A DNA stretch of 45,829 nt from Terrabacter aerolatus (GTDB lineage: Bacteria; Actinomycetota; Actinomycetes; Actinomycetales; Dermatophilaceae). Made by a program: the position numbers and the translations under genes. The notes under the pieces are model-generated. The model was not told the origin of the DNA and made no database searches. It saw only the letters and a list, made by a program, of their open reading frames with translations. Positions within the stretch are counted from its first letter, which is position 1. Every line of letters starts with the position of its first letter. Below, in pieces: positions 1 to 45,829 of this stretch. The DNA lies in NCBI RefSeq assembly GCF_007991735.1, contig NZ_BJYX01000027.1, positions 1-45,829 on the forward strand, written 5' to 3'.

Positions 1-21
1 TTGCCTTGTGCGACAAGGCAA
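1..21 (-). terminator. Perfect hairpin downstream of the GST gene
   Basis: Nine-base arms (1-9 and 13-21) are exact reverse complements around a GCG loop. The element starts 27 nt beyond the stop codon of the minus-strand GST gene, where a terminator is expected, but no T-tract is visible on that strand before the window ends. It could equally be an operator or the terminator of a gene outside the window. One copy of the dispersed CGGCATAC octamer follows at 27-34. Confidence 0.45.
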
Positions 22-47
22 CCCGACGGCATACGCGAGCAGGAAGG

Positions 48-1070
48 TCAGCGCGCCAGAAGCGCCAGCACGGGGTTGTGCTCGGGCGGGACGACCTCTC
101 GCGGCGGGCCGGGAGGCGTGCCGTCACCGAAGGGCGTGCCCCCGAGCGCCTCGCGTCCGTGCGGCGTCGCCCAGTTCTCGAGGGACGGGCCGAGCGGCAC
201 GACGCCGGTTGGGTTCACGTCGGTGTGCACGACGTAGTAGTGCCGCTTGATGTGGGTGAAGTCGACGGTGTCGCCGAAGCCGGGCGTCTGGAAGAGGTCG
301 CGCGCGTAGCCCCAGAGTGCAGGCATCTCGATGAGCTTGCTGCGGTTGCACTTGAAGTGCCCGTGGTAGACGGGGTCGAAGCGCACGAGCGTCGTGAACA
401 GGCGCACGTCGGCCTCGGTGATGTGGTCGCCGACGAGGTAGCGCCGCGTCGACAGGCGCTCCTCGAGCAGGTCGAGGTTCTCCCAGAGCCGACGGTAGGC
501 CTTGTCGTAGGCGTCCTGCGTCCCGGCGAACCCGCACCGGTAGACGCCGTTGTTGACGTAGCGGTAGATCGGTTCGCTGACCGACTCGATCTCGTCGGCG
601 AGGGCGTCGGGGTAGAGGTCGGGGGCGCCCTCGCGGTGGAAGTCGCGCCACTGCGTCTCGAGGTCGACGGTGATCTGCTTGAAGTCGTTGGTCACGACGG
701 CACCCGTCGGCACGTCGACGATCGCGGGAACCGTGATGCCACGGGGGTATTCGGGGTCGCGCTTGAAGTAGGCGTCCTGGATGCGCGGGATCTTGAGGAC
801 CGGGTCGAGGCCGCCCGGGTCGAGGTCGAAGGTCCAGCTGCGCTTGTCGTGCGTCGGGCCGCAGATCCCCATCGACAGCGCGTCCTCGAGCCCGAGCAGC
901 CGGCGCACGATGATGGCGCGGTTGGCCCACGGGCAGGCGCGCGCCACGACGAGGCGGTACCGGTCGGCCTCGACCGGGAAGCCGTCGCGGCCGTCGGCGG
1001 TGATGCGGGTGGTGATGTAGTTCGTGTCGCGCTTGAAGCTCTTCTCGACGTACGTTCCCGGCTCGCTCAT
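48..1070 (-). CDS. Glutathione S-transferase family protein, glutathionyl-hydroquinone reductase (Xi class) type
   Basis: A 340-residue soluble protein with the Xi-class layout: an N-terminal thioredoxin-fold domain and an all-helical C-terminal domain. The catalytic cysteine sits in the family's CPWA motif (ACPWANRA, Cys46), where ordinary GSTs use Ser or Tyr. The family reduces glutathionyl-hydroquinones; in actinobacteria, which use mycothiol rather than glutathione, a mycothiol-linked substrate is more likely, but that is inference. The tail after about residue 300 is rich in Pro and Gly. The ATG at 1070 has no Shine-Dalgarno but lies six bases after a TAGGGT -10 box, suggesting a leaderless mRNA. 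It is divergent from the GNAT-like gene, with 122 bp between starts. Confidence 0.9.
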   Translation of the reverse strand: MSEPGTYVEKSFKRDTNYITTRITADGRDGFPVEADRYRLVVARACPWANRAIIVRRLLGLEDALSMGICGPTHDKRSWTFDLDPGGLDPVLKIPRIQDAYFKRDPEYPRGITVPAIVDVPTGAVVTNDFKQITVDLETQWRDFHREGAPDLYPDALADEIESVSEPIYRYVNNGVYRCGFAGTQDAYDKAYRRLWENLDLLEERLSTRRYLVGDHITEADVRLFTTLVRFDPVYHGHFKCNRSKLIEMPALWGYARDLFQTPGFGDTVDFTHIKRHYYVVHTDVNPTGVVPLGPSLENWATPHGREALGGTPFGDGTPPGPPREVVPPEHNPVLALLAR

Positions 1071-1076
1071 GCGCCC

Positions 1077-1082
1077 ACCCTA
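1077..1082 (-). promoter_or_regulatory. -10 box of a leaderless GST promoter
   Basis: On the minus strand TAGGGT (1082 to 1077) is followed by six bases and then the ATG at 1070. TANNNT-N6-start is the usual arrangement of leaderless actinobacterial transcripts. A CGGCATAC octamer (1095-1088, minus orientation) sits just upstream, between the presumed -35 and -10 regions. Confidence 0.5.
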
Positions 1083-1192
1083 ATTCGGTATGCCGCGTGG
1101 ATCCTCGAGCGCCCTGCCGGTCGGTGCCGGGTCATGGTGTTCTGGGTCGGATCCGGGTGAGAATGGGCCCATGAGGCCTGCGAGCAGACGCG

Positions 1193-1873
1193 ATGCGTGA
1201 GCTCCGGCCCCTGACACCCGACCGGGTGGGCGACCTCCTCGGCAGCTGCGCGCCGTGCACCTTCTGGCAGACGGTGCCGCGCAACGGCCACAGCGACCCG
1301 CGCGAGCCCGTCGAGCAGCTCATCGACTGGGTCGAGGCGGTGACGGCCGACTGGGGGCCCCCGGGACGGGTCGCCTACGTGGACGGGTCGCCGGCAGGGC
1401 ACGTCATCGTGGCTCCGGCGCGTCACGTCCCGCGCCTGGCCGCGTTCCCGACGACGCCGGGCGACCCCTCGACGCTCATGCTCGTCACGGCGGTGATCGC
1501 GGCGGGGCAGCCCGACCGGGGGCTGCGCAAGGCGCTGGTGCAGGCGGCCGCCAAGGACGCCCTCCACCACCGGGTGCGCTCGCTCGAGGCGGTGGCGGCG
1601 CGCCCTCTGGCGGTCTCGCGCCACGCCTGCGTGCTCGACGCGGCGTTCCTCGAGAAGGTCGGCTTCCGGCTGGAACGTGACCACCCGGCATACCCGAGGC
1701 TCCGGATGGACCTGCGAACGGTGGTGACGTTGCGCGACGAGGCAGCGGCGGCCCTGGGGCGGGCCCTGGCCTGGGTGCCGGGGGCCACGTCGGTCCCGGA
1801 GACCCATCCGAACGGGCACAGCCACGCGCACGTCGCCGACCGGACCGAGCACCGGAGTCCCGACCGGTCCTGA
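1193..1873 (+). CDS. GNAT-like acetyltransferase family protein (Rv3916c-position homologue)
   Basis: A 226-residue protein without signal peptide or membrane segment. The middle (about residues 60-165) has the alternating strand/helix pattern of GNAT N-acetyltransferases, including a likely acetyl-CoA loop region near GQPDRGLRKALVQ and the late GF motif (EKVGFRLE) near residues 162-169. Substrate unknown. It faces cwlM tail to tail, as Rv3916c faces cwlM (Rv3915) in M. tuberculosis, so the position is probably an ancestral feature of the oriC-proximal region. The last 40 residues are His/Pro-rich and look disordered. Only 50 bp separate it from cwlM; a weak inverted repeat (1860-1866 with 1898-1904) might terminate both. 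The GNAT assignment rests on fold pattern and context, not on a strong motif. Confidence 0.7.
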   Translation: MRELRPLTPDRVGDLLGSCAPCTFWQTVPRNGHSDPREPVEQLIDWVEAVTADWGPPGRVAYVDGSPAGHVIVAPARHVPRLAAFPTTPGDPSTLMLVTAVIAAGQPDRGLRKALVQAAAKDALHHRVRSLEAVAARPLAVSRHACVLDAAFLEKVGFRLERDHPAYPRLRMDLRTVVTLRDEAAAALGRALAWVPGATSVPETHPNGHSHAHVADRTEHRSPDRS

Positions 1874-1923
1874 GGCCTGGATGGTCCTGGGCCGGGACGG
1901 TCGGATGACAGGAGGGGCTCGGG

Positions 1924-3141
1924 TCAGCTCACCGTGCGGTCGGCGGACACGTGCTGCCCGCGCATCGTCTCGAGGTGGCGACGGAGGTCGTCGAGCCGGA
2001 GCACGCCGGTGCGGGAGGTGTCCGCCTCGCCGAGGTAGACGCGCTGGAGCGCCACGACGACGGCCTCGGCGACGTGGTCGAGGATCTGGGCGTTGGCGAG
2101 GGAGGCCGCGTCGCCCTCGTGGCTGAGGTAGCCGAAGTCGAGGCGCACCGCCGGCATGCGCGTGCGGCGCAGCAACGGCCACGTGCGGGCGTGGGAGCGG
2201 CAGTCCGTCAGGCCCGTGCGCGCCACGACCTCGCGCAGCAGCAGGTCGGCGAAGCTCTCGCCGATGACCGACCAGTCGCTGTGGGCCGCGCTGTCGGGGT
2301 GACCGTAGAAGTACGTCGAGGCTCCGTGGGCCGAGCCGGAGGCCGAGTGGTCGGTGTGCAGGGAGAGCACGAGGTCGGCGTCGCACGAGTTCGCGAAGGC
2401 CGCGCGCTCCTCGTCGGTGCCGCCGTCGGTGGCCTCGGTGCGGGTGAAGACGACGCTGACGCCGTGCGCCGAGAGCCGCCCCTCGATGCGGCGCGCGAGG
2501 TCGAGGGCGAGCCGGGCCTCGACGAGACCTCGGTGACCGTGGGCGCCGGCATCCCCGCCGCCGTGACCGGGGTCGAGGACGATGGTGCGTCCGCTCAGGC
2601 TGTAGCCGCCGCGGCGGATGTGCTCGCGCTCGCGCAGGGCGTTGGCCGAGCCACCGCTGACGGAGCGTCGCAGGCCCGCGAAGGCGCGCATCGTCTCGGG
2701 GCCGACGGTGCCGTCGGGAACGAGCCCCACGGCGGCCTGGAAGGCGCGGAGCGCCGAGTCGGTGCTGGGGCCGTGCAGACCGTCGACCTTGCCGGGGGTG
2801 AAGCCGAGCTCGGCGAGCCGGGACTGCAGGGCCACGACGTCGTCGCCCTCGATGAAGTGCTCGGGCACGTAGCGCAGCACCCGGTCACCGAGGGCCCAGC
2901 GGGCCCCGTCGAGGACGGCATACGTGGAGCGTCCGACGACGCCGTCGACGATGAGCCCGCGACGCTGCTGGAAGGACTTGACGGCCTGCTCGACCCGCTC
3001 GTCGTAGACGGCCTCGCCGAAGCGGTCGCTGTGGCCGGAGCCGCCGGGCAGGTCACCGGAGAGGGCCAGACGCTCGCACACGGCGGCCACGGCGGGACCG
3101 GAGTCACCGCGCCGGAGCACGACGGACTGCTGGGGTGTCAT
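1924..3141 (-). CDS. cwlM: CwlM-like N-acetylmuramoyl-L-alanine amidase homologue
   Basis: A 405-residue protein with two peptidoglycan-binding (PG_binding_1) repeats at about residues 7-80 and 98-158 and an Amidase_3 domain at about 186-370. Zinc ligands are recognisable: His193 in DPGHGG, Glu208 and His262 in SLHTDH. The family's catalytic Glu in the late E-x-GFLS motif is Asp335 here (RLDFGYLS). There is no signal peptide. This matches mycobacterial CwlM, which is cytoplasmic and activates MurA when phosphorylated by PknB instead of cutting the wall; a regulatory role here is inference. An AAAGGAG ribosome site precedes the ATG at 3141. It lies downstream of trxA, past a hairpin at 3238-3266. 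Confidence 0.88.
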   Translation of the reverse strand: MTPQQSVVLRRGDSGPAVAAVCERLALSGDLPGGSGHSDRFGEAVYDERVEQAVKSFQQRRGLIVDGVVGRSTYAVLDGARWALGDRVLRYVPEHFIEGDDVVALQSRLAELGFTPGKVDGLHGPSTDSALRAFQAAVGLVPDGTVGPETMRAFAGLRRSVSGGSANALREREHIRRGGYSLSGRTIVLDPGHGGGDAGAHGHRGLVEARLALDLARRIEGRLSAHGVSVVFTRTEATDGGTDEERAAFANSCDADLVLSLHTDHSASGSAHGASTYFYGHPDSAAHSDWSVIGESFADLLLREVVARTGLTDCRSHARTWPLLRRTRMPAVRLDFGYLSHEGDAASLANAQILDHVAEAVVVALQRVYLGEADTSRTGVLRLDDLRRHLETMRGQHVSADRTVS

Positions 3142-3237
3142 CTCGGCTCCTTTCCTCGGAGAGCTCCGAACGGGTCGCGGTGGGCTGTGCGTTCTGTCGG
3201 GAGTGGTCGGGCGCCGTGAGCAGCGTAGTACGCCGAA

Positions 3238-3266
3238 GGGGTGGCCCCGATACGGCAGGCCACCCC
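3238..3266 (-). terminator. Hairpin terminator after trxA
   Basis: GGGGTGGCC (3238-3246) pairs perfectly with GGCCACCCC (3258-3266); an inner CCG-ATA-CGG can extend the stem. It lies about 28 nt after the trxA stop on the minus strand and before the cwlM ribosome site. There is only a short T run after it, so it may attenuate instead of fully stopping transcription into cwlM. Confidence 0.55.
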
Positions 3267-3294
3267 AACGTGCGCTTCGACCGTGCGCTGACGG

Positions 3295-3618
3295 TCAGCC
3301 GAGGAACTCTTCGAGCTCGCGGAGCAGCTTGGGCTTCGGGTGCGCGCCGACGATCGTCTTGACGACCTCGCCCTTGACGTAGACGTTGAGCGTGGGGATC
3401 GAGACGACGCCGTAGCGGGCGGCGGTGTCGACGTTGGCGTCGGTGTCGAGCTTGACGACCTCGATCTTGTCGCCGTACTGCTCGTTGATCTCCTCGAGGA
3501 TCGGGGCGACCTTGCGGCACGGGCCGCACCACGTCGCCCAGAAGTCGACGAGGACGGGCTTGTCGCTCATGAGGACGTCGTCGGCGAAGGTGGCGTCGGT
3601 CGTGTTCTTCAGTGCCAT
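3295..3618 (-). CDS. trxA: Thioredoxin
   Basis: A 107-residue thioredoxin of standard length with the WCGPC active site (Cys31, Cys34), the buried Asp in the VDFWA strand and the cis-proline loop SIPT. It reduces disulfides in cytoplasmic proteins and is recycled by the adjacent thioredoxin reductase. The trxB-trxA order and their place between anti-sigma and cwlM are the same as trxB2-trxC in mycobacteria. A GAAGGAAT-like ribosome site precedes the ATG at 3618. Seventy-five bases separate it from trxB, so the two are probably co-transcribed. Confidence 0.97.
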   Translation of the reverse strand: MALKNTTDATFADDVLMSDKPVLVDFWATWCGPCRKVAPILEEINEQYGDKIEVVKLDTDANVDTAARYGVVSIPTLNVYVKGEVVKTIVGAHPKPKLLRELEEFLG

Positions 3619-3693
3619 GGAGATTCCTTCTCGTGGTTGGCGGGGTGCGGCTGGGGGTGCTGGTGCGGGCGGATCGGGCCGGTCGGCTCGAGG

Positions 3694-4749
3694 TTAGGCG
3701 TCGGCGCCGACGGTCTCGGCGGTGGCGCCCCGCGGGTCAGGGATCTCGCCCGCGTCCGTCTCGTCGATGACGGCGGCCTCGGCAGCGGCCTCGGCCGGGC
3801 TCGAGGTGTCCTCGAGCGCGGCGAGGTAGTGCTCGGCGTCGAGGGCGGCGGAGCAGCCGGAGCCGGCGGCGGTGATGGCCTGGCGGTAGGTGTGGTCGAC
3901 GAGGTCGCCGCAGGCGAAGACGCCGGGCACGTTGGTGCGCGTGGAGCGGCCGTCGACGAGCACGTAGCCGGCGTCGTCGGTGTCGACGACGCCGGTGACC
4001 AGCTCGTTGCGCGGGTCGTGGCCGATGGCGACGAACAGGCCGGTGATCGCGAGGTCGCGCTCCTCGCCGGTGACGGTGTCGCGCAGGGTGACGCCCGAGA
4101 GCTTGCCCTCGCCGTGGATCTGCGCGACCTCGGAGTTCCAGGCGAAGCGGATCTTGTCGTTGCCGTGGGCGCGGTCGGCCATGATCTTGCTGGCGCGCAG
4201 CGCGTCGCGGCGGTGGATGATCGTCACGGTGCGGGCGAACTTCGTCAGGAAGGTCGCCTCCTCGATGGCGGAGTCGCCGCCGCCGACGACGGCGATGTCC
4301 TGGTCGCGGAAGAAGAAGCCGTCGCACGTGGCGCACCACGAGACGCCGTGGCCCGAGAGCTCCTTCTCGCGCGGCAGGCCGAGCTCGCGGTAGGCCGAGC
4401 CCATCGCGAGGACGACCGCGCGGGCCCGGTGGACGGTGCCCTCGCCGTCGGTGACGGTCTTGATCTCGCCCGTGAGGTCGACGGCGGTGACGTCGTCGGT
4501 GACGAGCTCGGCGCCGAAGCGCTCGGCCTGGGCGCGCATGCCGTCCATGAGATCAGGCCCCATGATGCCGTCCTTGAAGCCGGGGAAGTTCTCGACCTCG
4601 GTCGTGTTCATCAGCGCGCCACCTGCGGTGACGGCACCCTCGAAGACGAGGGGCGCGAGGTTCGCGCGGGCGGCGTAGACGGCTGCGGTGTAGCCCGCGG
4701 GGCCGGAGCCGATGATGATGACGTTGCGGACGGTGTCCGGACGGGACAT
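3694..4749 (-). CDS. trxB: Thioredoxin-disulfide reductase
   Basis: A 351-residue FAD- and NADPH-dependent low-molecular-weight thioredoxin reductase. Visible motifs are the FAD-binding GSGPAG loop (residues 14-19), the redox-active CATC (Cys139, Cys142), the NADPH-binding GGGDSA loop (about 156-161) and the late FAD motif FACGDL. The last 35 residues are an Ala/Glu/Asp-rich extension beyond the usual end of the enzyme and look disordered. The start is the ATG at 4749, preceded by GAGGAG; an open frame continues upstream to 5103 but overlaps the anti-sigma gene and lacks family similarity. It transfers electrons to TrxA encoded next to it. Confidence 0.97.
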
Positions 4750-4904
4750 GGGGGCTGCTCCTCGTGACGCTTCTCGTGTCGTGGCCGCTCGTCCCGCTCG
4801 TCGGCCGGCAGGGTGCCGGTGCTGCGGGAGCGGCGAGCCGCATAGGCCACAACCGATCCTAGGTGGTCGTTGTTCCCGCGGGCGGGAGCGGACGGCCGCC
4901 GGCC

Positions 4905-5801
4905 TCAGGGGACGGGGGTGGCTCCCTGGAGCAGGCCGGGGGCGCTGGTCGTGCAGCTGCGCTCGACGGCCCAGGCGGTGCTGGCACCGGCACGGGTCAC
5001 GACGACGACGACCGCGGGGCGTCCCTCGAACGTCGCCACGTCGGCCGAGACGTGGTCGGGGGCCGGCCTCGTCCCGTCGACGGCGCCGATCTCCTCGAGG
5101 CACGCCTCGAGGCCGATGGGCGTGGCGATGGGACCGATTCCCGGTGACTCGGCGGCGAGGCCGCGGATCGGCTGGCCGGGGTGGTCGAGCAGGGTCCGGG
5201 CCTGCGCGGCGAACGAACCGCGGGCGTATGCCGTCGTGCTGAGCTGGATGTGGAGCCCCTCCGACGTCGGTGGCGGGCTCGCGGGCGTGGACGCGCCGGC
5301 AGCCGAGCTGTAGCGGTCGCCGACGACCGCGGCCCCGTTGGGGCGCTTCGTCAGGTGCAGGGCCGAGGCCCCCACGGCGACGACGGCTGCCGCCGCGGCG
5401 ACCGCGGCGACGAGGTAGATCGGCCTGGGCCGCTCGGCGCGCGACGGCAGGGTGAGCACCGCTCCGCCGCCGGGGTGGCCGTCCGTCCCGGTGTCGGCGC
5501 CCGAGGCGAGCAGCGGACCGGGGTCGACGCGCAGCCGCGCGGCGTCGAGGAGCGCCCGCTCGATGCGCTCGGACACCGCGTCGGGCATCGGGCCGGGTGC
5601 CGGCGCGTGGGCGAGCAGGGCGCGGACCTCGGCCTCGATGCTCGGGTCGAGGTGGGGCTCGGGACCGTCGTCCTCGATCTCGTGCCCGAGCGCACCGTCG
5701 ACGAACCGGCCGGGGTCCTGCGGGAGGGGCAGGACCGGGTGCGCGCGGCGGGGGACGCCGTCGTCCGGGTCGTGCTCAGGGGTGTTCGCGGACTCGTCCA
5801 C
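4905..5801 (-). CDS. Membrane-anchored anti-sigma factor (anti-SigM type)
   Basis: A 298-residue protein with a charged cytoplasmic part (about 1-125), one membrane helix (about 128-148) and an extracytoplasmic domain of about 150 residues. The cytoplasmic part carries a helix (about 53-90) that could bind the sigma factor; no zinc-type HXXXCXXC motif is present. It directly follows sigM, as RsmA (Rv3912) does in M. tuberculosis, which is the main reason for the call. The GTG at 5801 follows AAGGA at suitable spacing; longer frames up to 5915 lack a ribosome site. A candidate ECF-type promoter lies about 75 bp upstream, so SigM may drive its own inhibitor. Sequence similarity among such anti-sigmas is low. 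Confidence 0.75.
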
Positions 5802-5873
5802 CGGTGTGGTCCTTCGGGCAGAGTGCAGTGGTCGTACACGGGCAGGCAGGGGTATGCCGGTCGCCGAGGATTC

Positions 5874-5900
5874 GACGGCCCCCTGTGGCCGTCGGGTTCC
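5874..5900 (-). promoter_or_regulatory. Candidate ECF-sigma promoter upstream of the anti-sigma gene
   Basis: On the minus strand GGAAC (5900-5896) is followed 18 bases later by CGTC (5877-5874). GGAAC/CGTC pairs with about this spacing are the common ECF promoter pattern, including for SigM-group factors. It lies in the 169-bp gap between sigM and its anti-sigma. The inference is autoregulation by SigM; no experiment supports it here. Confidence 0.35.
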
Positions 5901-5924
5901 ACCGGATTCAACCATTGTTCGGTG

Positions 5925-5941
5925 CGGCCGCGATGCGGCCG
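5925..5941 (-). terminator. Hairpin after sigM
   Basis: CGGCCGC (5925-5931) and GCGGCCG (5935-5941) form a perfect seven-pair stem around GAT, 30 nt after the sigM stop codon. It has no T-tract. It may attenuate transcription between sigM and the anti-sigma gene, which then also has its own candidate promoter just downstream. Confidence 0.35.
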
Positions 5942-5970
5942 GGGGTGCGGGTGCCGGGGTCGGACTCCGG

Positions 5971-6543
5971 TCAGTCGTGCTCGACCGGGCGCACGCCGGG
6001 CGTCAGGCCGAGGTGCTGGGCCAAGGCGGCCCGGCCGCGGGCGCAGCGGGACTTGATGGTGCCCTCGGCCACCCCGAGGATGACGGCGGCCTCGGCGACG
6101 GGCACCGCGTGCATGTCGACGAGGACGAGGGCCGCGCGCTGGCCCTCCGGCAGCCTCGCCAGGGCTTCGCGGATGTCGAGCCGGACCTCGGTCGAGGCGT
6201 GGTGGTCGTGCCGGTCGGCGAGCTCGTACTCCGGCAGCTCGGCCGTCGGCCTACGCCGGCGCAACCGGTCGAGGCAGGCGTTGACGACGATGCGGTGCAG
6301 CCACGTGGTGACGGCAGCCTCGCCCCGGAAGGAGTCGGCGCGCCGGAACGCCGCGATGAAGCCGTCCTGGACGCAGTCGGCGGCCAGCTCCGGGTCGCGG
6401 ACGGTGCGCAGGGCGACCGCCCACATGCGGTCCTTGTGGCGTCGGAAGAGCTCGGCGAAGGCCTGGTCGTCACCGTCGACGTGCAGTGCCAGCAGCTCCC
6501 GGTCGCTCAGATCGGCGACCGGAGCGGCATCCCCCGGGCTCAC
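5971..6543 (-). CDS. sigM: RNA polymerase sigma factor, ECF family, SigM type
   Basis: A 190-residue ECF sigma factor. Region 2 spans about residues 25-95 (AFAELFRRHKDRMWAVA through the DCVQDGFIAAFR core-binding helix and the TTWLHRIVVNACLDRLRR -10-recognition segment). Region 4 spans about 120-178 with a helix-turn-helix in VAEAAVILGVAEGTIKSRCARGR. Gene context (pseudokinase upstream, anti-sigma and trxB-trxA downstream) is that of M. tuberculosis sigM (Rv3911), which responds at the cell surface and controls secreted and lipid-related genes. The GTG start at 6543 lies two bases past the pseudokinase stop, so the two are translationally coupled. Confidence 0.9.
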   Translation of the reverse strand: MSPGDAAPVADLSDRELLALHVDGDDQAFAELFRRHKDRMWAVALRTVRDPELAADCVQDGFIAAFRRADSFRGEAAVTTWLHRIVVNACLDRLRRRRPTAELPEYELADRHDHHASTEVRLDIREALARLPEGQRAALVLVDMHAVPVAEAAVILGVAEGTIKSRCARGRAALAQHLGLTPGVRPVEHD

Positions 6544-6545
6544 GG

Positions 6546-8540
6546 TCAGCGCACCGTCACTTCACTGATCTGCGCGCGGTAGTGGTTGGCGGCCTCGGCG
6601 GGGGCCGCCTTGGTGACGAGGACGATGATCTTGCTCGCAGGCTTGAGGGTGGCCGGGGCGGTGATGACGACGGTGCCCGACGCGTTCTGCTTCGAGCCGA
6701 TGGTCTGGGCGCCGGTGAGGGAGTCGGTCGAGGCGGAGTCGGTGGCGTAGACGGTGACGTCCTGGGGTGCGCCGAGGACGAGCTGGACCTGCTTGACCGT
6801 GGTGGGGGCGCTGAGGTCGAGGAGCACGCCGACGCCGTCCTTCTTGCCGTTGAAGGTGGGCGTGCCGTACCAGCGCGAGCGCCACTCGGTGCCGGGGTTG
6901 CCGTCGTAGGTGAGCTTGACGGTCTGGTCCGACTCGGTGCCGTCCTCGGGGTCGAAGCCGGTGCCGGCGACGACGGACACGGCTGCGGCCGGGGGCGCCT
7001 GGGTGGTGCTGGGCGGGGCCGTCGTCGTGGCGCTGGGCGCTCCGCTCGAGGTGGGGGTGCGGGTCTTGGTCACCGTCACCGCGGGCGCGGCCACGCCGTC
7101 GTGCTTGCCGATCTTCATGACGTTGCTGATGCCGATGACGAGGGCCACGACGACGAGGGCCCCGACGATGGCGAGGGCGATGCGTGACTGGGTGCCGCTC
7201 GGCGCCTCGGGTGCTTCTCGGCCGAACACCGGGACGGGCGGCTCGAGCCGCGTGGCGGGGGCCTCGTCGAGGGCGTCGACGAGGCCGATGCGCTCGCCGG
7301 CGAAGTCGTCGTCGTAGTCGTCGTCGCCCTCGCGGAACGCGCGACGCTCGGCGGCCCGTGCGGCTGCCTTGTCGGCCGCGGCGCGGGCGAACGAGCCGAC
7401 GCGGTCTCCGATGGCACCGGCGACGCCCGCGGCCGCGGTGGCGGCAGCACTGGCCGCCGCGATCCCGCTCTGGAGTCGCTCCGAGGAGGCCGCGGACGAT
7501 GCCGACGCAGCGGAGGTCGACGAGCCCACCGACCGGTCGGACCGGTCGTCGGGGAGCCGGTCGAAGAAGAGCGTGTCGGTGCCGTCACCGGCCGCACCAC
7601 CAGCCACACCGGCGGCCCCGGCGGCCCCGGCGGCGGCCGCACCCGCTCCGGCGCCCAGGGAGGGCATGACCCGGGTGGTCTCGGCGGACCCGCGGTCGTC
7701 GCGCCCGCGCAGCCGCATGCCCGTGGCGCCGTCGGACGTCGCCATCTCGGAGGGCCACGGTGCGATCTGGAGCGCGAGGTCACCCGGGGAGACCGGGCCC
7801 CGGCGCCCGCTGCCGAGCGTCATGCGGCAGATGAGGTCGAGGTCGTTGGGCACGCCCACGGCGATCTCGGAGGGAGCAGCCACCCCACCGACGATGGTGG
7901 GGGCGGCCTCGAGGCCGACGGAGGAGCCGGCGGGGATGAGGCCGTTGTCGACGGCCACCATGGGCCAGCGGCCGGTCAGGGCGGCATACGCGATCTTGAC
8001 GAGGCCGACGGCGTCGGCACGGGAGGCCCGCTCGTCGGAGAGCTGGTCGGCGTCGGTGAGGGCCGCCTCGGTGGCGAGCCCGCGCACCTTGACGGCGCCG
8101 TCGGGCATGCGCAGGACGGCGCTCGGGGTCAGCGCGAGGTGGTGCAGGCCCCGGTGGGTGGCCTTGTCGAGGGCCGTGGCGGCCTCGCCGGTGATCCGGC
8201 GGACCTCGTCGGGCGACAGGCCACCGCCCTGCAGCAGGTGCGAGAGGGGAGCGGCGCCGGTGAGCGGCTCCTCGACGATGAAGCCGACGCCCTGGTCGGT
8301 GCCGACGTCGAGGACCCGCACGAGACGGGGGTCCTCGATGCCGGCGGCGCGGCGCGCTGCGTCGAGGGCTGCGGCGGCGACGGACGCTCCCGCGGGGAAG
8401 CAGACGAGCACGACCTCGCGCTCGAGGGTGTGGTCGTTGGCGCGCCACCGCTCGTGGTGTGCGCCCTCGGAGGTACGAAGCGTGACGGCATAGCGGCCGC
8501 CCAGGACCGATCCGGGTCCGACTCCCTGCACGTGCGTCAC
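6546..8540 (-). CDS. Membrane pseudokinase with discoidin-like extracytoplasmic domain (MviN C-terminal-type), no flippase domain
   Basis: A 664-residue protein. Residues about 10-270 follow a Ser/Thr kinase fold but lack the glycine loop, the beta-3 Lys, HRD (HLALTP at that place) and DFG (RGLATE), so it should not transfer phosphate. A low-complexity Ala/Gly linker follows, then one membrane helix (about 452-474), a Thr/Pro stalk and a C-terminal region (about 520-664, with DGNPGTEWRS and GVGVLLDLSA) resembling a galactose-binding/discoidin fold. In mycobacterial MviN (Rv3910) the same pseudokinase and ectodomain are fused to the 14-helix MurJ lipid II flippase and recruit FhaA when phosphorylated. 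Here the flippase part is neither fused nor adjacent: the DUF6049 gene ends only 45 bp upstream. Confidence 0.85.
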   Translation of the reverse strand: MTHVQGVGPGSVLGGRYAVTLRTSEGAHHERWRANDHTLEREVVLVCFPAGASVAAAALDAARRAAGIEDPRLVRVLDVGTDQGVGFIVEEPLTGAAPLSHLLQGGGLSPDEVRRITGEAATALDKATHRGLHHLALTPSAVLRMPDGAVKVRGLATEAALTDADQLSDERASRADAVGLVKIAYAALTGRWPMVAVDNGLIPAGSSVGLEAAPTIVGGVAAPSEIAVGVPNDLDLICRMTLGSGRRGPVSPGDLALQIAPWPSEMATSDGATGMRLRGRDDRGSAETTRVMPSLGAGAGAAAAGAAGAAGVAGGAAGDGTDTLFFDRLPDDRSDRSVGSSTSAASASSAASSERLQSGIAAASAAATAAAGVAGAIGDRVGSFARAAADKAAARAAERRAFREGDDDYDDDFAGERIGLVDALDEAPATRLEPPVPVFGREAPEAPSGTQSRIALAIVGALVVVALVIGISNVMKIGKHDGVAAPAVTVTKTRTPTSSGAPSATTTAPPSTTQAPPAAAVSVVAGTGFDPEDGTESDQTVKLTYDGNPGTEWRSRWYGTPTFNGKKDGVGVLLDLSAPTTVKQVQLVLGAPQDVTVYATDSASTDSLTGAQTIGSKQNASGTVVITAPATLKPASKIIVLVTKAAPAEAANHYRAQISEVTVR

Positions 8541-8585
8541 CCTCCCCTCGTCCGGTCGTGCGTGGATGCGTGGCTCGAGCCCATC

Positions 8586-10958
8586 CTAGGCGGGTCGGCC
8601 GTGATCCCCGTCGTCCGCATCGCCGAGAGACTCGTGTGCCGCGGTGACCGCCTCGATGTCGGCGATCTCGTCGACGCGCGAGGTGCCCTTGACGACGGCA
8701 CGCACCACGCCGGCCAGCAGGACGAGCCCCACGAGGACGCCGCCGACCCAGTAGATGGTGGCGTCGAGCGGGTTCGCGGAGACGGGGATCGAGGCGGGAG
8801 AGCCGATGAGGGTGCCGTCGGCCGTGGTCAGGTAGGCGCGGATCTCGGCCCGGCCCGCGGCGACGGCCGCGACCTCGACGGGCACGTTGGTGCGCGACGT
8901 CGGGCCGATCGTCACGGGGGCGGGCTGCGCGACGATCCGGATGCGTGGGTTGTCGGGCACGAGACGCAGCCGGATGTCCTGGACGGTGTAGTCGAGGCCG
9001 TTCTCGACGGTGATCCGCAGCGTGCCGTTCTCGGCGAGCAGGTTGATGGTGCTCGTGCGGGGCACGACGCGGATCGCGCTCGTCGCGGCCCGGATGTCGC
9101 TGGCGACGGAGTTGGACAGGGTGACCCACGAGGCCGGCTGGTAGCGCCACCGGGCGCTGCCGAGCTCGTCGAGGACCTCGCGGTAGGTGCGCTCGAACGC
9201 GGCCCCGTCGCGCAGCACCGACGAGACGCTGAGCAGGGTGTCGCGCTGCTCGGCCATCTGGGTCAGGCGGCGAGCGGTGAGGACGGGCGGTGGCGCGGCC
9301 GAGTCGACCGTGGTCGTCGGCTTCGTCGGGGGCAGGGCCTTGTCGGTGACGTGGTCGGACAGCAGCGACGCCGCGTCGACCGTCTCGAGCCACGGCGCCG
9401 ATGCCGTGGCGGACAGGAACGTGGCGAGCGCGGCCGGGTCCGGGTCGTAGTTGCGCGGCGCCGTGACGAGGACCGAGCGTGGCGTCCCGGCCCGCTCACC
9501 GAGGAGCACGAGCGTCTCGGCGAGGTAGCGCTGCACCGACAGGACGGGGCTCGGGTCGCTGCGCCGGGGGAGGAGGGCGGAGAGCCGGGGGTCGTAGGCG
9601 AGCAGCCGGGTCCCGCCGGCCGCGACCCTGCGCGCACTGGGGGTGTATGCCGTCGGCTTCGTCACCGCGGCGGCGTTGACGACGATCCCGGCCGGCCTCT
9701 TGACCGAGGTACCCGCGAGCATCCTCCGCAGGCCCTGCTCCCGGCCGCTCGGCAGCAGTCCGTCGACGGGCCAGACGATGTCGGCGCGGGCGGGCTGTCC
9801 GAGGCGGGTCGTCAGGGCGGTGGCCCGGCTGACGAGGTCGCGCACGAGGGAGTTGGCGGGGTCGATGCCGACCGTGGCGGCCAGGTCGGCGTCCGCGTAG
9901 GGCAGGGCCCAGACGCTGCGACCGCGGAGCTGGGAGGCGAGGCCGTCCCCGAGCTGGGCGATCGTGGGGGAGGACGTGGGCGACGCGCCCGAAGGGGTCG
10001 CCGGGGTCGCCGGGGTCGTGGTCGGTGGGGCGGCCGGCGGCGTGGTGGTCGCGCTCCCCGAGGAGGGGCCGGGGCTGCCGGTGGTGGCGCTCGGGGTGGG
10101 GGTCGCCCCGCCCGAGGAGGCGTCGACTCCCGCGTCGGGTCCGAGCACCGCCGGGTCGACGGCGAGGTCGACCTGGCTCGCGCGGGTCCCCTGGACGATC
10201 CGCTCCACCCGTGACCCGGGACCGATCGCGCGCTGCCACGCGCTCCGGCGCGCGGCGTCGTCGCGGGAGAAGAGCTCGACGTCCGGGTCCAGCGTCACGG
10301 GCAGCACGGTGGCCACCTGGATGGGGACGTACTCCTTGCGGCCGTTCCAGGCGACGAAGGTCCGGGTCCGCCCCGTGGGCTCGGTCGCGCCCTGCTGGAC
10401 GACCTCGACCGAGATCGGCACGGCCGCGAAGGCGGCCTCGCTGCGCAGCTCGCGCCACGGCACGGTCGCCGTGAAGGGCCGGCTCTGCCCGGCCGCCACG
10501 GTCGGCAGCGGTGTCACGTCGACGGTGCGCCCGGGTCCCTGGGTGCGACCGGAGGCCCAGTCGTCCAGGGCGGTGCGCTGGTCCACGCGCACCTCGCCGC
10601 GCACGACCCGCAGCTGCGGGCTCGACAGCGGACCCGTGAGCGGCGCCGTGACCGTGCCGGTGATGGTGACGTCCTTGCCGGGGCTGACGACCGCGGGCGT
10701 CAGGGTGCCGAGGACGATGACGGCGACGTCCTTGGCCGCCGTGACCGACGGCAGGTGCGTGGGCGAGCCCGCGGAGTCGACGGGGGTGACGGCATACGAC
10801 GTCGGAAGGGCCGGTGCGGGCGCCGCGGCGGCGGCCAGCGTGCCCCCGACCGAGAGCCCCACGGCTGCGAGCGTCGACGCGGTGGCGGTCAGGCGGCGTC
10901 GGAGGCGGGTCGCGCGACGCCCGCTCGAGTCCGGACGCCGCGACCCTCGGAGGATCAC
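8586..10958 (-). CDS. DUF6049 family large membrane-anchored protein (Rv3909-like)
   Basis: A 790-residue protein close in length to M. tuberculosis Rv3909. It has an Arg-rich N-terminus and a signal-like hydrophobic segment (about 20-45), a long extracytoplasmic part with a Thr/Pro/Ser-rich insertion (about 270-330), Ig-like strands near residue 640-720 and one C-terminal membrane helix (about 735-757) followed by an acidic tail. Function is unknown; constant linkage to murJ, sigM and mutT4 suggests envelope work. The GTG at 10958 overlaps the Nudix stop codon as GTGA, which fixes the start; the open frame reaching 11291 is only the shadow of the Nudix gene. Confidence 0.85.
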   Translation of the reverse strand: MILRGSRRPDSSGRRATRLRRRLTATASTLAAVGLSVGGTLAAAAAPAPALPTSYAVTPVDSAGSPTHLPSVTAAKDVAVIVLGTLTPAVVSPGKDVTITGTVTAPLTGPLSSPQLRVVRGEVRVDQRTALDDWASGRTQGPGRTVDVTPLPTVAAGQSRPFTATVPWRELRSEAAFAAVPISVEVVQQGATEPTGRTRTFVAWNGRKEYVPIQVATVLPVTLDPDVELFSRDDAARRSAWQRAIGPGSRVERIVQGTRASQVDLAVDPAVLGPDAGVDASSGGATPTPSATTGSPGPSSGSATTTPPAAPPTTTPATPATPSGASPTSSPTIAQLGDGLASQLRGRSVWALPYADADLAATVGIDPANSLVRDLVSRATALTTRLGQPARADIVWPVDGLLPSGREQGLRRMLAGTSVKRPAGIVVNAAAVTKPTAYTPSARRVAAGGTRLLAYDPRLSALLPRRSDPSPVLSVQRYLAETLVLLGERAGTPRSVLVTAPRNYDPDPAALATFLSATASAPWLETVDAASLLSDHVTDKALPPTKPTTTVDSAAPPPVLTARRLTQMAEQRDTLLSVSSVLRDGAAFERTYREVLDELGSARWRYQPASWVTLSNSVASDIRAATSAIRVVPRTSTINLLAENGTLRITVENGLDYTVQDIRLRLVPDNPRIRIVAQPAPVTIGPTSRTNVPVEVAAVAAGRAEIRAYLTTADGTLIGSPASIPVSANPLDATIYWVGGVLVGLVLLAGVVRAVVKGTSRVDEIADIEAVTAAHESLGDADDGDHGRPA

Positions 10959-11440
10959 GCCGTCCCCGCCAGCCGGTTCCACGCCGCCTGCGCGATGCGG
11001 CGTTCGTTGGGGAAGGTCAGCCGGCGGTGCACCTCGTCGAGCCGCATCCACGCGACGTCGATCGCCTCGTGGTCCGGGTCGTTCTCGATGGACAGCTCGC
11101 CGCCCGTGGCCTCGAGCAGGTAGTGGTGCACGAACTTGTGGACCCGCTTGTCGGTCGTCGCGAACCAGTAGTCGATGGTGCCGAGCTCGATGAGCACCCG
11201 GCCGACGATGCCGGTCTCCTCGGCCACCTCGCGCGCGGCGGTCTCGACCAGCGTCTCGCCGGGCTCGACATGACCCTTGGGCAGGCACCACTCGATGCGC
11301 CCCGCCCGGTTGCGCCGGGCGATGACGGCGATGAGCGCCAGGCCCTCTCGGACGTCCACGACGATGCCCCCCGCGGAGCGCTCCTCGACGGCGGGCAGAC
11401 GCCTCCCCGGCACAGGGCTCGGGACGGGCAGCGCGCTCAC
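10955..11440 (-). CDS. Nudix hydrolase (MutT4-like)
   Basis: A 161-residue Nudix hydrolase. The complete Nudix box GX5EX7REUXEEXGU is visible in GHVEPGETLVETAAREVAEETG (residues about 56-77); its Glu residues bind the metal that activates water to split a nucleoside diphosphate-X bond. Substrate cannot be read from sequence. Position beside DUF6049 and pcnA matches mutT4 (Rv3908). The GTG at 11440 is chosen because it gives the shortest protein that keeps the first strand, and it is divergent from the CCA-adding enzyme gene. Confidence 0.92.
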   Translation of the reverse strand: MSALPVPSPVPGRRLPAVEERSAGGIVVDVREGLALIAVIARRNRAGRIEWCLPKGHVEPGETLVETAAREVAEETGIVGRVLIELGTIDYWFATTDKRVHKFVHHYLLEATGGELSIENDPDHEAIDVAWMRLDEVHRRLTFPNERRIAQAAWNRLAGTA

Positions 11441-11625
11441 ATCGCCACCATAACGGGCGGGACCACGGGCCCTCCCGTCGTCACGGGGAGGGGCCCGGCG
11501 GGTCGCGGTCGACGCACGGTCCGCGGGCCGCGACGGGCGCCGGCCCGCGCCCGTCCGCTCCCGCTCGCGCGCGTGCTCCGGCCCGACGTGCCGCGCAGGC
11601 GGTCAGGACCACGGCGGGTCCTCAC

Positions 11626-11637
11626 TAGGCTGGACCG
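11626..11637 (+). promoter_or_regulatory. -10 box of a leaderless promoter for the CCA-adding enzyme
   Basis: TAGGCT (11626-11631) is followed by six bases and the GTG start at 11638, with no Shine-Dalgarno between. The same TANNNT-N6-start layout is seen at the GST gene. The remainder of the 197-bp divergent gap is G+C-rich; an imperfect GGGCCCTCCC/GGGGAGGGGCCC inverted repeat near 11468-11491 is the only other structure I see. Confidence 0.5.
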
Positions 11638-13134
11638 GTGCCTGACCGACCCGACCCGTCCGCCCCCGACGGCCGACCCGCCGACGCCGGCCTGCCGCTC
11701 CTGCGCGCCGCCGTCGCCCGGCTCGCTCCCGTGCTGCCCATGCTCACCGAGCTCGGTGAGCGGTTCGCGGCGGCGGGCCACGAGCTGGCGCTCGTCGGCG
11801 GGCCGGTCCGCGACGCCTTCCTCGGCCGCGTCTCGCCCGACCTCGACCTCACGTCCGACGCGCGGCCCGACGACATCCTCGCCACGGTGCGCGGCTGGGC
11901 CGACGCCCACTGGGACATCGGCCGGGAGTTCGGCACCATCGGCCTGCGCAAGGGCGAGCACGTCATCGAGATCACGACCTACCGGGCCGACACCTACGAC
12001 CGCACCTCCCGCAAGCCGGAGGTGATGTTCGGCGACACCCTCGAGGGCGACCTCGTCCGCCGCGACTTCACGGTCAACGCCATGGCCCTGCGCCTGCCCA
12101 GCCTCGAGTTCGTCGACGTCCACGGAGGGCTGCCCGACCTGGTGCAGCAGCGACTGGCGACACCGGCCGCCCCCGAGGAGTCCTTCGCCGACGACCCCCT
12201 GCGGATGATGCGGGCCGCGCGCTTCGCCTCCCAGCTCGGCTTCGACGTGGCGCCCGAGGTGCGGGCGGCCATGACCGAGCGCGCCGGCACCCTCTCGATC
12301 ATCTCGGCCGAGCGGGTCCGCGACGAGTTCACCAAGTTGCTCCTGTCACCGCGACCGCGGCACGGGCTGACGCTGCTCGTCGACACGGGGCTCGCCGAGG
12401 TCTTCCTGCCCGAGCTGCCGGCGCTCCGCCTCGAGCTCGACGAGCACCATCGCCACAAGGACGTCTACGACCACTCGCTCATCGTGCTCGAGCAGGCCAT
12501 CGACCTCGAGGGCCCTGCCGGCGGCTCGCCCGAGTCGGTGCCGGGGCCCGACCTCGTGCTGCGCCTCGCCGCGCTGCTCCACGACATCGGCAAGCCCGCG
12601 ACCCGCCGTTTCGAGGACGGTGGCGGCGTCTCCTTCCACCACCACGAGCTCGTCGGGGCCAAGCTCGCGAGCAAGCGGCTCAAGGCGATGCGCTTCGACA
12701 AGGAGACGACCAAGCAGGTCGCCCGCCTCGTCGAGCTGCACCTGCGCTTCCACGGCTACGGCGACGGCCAGTGGACCGACTCCGCCGTGCGCCGCTACGT
12801 CAACGACGCCGGTCCGCTGCTCACCCGCCTGCACCGCCTCACCCGCTCGGACTGCACGACCCGCAACGCCCGCAAGGCCCAGCGGCTCTCGCGGGCCTAC
12901 GACGACCTCGAGCAGCGCATCGAGCGCCTCGCGGCCGAGGAGGAGCTGGCCAGCGTGCGGCCCGAGCTCAACGGCAACGAGATCGCCGAGGCGCTCGCGA
13001 TCCGTCCGGGACCGGTCCTCGGCGAGGCCTACGACTTCCTCCTGTCGGTCCGGCTCGACGACGGGCCCATCGGCAAGGACGCCGCGCGCGAGCGGCTCCG
13101 GGCCTGGTGGGCGGCGCGCGCGTCGACGGACTGA
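11638..13134 (+). CDS. CCA tRNA nucleotidyltransferase
   Basis: A 498-residue class II nucleotidyltransferase that builds or repairs the 3' CCA end of tRNA. Visible motifs are GGPVRD (residues 54-59), the metal-binding DLD (68-70), the RRDFTVNAMA motif near residue 145 and, in the C-terminal half, an HD-domain (LLHDIGKP and later HLRFHG). The HD fusion is usual for actinobacterial PcnA/Cca proteins such as Rv3907c. The N-terminal 25 residues are Pro/Asp-rich. Start GTG at 11638 agrees with the leaderless promoter. It is the last gene of the conserved oriC-proximal block; a repeat-rich gap follows. Confidence 0.95.
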   Translation: MPDRPDPSAPDGRPADAGLPLLRAAVARLAPVLPMLTELGERFAAAGHELALVGGPVRDAFLGRVSPDLDLTSDARPDDILATVRGWADAHWDIGREFGTIGLRKGEHVIEITTYRADTYDRTSRKPEVMFGDTLEGDLVRRDFTVNAMALRLPSLEFVDVHGGLPDLVQQRLATPAAPEESFADDPLRMMRAARFASQLGFDVAPEVRAAMTERAGTLSIISAERVRDEFTKLLLSPRPRHGLTLLVDTGLAEVFLPELPALRLELDEHHRHKDVYDHSLIVLEQAIDLEGPAGGSPESVPGPDLVLRLAALLHDIGKPATRRFEDGGGVSFHHHELVGAKLASKRLKAMRFDKETTKQVARLVELHLRFHGYGDGQWTDSAVRRYVNDAGPLLTRLHRLTRSDCTTRNARKAQRLSRAYDDLEQRIERLAAEEELASVRPELNGNEIAEALAIRPGPVLGEAYDFLLSVRLDDGPIGKDAARERLRAWWAARASTD

Positions 13135-13143
13135 GCGGTGCCC

Positions 13144-13223
13144 GGCCGGGTCGGTCGGGCCGGTCGGGCCGGTCGGGCCGGTCGGACCGGTCGGGTCGGG
13201 TCGGCCGGGTCGGCCGGGTCGGG
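13144..13223. repeat. Degenerate 9-bp tandem repeat
   Basis: From 13153 the unit GGTCGGGCC occurs three times exactly, then as GGTCGGACC and GGTCGGGTC, then twice in the shifted form GGGTCGGCC; 13144-13152 is another partial unit. Open frames through it read as Gly-Pro-Thr or Gly-Arg repeats and are not genes. The array ends exactly where the operator-like palindrome (13224) begins, so copy-number changes would move sequence immediately upstream of a promoter. Confidence 0.85.
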
Positions 13224-13268
13224 TGGGGAGTTCTCCCCATCGCGAGGAGGGGCCGGTCGCCGTACCCT
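13224..13268 (+). promoter_or_regulatory. Palindromic operator and -10 box of the kinase/FHA/secretion operon
   Basis: TGGGGAG-TT-CTCCCCA (13224-13239) is a perfect seven-base inverted repeat. A TANNNT -10 box, TACCCT, begins 23 bp after it (13263-13268). The first gene starts at 13401. The same palindrome followed by the same 23-bp gap and a -10 box is found at 36229-36273 before the WXG100 genes. With the -10 at its usual place the palindrome is centred near -43, typical for an activator that replaces a -35 box. Confidence 0.6.
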
Positions 13269-13400
13269 CGGCAGCACCTCGTTCCGGCGCCGACACCGCT
13301 CCCGGACGGTGCGTCGGCCGATCTGACACGGCACCCCGTGAATGATTGACTGACCGCGCCGTCCCCGACCCCTGCGGGAACGACCGAAAGGAACGAGCCC

Positions 13401-13889
13401 ATGACCACCCTCGCGTATCCGAGCGCCGACTTCCCGGGTCAGCCGTCGGTGGCCCTCGAGGTTCCGGACGGCTGGGAGCCCGCGCACGCGCCGGGGACGA
13501 CGCTGGCGGCCCGGCTGCCGCGCGACGGTGGTTTCGCGCCCAACGTCGTCGTGACGATCGAGCCGTGCGGACCCGGGTTCCAGGTGTCCGACTCGCTCGA
13601 TCAGATCGCCTCGCTCGCCACCTCGAACGCCGGCACCGTCTCCGAGCCGTATGCCGCCGACCTCGGGGGAGCGCAGTTCGTCGGGTGCGACGCGACGTGG
13701 CCCGACGCGCACGACGACACGGTCCTGCAGGCCAACCTCTTCCACCTCGTGGCCTCCGACACCCCTGGCGCGGGCGCCCACCTCGTCCAGCTGACCGGCG
13801 CGGTCGGCGGACCCGACGCCCTGGCCGACTACGAGCTCATCCGGCAGGTCCTCACCACGGTCCGCGTCACGCCCTGGAGCCAGGCATGA
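13401..13889 (+). CDS. LpqN/LpqT-like (Mog1/PsbP-type fold) hypothetical protein
   Basis: A 162-residue protein with the pattern of the LpqN/LpqT family: an early VPDGWE motif (about 27-32), a strand with PNVVVTIE (about 51-58), then a helix, strands and a final helix. Mycobacterial LpqN and LpqT are lipoproteins, but here there is no signal peptide or lipobox, so the protein should be cytoplasmic. Function unknown. It is the first gene of the block; an AAAGGAACGAG ribosome site precedes the ATG. Its stop overlaps the next start (ATGA), so it is translated together with the PP2C phosphatase. The family call is from motif memory and moderate. Confidence 0.65.
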   Translation: MTTLAYPSADFPGQPSVALEVPDGWEPAHAPGTTLAARLPRDGGFAPNVVVTIEPCGPGFQVSDSLDQIASLATSNAGTVSEPYAADLGGAQFVGCDATWPDAHDDTVLQANLFHLVASDTPGAGAHLVQLTGAVGGPDALADYELIRQVLTTVRVTPWSQA

Positions 13890-14698
13890 GCGCGGGCCTG
13901 CCGACCATCACCTCGGGTGTCGCGACCGACGTCGGCCGGGTCCGCCAGCACAACGAGGACGCCGCGCTCGCCGACGGGACCGTCTACGTCGTCGCCGACG
14001 GCATGGGCGGCCACGCCGCCGGCGAGGTGGCCAGCCGCATCGCCGCCGAGACGGTCGTCGAGCTCGCCGGGCGGCAGGTCGTCCAGGTGCGCGACATCGT
14101 CGCCCAGGTCGAGGAGGCCAACCGGCGCATCCTCGGCTCGGCCGCCCGTCACCCCGAGCAGACCGGGATGGGCACGACCGTCGCCGGCCTGGCGCTCGTC
14201 TCCGTCGGCGGCTCGCGCCACTGGGCCGTCTTCAACATCGGTGACTCGCGGGTCTACCGCTGCCTCGACGGCCGGTTGTCGCAGGTCACCGTCGACCACT
14301 CCGAGGTGTGGGAGCTCGTCGAGCGCGGGCTCATCACCCCGGAGGAGGCGCAGCGCCACCCGGGTCGCAACGTCGTCACCCGCTCGCTCGGCCGCGACCC
14401 CATGGGCGTCGTCGACACATGGGTCTTCCCGCCGTACCCGGGCGAGGTCTTCGTCATCTGCTCCGACGGCCTGTCCAACGAGCTGACCCGCGAGGAGATC
14501 GAGACCGTCCTCGCCGAGCAGCCCGACGCCGGGGAGGCCGCCGCCGAGCTCGTCCGTCGTGGTGTCGAAGCCGGTGGCCGCGACAACGTCACTGCTATCG
14601 TCGTCGCGGTACAGGGGCAGGACTCCGACTCCGACGTCGACGAGGACACGACCCCGCGTGAGAACGTGAACGGCTCATCAGGGGAGAGCAGGTCGTAG
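13886..14698 (+). CDS. PP2C-type Ser/Thr protein phosphatase
   Basis: A 270-residue cytoplasmic phosphatase. The PPM/PP2C motifs are in order: RQHNEDA (20-26), VADGMGGH (36-43, metal-binding Asp38), MGTTVAG, NIGDSRVY, SDGLSNELT and GRDNVTAIV near the C-terminus. A short Asp/Ser-rich tail follows. Unlike mycobacterial PstP it has no membrane segment. It should remove phosphate from substrates of the kinase encoded two genes downstream. The ATG at 13886 overlaps the previous stop codon; the open frame reaching back to 13346 is not coding. Confidence 0.94.
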   Translation: MSAGLPTITSGVATDVGRVRQHNEDAALADGTVYVVADGMGGHAAGEVASRIAAETVVELAGRQVVQVRDIVAQVEEANRRILGSAARHPEQTGMGTTVAGLALVSVGGSRHWAVFNIGDSRVYRCLDGRLSQVTVDHSEVWELVERGLITPEEAQRHPGRNVVTRSLGRDPMGVVDTWVFPPYPGEVFVICSDGLSNELTREEIETVLAEQPDAGEAAAELVRRGVEAGGRDNVTAIVVAVQGQDSDSDVDEDTTPRENVNGSSGESRS

Positions 14699-14700
14699 AC

Positions 14701-17430
14701 GTGAGTGGCCCGTCGGTTGTCGTCGAACGGGCCCCCGACGGGTGGACGCACATCGGGGGCCCCGGCATGCACCTGCTCATCGGACTCGACGAGGACGACG
14801 AGCGCACCATCGCCGCGAGCGACGCCGCGGACGGCGGCGACATCGACGACGTCGTCGAGGTGCTGACGGCCGGCGGCATGCGCAAGGCCAAGCACTTCGT
14901 CGGCGTGCACTGGCAGCCGCAGACCCGGATCGTCGCCTTCGGCCCGGTCTCGGCGCTCGTCACCCTGGCCGACGGGACCGAGCACGACGTCCGCGCGACG
15001 AGCACCAGGGTCTGGACCGACCTCGAGCTGCCCGAGCACCCCGAGCGCATCACCCTGCGCGTGCTCGACGAGGCGGAGCGCTCCCAGCCGGCCCCGCCGC
15101 AGGAGCTCGCGGACGGTCCCCGGGCCGAGGCGGGAGCCCGGCCCGACGGCGAGGCGGTCGGTCCCGGCTCCGCCGACGGCACTGGTCGCCCCGGCGGTTC
15201 CGGTGACGCCGGTGGTTCCGCCGACTCAGCGCTCGACCGCGAGGGGGACGACCCGACCGGGACACGAGAGCCGCTCGACGAGCAGGCCGGGGATCCGGCA
15301 GGCACGTCACCGGCTGCGGATCCCAGCACCGCCGCGGAGCCCGGAGCACCGACCGGTGGCCTCCCGACCTTCGGCAGCGCACCCCGGCAGACGAGCCCCG
15401 GGGTCGTCCCGGGCCCGGGCGCCGAACCGAACGGTCGCGTGGGTGGTCCGGCCGACCCGAGCCGGTCGACGTGGGACCGCAGCTGGGCCCAGCGGGACGC
15501 CCCTGCGCCGGCCGACCCACCCGCCGCTGCCCCGGCGCTGCGCTCGTGGACCTCGGTCACGCCGCCGGCACCGGTCCGGGCGACGCCGCCGGACGCTCCG
15601 ACCCCGCCGGACGCTCCGACCCCGTCCGTCGCTGCGACCCCGCCCGCGTCGGCGGCCGAGCCGGCCCCGGCGGCCGCGCTGCCCACGACACCACCCACGA
15701 CACCAGCCACGACAACACCCACGACGCTGACACCCGAGCCGGCATCCGAACGGCTCCCGGAGCCGGTCACCGACGGGGCTGCGACGTCCGCGCCCGGTCA
15801 GGTGCCCCAGTCGGTCACGGAGCCGGTGTCGGAGGCCGTGACCGACTCCCTGACCGACTCCCTGACCGACTCCCTGACCGACTCCCTGACCGACACGGTG
15901 ACCGACACCGTGACGTCGGCGCCCCTCGGTGGGGACCTCGAGGTCCTGCCCTCTCCGTCGTCGGCGCCGACCCCCTCGCCCGTGGCCGACGACCTGCCGG
16001 TGGTCGAGTCCCGGGACGTCGACTCGACGTGGGCCGCCCGGCCCGTGCTCGAGCCCGAGCCTGCTCCGGCCCCGACGTCGTCGCCGACGGTCCGGCCCGG
16101 CGCGGAGGCTCCCGGGTCGACGACGGTGGCCCGCACCGACTCTGCCGTGATCGGTGAGCCGGTCGAGCCCGACGAGGCGCAGCCGGCGCCGGTGCCGAGC
16201 TACGACTACCTCTTCGGTCACACGACCACCGCCGACGAGCACCGCAAGGCACTCGCCCAGCTGACCCAGCCGGACGAGGACGAGACGGGTGCCGACGACG
16301 AGCACGTCCCGGCCGTCGCCGACGTGCCCGACGTCCCGGTCACGAACGACCCGCCCGCGCCCGAGGTCCCCGAGCGCCCCCTTCCGTCCGCGCCCCGCCT
16401 GCCGGACGTGCCCGACGCGCCGGCCGGTGGCCTCATCTCCTCCGTGCCGTGGGCCAGCCCGGCCCCAGCCGCGCCGTCGGAGGCGGCGTCACCCGCGCCC
16501 ACGTTCGCCGGCAGGCACACGCCGCCCCCGGCCCCCAGCCTGCTACCCCCGATGAACACCCCGCCGCCCGGCGTGCGCGCTCCGGAGGCCACCCCGCTCA
16601 TCTCCACCGGGCCTCCGCCGGCCTCTGCCGCGCCGGCCGCGCCGGTTGCACCGGTCGCACCCACCGGGACCGGTGTCTCCGGTGCGCCCTCCACCGGACC
16701 CGGCGCCGCACCTGCCGCACCCTCCGTGCCCGGCCCGCACACGGCATACGCCCCCACGACCCCGCCCCCGGCGGAGCCGAGCTTCGACGTCCCCATCACG
16801 CTGCCGCCCGCGGTGCCGGCCCCCGTCGCCACCCCGGTGCCGACCGCGGGTCAACCGGCCGCCTTCGACGACGTCGACCTCGACGAGGACGACGAGGCGG
16901 CGCTCACCGTCGACCGCAGCGCGCTGCTCGAGGCCCGCAACGCCGCGCAGAACCAGGCCGTCTCGGGGCCCAGCGTCCTCGCCGTCCTCTGCGCGGCCGG
17001 ACACCCGACGCCGCCGCACAGCGACCGCTGCCGCGTGTGCGGCTCGAGCATCCCGCCGCAGGAGCCCTTCACGATGTCGCGCCCGCCGCTCGGCGTGCTG
17101 CGCCTGTCGACCGGCGACGTCGTCACCCTCGACCGCAGCGTGCTGCTCGGTCGAGCGCCGCGGCTCGGCGACGGCCTCGCCGCCCACGACCGGCCGCACG
17201 TCGTCAAGGTGCCCAGCCCTGAGCGGGACGTCTCGCGCAACCACGTCGAGGTCATCCTCGAGGGCTGGCACGTCCTCATCCGCGACCTCGGCACGACCAA
17301 CGGCACGACGGTCACGCTGCCCGGCGAGAGCCCGATCCGCCTGCGCGCCAACGACCAGCAGGTCCTCGAGCCGGGGTCGTTCGTGTCGATGGCCGACGAG
17401 GTCTCCTTCACCTTCGAGGCGGCCTCGTGA
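14701..17430 (+). CDS. Long FHA-domain protein with zinc ribbon and Pro-rich linker
   Basis: A 909-residue protein. Residues about 1-125 form a folded N-terminal domain of unknown family (WTHIGGPGMHLLIGLD, later VHWQPQTRIVAFG). About 130-740 is a low-complexity Pro/Ala/Thr/Asp linker containing TDSL repeats. A small zinc-ribbon-like segment (CAAGHP...CRVCG, about 764-783) precedes a C-terminal FHA domain (about 800-905) with the phosphothreonine-binding pattern LLGR, SRNHVEV and TTNGT. It probably acts as a phosphothreonine-dependent scaffold for the neighbouring kinase. The GTG at 14701 is two bases after the phosphatase stop, and its own stop overlaps the kinase start (GTGA). Confidence 0.85.
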   Translation: MSGPSVVVERAPDGWTHIGGPGMHLLIGLDEDDERTIAASDAADGGDIDDVVEVLTAGGMRKAKHFVGVHWQPQTRIVAFGPVSALVTLADGTEHDVRATSTRVWTDLELPEHPERITLRVLDEAERSQPAPPQELADGPRAEAGARPDGEAVGPGSADGTGRPGGSGDAGGSADSALDREGDDPTGTREPLDEQAGDPAGTSPAADPSTAAEPGAPTGGLPTFGSAPRQTSPGVVPGPGAEPNGRVGGPADPSRSTWDRSWAQRDAPAPADPPAAAPALRSWTSVTPPAPVRATPPDAPTPPDAPTPSVAATPPASAAEPAPAAALPTTPPTTPATTTPTTLTPEPASERLPEPVTDGAATSAPGQVPQSVTEPVSEAVTDSLTDSLTDSLTDSLTDTVTDTVTSAPLGGDLEVLPSPSSAPTPSPVADDLPVVESRDVDSTWAARPVLEPEPAPAPTSSPTVRPGAEAPGSTTVARTDSAVIGEPVEPDEAQPAPVPSYDYLFGHTTTADEHRKALAQLTQPDEDETGADDEHVPAVADVPDVPVTNDPPAPEVPERPLPSAPRLPDVPDAPAGGLISSVPWASPAPAAPSEAASPAPTFAGRHTPPPAPSLLPPMNTPPPGVRAPEATPLISTGPPPASAAPAAPVAPVAPTGTGVSGAPSTGPGAAPAAPSVPGPHTAYAPTTPPPAEPSFDVPITLPPAVPAPVATPVPTAGQPAAFDDVDLDEDDEAALTVDRSALLEARNAAQNQAVSGPSVLAVLCAAGHPTPPHSDRCRVCGSSIPPQEPFTMSRPPLGVLRLSTGDVVTLDRSVLLGRAPRLGDGLAAHDRPHVVKVPSPERDVSRNHVEVILEGWHVLIRDLGTTNGTTVTLPGESPIRLRANDQQVLEPGSFVSMADEVSFTFEAAS
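15840..15911 (+). repeat. Six 12-bp tandem repeats coding for TDSL/TDTV
   Basis: Four exact GACCGACTCCCT units (15840-15887) are followed by GACCGACACGGT and GACCGACACCGT. In frame they give TDSL four times, then TDTV twice, inside the linker of the FHA protein. A separate 18-bp duplication (TPPDAP) lies near 15590-15625. Because the unit is a multiple of three, copy number can change without frameshift. Each unit has a Thr in an acidic setting that a Ser/Thr kinase could target. Confidence 0.9.
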
Positions 17431-19139
17431 AGAAGGGCGCACCCCCGAAGATCCCGGGACTCGTCTTCGTCCAGCCGCTCGGCTCCGGCGGGTACGCCGA
17501 CGTCTTCCTCTACGAGCAGCAGAGCCCGCGCATGCCGGTCGCGGTCAAGGTGCTCAAGTCGGACGGCCTGACCGACGCCCTGCGCCAGCAGTTCGTCGAG
17601 GAGGCCGACACCATGGCCGCCCTCGGCGACCACCCCTACATCGTGCAGGTCTTCCGGTCCGGCACCTCCGACGACGGCCGGCCCTACCTCGTCATGAAGT
17701 ACTACCCGCCGCCCAACCTGGCCATGCGGGCGCGCGCCGAGCGCTTCTCCGTCGAGGACGTCCTGCGCACCGGCATCCAGCTCGCGAGCGCCGTCGAGAC
17801 GGCCCACCGCGCGCACATCACCCACCGTGACATCAAGCCCGCCAACGTGCTCGTCAGCGCCTACGGCGCTCCGGGCCTCACCGACTTCGGCATCGCCGGT
17901 CGCGGTGCGCGCGAGGGTGACGCCCCGCCCGAGGCCACCGACGACGTCGGTGTCTCCGTGCCGTGGGCGCCGCCCGAGGTCCTCTACGGCCAGAGCAACG
18001 GTGACGAGCGCTCCGACGTCTACTCCCTCGCCGCCACGCTGTGGCAGCTGCTCGTGGGACGCTCCCCGTTAGAAGTGCCCGGTGGCGACAACTCGGCGTA
18101 TGCGTTGATGCCGCGGATCCGCAGCACCGCGCCGCCGGCGACGGGCCGCCAGGACGTGCCGCCCGGCCTCGAGCGCCTGCTCGCCCAGGCCATGGCCAAG
18201 GACCCCGCGCACCGGCCGTCGTCGGCGCTGGAGTTCGCGCGGGCCCTGCAGGCCGTCGAGCAGCAGCAGCGGCTGGGCCGCACCCCGATCGTCGTGCTCG
18301 ACGATGAGGGCCACACGACGCTCGTGAGCCAGACGCAGGGTTCGCCGACCGGTCGTGCCGCCGACGACGAGGACCGCACCCGGATCAAGGCGCCGCAGAC
18401 GGTGGTGGCGCAGCCGCTCGGCCCCTCGCCCACCGCGCCGGACGGGGAGACCCGCCGTCGCCCCGACGGCGGCGCCGGTGCCCCGCGCTGGTCGCCGGCG
18501 CCGCTGCCGGGTGGAGCCCTCGCCGCGTCCGGGGCGCCGGTCCGTCCCGCTGCCACGACCGACCCGGTGACGAGCCAGACGGCGCCGCTCGGGTCGGACT
18601 CCTCCGACGAGGCGACGGTCCGACGGGCCGCGAGCACCGTTGGCGCACAGGCACTTCCGGCACCGGAACCCGTCCGGACCTCGCCGCTGTCCCGCCCTCC
18701 CGTGCTCTGGGGGCTGGCCGCCGGGGTCGTCGTGCTCGTGGGCCTGGTCGTCTTCCTCCTCCTGCGCCCGGCAGGCGACGGGGGTCAGGACGCCGCAGCC
18801 CCACCGACCCCGAGCGCGACGGTCTCGATGCCGGGCGACGACAGCGCCATCGGCGACGGTGTCTTCGACAAGCCGAGCGTCACCGCGAGGTCCGGAGCCG
18901 GCAGCGTCGGTTTCACGTGGAACTACCCCCAGCCGCAGAAGAAGGACACCTTCCGGCTGTCCTACGGTCCGACGCCCTCCGACGCGGGGAACCCCGACCG
19001 GTCGAGGACCGTCTCGGTCACGACCCCGACCTACACGGTCAAGGCGGCCAAGGGCATGAAGGTGTGCGCCACGGTGCGCGTGTCGCGTTCGGGCCAGATC
19101 TCACCGGGCTCCGACGTCCAGTGCGAGACGGCCCAGTGA
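17427..19139 (+). CDS. Membrane-anchored Ser/Thr protein kinase
   Basis: A 570-residue kinase of the bacterial Pkn type. The kinase domain (about 12-280) has GSGGYADV, the ATP-positioning Lys41, HRD (133-135) with Lys137 and Asn140, and DFG (153-155); the APE motif is PPE. A Pro/Ala linker with EDRTRIKAP follows, then one membrane helix (426-446) and an extracellular FN3-like domain (about 480-569) in place of PASTA repeats, so it probably does not sense muropeptides in the PknB way. The gene overlaps the FHA gene by GTGA. It contains the only TTA leucine codon I can find in any gene of the window (codon 215, 18069-18071), followed shortly by other rare codons. Confidence 0.95.
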   Translation: MKKGAPPKIPGLVFVQPLGSGGYADVFLYEQQSPRMPVAVKVLKSDGLTDALRQQFVEEADTMAALGDHPYIVQVFRSGTSDDGRPYLVMKYYPPPNLAMRARAERFSVEDVLRTGIQLASAVETAHRAHITHRDIKPANVLVSAYGAPGLTDFGIAGRGAREGDAPPEATDDVGVSVPWAPPEVLYGQSNGDERSDVYSLAATLWQLLVGRSPLEVPGGDNSAYALMPRIRSTAPPATGRQDVPPGLERLLAQAMAKDPAHRPSSALEFARALQAVEQQQRLGRTPIVVLDDEGHTTLVSQTQGSPTGRAADDEDRTRIKAPQTVVAQPLGPSPTAPDGETRRRPDGGAGAPRWSPAPLPGGALAASGAPVRPAATTDPVTSQTAPLGSDSSDEATVRRAASTVGAQALPAPEPVRTSPLSRPPVLWGLAAGVVVLVGLVVFLLLRPAGDGGQDAAAPPTPSATVSMPGDDSAIGDGVFDKPSVTARSGAGSVGFTWNYPQPQKKDTFRLSYGPTPSDAGNPDRSRTVSVTTPTYTVKAAKGMKVCATVRVSRSGQISPGSDVQCETAQ

Positions 19140-19370
19140 GGCGGGGCGAGCCGACGGGTCGCCTTCTCGACGGTCAGGTCGCGCGGCCCCTCGACGGGCG
19201 CGGAGTCGGGCAGGGCCTGAGTATGCCGGCGGGTGGACACCGCGCGACCGGGACGGCAGCCTCGTCCCCGACACCACCAAACCACCACAAGCTTCCGTAA
19301 CGCCGCACGGCTGGACATCGTTGAGCGTGTCAGCCCGAGGGCGTGTCGACAGGGATTAGGGGACCTGATC

Positions 19371-20156
19371 GTGATCCACAGCAAGGTGACCGTCGTGTTC
19401 TGCGGCGAGGAGTACTCCGTGTCACCCGAGACCGGTCTGACGATCGGGCGCACGGGGGACGTCGAGGTCGACGACAACCCGTACCTGCACCGCACCTTCC
19501 TCGTCGTCTCGTTCGAGAACGGCTTCTGGTGGATCAGCAACACCGGCTCGACGCTGACGGCCACGGTCGCCGACGAGCAGGGCCTCTTCCAGGCATGGCT
19601 CAACCCGGGCGCGAAGATCCCGCTCGCGATGAAGAAGCTCATCGTCTGGTTCACGGCAGGGCCCACGACCTACGACTTCGAGATCCACGTGGCGAGCCCG
19701 GCGTTCAAGTCCGTGACGTCCGAGCCGGCCGCCGACGAGGACGACGACGAGGTGGGGGCCGCCACGGTCGGCCGGGTGTCGTTCACCCCGGACCAGAAGC
19801 TGCTCGTCGTCGCGCTCTGCGAGCCGTTCCTGAGGCGCCGGGAAGCGGGTACGAGTCAGATACCCTCCTCGGCCGTCGCCGCAGATCGGCTCGGCTGGAC
19901 CCTGACACGTTTCAACCGCAAGCTCGACAACGTCTGCCAGAAGCTCGCCGATGCCGGCACCCGCGGGCTGCACGGTGGCGTCGGCAAGCTCGCGACCAAC
20001 CGGAAGGCGCGGCTCGTCGAGCACGCCCTCTCGACCAAGCTCGTCACCGAGGGTGACCTCGCCCTCCTCGACGAGCCGGTCACCACCGACAGCACGCCCG
20101 AGGTAGAGAACAGGGTCGACGCCCGCACGGCCGTCGCCGAACAGGGGAACGCATGA
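19371..20156 (+). CDS. FHA domain protein with C-terminal winged-helix-like domain
   Basis: A 261-residue protein. The N-terminal 105 residues form an FHA-like domain (LTIGRTGDVEVDD, YLHRTFLVV, WWISNTGS). After an acidic linker (DEDDDE), residues about 145-245 are helical and Lys/Arg-rich, with an ordered pattern (SSAVAADRLGWTLTRFNRKLDNVCQKL) that looks like a winged helix. It may couple phosphothreonine binding to DNA or protein binding. The start is the GTG at 19371, preceded by AGGGGA; longer frames begin in the 231-bp gap, which shows non-coding composition. The stop overlaps the giant gene's ATG. The gap 19140-19370 holds one CGGCATAC octamer and a comparatively A+T-rich stretch (19281-19305), so a separate promoter is possible. 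Confidence 0.82.
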   Translation: MIHSKVTVVFCGEEYSVSPETGLTIGRTGDVEVDDNPYLHRTFLVVSFENGFWWISNTGSTLTATVADEQGLFQAWLNPGAKIPLAMKKLIVWFTAGPTTYDFEIHVASPAFKSVTSEPAADEDDDEVGAATVGRVSFTPDQKLLVVALCEPFLRRREAGTSQIPSSAVAADRLGWTLTRFNRKLDNVCQKLADAGTRGLHGGVGKLATNRKARLVEHALSTKLVTEGDLALLDEPVTTDSTPEVENRVDARTAVAEQGNA

Positions 20157-23100
20157 GCACCGCCGTCACCAAGCGACGCATCGGGGTCGTCTCGACCGTC
20201 GTCGTCGCCCTCGTCGCCAGCCTGCTCGTCTGGCTCGCGACCCGCAGCGAGGGGGAGGTGGCCCGCAAGGCCGACCTCAACGACGGCGGGGTCTGGGTCA
20301 CCAACTCGGAGCAGTCCCGTTTCGGTCGCATCAACAAGGCCGCGGGTCAGCTCGACGCCGGGGTCTACGCCGACGTGAGCGCCAGCTCCGGGCTCGACAC
20401 GTACCAGGACGGCGCCGCCGTCGTCGGCTACACCAAGGCGAGCAACCAGGTCATCCCGATCAACCCCGCCGAGGGCACGCTCCGCTCCGAGCAGGCCGTC
20501 CTGCTGCCCAAGGCGAGCACGGCGACGGGCAACCGCGTCTTCACCGCCTCGCCGATCGACCTGCGGGGCGGCAGCATCGCGATGATCGACCCGGCCACCG
20601 GAGACCTGCGCGTCCAGCGGGTCGACGACCGGGGTGGGGTCACCGGCCTCGAGTCCCTCCAGCCGCAGGCCAAGCCCGTGGCCAAGGTCGGTGGCAACGC
20701 GGCCGTCGCCGTCGGGGTCGACGGCACCGTCTACGCGCTGTCGGCCGAGAAGGGCACGGTCACCGTGCTCCGTCCCCGGGGTGACGCCTTCGACAAGCCC
20801 GTCACGACCGACCTCAAGTTCTCCTCGAAGTCGGCACAGGTCACGGCCGTCGGCGGGCACTGGGTGGTGTGGGACTCCGGCACCGACAAGCTCTACTCCG
20901 ACGCCCTGGCCCAGCCGCAGCAGCTGTCGGTCGGCAACGCCGAGCCCGGCAACCCCGCCTTCGCCGCGCTGCAGCAGCCCGGGCCCGACGCCTCGACGGT
21001 CCTCATCCAGGACGAGACGCAGCTCTCGCAGGTGTCCCTGACGGGTGACAGCCCGACCACCGGTGGGGTCAAGCTGAGCCAGGGGGCCCCGGGCCAGCAG
21101 CTCCTCCTCTCCGCCCCCGTCCGCCTCGCGAGCTGCATCCACGCGGCGTGGGCCGGGCCCTCCAACGTCTACTACGGCCGCAACTGCGGCTCGCCCAACG
21201 ACGCCGACACGGTCGACCTCGGCGCGATGAAGAAGGGCGTGCGCGCCGACGGCGTCAAGCTGCGCGTCAACCGAGGGCTCATCGTCCTCAACGACCTCGA
21301 CTCCGGCGACGTCTGGGACATCGACCGCGACAAGGTCAAGATCGACAACTGGAACTCGGTCATCCCGCCGCCGCAGAACGACAACAAGAACACGAAGAAG
21401 GACCAGAACCTCCTCGACGACCAGCAGACGCGGACGCCGCCCAAGGCGCAGCCCGACACGATGCAGGTGCGTCCCGGTCGCACGTCGACGTTGCACGTCC
21501 TCGACAACGACTCCGACAGCCAGGGCTCGATCCTGGCCATCGCGCCGGGCGACGTGACCGCCCCCGACGTCGCCGGGATCGCGGCGACCCCGTCGGTCGA
21601 CGGGCAGACCGTCCAGGTGACGGTGCCCCAGGAGCCGTCCGCGTCGACGTTCTCGTTCAGCTACACCGTCAACAACGGCACGTCTGCGGCGAACGGCCGC
21701 GCCACGGCCAAGGTGACGGTGCGCATCGTCGGCCCCGACGTCAACACCCCGCCGCGCCTGCGCGCGGGTCAGTCACGGCTCGCCTCCAGCGCCTATCCCG
21801 TCGTCGCGGGCGGCACGGCCAAGATCGGCGTCATCGCCGACTGGCGTGACGCGGAGAACGACCCCCTCCAGGTCACCGCGGGCGACCCCACCGTCGGGGT
21901 CGACGGTGCCGGGGCGCTGACCGTCCACGCGCAGGACCGGTCCGGTCAGCAGGTCGTCAGCTACCAGATCGACGACGGGCGCGGCGGCACGACGCCCTCG
22001 ACGGTCGCCCTGCGCGTGCTCGGGGACAACGACCGCGCCGTGGCGCCGCGCACCCAGCCGGACGTCCTGCGGGCCGTGGTGGGCAAGCCGGTCCAGCTGC
22101 AGCCGCTCGGCAACGACATCCCCGGCGCCGATCCCAGCGACCCCGAGGCGCAGATGCACCTCGCGCAGCAGGTCCGGGGCCCCGGGCAGCTGACCATCGA
22201 CACGAACCTCGACACCAACGTGCTCACGGTGACCGGGCAGACGCCCGGCACCTCGACGATCACGTATGCCGCGCAGGTCGGCGCCGCGGTCAGCGTCGGT
22301 CGCGTGCGCGTCGACATCCTGCCCGACCCGTCCAAGGACCTGCCGCCGGTGGCCTCGCCCGACGCGGCCGTCGTCCGGGGCCAGGCGCCGGTCATCGCCG
22401 ACGTCCTGTCCAACGACTACAGCCCGCGCAGCGACGTGCTCGTCGTGCAGCGCGTCGTGTCGGACGGCCAGTGGCTTCGCGCCTCGATCGTCCAGGGGCG
22501 CTGGGTCCGCGTCCAGGCCACCGGGCCGCTGACCGACGGCCAGCCGCGCCGCGGCATCGTCAGCTACACCATCTCCGACGGCACGAGGACGGCCGTCGGC
22601 CAGCTCTCCGTCGTGCAGAAGCCGGAGCTCAAGGCGCAGGTGCTGCCGACCGTCGTCAACGACACCGCGGTGGTGCGCGTCGGTGACGCGGTCACCGTGC
22701 CGGTGCTCGACAACGACTCGATGACCGAGGGGATCCCGCTCGTGCTCGACCCCGGTGGCGTGCGGGTCCTCTCCGGCGGGGGCCAGGCCTTCGCGTCCGG
22801 TTCGGTCGTGCGCTACGTCCCCGACACGGCGCCCATCACCGGCCCACGCACCGCGATCCTGGAGTACACCGCCTACCCCGAGGGGCTGCGGCCGCGCTCG
22901 GCGACCGGGCGCGTCACGGTGACGGTCATGCCCCTGCCCGACGCGACGAAGAACCCCGACCAGCCCCCGACGGCACGCTCCTTCTCGGCGAGCGTCACGG
23001 CCGGCGACACGCTCTCGATCACCGTCCCGACGAGCGGCGTCGACCCCGACGGCGACCTGACCTTCGTCAGCGGCATCGTCGGTGAGGACGGCGGACCGGT

Positions 23101-26100
23101 CAACCTCAAGCTCGGGCGCGTCGACGGTTTCGGCGCCGCGACGATCCGGTACGAGGCCTACCCGCGCAGCTCGGGCACCGAGGTCATCCGCTACCAGCTG
23201 CGCGACCGCTTCGGCCTCTCGAGCGAGGGGCTGATCCGGGTCGGCGTCGTGCAACCCGGCGACCCCCAGCCGCCGATCGCGGTCGAGGACGACATCGTCG
23301 CCGCCCCGGGGCGCACCGTGCACGCCGACGTGCTGTCCAACGACCTCATCGGTGCGGGTGACTCGGTGCAGTTCGAGGACCTCACCAAGCTCAACGACGC
23401 CGACGTGCTCAAGGACTTCAAGCGCCAGAAGGACAACACCTTCGACGTCGTGACCCCGGAGGAGGGCCCCGCCAAGGTGCTCGCCTACGGCATCACGGAC
23501 GGCCTCTTCGACCCTTCGCGCTCGACGCTGACCGTGCGCGGGCAGAAGGGCTTCAACAACCCGCCCGTCGCCGTCGACGACACCGCGGTGCTCAAGCCGG
23601 GCCAGACGACCGTCCTCGTCGACGCGCTCGCCAACGACCGGGACCTCGACGGGCCCCAGAGCTCGCTGCACATCACGAAGGTCGTCGGCACCGGCGTGAC
23701 GCTCGAGGGCCGCAAGGTCCACATCCAGGTGCGTCCCGAAGCAAGGGTCGTGCCCTACGTCATCGAGGACGCCGACGGCGCCCCCGCGATGGCCCTCATC
23801 TACGTTCCCGCCGGCAACAACGGCATGCCCTACGTCGTCGACGGCAAGACCATCATGATGGGCGCCAACTCGACGACGAAGATCAAGCTGTCCGACTACG
23901 TCACCGACCCGCGCGGCGGCTCCGTGACGCTGACCTCCCCGGACACCGTCTCGACGAGCCCCAAGGAGAACCTCCAGCAGACGGTCGACTCCTCGACCGC
24001 GCTGACCCTCAGCTCCACGAACGGCTACGTCGGTCCGGCCGCGCTCATGCTCGAGGTGACCAACGCCAAGAGCCCGCAGGACAAGACGGCGCAGAAGGCC
24101 TACGTGACGATCCCCGTGCAGATCGGTCCGGCCGTGCCCGTGCTGCGCTGCCCGGACCACGAGGTCCAGCTCGTCGCGGACGGCCCGGCCCGCACCGTCG
24201 ACATCCCCCGCCTGTGCCACGCCTGGCTCCCGACGGGCATGTCCGACAGCCAGGCCCAGTACGAGGCGAAGTGGGACCAGGCCGTGGACCGGGTCGACCT
24301 GGCCCAGAGCGGGGCCGGTGGTCGTGACGTCGTGCTCAAGGCCGAGCCTGCCGCTCAGGCGGGTGCCACCGGGTCGTTCACGGTCAACGCCAAGGGCAGC
24401 ACCGACTCGTTCAAGGTGCGGGTCCGGGTCGTCAGCTCGCCGCCCATCGCGACGCTGCGCCCGGCTCACATCGAGGGCCTCATCGCCGGCACGAGCCGGA
24501 CGCTCAACCTCGCGCAGTACCTCGACAGTCCGCTCGGGGCGCCGCAGTGCGCGATCCAGTCGGTGCGGGTCGTCTCCGGGACCGGGCTCACGTCCAGCCA
24601 GAGCGGCTGCCAGCTCACCGTCTCGGCGAGCAGCACGGCCCGCGGTGACGGTCGGGTCCAGGTCCAGGTCGTCGACGCCCCGGGCCGGTCTTTCGCCGTC
24701 GGCGAGGTCACGGTCAGCGTGCGCAGCAAGCCCGACCCGACCGGCGCCCCGGTCGCCGTCGCCGACCGGATCCTCGGCAGCACGGCCCGGGTCGAGTGGC
24801 AGCCCCCGGCCTACGACGGCGGCCTGCCGATCCTCGAGTACGAGGTCAGTGCCGTCGGCGGTCCGACGCAGAAGTGCACCGCGTCGCCGTGCACCATCAC
24901 GGGCCTGACGAACGGGCAGGACTACCGCTTCACGGTGCGCTCGCGCAACGCCGTCGACTGGTCGCTCCCGAGCCCCGAGAGCAACACGGTGCGCCCCGAC
25001 ACCAAGCCCGAGGCCACGTCGATCACGACGATCGTCGCCGGCGACCACACCCTGAACACGTCGTGGTCGGCCCCCGTCAACAAGGGCAGCGCCATCGACC
25101 AGTACCGGGTGCAGTGGGTCAACATCGGCTCGGGCGCCGGACAGAGCGGGTCCAAGCCGGTCCCCGCGCCGCAGCTGTCGACCGTGATCTCGGGCCTCGT
25201 CAACGACGACGCCTACCAGGTGCGGGTGCAGGCGCACAACGGTGCCGGCTGGGGTCCGTACGGCCCGCAGGTCAAGGGCCAGTCGTTCGGCACCCCTCCG
25301 CCGGTGCCGGCGCCGACCCTGACGCCGCGCACCCCGTCGCCCGGCGACGCGAACGCCCAGGTGACGATCCGGTGGCCCGCCACCGACCCCAACGGTCCGC
25401 CGATCACGAAGTACGACGTCTTCCGCCGCACCGGTGGCGGGGCGTGGACCGGCATCGCCTCCGTCTCCGGCGGCGACCCGCGCGTCGTCAGCGACACCGT
25501 CCCGTACCAGGGCCAGACGGTCGAGTACACCGTCACGGCGACCAACGGCGGCCCGGCCACGTCGACGAAGTCGAACTTCTCGGGCTACAAGGCCGACGGC
25601 ATCCCGCAGACGCCGACCCTCAATGCCGTGAGCACCCCGAACGCCGACTACAGGGGCGTCGCGTCGTTCACGCTCGGCGACTCCCGGTCCACCGGCTACG
25701 GCACCGTGAACTGGCAGACGTCCGAGGGGCGGAGCGGTTCGTGGGCCTGCTCGGGCGGCTGCTCGGGCGGCACGGCCGGCAACCTGGGCACGAACGCCCA
25801 GTCGATGCAGGTCCAGGCCTGCAACGTCGCCGGCAAGTGCTCGCCCTGGTCGAACTCGGTCAGCTACCACCCCTACGGTCCGACCCAGGCCGTGAGCGGC
25901 CTCCGGGCCAGCTCGGTCGGCGACCACGACATCACCTTCTCGTGGGGTGCGGCGCCCGACAACGGCAACGCCATCGACTACTACTCGGTCTCGAGCAGTG
26001 GAGGTGGCAGCGGCTGCGACGGTCGCACCGGCGCGACGTCGTGCACCGTCTCGGGACTCGGCTACTCCAGCAGCGTCACCGTGACCGTCACCGCGCACGC

Positions 26101-26470
26101 GCCCCGCTCGGGCAACGGTCCCTCACGGTCGGCATCCGCGACGACGAACGCGGCGCCGAAGCCGCAGGTGACCTTCATCGGTCACGGGTCGCTCTGCGGC
26201 GCTGAGTGCAAGACGGGCAGCGACCCCTGCACGACGACCTGCTACCACATCGGCTACACGCTGCAGAACTACCAGGGGTCGATCAGCTGCACCTTCGACA
26301 GCGACAAGGGCGGCTGGGCCCTCCCGGACAACGGCGGCAGCGGCACCCACCGGCCGACGAACGGCTCGAACAACTCGGGCAAGTACTACGGCTACCCCGG
26401 CGGCTGGGTGTCGATCACCTGCAGCGGTTCCAACGGCAGCGACTCCGCGAGGCGAAGTCCGTGGGGCTGA
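20153..26470 (+). CDS. Giant Ig-like/fibronectin type III surface protein
   Basis: A 2105-residue protein with a short cytoplasmic N-terminus, one uncleaved membrane helix (about 10-29) and everything else outside. Residues about 40-400 have repeated strand patterns that could form a beta-propeller. About 430-1300 holds a row of Ig/cadherin-like domains marked by LDNDSD-type motifs near residues 448, 648, 750, 850, 1059 and 1156. About 1530-2000 contains at least four FN3-type domains (WQPPAYDGGLPILEYEV and similar). The last 100 residues are a distinct Cys-containing domain (eight or so Cys), possibly disulfide-linked. No LPXTG or other sorting signal is seen. It matches the Fn3 protein of the bifidobacterial PFNA cluster in position and design. 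Adhesion or wall contact is inference. Confidence 0.92.
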   Translation: MSTAVTKRRIGVVSTVVVALVASLLVWLATRSEGEVARKADLNDGGVWVTNSEQSRFGRINKAAGQLDAGVYADVSASSGLDTYQDGAAVVGYTKASNQVIPINPAEGTLRSEQAVLLPKASTATGNRVFTASPIDLRGGSIAMIDPATGDLRVQRVDDRGGVTGLESLQPQAKPVAKVGGNAAVAVGVDGTVYALSAEKGTVTVLRPRGDAFDKPVTTDLKFSSKSAQVTAVGGHWVVWDSGTDKLYSDALAQPQQLSVGNAEPGNPAFAALQQPGPDASTVLIQDETQLSQVSLTGDSPTTGGVKLSQGAPGQQLLLSAPVRLASCIHAAWAGPSNVYYGRNCGSPNDADTVDLGAMKKGVRADGVKLRVNRGLIVLNDLDSGDVWDIDRDKVKIDNWNSVIPPPQNDNKNTKKDQNLLDDQQTRTPPKAQPDTMQVRPGRTSTLHVLDNDSDSQGSILAIAPGDVTAPDVAGIAATPSVDGQTVQVTVPQEPSASTFSFSYTVNNGTSAANGRATAKVTVRIVGPDVNTPPRLRAGQSRLASSAYPVVAGGTAKIGVIADWRDAENDPLQVTAGDPTVGVDGAGALTVHAQDRSGQQVVSYQIDDGRGGTTPSTVALRVLGDNDRAVAPRTQPDVLRAVVGKPVQLQPLGNDIPGADPSDPEAQMHLAQQVRGPGQLTIDTNLDTNVLTVTGQTPGTSTITYAAQVGAAVSVGRVRVDILPDPSKDLPPVASPDAAVVRGQAPVIADVLSNDYSPRSDVLVVQRVVSDGQWLRASIVQGRWVRVQATGPLTDGQPRRGIVSYTISDGTRTAVGQLSVVQKPELKAQVLPTVVNDTAVVRVGDAVTVPVLDNDSMTEGIPLVLDPGGVRVLSGGGQAFASGSVVRYVPDTAPITGPRTAILEYTAYPEGLRPRSATGRVTVTVMPLPDATKNPDQPPTARSFSASVTAGDTLSITVPTSGVDPDGDLTFVSGIVGEDGGPVNLKLGRVDGFGAATIRYEAYPRSSGTEVIRYQLRDRFGLSSEGLIRVGVVQPGDPQPPIAVEDDIVAAPGRTVHADVLSNDLIGAGDSVQFEDLTKLNDADVLKDFKRQKDNTFDVVTPEEGPAKVLAYGITDGLFDPSRSTLTVRGQKGFNNPPVAVDDTAVLKPGQTTVLVDALANDRDLDGPQSSLHITKVVGTGVTLEGRKVHIQVRPEARVVPYVIEDADGAPAMALIYVPAGNNGMPYVVDGKTIMMGANSTTKIKLSDYVTDPRGGSVTLTSPDTVSTSPKENLQQTVDSSTALTLSSTNGYVGPAALMLEVTNAKSPQDKTAQKAYVTIPVQIGPAVPVLRCPDHEVQLVADGPARTVDIPRLCHAWLPTGMSDSQAQYEAKWDQAVDRVDLAQSGAGGRDVVLKAEPAAQAGATGSFTVNAKGSTDSFKVRVRVVSSPPIATLRPAHIEGLIAGTSRTLNLAQYLDSPLGAPQCAIQSVRVVSGTGLTSSQSGCQLTVSASSTARGDGRVQVQVVDAPGRSFAVGEVTVSVRSKPDPTGAPVAVADRILGSTARVEWQPPAYDGGLPILEYEVSAVGGPTQKCTASPCTITGLTNGQDYRFTVRSRNAVDWSLPSPESNTVRPDTKPEATSITTIVAGDHTLNTSWSAPVNKGSAIDQYRVQWVNIGSGAGQSGSKPVPAPQLSTVISGLVNDDAYQVRVQAHNGAGWGPYGPQVKGQSFGTPPPVPAPTLTPRTPSPGDANAQVTIRWPATDPNGPPITKYDVFRRTGGGAWTGIASVSGGDPRVVSDTVPYQGQTVEYTVTATNGGPATSTKSNFSGYKADGIPQTPTLNAVSTPNADYRGVASFTLGDSRSTGYGTVNWQTSEGRSGSWACSGGCSGGTAGNLGTNAQSMQVQACNVAGKCSPWSNSVSYHPYGPTQAVSGLRASSVGDHDITFSWGAAPDNGNAIDYYSVSSSGGGSGCDGRTGATSCTVSGLGYSSSVTVTVTAHAPRSGNGPSRSASATTNAAPKPQVTFIGHGSLCGAECKTGSDPCTTTCYHIGYTLQNYQGSISCTFDSDKGGWALPDNGGSGTHRPTNGSNNSGKYYGYPGGWVSITCSGSNGSDSARRSPWG

Positions 26471-26489
26471 CGCCGCTGCCTCAGCGGCG
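26471..26489 (+). terminator. Intra-operon hairpin after the giant surface-protein gene
   Basis: CGCCGCTG (26471-26478) and CAGCGGCG (26482-26489) are perfect arms around CCT, beginning at the base after the stop codon. No T-tract follows and moxR starts 66 bp later, so partial termination or mRNA stabilisation is more likely than a full stop. A CGGCATAC octamer lies 20 bp further (26509-26516). The rest of the 85-bp gap holds the AGGAGA ribosome site of moxR. Confidence 0.45.
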
Positions 26490-26555
26490 CCCTCCCCACC
26501 CGGCCACACGGCATACCCCCACTTCGATGAAACACCCGACAGGAGAACGACACCC

Positions 26556-27548
26556 ATGACGGCCACGCCCACCACCGGTCGCATCACCCAGGAGCAGGTC
26601 ACCTGGTTCGCGCACACCTTCGACCAGCTCGTCGGCAACATCGAGAAGGCGGTCCTCGGCAAGCAGCACGTGACGCGCCTCGCGCTGACCTGCCTGCTCT
26701 CCGAGGGCCACATGCTCCTCGAGGACTTCCCCGGCACCGGCAAGACCCAGCTCGCCCGCGCGCTCTCCGCGACGGTGCAGGGAACGCACAGCCGCATCCA
26801 GTTCACGCCCGACCTGCTGCCGAGCGACGTCACGGGCGTCACGATCTACGAGCCGACGAAGCAGAGCTTCGAGTTCCACCCCGGCCCGATCTTCGCGACG
26901 ATCGTGCTCGCCGACGAGATCAACCGCGCCTCGCCCAAGACGCAGTCGGCGCTCCTCGAGGTCATGGAGGAGGGCCGCGTCACGGTCGACGGCAAGCCGC
27001 ACTCCGTCGGTGAGCCGTTCATGGTCATCGCGACGCAGAACCCCATCGAGCAGGCCGGAACCTACCGCCTCCCCGAGGCCCAGCTCGACCGCTTCCTCAT
27101 GAAGGCGAGCGTCGGCTACCCCGACCACGAGGCGACGATCGCCGTGCTCGCCGACGCCAAGACGCGTGACCGCGCCAAGACGCTGAGCCCGCTCATCGCG
27201 AGCAACGTCATCGTCGAGATGAGCAAGCTCGCCGACGAGGTGCACGTCGACCCGGCGATCCTCGGCTACGTCAGCCGCATCGCCGAGGAGTCGCGCCGCC
27301 ACCCCAACCTCAAGCTCGGCCTGTCGGTGCGCGGCTGCCTCGCCTACGTGCGGTGCGCGAAGACGTGGGCGGCCAGCCAGGGCCGCACCTACGTCGTGCC
27401 CGACGACATCAAGGTGCTCGCCGAGCCGGTGCTGAGCCACCGCCTCCTGCTCAACGCGGAGGCGCAGTTCGCCGGCATCACGGTCGAGCAGTGCGTCGAC
27501 CAGATCCTCGGCGACATCGCGCCGCCGGCCGAGCGCGCCTCGGCCTGA
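26556..27548 (+). CDS. MoxR family AAA+ ATPase
   Basis: A 330-residue MoxR ATPase. Walker A is PGTGKT (59-64), Walker B is VLADE (117-121), and sensor 1 lies in ATQNPIEQ with the RLPEAQLDRF segment after it. MoxR proteins act as chaperones for metal insertion or complex assembly and are almost always beside a DUF58 gene, as here. In this block the client may be the giant surface protein or the secretion ATPase (inference). The ATG at 26556 follows AGGAGA. Complete and of normal length. Confidence 0.95.
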   Translation: MTATPTTGRITQEQVTWFAHTFDQLVGNIEKAVLGKQHVTRLALTCLLSEGHMLLEDFPGTGKTQLARALSATVQGTHSRIQFTPDLLPSDVTGVTIYEPTKQSFEFHPGPIFATIVLADEINRASPKTQSALLEVMEEGRVTVDGKPHSVGEPFMVIATQNPIEQAGTYRLPEAQLDRFLMKASVGYPDHEATIAVLADAKTRDRAKTLSPLIASNVIVEMSKLADEVHVDPAILGYVSRIAEESRRHPNLKLGLSVRGCLAYVRCAKTWAASQGRTYVVPDDIKVLAEPVLSHRLLLNAEAQFAGITVEQCVDQILGDIAPPAERASA

Positions 27549-27582
27549 CCGCGCCGTTCGCAGAAGCAAGCAAGGGGACCGC

Positions 27583-29088
27583 ATGACCCAGCAGGACCAG
27601 GGGGCCGCGTCGTCACGTCGCGGCGGCCGCTTCCGTATGCCGTCACTCCGGGGAGCGTCGGCCGGTGCCGTCGCGCCCGCGGCGGGGGCGACGGGTGGCT
27701 CGTCCGGCGCCGCGACCGGCAGCGTCCCCGCGAGCCCGACGGGTGGCCGGGCGCGAGCCGTCAGCGGGACGACGAGCCGCGGCATCCGCCAGATCACCCA
27801 GCCGATCACCCGCTCCATCGAGCAGGTGGCCGGCCAGACCGAGGGTGTCTGGCGTCCCGTCGCCGGGGTGCTGCGGTGGGTCTCGCCACTGGGCTGGACG
27901 ATCCTCGCCCTGGGTGTCGTCTGCTGGTTCGTCGGTGCGCGCTGGGGCTGGACCGAGCTGCTCATGGTCGCCGGCGCCGCCCTCGTGCTGTTCCTCGTCT
28001 GCTTCGTCCTCGCGCTGGGTCGCACCAAGGTGCGCATCCTCGCCGAGGTCGACCCCCGTCGTGTCGTCGTCGGGGAGCCTGCGACGGGCCGCATCGTCGT
28101 CACCAACGAGGCGCGCACGCCGATGCTGCCGATCCTCGTCGAGCTCCCCGTCGGGCTGTCGGCCGCGCGCTTCGTCCTGCCGGCGCTGACGCCGGGCACC
28201 GCGCACGAGGAGCTCTTCGTCGTGCCGACCTCGCGCCGTGGCGTCATCCGGGTGGGTCCGGCCACGACGGTGCAGGGCGACCCGCTCGGCCTCATGCGGC
28301 GGACCCTGACGTGGACCGAGCGCACCGAGCTCTTCGTGCACCCGCGCACCGTGGCGCTCGAGTCGCTCGGCGCGGGCCTGCTGCGCGACCTCGAGGGCAG
28401 CACGACCGAGGACGTCTCGATGAGCGACCTCGCCTTCCACGCCCTGCGCGAGTACCAGCCGGGTGACGACCGCCGCTACATCCACTGGCGCAGCTCGGCC
28501 AAGGCCGGACGCCTGCTCGTGCGCCAGTTCCTCGACACGCGCCGCTCGCACGTGACGGTCATCGTCGACCCGGACCCGGAGCAGTACCGCTCGGGTCACG
28601 GCAAGACCGGGCGCACCGACCGGGACGTCGAGCGCGACGTCATGGCGGCCAACGCGCCGACGGCGATCGAGGCCGACGTCGAGACCGCGATCTCCGTCGG
28701 CTCCTCGATCATGGTGCGCGTCATGCTCGACGAGCAGGACGCCACCATGGTCTGCGGCAGCGAGAAGGTGTCCCGGACGGTGCCGCAGGTCGGCCTCGAC
28801 GCCATGTCACGGGTCGAGCCCGGTCCGATCGACCTCTTCGCGGTGAGCCTCGACGCCACCGAGCTCGCCCCCGACACCTCGACGGTCTTCATCGTCACCG
28901 GCCCGCACCGGCCGTTCATCGAGCTGCAGCGCGCCGCCGGCCAGTTCCCGCCCGAGGTGACGCGCGTCATCATCGTCATCGACCCGCAGGCCGAGCACGG
29001 CATCCGTCGCGGTGGTGGCCTGTCGATCCTCACGCTGAGCGCGCTCGAGGACCTCCGTCCCCTCCTGTTCACCGGAGTCGCCCGATGA
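27583..29088 (+). CDS. DUF58 domain-containing membrane protein
   Basis: A 501-residue protein. About 1-90 is a disordered Gly/Ala/Arg-rich cytoplasmic segment; two membrane helices follow (about 100-145). The rest contains an Ig-like stretch (ATGRIVVTNEARTPMLPILVEL) and the DUF58 signature YQPGDDRRYIHWRSSAKAG near residue 296, with a von Willebrand A-like fold beyond it. DUF58 proteins work with MoxR ATPases. The long N-terminal extension is unusual for the family. AAGGGG precedes the ATG; the stop overlaps the transglutaminase start (ATGA). Confidence 0.92.
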   Translation: MTQQDQGAASSRRGGRFRMPSLRGASAGAVAPAAGATGGSSGAATGSVPASPTGGRARAVSGTTSRGIRQITQPITRSIEQVAGQTEGVWRPVAGVLRWVSPLGWTILALGVVCWFVGARWGWTELLMVAGAALVLFLVCFVLALGRTKVRILAEVDPRRVVVGEPATGRIVVTNEARTPMLPILVELPVGLSAARFVLPALTPGTAHEELFVVPTSRRGVIRVGPATTVQGDPLGLMRRTLTWTERTELFVHPRTVALESLGAGLLRDLEGSTTEDVSMSDLAFHALREYQPGDDRRYIHWRSSAKAGRLLVRQFLDTRRSHVTVIVDPDPEQYRSGHGKTGRTDRDVERDVMAANAPTAIEADVETAISVGSSIMVRVMLDEQDATMVCGSEKVSRTVPQVGLDAMSRVEPGPIDLFAVSLDATELAPDTSTVFIVTGPHRPFIELQRAAGQFPPEVTRVIIVIDPQAEHGIRRGGGLSILTLSALEDLRPLLFTGVAR

Positions 29089-31730
29089 GCCACAACGCCA
29101 TCCCCGCCCCGCCGCCGAGCGCCCTGGTGCAGCCGCCGAGCGCGCGCGAGCGCCTCGCTGCCCAGCTGGCCAGGCTGCGCCCGAGCGCCCCGCAGCTCGT
29201 CGACGCCGGCTTCACGGTCGCGCTCGTGGGCATCGCCCTCGTCGGCTTCCGCACCACCTTCTTCGGTCTCGGCTGGCTGTGGGTGGGCCTGGCCGGGCTG
29301 CTCGTCGGTCTGCTCGTGAGCCACGCCGGTGCGGCGTTCCGCGCGCTGGGCGTCGTGGCCATGCTCGGCGCGGCTGCCGCCTACCTCCTGCTCGGCGGTC
29401 CCCTCGCCGTGCGCGAGGACCTCGTCGCCGGGTTCCTCCCGTCCGGGTCGACCTTCGCGACCCTCGTGCACATGGCGGTCCCCGGCTGGAAGGAGCTGCT
29501 CACGGCGCTGCCGCCGGTCGACTCCCGCGGCCCGTACATGGCGCTGCCGTTCCTCTTCGGCCTCGTCGGGGCCGCCCTGACCTACGGTGTGGCCCGGCGC
29601 TGGCCGGGCGCCGTGCTCGCGCTCGTGTCACCGGTCGCGCTGCTCGTCGCCTCGATCGTGCTCGGCACGCAGACGCCCGCGGCGGTGCTCGTGCAGGGTG
29701 CCGTCTTCGCACTCGTGGCCATCGGCTGGACCGCCCTGCGCAGCAACCGCAACCGGCCGGCGCTGCAGAACGGCGCGGGCCGCACGACGCGCGCCGTGAC
29801 GACCGCGGGCCTGCTCGCCGTCGCCACGGTCGGGGGCTTCTTCGTCGGACCGATGCTGCCCGGCGCCGACCCGACCCGCACGGTCTTCCGCTCCTCGCTG
29901 ACCCCGCCGTACGACGTCAGCCAGTACGCGTCGCCGCTCGCCGGCTTCCGCCAGTACACCGAGCCCAACAGCGCCAAGCTCTTCGACAAGACGCTGCTCA
30001 CCGTCAAGGGACTGCCGGCGAGCGTGCCGCTGCGGTTCGCCGCACTCGACTCCTACGACGGGTACGTCTGGGGCGCAGGCAACGTCGCCAACCGCGGCGA
30101 CGGTCCGGACCCCCAGGGCACGAGCTTCCGCAAGGTCGGGACCCACATCGCGGCCGAGGGGCCCGGACAGCAGGTCACGGCCACCGTGGCGGTGCCGGCC
30201 GGCGGGTACAGCGACGTGTGGCTGCCGACCTTCGGCACGGTCACGGGGCTCGACTTCGGCGGCGGACGGCGCGACCAGCTCTCCGACGACCTCCGCTTCA
30301 ACATCGACACCAACACCGGGGTCCTGCCCGAGAAGCTCGCCGCGGGCGACCAGTACATCGTCACGGCCTACGTCCAGACCCCGCCGACCAGCCTGCCGAA
30401 GTCGGTCGACCTCGCCGACGGCTCGACCGTCGACGCCTCGGCCCTGACGTTCCTCGACGACAAGGTGACGCCGTGGACCGACCGCGTCGACGGCCAGTGG
30501 GAGAAGGTCGCAGCCGTGGCCAAGGCCCTCCAGGACGGCGCCTACACCGACGGCGGCACGCCCGGCGACTACCAGAACGTCTTCCTCCCCGGGCACAGCC
30601 TGCTGCGGATGAGCCAGTTCATGAAGTCGACACAGCTCGCCGGCAACGACGAGCAGTACGCCGCCGCCTACGCGCTCGTCGCCAACCGGCTCGGCGTCCC
30701 GGCGCGGGTCGTGCTCGGTGCGATCCCCGAGGCGGGCGGCGTCGTCAAGGGCAAGGACGTCCGCGCGTGGGTCGAGGTCAAGCTCGCCGACGACTCGTGG
30801 ATGCCGATCCTCGCCACGCAGTTCGTGCCCGATCGGAACAAGAAGCCGCAACAGCTCATCCGCAAGTCCGAGGAGAAGAAGACGGGGGCCCAGGTGCCGC
30901 CCCCCGCGGCCAACAACCCGCCGAGCGTCCTCCAGGGCCCGGACCAGGCGCAGAACGCGACGCAGCTGCGCAACCCGGCCAAGGACGACAACCCCCTCAA
31001 CCCCGACAACTGGCCCGACTGGCTGCGCTGGCTCATCTTCTACGTGCTGCTGCCGCTGACGGTCCTGCTCGCCGTCTACGGGGCGATCCGCGGGGCCAAG
31101 TGGCTGCGCCGACGCAGGCGACGCACGACAGGCGGCACGTCGGCCCGAGTCACCGGTGGCTGGCGCGAGATCGTCGACACGGCCCGCGACCTGCGGATGC
31201 CGTTGCCTGCCAGGGGAACCCGCATCGAGCAGGCGAAGGCGCTCGAGCTGCACGTCGACGGTCCGCCACCGGTGAAGCCCAGCGTCGTCGTCGACGGTGC
31301 GCTCATGGGCGCGCCGGTCCGGGCTGCTGGTCCCGGCGTCCCCAGCGGCGACACCGAGCCGGTCCCGGCCGACGGCGGCCGCGTGAGCGAGCATTCCGGG
31401 CTGGCCCTCGTGCCCCTCGCCGTCACCGCCAACGGGCACGTCTTCGACGTCGACGAGCCCTCCCCCGAGGAGGTCGACGCCTTCTGGGCCGACGTCGAGA
31501 CGGCGCGCCGACGGATCCGCGGCGAGCAGACCTTCTGGCAGAAGCTGCGGGGCGACGTGTCGCTGCGCACCTTCCGCGACCAGCTTCCCACCGGCGCCGG
31601 TCTCGGTCCCGCCCGGACGCGGACCTCGCGTGCACAGGGCTCGACCGGCACGAGCCGCACCGGTCGCCCGAGCCGCACCAGCAAGGCCGGCGTCGGCACC
31701 ACCGCACCCACGAAGAAGGGCAAGGCGTGA
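29085..31730 (+). CDS. Transglutaminase-fold membrane protein, predicted catalytically inactive
   Basis: An 881-residue protein with about six to seven N-terminal membrane helices (about 40-245), an extracytoplasmic part holding a transglutaminase-like core (about 500-575), a further membrane helix (about 645-668) and a 210-residue basic, disordered cytoplasmic tail. In active homologues the core reads G-x-C-E-x-Y-A and, later, H-A/S-W-V-E-V. Here these are GNDEQYA (Asp522 in place of Cys) and RAWVEV (Arg560 in place of His), so acyl transfer or thiol proteolysis should be lost. The GVPARVV strand is kept. It may have become a scaffold for the MoxR/DUF58/surface-protein assembly. Its stop overlaps the next start (GTGA). 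Confidence 0.88.
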   Translation: MSHNAIPAPPPSALVQPPSARERLAAQLARLRPSAPQLVDAGFTVALVGIALVGFRTTFFGLGWLWVGLAGLLVGLLVSHAGAAFRALGVVAMLGAAAAYLLLGGPLAVREDLVAGFLPSGSTFATLVHMAVPGWKELLTALPPVDSRGPYMALPFLFGLVGAALTYGVARRWPGAVLALVSPVALLVASIVLGTQTPAAVLVQGAVFALVAIGWTALRSNRNRPALQNGAGRTTRAVTTAGLLAVATVGGFFVGPMLPGADPTRTVFRSSLTPPYDVSQYASPLAGFRQYTEPNSAKLFDKTLLTVKGLPASVPLRFAALDSYDGYVWGAGNVANRGDGPDPQGTSFRKVGTHIAAEGPGQQVTATVAVPAGGYSDVWLPTFGTVTGLDFGGGRRDQLSDDLRFNIDTNTGVLPEKLAAGDQYIVTAYVQTPPTSLPKSVDLADGSTVDASALTFLDDKVTPWTDRVDGQWEKVAAVAKALQDGAYTDGGTPGDYQNVFLPGHSLLRMSQFMKSTQLAGNDEQYAAAYALVANRLGVPARVVLGAIPEAGGVVKGKDVRAWVEVKLADDSWMPILATQFVPDRNKKPQQLIRKSEEKKTGAQVPPPAANNPPSVLQGPDQAQNATQLRNPAKDDNPLNPDNWPDWLRWLIFYVLLPLTVLLAVYGAIRGAKWLRRRRRRTTGGTSARVTGGWREIVDTARDLRMPLPARGTRIEQAKALELHVDGPPPVKPSVVVDGALMGAPVRAAGPGVPSGDTEPVPADGGRVSEHSGLALVPLAVTANGHVFDVDEPSPEEVDAFWADVETARRRIRGEQTFWQKLRGDVSLRTFRDQLPTGAGLGPARTRTSRAQGSTGTSRTGRPSRTSKAGVGTTAPTKKGKA

Positions 31731-34700
31731 AGCTGAAGTTCGTCCTCCGGTCCGGCGACCGCGAGACCGACCTCGTCGCCACGACGGACTCCGCCACGAC
31801 CGTGGGTGACCTCGCGGGCTTCCTCGCGGCGGCGGACCCGAACCGCTCGACGGTGCTCGGCGCCGACGCCACGATGACGCTCGCGCTCGTCGACCAGGAC
31901 CTGCGCGGCCTCGACCCGCGCGCGACGGTCGCCGAGAGCGGCCTCCAGTCCGGCATGCGCGTGTCGGTGACCCGGGCCGGTGAGGGTTTCGTGGACCGCG
32001 GACGCCCGGCGGCGGTCGTCTACATCCGCTCCGGACCCGACGCGGGCCAGGAGTTCCCGCTCGCCCGCGGGACGGCATACGTCGGCCGCGGCCGCGGCTG
32101 CGAGGTCCAGCTCTCCGACGAGTCGGTGTCGCGCAAGCACGCCAAGCTCGTCGTCCAGGAGGTCGTCGAGGTCGTCGACCTCGGCTCGGCCAACGGCATC
32201 ACCGCCGGCGGCCAGCAGGTGACCCGGGCGCACCTCAAGAGCGGCGACGTCGTCCGCGTCGGCGACACCGAGCTCGAGGTGCACCTGCAGGGCGACGGCG
32301 TCGTCAGCCGGCCCGGGAGTGGTGTCCTGTCGGGTGACGCCGGCACCGTCGCCTTCTCGCGCTCGCCCCGCGTGGCGCCCCTCTTCGCCGGCCAGGAGTG
32401 GCAGGTGCCCGACCTCCCCGAGCGCGGCAAGCTCAGTCCGATGCCGCTCGTGGCCATGGTCGTGCCGCTGCTCATGGGCGCGGTCCTCTTCGCGATCACG
32501 AAGAACGCCTTCTCGATCGTCTTCATGCTGATGATGCCGGTGATGATGGCCGGCACGTACTACGAGGCCCGCCGCCAGCAGAAGAAGGAGTACGCCCAGG
32601 CGATGGCCGACTTCCGCGAGGACCTCGAGCTGCTCTCCCAGCGCATCCGCAGGTCGCTCGAGGTCGAGGGCCGCACCCGCCGCGGTGAGCACCCGAGCGG
32701 CGTCGACTGCCTCACCGCCGTGCGCGACCGAAGCGCCCTGCTGTGGACCCGCCGTCGCGACGGCAACGGCTTCGGCGAGCTGCGCCTCGGCCTCGGCACG
32801 CGCCCCTCCCGGTCCGCGATCAAGATGCCCGCCGTCGGCCGCTCCAAGGCCGAGGCGTGGCTCGCGGTCTCGGAGGAGCTCCAGGGTCTCGAGGTCGTCC
32901 ACGACGTGCCGGTCGTCGCGACACCCCTGGCCGACGGCGCCGTCGGCATCGCCGGGCAGCGCGCCTCGGCCCTCGGCGCCGCCCGGTCGTTCGTGCTGCA
33001 GAGCGCCGCGCTGCACTCGCCCGCGGAGCTCGCCGTGTGCTCCTTCGCCTCCGGCAGCTCGGCGCGCGACTGGGACTTCCTCAAGTGGCTCCCGCACACG
33101 ACCTCGCCCCACAGCCCCGTCGCCGTCGACCACCTCGCTGCCAGCGCGCCCGGGTGCTCGGCGCTCGCCGACGCCCTCGAGGACATCGTCGAGGCCAAGA
33201 GCTCCGGCAGCGGCGGCCCGGAGTCGGAGCAGGCCACCGCCGGGCGCCCCACCGTCCTCGTCCTGGTCGAGAGCGACGCCCCCATCGACCGCAGCCGCCT
33301 CGTCGCGATCGCCGAGCGTGGCCACCGGCACGGCATCGTCGTGCTCTGGGTCGCCGAGACCCAGCAGCTGCTCCCGGCCGCGTGCCAGACCTTCCTCGTC
33401 GTCTCCGACGACCAGAGCTCGCTCGCCGGCTACGTCCACGCGGGCGAGGAGGTGCAGCCCGTCGCCGTCGACCGCGTCACCTACGACGAGGCGATGGCCG
33501 GGGCCCGCCAGCTCGCGCCCGTCGTCGACGCCGGCGTGCCCGTCGACGACGCGAGCGACCTGCCGCGGGCCGTCTCGCTGCTCACCCTGGCCGGCACCGA
33601 CCTCGCGAGCTCCGAGGAGGCGGTCATCGAGAAGTGGGGCGAGTCGCGCTCCATCCTCACCGGGCCGTACGCGCCGGCGGTCCTGCCGCGCAAGCCCGGC
33701 AACCTGCGCGCCATCGTCGGCCAGTCGAGCCAGGGCACCTTCTCGGTCGACATCCGCAGCGACGGCCCCCACGCCCTCGTCGGCGGCACGACCGGCGCCG
33801 GCAAGTCCGAGCTGCTCCAGGCGTGGATCCTCGGCATGGCGGCGGCGCACTCGCCGCAGCGGGTCACCTTCCTGCTCGTCGACTACAAGGGTGGCTCGGC
33901 CTTCCGCGACTGCGTCAAGCTGCCGCACACCGTCGGCCTCGTCACCGACCTGTCGCCGCACCTCGTGCGTCGCGCGCTCGCCTCGCTCGCCGCCGAGCTG
34001 CACTACCGCGAGCACCTGCTCGCCCGGCACAAGGCCAAGGACCTGCTCGAGCTCGAGCGCCGCGGCGAGGTCGACGCACCGCCGTCGCTCATCCTCGTCG
34101 TCGACGAGTTCGCCGCGCTCGTCCAGGAGGTGCCCGAGTTCGTCGACGGCGTCGTCAACGTCGCCCAGCGCGGGCGCTCGCTCGGCCTGCACCTCATCCT
34201 CGCGACGCAGCGCCCGGCCGGCGTCATCAAGGACAACCTCCGCGCCAACACCAACCTGCGCATGGCGCTGCGCATGGCCGACGAGAACGACTCCGACGAC
34301 GTCCTCGGCTCCAAGGAGGCGGCCTTCTTCGACCCCGCCCTCCCCGGCCGTGCCGTCTCCAAGACCGGCCCGGGTCGGCTCGTCCCCTTCCAGACGGGGT
34401 ATGCCGGTGGGTGGACCTCCGACGTCCCTCCGCCCCCCGACATGAAGGTCGAGACGCTGACCTTCGGGCGCGGCACCGAGTGGGAGCCGCCGCGCGTCGA
34501 GGGTGCCGACGACTCGGCCGACCTCGGCCCCACCGACATCCAGCGCCTCGTCTCGACGCTCGGTCGCGCGGCGCAGGTCGCCGAGCTGCCCAAGCCACGC
34601 AAGCCGTGGCTGCCCGACATGCGGCCCGTCTACGACCTCGCGACGCTGCCGACCCAGCGGCGCGACGACGAGCTCGTCTTCGGCATCGCCGACGACCCCG

Positions 34701-36136
34701 ACAACCAGGCCCAGCCGGAGATCGCGTTCCGCCCCGACAAGGAGGGCAACATCGCGATCTACGGCACGTCCGGCTCCGGCAAGTCCGTCTTCCTCCGCTC
34801 GATGGCGGTCGCGGCCGGCTACACGGTCCGCGGCGGCCCCTGCCACGTCTACGGGCTCGACTTCGGCAACCGCGGGCTCGCGATGCTCGAGACCCTCCCG
34901 CACGTCGGCTCGATCGTGCCCGGCGGCGACCACGAGCGCGTGACCCGCCTGCTCCGCATGCTGCGCGCGACCATCGACGAGCGGGCCTCGCGCTACTCGT
35001 CCGTGAGCGCCGCGACGATCACGGACTACCGGCGCCTCGCCGGTCGCCCCGACGAGCCGCGCGTCATCGTGCTCATCGACAACATGACGGCGTTCCGCCA
35101 GGCCTACGAGGTCGGCGGGCGCTTCCACTGGCTCGACCTGCTCGCCGGTCTCGCGGCCGACGGTCGCCCGGTCGGCGTCCACTTCATCATCGCCTCGGAC
35201 CAGCGCACCGGCCTGCCGACCAACCTCGCGGCCGCCGTGCAGGGCCGGATCATCCTGCGCATGAGCAACGTCGACGACTACTCCGTCTTCGGGGTGCCCG
35301 GCGACGTCCTGACGATGGCCTCGCCCCCCGGCCGTGGCCTCATGGCCGGGTCCGAGGTGCAGGTCGCGGTACTCGGCGGCTCGTCCGACGTCACGGTCCA
35401 GGCCGCCGCCATCGAGGCGTTCGCCGACGCGACCCGCAAGGCCGGCGTCAGCCAGGCGCCCCCCATCGAGAGCCTCGCCGAGGTCATCCCGCTCGGTGAC
35501 CTGCCGTCGGAGTTCGGTGGGCGCCCCGTCGTCGGGGTCGCCTCCTCGAGCCTCGAGCCGCACGGCTTCGACCCGAAGGGCACCTTCATCGTCACGGGCC
35601 CGTCCGGCTCGGGACGCACGACGGCGGTCGCCGCCACGGCCGCCGGGCTCTACCGGTTCAGCTCGGCGTCCGCGCTCTACCTCATGACGCCCCGTCGCAC
35701 CTCCGAGCTGCTCGACCTCGGCATCTGGGCCGAGACGGCCGTCGGCAGCGGCCCGGCGTCGGCGCTCGCCAGCCGGCTCGCCGCCGACATCGAGGAGGGC
35801 CGGCTCACGAGGCCGGTCGCCGTCTTCGTCGAGCGCATCGACGACCTCGCTCCGGCGGGCGCCGAGAACGCCCTGACGACGCTGGCCAAGGCCTGCGTCG
35901 ACAACGACCAGCTCGTCGTCGCCGAGGGTGAGGCGGCCTTCTTCAGCAGCAACTTCGGGCTCCAGGCGCTGCTCAAGACCTCCCGCTCGGGCCTGGCCCT
36001 GCACCCCGACGGGAACGAGGGCCTGTCGGTCTTCAAGGCGAACCTCCCCGCGCTCAACCGGGCCGAACTCCCCCCGGGACGCGGCTTCCTCATCGAGAAG
36101 GGCAAGTTCGAGCTCGTCCAGGTGGCCCTGCCATGA
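31727..36136 (+). CDS. FtsK/SpoIIIE-type secretion ATPase with ubiquitin-like and FHA domains (EccC/EssC-like)
   Basis: A 1469-residue putative motor of a type VII-like secretion system. Residues about 1-83 look like a YukD/EccD-type ubiquitin fold, about 92-190 is an FHA domain (YVGRGRGCEVQL, SRKHAK, SANGI), and two membrane helices lie at about 236-278. Three ATPase domains follow. Domain 1 is complete: Walker A GTTGAGKS (687-694), Walker B Asp793-Glu794. Domain 2 has Walker A GTSGSGKS (1013-1020) but Asp1118-Asn1119. Domain 3 has Arg1297 in place of the Walker A Lys and Glu1369-Arg1370 at Walker B. A single active first domain is also the rule in EccC. FHA-plus-FtsK is the EssC layout of Firmicutes. 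The GTG at 31727 overlaps the previous stop, excluding the longer frame. Confidence 0.92.
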   Translation: MKLKFVLRSGDRETDLVATTDSATTVGDLAGFLAAADPNRSTVLGADATMTLALVDQDLRGLDPRATVAESGLQSGMRVSVTRAGEGFVDRGRPAAVVYIRSGPDAGQEFPLARGTAYVGRGRGCEVQLSDESVSRKHAKLVVQEVVEVVDLGSANGITAGGQQVTRAHLKSGDVVRVGDTELEVHLQGDGVVSRPGSGVLSGDAGTVAFSRSPRVAPLFAGQEWQVPDLPERGKLSPMPLVAMVVPLLMGAVLFAITKNAFSIVFMLMMPVMMAGTYYEARRQQKKEYAQAMADFREDLELLSQRIRRSLEVEGRTRRGEHPSGVDCLTAVRDRSALLWTRRRDGNGFGELRLGLGTRPSRSAIKMPAVGRSKAEAWLAVSEELQGLEVVHDVPVVATPLADGAVGIAGQRASALGAARSFVLQSAALHSPAELAVCSFASGSSARDWDFLKWLPHTTSPHSPVAVDHLAASAPGCSALADALEDIVEAKSSGSGGPESEQATAGRPTVLVLVESDAPIDRSRLVAIAERGHRHGIVVLWVAETQQLLPAACQTFLVVSDDQSSLAGYVHAGEEVQPVAVDRVTYDEAMAGARQLAPVVDAGVPVDDASDLPRAVSLLTLAGTDLASSEEAVIEKWGESRSILTGPYAPAVLPRKPGNLRAIVGQSSQGTFSVDIRSDGPHALVGGTTGAGKSELLQAWILGMAAAHSPQRVTFLLVDYKGGSAFRDCVKLPHTVGLVTDLSPHLVRRALASLAAELHYREHLLARHKAKDLLELERRGEVDAPPSLILVVDEFAALVQEVPEFVDGVVNVAQRGRSLGLHLILATQRPAGVIKDNLRANTNLRMALRMADENDSDDVLGSKEAAFFDPALPGRAVSKTGPGRLVPFQTGYAGGWTSDVPPPPDMKVETLTFGRGTEWEPPRVEGADDSADLGPTDIQRLVSTLGRAAQVAELPKPRKPWLPDMRPVYDLATLPTQRRDDELVFGIADDPDNQAQPEIAFRPDKEGNIAIYGTSGSGKSVFLRSMAVAAGYTVRGGPCHVYGLDFGNRGLAMLETLPHVGSIVPGGDHERVTRLLRMLRATIDERASRYSSVSAATITDYRRLAGRPDEPRVIVLIDNMTAFRQAYEVGGRFHWLDLLAGLAADGRPVGVHFIIASDQRTGLPTNLAAAVQGRIILRMSNVDDYSVFGVPGDVLTMASPPGRGLMAGSEVQVAVLGGSSDVTVQAAAIEAFADATRKAGVSQAPPIESLAEVIPLGDLPSEFGGRPVVGVASSSLEPHGFDPKGTFIVTGPSGSGRTTAVAATAAGLYRFSSASALYLMTPRRTSELLDLGIWAETAVGSGPASALASRLAADIEEGRLTRPVAVFVERIDDLAPAGAENALTTLAKACVDNDQLVVAEGEAAFFSSNFGLQALLKTSRSGLALHPDGNEGLSVFKANLPALNRAELPPGRGFLIEKGKFELVQVALP

Positions 36137-36212
36137 GGTCGGTGACTCAGCCGAAAAGCGTTGGCGCACAAGGCAGTCGGACGCTGCACACGGCATACGG
36201 CGGGGGCGACCG

Positions 36213-36273
36213 GAGGGGTGGGGAGTCATGGGGAGTGCTCCCCATCGACACCCCTCGAACGCTGACATAGGTT
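36213..36273 (+). promoter_or_regulatory. Nested palindrome and -10 box of the WXG100 promoter
   Basis: TGGGGAG-TG-CTCCCCA (36229-36244) repeats the palindrome found at 13224-13239, including the following TCG. One extra half-site TGGGGAG lies at 36219-36225, and an outer pair GAGGGGTG (36213-36220) / CACCCCTC (36249-36256) encloses it. TAGGTT (36268-36273) is the likely -10 box, again 23 bp after the palindrome. A CGGCATAC octamer stands upstream at 36191-36198. The WXG100 pair therefore has its own promoter, allowing more product than the upstream operon. Confidence 0.6.
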
Positions 36274-36279
36274 TCTGCA

Positions 36280-36396
36280 TGTCGACGAAAGCCGCCCATC
36301 GGGACGAAAGCCCCGCACGCCGGCAGACGTCGAGGAGATTCGCACCAGAGCGGGCCTGCACGGTTGGTCCGGAGGAGACGTCCCGAATCAGTCGGG
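36280..36396 (+). promoter_or_regulatory. Possible structured leader of the WXG100 mRNA
   Basis: If transcription starts near 36280 the leader is about 140 nt. It holds two related motifs, GACGAAAGCCGC (36284-36295) and GACGAAAGCCCC (36303-36314); each can fold as a short hairpin with a GAAA tetraloop and an A-C mismatch. A third small hairpin, CCCGA/TCGGG (36382-36396), lies before the AAGGAGA ribosome site. I do not recognise a known riboswitch. Confidence 0.3.
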
Positions 36397-36420
36397 GGAA
36401 CACAGGCAAAGGAGAAGGTC

Positions 36421-36696
36421 ATGGCTTGGCTCGGAATGAACGACGATGAGGTCAACGCCCAGGGCAACGTCCTGCAGCAGCAGGCGGAGGCCATCCAGAA
36501 GCTCATCACCAAGGTCGACCAGGAGGTCGAGTCCCTGAAGCAGAACTGGCAGGGTGACGACTCCCGCCAGTTCGAGCAGGAGTGGACCGGCACGCACCGT
36601 CCCGAGCTCCAGAAGGCCCACAAGCTGCTCACCGAGATGAAGTCGACGATCGACCACGAGGTCCAGCAGCAGCGCAGCACCTCGTCGCAGTACTGA
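36421..36696 (+). CDS. WXG100 family protein (first of pair)
   Basis: A 91-residue, Cys-free, all-helical protein of EsxA/EsxB type. The WXG turn is NWQGDD (Trp43-Gln-Gly45), between two predicted helices (about 8-40 and 46-85); FEQEW follows at the usual distance. There is no signal peptide and no C-terminal YxxxD/E export motif, which in mycobacteria is carried by one partner of the dimer. The ATG at 36421 follows AAGGAGAAGG; an upstream in-frame start at 36364 is inside the leader. Probably the substrate, or half of a heterodimeric substrate, of the ATPase encoded upstream. Confidence 0.93.
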   Translation: MAWLGMNDDEVNAQGNVLQQQAEAIQKLITKVDQEVESLKQNWQGDDSRQFEQEWTGTHRPELQKAHKLLTEMKSTIDHEVQQQRSTSSQY

Positions 36697-36749
36697 TCAC
36701 CTCATCTCGCACCGACCTACACACGCTTGACTTCTGAAGGGGAACTGAC

Positions 36750-37025
36750 ATGGCTGTTTACAAGAAGGGTATGAACGCCGACGCGGTGTCCGCGTCCGGT
36801 GACAAGCTCGTCGGCTACAAGGGCGAGCTCGACGGCATCGTCGAGGCCGTCAACGGCGCCGTCTCCACGATCAAGGGCAACTGGGGCGGCACGGACGCCG
36901 AGCAGTTCCAGAGCGACTGGAACGGCCAGCGCCAGGTCGTGACCGCCGCCGGCGACAAGCTCGACGCCATGGGCAAGAAGTGCAAGACGAACGCCGAGTC
37001 GCAGAAGCAGACGTCGTCGAAGTGA
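36750..37025 (+). CDS. WXG100 family protein (second of pair)
   Basis: Also 91 residues, the same length as its partner, but clearly different in sequence. The WXG turn is NWGGTD (Trp45-Gly-Gly47) and FQSDW follows. Helices are predicted at about 8-42 and 48-80; a single Cys (Cys78) lies near the end and the tail is Lys/Gln/Ser-rich without YxxxD/E. GAAGGGGAACTGAC precedes the ATG. The gene is 53 bp after its partner and shares its promoter; a strong terminator follows. The pair may form a heterodimer as EsxB-EsxA do. Confidence 0.93.
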   Translation: MAVYKKGMNADAVSASGDKLVGYKGELDGIVEAVNGAVSTIKGNWGGTDAEQFQSDWNGQRQVVTAAGDKLDAMGKKCKTNAESQKQTSSK

Positions 37026-37071
37026 GCCCGACTGCTGCGTGAGCCCGGCTCCGCGGCATCCGGCAGCGCGG

Positions 37072-37110
37072 AGGGTGGTCGTTCCTTCAGGGGAGGAGCG
37101 GCCACCCTTT
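37072..37110 (+). terminator. Intrinsic terminator after the WXG100 genes
   Basis: A 15-pair stem (37072-37086 with 37094-37108), all Watson-Crick except two G-U pairs, closes a seven-base loop and is followed by TT. It ends the kinase/FHA/secretion block 46 nt after the last stop codon. Confidence 0.8.
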
Positions 37111-37120
37111 CGTGTGTCCC

Positions 37121-37146
37121 GAGGTGCGTCGCCGAGGTGCGTCGCC
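37121..37146. repeat. 13-bp tandem duplication
   Basis: GAGGTGCGTCGCC occurs twice without spacer (37121-37133 and 37134-37146) in the gap between the WXG100 terminator and the DUF6421 promoter region. It looks like a simple slippage duplication; no function is apparent. Confidence 0.8.
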
Positions 37147-37186
37147 GAGTGGTCGGCTGTGGCCCGGCTCACCCCTGCGAGACTAA

Positions 37187-37217
37187 TTGGCCTTCGACCC
37201 TCTCCAGCCCGTAGATT
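37187..37217 (+). promoter_or_regulatory. Possible promoter of the DUF6421 operon
   Basis: TTGGCC (37187-37192) and TAGATT (37212-37217) are separated by 19 bp in an unusually A+T-rich stretch, 54 bp before the GTG start. The spacing is slightly long for a housekeeping promoter. It is the best candidate between the terminator at 37072-37110 and the gene. Confidence 0.35.
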
Positions 37218-37270
37218 CTTCGTCAACAAGGCATCAAAGCCGAAGTATCTTCCGGACTGGAGGCCTCACT

Positions 37271-39160
37271 GTGAGCCTGTTCCCCCTCGTGGCCGTCGTC
37301 GCCGACCGACCCGGTCTGACCGACGCCCTGGCCCGGCGCGGCTGCGTGCCCACCCCGGCCGAGACGGCCGACGTCCTCGTCGTCGACGCCGCATCGGCCG
37401 ACGCCGCAGCCGTGCGTGCGGCCCTGACCGGTGGTCGTGGCGTCGTCGTCCTCGGCGCGCCCGCCGGCGAGCTGGGCGGCGAGCTGGCCGGGGTCGTCGC
37501 CGGCGTGCAGCGGGGCGCGGACACCGCCTCCGGCAGCCTGCGGCCCGCCGTCCGCGTCGAGCGCGACACGGAGATCGGCGAGGACCTCCTCGCGCGCGTC
37601 GACCTCGGCGCGCTGCGCACCTGTGCCTCGCTCGACCTGCAGCACCCTGCTCGTCCGGTGCTCGCGGCCGGTGGGCTCACGGTGGCGGCGACCACCGGCT
37701 CGGCCGTGGTGCTGGCCGTCGAGCCCGACGCGGCGGCGCCCGCCGGCGAGCAGTCGTTCGCCGAGCTCGTGCACAACGCCGTGTGCTCCGTCGCCCCCCG
37801 CGGCGGTCGCCGCCTCGACGTCGTCGCCGCCCACCCGCTCGTCGCGTCCGACGCCTGGCTCGGGCTCAAGGCGGCCGTCACGGACCTGCGTGAGCTCCAG
37901 GCCGCCGACGGGTCCGTCCCCGAGGCCACCGACCACGCGGACGCGGCCAGGCACGTCGCTCGTCTCGTCGCCGGCATCCAGGCCATGGCGCCGGAGCTGC
38001 CCCACGACGCCGACTACCTCGAGGCCCTCGTCAAGGACTTCGGCCGCTGGGCCGAGAGTGGCTTCGGCGTGCCGGACTTCTACGACTCCCTCGTCGCCTT
38101 CGCGCCGGCGCAGCACCGCGTCGACGGGCAGATGCACCTCGTCGTCTTCCCGATGTACACCCAGAACGGCAACCCGAACCGCCAGGTCGAGGCCGTGCTG
38201 CTCGAGGTCATCTGGCCCGACTTCGTCGCCGAGCTCGAGGGCGGGGACTACTCCAACAAGCTCTTCCTGCCGATCCGCTTCCTCGACTTCACGGCCGGCT
38301 ACGACACGAACTCCGCCGTGCTCTTCCCCGAGACCGTCGCCATGCGCGAGGTCCCGGCCTTCACGTGGGGCGGCATCTTCGCCGACCGCGAGGCCGCGCG
38401 CTTCCGCCGCGTCGTGTCCGAGGCTGCGGCGGTGACGCGCCTGTCCCTGCCGCCGGACGCGGCCCGCCTCGTCGCCGACCAGGAGCTCGCCGAGCGCGCC
38501 TTCGTCATGTGGGACCTCATCCACGACCGCACCCACATGCACGGTGACCTGCCGTTCGACCCCTTCATGATCAAGCAGCGCATGCCGTACTTCCTCTACT
38601 CGCTGGAGGAGCTGCGCTGCGACCTCACGGCCTTCCGTGAGGCCGTCGCGCTCGAGGCCGAGGGCCACCCGTACGCCCGGTCGGTGCAGTATGCCGTCCT
38701 CTTCGACCGCATCTTCCGCTTCGCCATCACCGGTGACCGCACTCGCAACTACGACGGCCTCGGTGGCCAGCTGCTCTTCGCCTGGCTCCACCAGAAGGGC
38801 GTCCTGCACTGGACCGACAACCGCCTCACCATCGAGTGGGAGCGGGTCGCCGAGCCGGTGCTCGAGCTCGGTCGCGCGGTCGAGGACCTCTACTGGCGCT
38901 CGATCGACCGGCCCAAGACGGCGCACTGGCTCGCGGCCTACCACCTCGTCGCCTCCGTGCTGACGCCGCACCCGCTCTCGGCGTGGGCCCGGCACCGCGA
39001 CGGCGACCTCGCGGCGCTGCCCCTCGACGGCCCGCCCAAGGGGCTGACCGACGCCGTGCTGCCCGACGAGTTCCCGCTCTCGATGTTCTACGAAGCCCTG
39101 TCCAAGAAGATGAAGGACGTCATCGAGTCGACGTCCGGCATCACCGGGGCCAGCGCGTGA
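37271..39160 (+). CDS. DUF6421 family protein
   Basis: A 629-residue soluble protein of a family found in actinobacteria, function unknown. No signal peptide, membrane helix or nucleotide-binding motif is evident. The C-terminal two thirds are the conserved part, with His-rich DLIHDRTHMHGDLPFDPFM (about 415-434), a setting that could bind metal, and NYDGLGGQLLFAWLHQKGVLHW (about 493-514). The N-terminal 150 residues are more variable and Ala/Val-rich. The GTG at 37271 is selected because GGAGG stands eight bases before it; the frame extending back to 37187 covers the likely promoter. It overlaps the SDR gene (GTGA), so the two probably act together. Confidence 0.8.
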   Translation: MSLFPLVAVVADRPGLTDALARRGCVPTPAETADVLVVDAASADAAAVRAALTGGRGVVVLGAPAGELGGELAGVVAGVQRGADTASGSLRPAVRVERDTEIGEDLLARVDLGALRTCASLDLQHPARPVLAAGGLTVAATTGSAVVLAVEPDAAAPAGEQSFAELVHNAVCSVAPRGGRRLDVVAAHPLVASDAWLGLKAAVTDLRELQAADGSVPEATDHADAARHVARLVAGIQAMAPELPHDADYLEALVKDFGRWAESGFGVPDFYDSLVAFAPAQHRVDGQMHLVVFPMYTQNGNPNRQVEAVLLEVIWPDFVAELEGGDYSNKLFLPIRFLDFTAGYDTNSAVLFPETVAMREVPAFTWGGIFADREAARFRRVVSEAAAVTRLSLPPDAARLVADQELAERAFVMWDLIHDRTHMHGDLPFDPFMIKQRMPYFLYSLEELRCDLTAFREAVALEAEGHPYARSVQYAVLFDRIFRFAITGDRTRNYDGLGGQLLFAWLHQKGVLHWTDNRLTIEWERVAEPVLELGRAVEDLYWRSIDRPKTAHWLAAYHLVASVLTPHPLSAWARHRDGDLAALPLDGPPKGLTDAVLPDEFPLSMFYEALSKKMKDVIESTSGITGASA

Positions 39161-39864
39161 CCGTGACGGACGCCCAACCGGCCGGGAGCGACCCGCAGGT
39201 CGTTGTCGTCACCGGCGCCACCGGGGCCACAGGGCGCGCGACCTGCGCGGCCCTGCTCGCACGCGGGGAGCACGTCGTCGCCGTCGGCCGCGACGCCGCC
39301 TCGCTCGAGTCGCTCCGGGTCGAGCTCGACGCCCCGCACTGGGCCTTGCTCGACACGCGGGTCTGCGACCTGCTCGACGGGGACGCTGTCCAGTCCCTGG
39401 CCGCGGAGGTCGTGTCCGAGCACGGGCACGTCGACGCCCTCTTCCACCTCGTCGGCGGCTGGCGGGGCGGCACGTCCTTCACCGAGTCGACCGACGACGA
39501 CTGGCGCTGGCTCTCGGGCAACCTCGTCGACACGTTGCGCCACACGACCCTCGCCTTGCACGACCACCTCCTCGCCACGGGGCGAGGGCGGGTGGCCATC
39601 GTCAGCGCAGCCGCAGCGCAGGCCCCCACGGCCGGCAACGCGGCATACGCCAGCGCCAAGGCGGCCGCCGAGACGTGGCTCGGCGCCCTGGCCGACTCGT
39701 TCGGCTCCGACGACGCGACCCCCGGCTCGGCGGCGGTCGTCGGTGTGGTGAAGTGGATCGGGACGGGTCGTACGGCGACCGCCCCGGCCCGTGTCGCCGA
39801 GTGGCTCACCGGCCTGCTCGACGAGGACGCCGCCGCTCTCAACGGCGCCCGGGTCGAGCTGTAG
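39157..39864 (+). CDS. Short-chain dehydrogenase/reductase (SDR) family protein
   Basis: A 235-residue classical SDR. The NAD(P)-binding loop TGATGATG lies near residues 18-25, the catalytic Ser150 in VSAAAA, and the Tyr164-x3-Lys168 pair in YASAK. Substrate unknown. The GTG at 39157 overlaps the DUF6421 stop; a second GTG at 39163 is also possible. Together with DUF6421 upstream and the threonine aldolase downstream it forms a three-gene unit that I believe recurs in related actinobacteria, suggesting a common small-molecule pathway. Confidence 0.9.
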   Translation: MTVTDAQPAGSDPQVVVVTGATGATGRATCAALLARGEHVVAVGRDAASLESLRVELDAPHWALLDTRVCDLLDGDAVQSLAAEVVSEHGHVDALFHLVGGWRGGTSFTESTDDDWRWLSGNLVDTLRHTTLALHDHLLATGRGRVAIVSAAAAQAPTAGNAAYASAKAAAETWLGALADSFGSDDATPGSAAVVGVVKWIGTGRTATAPARVAEWLTGLLDEDAAALNGARVEL

Positions 39865-39947
39865 GCGGCCGCCCGGACGCCCGTCGAGGCGGCCAACCCG
39901 TCCCCGTGAGTCACCGAACGTCTCCCGCACGACCGAGTGAGGATCCC

Positions 39948-41012
39948 GTGAGCACCCTGCACGACCGCGACCGGCGCGGCTTCGCGTCCGACAACTACGC
40001 CGGCCTGCACCCCGAGGTGCTGGCCGCTCTCGCCGACGCCAACGGCGGGCACGAGATCGCCTACGGCGAGGACGCCTACACCGCCCGGCTGCAGGAGGTG
40101 GTCGCCGGCCACGTCGGCGCCGGCGCCGTCACCTGGCCGGTCTTCAACGGCACCGGCGCCAACGTCGTCGCGCTGCAGGCGCTGCTCCCGCGGTGGGGCG
40201 CCGTCATCTGCGCCGAGACGGCCCACATCAACACCGACGAGGGCGGGGCCCCCGAGCGGATGGGCAGCATCAAGCTGCTCACCGTCCCGACGCCCGACGG
40301 CAAGCTGACCCCCGAGCTCGTCGACCGGCAGGCCTGGGGCTTCGGCGACGAGCACCGCGCCCAGCCGCTCGTCGTCTCGATCACCCAGACCACCGAGCTC
40401 GGCACCTGCTACACGCCCGAGGAGGTGCGCGCCATCACCGAGCACGCCCATTCGCTCGGCATGCGGGTCCACCTCGACGGCGCCCGCATCTCCAACGCGG
40501 CGGCCACCCTCGGCACCGACCTGTCCGCGTTCACCGGCGCGGCTGGCGTCGACGTCCTCAGCCTCGGTGGCACGAAGAACGGCGCCCTGGCGGCCGAGGC
40601 GGTCGTCGTCGTCGACCCGGAGCTGGCCGCCGACCCGTCGCTCGGCCTCGTCCACGTGCGCAAGCTCTCGATGCAGCTGGCCTCCAAGATGCGCTTCGTC
40701 TCGGCCCAGCTCATCGCGCTCTACGGCAGCGACCTCTGGCTCCGGTCGGCGTCGCACGCCAACGCGATGGCCGCACGCCTGGCAGCCGGCGTCGAGCCGC
40801 TCGAGGGCGTGCGGCTCCAGCGGCCGGTGCAGGCCAACGCCGTCTTCGCCGTGCTCGACCGTGGTGTGGCCGACGCCCTGCGCGAGCGGTTCCGCTTCTA
40901 CGACTGGGACCCGGCCACCGGCGAGGTGCGCTGGATGTGCTCGTGGGACACGACCGAGGCCGACGTCGACGCGTTCCTCGCCGAGCTGCGGCGCCTCCTC
41001 GGCACCTCCTGA
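39948..41012 (+). CDS. Low-specificity L-threonine aldolase / beta-eliminating lyase family
   Basis: A 354-residue PLP-dependent fold type I enzyme. The PLP-binding Lys210 lies in SLGGTKNGA; the preceding HLDGARISNA contains the Asp that contacts the pyridine nitrogen, and the N-terminal FASDNYAG and FNGTGANV motifs are typical of threonine aldolases. The family splits L-threonine or L-allo-threonine to glycine and acetaldehyde. The GTG at 39948 with AGGA nearby is chosen since it gives the normal N-terminus; the frame to 39675 runs inside the SDR gene. The 83-bp gap to the SDR gene shows no terminator, so co-transcription is likely. Confidence 0.92.
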   Translation: MSTLHDRDRRGFASDNYAGLHPEVLAALADANGGHEIAYGEDAYTARLQEVVAGHVGAGAVTWPVFNGTGANVVALQALLPRWGAVICAETAHINTDEGGAPERMGSIKLLTVPTPDGKLTPELVDRQAWGFGDEHRAQPLVVSITQTTELGTCYTPEEVRAITEHAHSLGMRVHLDGARISNAAATLGTDLSAFTGAAGVDVLSLGGTKNGALAAEAVVVVDPELAADPSLGLVHVRKLSMQLASKMRFVSAQLIALYGSDLWLRSASHANAMAARLAAGVEPLEGVRLQRPVQANAVFAVLDRGVADALRERFRFYDWDPATGEVRWMCSWDTTEADVDAFLAELRRLLGTS

Positions 41013-41122
41013 GACGAGCACGCCCGGGCCCCGGGATCAGACCGCGGTCCGTCCGGGAGTGCCCGCTCGTCCTCGCGGTGCGGAGTGCGACGCGCACCGT
41101 CAGGACGGACCGCCACACGTGA

Positions 41123-41159
41123 GAGGACCCCGCACCCCTGGCCGGGGTGCGGGGTCCTC
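41123..41159. terminator. Strong bidirectional terminator between convergent genes
   Basis: A perfect 16-pair stem (41123-41138 with 41144-41159) closes a five-base loop between the threonine aldolase (plus) and the peroxiredoxin (minus). It can work in either direction. No clear T-tract is present, as often in high-G+C genomes. Confidence 0.8.
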
Positions 41160-41187
41160 GTCGCACTGTCGTGCTGTCGCACTGTCG
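41160..41187. repeat. 12-bp direct repeat between convergent genes
   Basis: GTCGCACTGTCG occurs at 41160-41171 and again at 41176-41187, four bases apart, next to the terminator stem. Function unknown; on the minus strand it lies in the 3' untranslated part of the peroxiredoxin mRNA. Confidence 0.7.
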
Positions 41188-41207
41188 GCGTCCGGGCCGG
41201 CAGGCCC

Positions 41208-41846
41208 TCAGGCGGGGGCGGAGGTGTAGCGCAGGTAGGGCTTGACCTCGTCGACCGCGTCGGCGCCGAAGCGCTCCCGGGCGTCGGCCGTCGAGACGGT
41301 GGGGGCCACGATGACCTTCTGGCCCTCGCGCCAGTCCGCCGGCGTCGAGAACGGGCCGCGGTCGGTCAGCTGCAGGGCGTCGACGGCGCGCAGGATCTCG
41401 TCGAAGTTGCGCCCGACGCTCTTGGGGTAGGTCAGCGAGAGGCGGACCTTGTTGGACGGGTCGATGACGAAGACCGAGCGGACGCCCGAGGTGTCGCCCT
41501 CGCCCGGGTGGATCATGTCGTAGAGCTCGGAGACCTGGCGCGAGTCGTCGGCGATGATCGGGTAGCCGACCGTGGCGCCGCTGACCTCCTCGATGTCGCT
41601 CTTCCACTCCTCGTGCTGCTCGATCGGGTCGACCGACACCGCGAGCACCTTGACGTCTCGCTTGGCCCACTCGTCCTCGAGTGCGGCGACCCGGCCCAGC
41701 TCGGTCGTGCAGACCGGCGTGAAGTCGGCCGGGTGGCTGAAGAGGACCGCCCAGCTGGCGTCCTTCCAGTCGTGGAAACGGATCGGGCCCTCGGTGGTCG
41801 TGGCCTCGAAGTCGGGGGCGATCTCGCCCAGTCGCGGTGTTGCCAT
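41208..41846 (-). CDS. Peroxiredoxin, 1-Cys Prx6-type (AhpC/TSA family)
   Basis: A 212-residue peroxiredoxin. The peroxidatic cysteine is Cys46 in the Prx6-type sequence HPADFTPVCTTE. It is the only Cys in the protein, so there is no internal resolving residue and a low-molecular-weight thiol (mycothiol in actinobacteria, by inference) or another protein must recycle it. The C-terminal extension of about 60 residues with VIVAPTVS fits Prx6 dimers. Soluble, normal length. The ATG at 41846 is preceded by GAGAGGAC. It is divergent from dedA. Confidence 0.95.
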   Translation of the reverse strand: MATPRLGEIAPDFEATTTEGPIRFHDWKDASWAVLFSHPADFTPVCTTELGRVAALEDEWAKRDVKVLAVSVDPIEQHEEWKSDIEEVSGATVGYPIIADDSRQVSELYDMIHPGEGDTSGVRSVFVIDPSNKVRLSLTYPKSVGRNFDEILRAVDALQLTDRGPFSTPADWREGQKVIVAPTVSTADARERFGADAVDEVKPYLRYTSAPA

Positions 41847-41949
41847 TGGCTCGTCCTCTCGCGGTCGGGCGCACGGCGCGCCCCGGTCTGCGCACCATTG
41901 TCACCACAAGACCATGCTTGACGTTATGGGTGTCCAAATGTTGTGACGC

Positions 41950-41968
41950 ACACTCAGCGAACACTCAG
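41950..41968. promoter_or_regulatory. Direct repeat in the peroxiredoxin-dedA divergent region
   Basis: ACACTCAG occurs twice (41950-41957 and 41961-41968) with an 11-bp period, about one helical turn, within the divergent promoter region. TTGACG at 41918-41923 is a possible -35 box for dedA, but no convincing -10 follows. The repeat may be an activator or operator site. Confidence 0.35.
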
Positions 41969-42017
41969 ACTCGACACGAAGACTGGAGGACCAGTCGCCG
42001 TTCTCCGAGGAGCCGCC

Positions 42018-42722
42018 GTGAGCGCCCTGCTCGCCACCATCACGAACCAGGTCCTGCATGCGCCGGTGTGGCTCGTGCTCCTCGTGGTCGGCGGTGTCGT
42101 CTTCGTCGAGGACGCCCTCTTCGTCGGGTTCATCGTGCCCGGCGAGACGGTCGCGATCCTCGGTGGAGTGGCGGCCTCCCTCGGTCACGTCCCCCTTGCT
42201 GCCGTCCTCATCGTCGTCGTGCTCGCCGCGATCATCGGCGACACCGTCGGTTTCGAGGTCGGTCGCCACCTCGGTGGCCGCGTCGTGCAGATGAAGGTCT
42301 TCGACCGCCACCGCGACCGCATCGGCCAGGCGCAGGACTTCCTGGGTCGCCGTGGCGGGGCCGCCGTCTTCCTCGCCCGCTGGACGGCGTTCCTGCGAGC
42401 CGTCATGCCGGCGCTCGCCGGGATGTCGAAGATGCACTACCCGACCTTCCTCATCTGGAACGCAGCCGGGGGCATCGCCTGGGGCAGTGTCGTCGTCACC
42501 GCCGGCTACCTCGCCGGCCAGTCCTACGCCCGCGTCGAGACGTGGCTCGGTCGCGGAGCCGCCGTCGTCGTCGGGATCATCGTCGTCGTCGCGCTCGTCG
42601 TGTGGCAGGTCCGCCGCCACCGCAGCGAAGGTGGGTCGGGTGACGCGTCCGCCGAGCGGTCCGGGCACTCCGAGGCGTCCGAGGGTGCCGACAACCCGTC
42701 GCGTATGCCGTCTGCCGGCTGA
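42018..42722 (+). CDS. DedA family membrane protein
   Basis: A 234-residue integral membrane protein with about five hydrophobic segments. The DedA/SNARE-associated (VTT) motifs are present: the early FVEDALFVGFIVPGE re-entrant region (about 30-44) and the Arg-rich RWTAFLRAVMPALAGMSKM segment (about 122-140). DedA proteins are implicated in lipid transport, including flipping of undecaprenyl phosphate or phospholipids. The tail after about 205 is hydrophilic. The GTG at 42018 is preferred since GAGGAG precedes it by six bases; a frame opening at 41943 would start in the promoter region. Confidence 0.92.
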   Translation: MSALLATITNQVLHAPVWLVLLVVGGVVFVEDALFVGFIVPGETVAILGGVAASLGHVPLAAVLIVVVLAAIIGDTVGFEVGRHLGGRVVQMKVFDRHRDRIGQAQDFLGRRGGAAVFLARWTAFLRAVMPALAGMSKMHYPTFLIWNAAGGIAWGSVVVTAGYLAGQSYARVETWLGRGAAVVVGIIVVVALVVWQVRRHRSEGGSGDASAERSGHSEASEGADNPSRMPSAG

Positions 42723-42843
42723 GCGGGTCAGCCTCCTCCCGGCCGGGGCGGCCGGTGTCCCGGAATGACGTGGTGTGTCACGATCCGGGCTCGGGCCTGC
42801 CGTTCGATGCCGGGCGGTCCTCCTGCGTGCCATGATCCACGCC

Positions 42844-43731
42844 GTGACCGACCACCTGCCGCCGTCGACCGGCGCGACCATGCCTCCGCCGGCCGGCGAC
42901 CTGCCGCCCGAGCCGGCGCCCGGCGACCAGACCGTGCCCGTCCCGCAGCCCACGCCTCCGATGCTGCCGCCGCCCGGGCCGCCCCCCGGCTACGCGTCCG
43001 CACCCTCGTACGGGTCCGCCGCGCCCACCCCTGCTGCTCCGGGATCGCCCTTCGCCGCCCCGGCGCCCGGGTCGCCGTTCATGGCACCTCCTGGCTCGCC
43101 GTACCCGCCGTCGGCTCCCGTGCCCGTGTCCGGGAGGAACGGCCTGGCGATCGCCGCGCTCTGCTGCGGCATCGCGGGCATCATCCCCGTAGCGGCCGTC
43201 GTCGGCATCGTCCTCGGCGCCGTCGCCCTCGGCCAGCTGCGCCGCCGGGTGCAGAAGGGCAAGGTCATGGCGGTCGTCGGCATCGTCCTCGGGGTGCTGT
43301 GGCTCGCCGGGTGGGTCGCCCTCATCGTCTCCGCCGCCAACGACGCCCCCCCGCGCACCGCCTCGGGGTCGGTGACCGCGTCGACCGACGCCTACGTCGA
43401 GGACCTCAAGGCCGGCGACTGCTTCAGCGGCGCGGGGCGCGAGGAGGTGGACAGCCTGACGATCGTGCCGTGCACGTCCGCCCACGAGAGCCAGGTCGTC
43501 ACGACCTTCACGCTGCCCGCCGGCGCGTGGCCCGGCAAGGACAAGGTCGTCGCGGACGCCGAGAAGGGCTGCACCGACAAGGGTGACCCGCTCGTCACGG
43601 ACCGGGCCTTTGCCACCCAGCGCCCGTCCTTCATCTACCCGCAGGACGCGTACTCGTGGCGCTCGAGCCGCGAGATCATCTGCCTCGTCGAGCCGGAGAA
43701 GGGCACGACGACCGGCAGCGCCCTGAAGTAG
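42844..43731 (+). CDS. DUF4190 / septum formation-like membrane protein
   Basis: About 295 residues. The first 95 are a Pro/Gly-rich cytoplasmic segment. Two membrane helices follow (about 100-130 and 142-168; GLAIAALCCGIAGIIPVAAVVG and VMAVVGIVLGVLWLAGWVAL), the DUF4190 pattern. The external C-terminal part has the layout of the actinobacterial septum-formation family, with cysteines in LKAGDCF, IVPCTSAHE, KGCTD and IICLVE that may form disulfides. Function is not established. The start is uncertain: the GTG at 42844 gives the typical MTD N-terminus; the in-frame ATG at 42832 is equally possible, and neither has a good ribosome site. Confidence 0.85.
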   Translation: MTDHLPPSTGATMPPPAGDLPPEPAPGDQTVPVPQPTPPMLPPPGPPPGYASAPSYGSAAPTPAAPGSPFAAPAPGSPFMAPPGSPYPPSAPVPVSGRNGLAIAALCCGIAGIIPVAAVVGIVLGAVALGQLRRRVQKGKVMAVVGIVLGVLWLAGWVALIVSAANDAPPRTASGSVTASTDAYVEDLKAGDCFSGAGREEVDSLTIVPCTSAHESQVVTTFTLPAGAWPGKDKVVADAEKGCTDKGDPLVTDRAFATQRPSFIYPQDAYSWRSSREIICLVEPEKGTTTGSALK

Positions 43732-43761
43732 CTCCGCCCTGAAGCAGCTCCACCTCGGAGC

Positions 43762-43798
43762 TTCGGGCCCCAGGAGCCGCTCGGCCCTGGGGCCCGAA
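43762..43798. terminator. First hairpin between convergent genes
   Basis: TTCGGGCCCCAGG (43762-43774) pairs perfectly with CCTGGGGCCCGAA (43786-43798) around an 11-base loop, 30 nt after the stop of the DUF4190 gene. Upstream, an imperfect 15-bp repeat (CCTGAAGYAGCTCCRC) spans the stop codon. Confidence 0.7.
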
Positions 43799-43804
43799 AG
43801 ACGC

Positions 43805-43838
43805 GTGTGGCCCCCTTCCTGCTGGAAGGGGGCCACAC
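43805..43838. terminator. Second, 15-pair hairpin between convergent genes
   Basis: GTGTGGCCCCCTTCC (43805-43819) and GGAAGGGGGCCACAC (43824-43838) are perfect arms around TGCT. The two tandem hairpins can terminate transcription from both the DUF4190 gene and ino1. The right arm ends inside the CGGCATAC octamer at 43838-43845. Confidence 0.85.
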
Positions 43839-43862
43839 GGCATACACGATCCGACCGAGAGG

Positions 43863-44954
43863 TCAGCGCTCCTCGGTGCCCGCGATGAAGGCCTCGAGCT
43901 TCGCGCGACCGAGGTCGTCCGGACGCTGCTCCGGCGGGGACTTCATGAGGTAGGACGAGGCGGACAGCAGGGCGCCGCCGATGCCGCGGTCCTTGGCGAT
44001 CTTCGCCGCGCGGATGGCGTCGATGATGATGCCGGCCGAGTTGGGGGAGTCCCAGACCTCGAGCTTGTACTCGAGGTTCAGTGGCACGTCACCGAAGGCG
44101 CGACCCTCGAGGCGGACGTAGGCCCACTTGCGGTCGTCGAGCCACGCGACGTAGTCGGACGGGCCGATGTGGACGTTCTTGCTGTCGACGAGACCCGAGA
44201 GCGAGCCGGTCAGGTTGGACGTCACGGCCTGGGTCTTGGAGACCTTCTTGGACTCGAGACGCTCGCGCTCGAGCATGTTCTTGAAGTCCATGTTGCCGCC
44301 GACGTTGAGCTGGTACGTCCGGTCGAGGGCGACACCGCGGTCCTCGAAGAGCTTGGCCATGACGCGGTGCGTGATGGTGGCGCCGACCTGGCTCTTGATG
44401 TCGTCACCGATGATCGGCACGCCGGCGGCCTCGAACTTCGCGGCCCACTCGGGGTCGGAGGCGATGAAGACCGGGAGGGCGTTGACGAAGGCGACCTTCG
44501 CGTCGATGGCGCACTGGGCGTAGAACTTGTCGGCCTGCTCGGAGCCCACAGGGAGGTAGGAGACGAGGACGTCGACCTTGCGGTCCTTGAGGACCTGGAC
44601 GACGTCGACCGGCTCGGCGCCCGACTCGTCGATCGTCTGGCGGTAGTACTTGCCGAGACCGTCGAGCGTGTGGCCGCGCTGGACCTCGACGCCCGTGGTG
44701 GGGACGTCGGCGATCTTGATGGTGTTGTTCTCCGAGGCGTTGATGGCCTCGGACAGGTCCTTGCCGACCTTCTTGTCGTCGACGTCGAACGCGGCGACGA
44801 ACTCCACGTCACCGACGTGGTAGTCGCCGAACTCGACGTGCATGAGGCCGGGGACGCCGGCGGAGGCGTCAGCGTCCTTGTAGTACTCGACGCCCTGCAC
44901 GAGCGAGCTCGCGCAGTTGCCGACGCCGACGATGGCGACGCGTACGGATCCCAT
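43863..44954 (-). CDS. ino1: Inositol-3-phosphate synthase
   Basis: A 363-residue enzyme close in length to M. tuberculosis Ino1 (Rv0046c). It converts glucose 6-phosphate to inositol 3-phosphate with enzyme-bound NAD, the first step towards phosphatidylinositol and mycothiol. The N-terminal NAD-binding loop VGVGNCASS (about 9-17), the [11 protein letters not shown] segment, the NVGGNMDF motif and the Lys-rich active-site region ([23 protein letters not shown]) are present. An AAGGAGTGATCC ribosome site precedes the ATG at 44954. It lies three bases after the PadR gene, the same pairing as Rv0047c-Rv0046c. Confidence 0.97.
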
Positions 44955-44957
44955 GGA

Positions 44958-45611
44958 TCACTCCTTGTTGTTGGTGGTCGTGCTCTGGGGGGTGGTGATG
45001 TCTGTGGTGTCGTATGCCGCCGGGCCCGGGTCGAGGGCCGCGCGGCGTTCGGCGACGATGAGCTCCTCGAGCCAGCGGACCTCGCGCTCGGCGCGCTCCT
45101 CGCCGTGCTGCTGAAGCGCCAGGGTGTAGCTGTCCATGCGCTCGCGCCGGGCCTGGGAGGCGTCGCGGATGTTGGCGAGGCGCTCCTCGAGGCGGGAGCG
45201 CCGGCCTTCGAGGATGCGCAGCCGGACCTGGGCCTCGGTGCGGGAGAAGAAGGCGAAGCGGACGTCGAAGTCGTCGTCGTCCCAGGCGTCGGGACCGCTG
45301 GCGGCGACGAGGTCCTGGAAGTGCTCCTTGCCGTCGGCGGTCAGCTCGTAGGTGATCCGGGGGCGCTTGCTGCTGCCCGTCGCCGGCTCGGTGGTCTCGT
45401 GGATCCAGCCCGAGTCGACGAGGTGCCTGAGGGCCGGGTAGAGCGAGCCGTAGCTGAGCGCCCGGAAGATGCCGAGGGCCGTGGTGAGCCGCTTGCGCAG
45501 CTCGTAGCCGTGCAGCGGACCGTCGTGGAGCAGACCGAGCACCGCGAACTCGAGCAGCGCGGCGCGGCGGCTCTGGGGGCGGTCGGACGAGGGCACGGGT
45601 TCACCGTACAC
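44958..45611 (-). CDS. PadR family transcriptional regulator
   Basis: A 217-residue regulator. The N-terminal winged helix (about 18-95; LLEFAVLGLLHDGPLHGYELRKRL, then SYGSLYPALRHLVDSGWI) is the PadR domain; the C-terminal part (about 115-195) is a long, charged helix region of the Vir_act_alpha_C type that forms the dimer. It is co-transcribed with ino1, so inositol synthesis is a likely target together with its own gene. The start may be the GTG at 45611 or the GTG at 45596; an operator-like inverted repeat begins four bases upstream of the first. Confidence 0.92.
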   Translation of the reverse strand: MYGEPVPSSDRPQSRRAALLEFAVLGLLHDGPLHGYELRKRLTTALGIFRALSYGSLYPALRHLVDSGWIHETTEPATGSSKRPRITYELTADGKEHFQDLVAASGPDAWDDDDFDVRFAFFSRTEAQVRLRILEGRRSRLEERLANIRDASQARRERMDSYTLALQQHGEERAEREVRWLEELIVAERRAALDPGPAAYDTTDITTPQSTTTNNKE

Positions 45612-45614
45612 CCT

Positions 45615-45635
45615 GATATATCGCTGCGATACATC
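45615..45635 (-). promoter_or_regulatory. Probable PadR operator
   Basis: GATATATCG and CGATACATC are arms of a 21-bp inverted repeat around CTG with one mismatch. PadR proteins typically bind ATGT...ACAT repeats of this sort. It is the most A+T-rich stretch in the region and lies directly before the padR start, so it should overlap the promoter and allow autoregulation. Confidence 0.55.
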
Positions 45636-45760
45636 TGGGTGTCAGTTGCGGGGGACGACCGACGCACCGTCACGCATCCGGCCCGCGGCGTCACGCACGC
45701 AGCGGGCCGGGTCGACGGCGAAGGGGAGTCAGTCGTCCCGAGCAACCCACCCGGCAGCGG

Positions 45761-45829
45761 CTAGGGCTCCGGGGTGTAGACGACGATGAACGCCGTGCCG
45801 TGGACGGGGCGGGCGCCGTCCGCGACGAG
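45761..45829 (-). CDS. C-terminal end of an unidentified protein (cut by the window edge)
   Basis: The last 22 codons and a TAG stop of a minus-strand gene. All 22 sense codons end in G or C, as in real genes here, and the peptide (VHGTAFIVVYTPEP at the end) is not low-complexity. Product unknown. The 125-bp gap to the padR operator (45636-45760) shows no other gene. Confidence 0.55.
   Translation of the reverse strand, partial: LVADGARPVHGTAFIVVYTPEP

Follow-up and report, generated by a model that had tools for sequence, protein, structure and literature searches.

A dense octamer in Terrabacter and related Dermatophilaceae is probably a DNA uptake sequence associated with a Tad/Flp pilus cluster

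Results

The window, by which we mean the whole 45,829-nt stretch of Terrabacter DNA that was analysed, carries 23 exact copies of the octamer CGGCATAC, 11 on the plus strand and 12 on the minus strand, and our recount is identical to the number, strand split and span given in the original prediction. Seven of the 23 sites are intergenic, at 27..34 (+), 1088..1095 (-), 5852..5859 (-), 19221..19228 (-), 26509..26516 (+), 36191..36198 (+) and 43838..43845 (+), and the copies at 26509..26516 and 43838..43845 have CCACA directly before them, as in the long consensus described below. Inside genes, the word is read in an Ala-Tyr register (GCA TAC) at 1686..1693 (+), 5226..5233 (-), 9645..9652 (-), 16742..16749 (+), 32073..32080 (+), 39641..39648 (+) and 45012..45019 (-), in a Tyr-Ala register (TAT GCC) at 2916..2923 (+), 7982..7989 (+), 10790..10797 (+), 13649..13656 (-), 22264..22271 (-), 34399..34406 (-) and 38689..38696 (-), and in a Met-Pro register (ATG CCG) at 27635..27642 (-) and 42703..42710 (-). 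All 23 GGCATAC heptamers have the leading C, exactly as had been claimed.

Dinucleotide shuffles of the window contain the word 0.34 times on average and at most 3 times, and an order-3 Markov model expects 1.17 copies, close to the earlier estimate of one to two. Rather than the near-expectation genome-wide count that the original prediction had allowed for as a counter-case, we found 2,163 copies in the 4.42 Mb of the source Terrabacter genome, split 1,091/1,072 by strand, against 195 copies of the reversed word used as a control; counts rise to 4,724 copies in 4.2 Mb in genome G108. A short, non-palindromic word in such excess across the genome, at about one copy per 1-2 kb, is characteristic of the uptake sequences known as DUS or USS. 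The copies are spaced slightly more evenly than random (CV 0.85). Strand counts stood at 100:91 for 335 kb, 11:12 for the window and 11:14 for 59 kb, and when one 320 kb stretch was divided into 16 bins the word did not track GC skew; across these stretches, which cover part of the genome, there was no Chi-type strand bias along the replichore. Together with the balanced whole-genome count, these partial stretches show both strands to be used alike and free of replication skew, again as in DUS/USS.

A 440 kb sample of the genome has 72 sites within 45.1 kb of intergenic DNA and 166 within its 395 kb of coding sequence, with one on an edge, which corresponds to 1.60 versus 0.42 copies per kb, a 3.8-fold difference that bears out the proposed intergenic enrichment; in Ornithinimicrobium this enrichment is absent (0.93), which speaks against the uptake reading. 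The script-predicted genes of the window hold 11 TAT codons, 7 of which lie within GTATGCCG, precisely the proportion that had been reported. On a larger scale, tyrosine is encoded by TAT in 99/115 contexts that fit the word versus 56/2,136 elsewhere, and the GCA codon is used in 40/80 fitting contexts versus 761/17,547 elsewhere; the codon effect of CGGCATAC is absent in the Janibacter and Phycicoccus samples. Between Terrabacter species, 54/65 copies are exactly conserved compared with 60/176 control words, so the lack of conservation in relatives that would have refuted the claim was not seen. CGGCATAC is kept at the level of DNA and not of protein, as the original prediction held, a conclusion that follows from the TAT and GCA codon test.

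The conserved unit is longer than eight bases. The consensus of the intergenic copies is GGCCACACGGCATACG, the flanking preference is one-sided and extends about 6 bases out, with A at -1 as its strongest element, and beyond this long consensus the copies have little sequence in common. Words with a single mismatch show no excess over background. An apparent depletion of such near-misses under a Markov model was discounted, since the word's own abundance distorts what that model expects, and was replaced by a comparison with motif-free genomes, in which near-misses occur at 705 per Mb versus 645 per Mb here, without clear depletion. Copies that lie close together tend to be inverted: 19 of 25 close pairs have the order GTATGCCG..CGGCATAC. 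In G000, 12 close pairs were counted among the 239 copies of the 440 kb sample, 9 of them inverted in this manner, and 7 of these 9 are intergenic near a gene end, as is typical of DUS/USS. Some copies of CGGCATAC form hairpins at gene ends.

Of 186 Dermatophilaceae genomes, 107 have the word at high density, and none of 361 genomes from 18 other families does, all of these being at background; dense CGGCATAC is a trait of one family. We counted three words in the 186 genomes and built a tree from 62 TadA proteins, and found that the words are distributed by clade, in the manner of DUS/USS dialects. CGAAGGGGG occurs in all 16 Janibacter and all 3 Marihabitans genomes (our genus groups g27 and g36) and in 0/167 others, CGGCATCC is found in G025, G026, G042, G043 and G178, and the Ornithinibacter-like genomes G044 and G045 carry CGGCATCC and CGGCATAC together. 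Switches of the whole word are seen between close relatives. Several further words were not taken as dialects, namely CGGCGTAC, enriched in the word-poor genus g35, ACGCCGTACG and GGCGTCGTAC in G092, AACGGCAA in G162 and the weakly enriched CCGCATCG in g32.

A tad/Flp pilus cluster near prfB, here called T3, is statistically linked to the word. Its gene order is tadA-tadB-tadC-flp-TadE-TadF-TadG-like, and all seven genes were recovered by script in 32/43 loci. When kinship is ignored, any of the three words is present in 125/166 genomes with T3 versus 6/20 without it, which leaves as exceptions 41 genomes with T3 and no recognised word and 6 with a word in which T3 was not found; for CGGCATAC alone the counts are 102/166 versus 5/20 (Fisher p 0.003). 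Among the pilins compared, T3 TadE and TadF match TadE and TadF of Micrococcus luteus best, over about 36 residues each, with z values of 18.4 and 18.6 in G042 and 7.9 and 8.7 in G000; the second cluster gave no clear match to tad-2. Transformation of M. luteus depends on its tad clusters (PMC4322843).

Other candidate partners were rejected. ComEC cannot separate word-rich from word-poor genomes because it is nearly universal (180/186); PilM (PF11104), considered as a mark of classical type IV pili, has a match in 7/186 genomes and none in G000; and T1, the first tad locus of G000 (contig C29), lacks a counterpart among the tad loci that were read in G017 and G178, both of which carry a word. 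Within the seven T3 proteins we found no convincing residues that track CGGCATAC versus CGGCATCC: TadB, Flp and TadE have a single column apiece that follows the dialect, the other four proteins have none, and we take these single columns to be chance. TadF has two invariant cysteines, and a fold search with a TadF model against solved structures gave no match at E<=0.001.

T3 is frequently interrupted. In 15 genomes, 4-79 kb of DNA separates the parts of its ATPase gene tadA, at several positions, and one further genome has the split in tadC instead. Phage genes lie within two of the 15 tadA inserts, the two whose interior was read, and these phage-like inserts (17.0 kb, one of them truncated where the locus ends) contain 1 copy of the word versus 8.3 expected. 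Terrabacter genomes G003, G004, G006 and G008 retain 2,024-2,358 copies each despite an interrupted T3; thus, either the word is now maintained without visible need of an undamaged T3, or the interruptions arose only recently.

Discussion

We consider it probable, at roughly 70%, that CGGCATAC, extended to GGCCACACGGCATACG, labels self DNA as a DNA uptake sequence that has dialects and works with a Tad-type pilus. The original prediction had pointed out a likeness to DNA uptake sequences, and this reading is supported by the clade-wise dialects, the inverted close pairs, the absence of strand skew, the association with an M. luteus-like tad cluster and the few copies in two phage-like inserts (two only, one of them cut by the locus end). 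We infer that T3 makes a competence pilus in this family, that a minor pilin of the cluster recognises the tag and that DNA bearing it is favoured. According to the proposed mechanism, the Tad/Flp surface pilus encoded by T3 would favour tagged over other DNA in binding and pull it inward to ComEA and ComEC, recombination would replace untagged alleles by tagged ones so that tags build up, and the tags would be retained at synonymous positions and between genes, where their cost is low. A shift in receptor preference could then allow a new dialect to take over.

The properties of the word partly resemble those of known systems. Like the Neisseriaceae DUS, it is short and non-palindromic, is repeated thousands of times in either orientation, has clade dialects and forms inverted pairs, and like the Pasteurellaceae USS it is a dense word with dialects whose receptor is sought among minor pilins (PMC3630211, PMC12616744, both in excerpt). 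Unlike the DUS, it belongs to another phylum with tad/Flp clusters and few PilM matches, and it differs from the USS in word, phylum and pilus type. In Neisseria the receptor is ComP, whereas in the present family the candidate is a minor pilin of T3. The Neisseria 12-mer contains ATGCCGT, letters from the complementary strand of CGGCATAC, an overlap that may be chance; the form given for Neisseria is GCCGTCTGAA (PMC6370729, in excerpt). In Kingella oralis, single-mismatch words add 21% to the DUS count (PMC3630211, in excerpt), whereas near-misses here are at background, and this difference counts against an uptake sequence. A parallel for the machinery is transformation by the Flp/Tad pilus of M. 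luteus, which shares tadA-tadB-tadC, ComEA and ComEC and has similar TadE/TadF minor pilins; the term 'uptake sequence' is absent from the M. luteus paper (PMC4322843).

Other explanations account for part of these observations. It is unlikely that the word instead serves a DNA methyltransferase, or a chromosomal DNA-binding protein with a nucleoid or segregation role, as its target site, although its genome-wide density and slightly even spacing would fit such a site. HIP1 of cyanobacteria offers a precedent as a very dense octamer of one clade with a debated function, yet HIP1 is palindromic and CGGCATAC is not; the one-sided flank, the replacement of whole words between close relatives, the link to T3 and the shortage of copies in the two phage-like inserts, one incomplete, also argue against a site of this type. 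Known Chi sites favour one strand. A frequent, non-palindromic octamer confined to one family could direct recombination after double-strand breaks in the same way, but the balanced strand counts and the lack of any relation to GC skew, both from the part of the genome covered, and the tracking of a pilus cluster, which is not expected of Chi, make this very improbable.

We regard it as more doubtful still that repair or mutation bias generates the word without use to the cell. Single-mismatch words at background level look as if near-misses had been converted, but in comparison with motif-free relatives they are not clearly depleted, and an eight-base target with a one-sided flank, three dialects and the higher density between genes would be hard to obtain by such a bias. 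Least probable of all is that the copies are remains of a self-copying mobile repeat or hairpin element. The hairpins at gene ends would suit this origin; against it, the copies share little beyond the long consensus, 166/239 lie inside genes with synonymous codon effects, and close pairs are few.

Uptake sequences have so far been known mainly from two Gram-negative families, the Neisseriaceae and the Pasteurellaceae (PMC3630211, PMC12616744, in excerpt). Our search of the open-access literature found no uptake-type word in actinobacteria, in agreement with the original prediction, which knew of no such motif. The actinobacterial cells considered here have one membrane. We think it likely, with less confidence than for the uptake sequence itself, that uptake sequences evolved here separately for a third time, which would make this the first such system in actinobacteria and in one-membrane cells, with a Tad/Flp pilus as reader, at least three dialects within one family that limit exchange between genera, and phages that repeatedly silence it by insertion in the ATPase gene. 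Prophages are known to insert in the competence genes comYC, comK, comFA and comM (PMC4774983, in excerpt); similarly, the inserts described here split a putative uptake-pilus gene and two carry phage genes, but their target is the tad ATPase gene, or tadC in one case, at several positions.

In Terrabacter and in many related soil bacteria, the word most likely marks DNA as the cell's own on uptake. If this is true, a further example from a remote phylum that uses a different pilus would make the causes of uptake sequences comparable, and transformation would become predictable for many soil, sludge and marine actinobacteria, in which fragments carrying the right word are expected to enter more readily. 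The genera with different words, together with the two-word Ornithinibacter-like genomes, would provide a natural test of gene-pool separation, and the split ATPase genes point to a family-wide conflict between mobile elements and transformation.

Abundance, placement and conservation of the word

An exact count of the octamer CGGCATAC, hereafter the word, agrees with the 23 copies of the original prediction (11 on the plus and 12 on the minus strand); dinucleotide shuffles average 0.34 copies and reach 3 at most. Under an order-3 Markov model no octamer of the window is more enriched than CGGCATAC and ACGGCATA. The excess holds across the Terrabacter aerolatus genome (4,420,518 bases in 62 contigs), which carries 1,091 forward and 1,072 reverse copies versus 105 and 90 of the control, the word read backwards. 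Nine Terrabacter genomes, this one included, hold 1,423 to 2,358 copies each, the lowest number belonging to a genome that is 74% complete. A sample of 440,429 bases of T. aerolatus contains 239 copies; in the same 440 kb the palindromes TCGGCCGA (72 versus 163.6 expected) and GAGCGCTC (32 versus 98.5) are under-represented, perhaps as a result of restriction.

The predicted enrichment between genes is borne out in T. aerolatus, with 1.60 copies per kb between genes versus 0.42 within them, gene ends being approximate because a simple script based on codon usage called the genes of the sample. Loci of Knoellia and Pedococcus give a corresponding ratio of 2.6; those of Ornithinimicrobium, at 0.93, show no enrichment. 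The majority flanks of 72 intergenic copies extend the word to GGCCACACGGCATACG. Twelve pairs of copies in T. aerolatus lie less than 60 nt apart, nine of them in the order GTATGCCG..CGGCATAC, an order found in 19 of 25 close pairs once 758 kb of other word-rich genomes are included. Seven of the nine T. aerolatus pairs are intergenic and have a gene end at most 201 nt away; these seven can form hairpins of -20 to -51 kcal/mol. The two strands are used about equally (100:91 in 335.6 kb; 11:14 in 59 kb), the strand difference has no relation to GC skew in 16 bins, and spacing is slightly more regular than random (CV 0.85). The Neisseria uptake sequence is a 12-mer, of which a published passage gives ten bases; ATGCCGT-TG is common to it and to CGTATGCCGTGTGG, the complementary strand of the window motif, which may be chance.

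Codon usage in the 440,429-base sample supports the earlier claim that selection acts on DNA and not on protein. Where the frame of the word fits, tyrosine in (xxG)TAy(GCC)(Gxx) is encoded by TAT in 99 of 115 cases versus 56 of 2,136 elsewhere, and alanine in (xCG)GCn(TAC) by GCA in 40 of 80 versus 761 of 17,547. The same contexts in 160 kb samples without the word gave TAT 0/7 and GCA 0/10 in Janibacter, and 0/5 and 0/17 in Phycicoccus. Sites are also conserved among relatives: a 59 kb stretch was set against six further Terrabacter genomes, 82-86% identical to it in the aligned parts, and 54 of the 65 copies that could be aligned were exact versus 60 of 176 for 18 control words, the six comparisons sharing one query and so not being independent. 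The exact word occurs 543 times per Mb versus 4.8 in word-free relatives (420 kb), and its 24 single-mismatch variants together 645 times versus 705; few decaying copies are therefore observed.

Distribution and dialects

The word is dense in much of one family, which we take to be GTDB Dermatophilaceae and whose members NCBI assigns to Intrasporangiaceae, Ornithinimicrobiaceae and Dermacoccaceae, among others. It reaches at least 120 copies per Mb in 107 of 186 family genomes and stays below 60 in 72 of the remaining 79. Switches occur within genera: one genome (G016) has 37 copies and its four congeners 1,251-1,660, another (G092) 19 and its congeners 3,681 and 1,062. Among 396 genomes sampled across the order, of which 35 are in the family, none of the 361 genomes of 18 other families exceeds 180 copies. 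A search of an open-access library found no such motif in actinobacteria, in line with the original prediction, which knew of none.

Enriched words were also sought in samples of word-poor genomes, and two clear dialects were counted genome-wide; both are strand-balanced. CGGCATCC occurs 3,816 and 3,838 times in two Humibacillus genomes (G025, G026) and 4,480, 3,619 and 3,949 times in G042, G043 and G178. Two genomes of the same genus as G042 carry two words, G044 (probably Ornithinibacter) with 2,195 CGGCATCC and 1,217 CGGCATAC and G045 with 2,099 and 1,189, as if between two dialects. Three further genomes (G006, G162, G167) hold 1,210-1,336 copies of CGGCATCC, and all others at most 1,040. 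CGAAGGGGG is found 797-1,860 times in all 16 Janibacter genomes and 1,317-1,939 times in all three of Marihabitans, with at most 80 copies in each of the 167 genomes outside these genera. In total, 131 of 186 family genomes are dense in CGGCATAC, CGGCATCC or CGAAGGGGG. Mapped onto a tree built from 62 tadA proteins, CGAAGGGGG requires one change (support 91/91), CGGCATCC two, both forced by well-supported branches, and CGGCATAC ten, eight of them forced.

Other repeated words were seen locally. CGGCGTAC, one letter off CGGCATAC, occurs 134 times versus 27.6 expected in 160 kb of loci from two genomes of one genus (G097, G098) and is a possible further dialect. GGCGTCGTAC occurs 26 times versus 1.9 expected in G092, runs of ten G or C account for 42 ten-mers versus 1.0 expected in 120 kb from G090 and G091, and CTGGTACAC, perhaps a local repeat, is present 11 times in about 20 kb of Nostocoides loci (L149, L222).

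A Tad-type pilus cluster as candidate partner

T. aerolatus has three tad loci, T1 to T3, of which T3 is the proposed partner of the word. Its order is tadA-tadB-tadC-flp-TadE-TadF-TadG-like; a script recovered all seven genes in this order in 32 of the 43 loci, and prfB is often nearby. Among the six products scanned, Pfam matches tadA, tadB, TadE and the TadG-like protein, and gave none for Flp and TadF. In G178, where the T3 cluster is shortened, a neighbouring predicted protein (L131:3597-4658) is built of a unit of about 13 residues repeated in tandem (WQRQLFQKPLVPD).

T3 tadA was detected in 166 of 186 family genomes. A recognised word accompanies it in 125 of these 166 versus 6 of the 20 without it (Fisher 9e-5), and in 110 of 149 versus 4 of 14 among genomes at least 90% complete (Fisher 0.001), kinship being ignored in both tests. 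The exceptions are G081, G101, G109, G126, G130 and G132, with a word and no T3, and 41 genomes with T3 and no recognised word, including all 12 of g47 (Phycicoccus), g5 (Austwickia) and g53. When 13 of the remaining 20 genomes were re-searched by Pfam family, 12 had other copies or distant relatives and G077 had no match at E<=1e-10; a T3 fragment appeared only in G132. In three more of the 20 (G009, G030 and G046), the T2SSE locus read was not T3-like. ComEC was considered as the gene dividing rich from poor genomes and ruled out, being present in 180 of 186. T3 tadA was also met on contigs titled Streptomyces (UBA8490; L209) and Spirochaetaceae (CAN_BIN15; L230), 80% and 76% identical, which are probably mislabelled or mixed assemblies.

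Transformation of Micrococcus luteus requires both of its tad clusters, and tadB only partly (PMC4322843). The starts of its pilin peptides, from PMC6370729, were compared with the pilins of T1 and T2 of T. aerolatus and of T3 of four genomes. Among these, M. luteus TadE and TadF match T3 TadE and TadF best (z 18.4 and 18.6 for G042, 7.9 and 8.7 for T. aerolatus, over about 36 residues); for Flp the scores of T2 (4.7) and T1 (4.6) are close, and TadE2 gives no clear assignment. Cysteines 112 and 117 are invariant in T3 TadF, and the model of this protein (mean pLDDT 89) comprises two helices, one long and one shorter, and three strands, with no match among solved structures at E<=0.001. A search for dialect-following residues in the T3 proteins yielded none that was convincing.

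Interruption of T3 and interpretation

We surveyed 24 genomes, mostly picked because T3 tadA matched in part or weakly. In 15, both halves of tadA lie on a single contig and the same strand with 3.8 to 79 kb between them (G003, G006, G008, G012, G015, G083, G088, G107, G108, G131, G147, G155, G168, G170, G172); its pieces are on several contigs in G053 and G066, it forms one piece in G072, G082, G129 and G132, is whole in G095 and G143, and is doubtful in G119. Breaks fall near residues 76-85, 100, 137, 165, 198-206, 223-236 and 287-304 of 406. The survey shows other tadA relatives as single stretches, except a weak one in G095 whose two pieces are separated by 81 bases. The insert of strain MAHUQ-38 (L255:10001-19954, G006) encodes a large serine recombinase and a major head protein, and in Root85 (L200:12084-21215, G004) tadC is truncated by DNA that bears a gene for a small terminase subunit; the two stretches hold one copy of the word in 17.0 kb versus 8.3 expected. 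Mobile elements seem to have targeted this one pilus cluster repeatedly, and such insertions are already known in other competence genes (PMC4774983).

Terrabacter genomes with an interrupted T3 still carry 2,024-2,358 copies of CGGCATAC, so that either the breaks are recent or the word is independent of T3. Our best reading, a DNA uptake sequence system with dialects that would use a Tad-type pilus, becomes slightly less probable given that these genomes retain the word although T3 is broken, and given how short the peptides behind the M. luteus match are. Judged by the features visible in the DNA, CGGCATAC works like a DNA uptake sequence and is a candidate member of that class.
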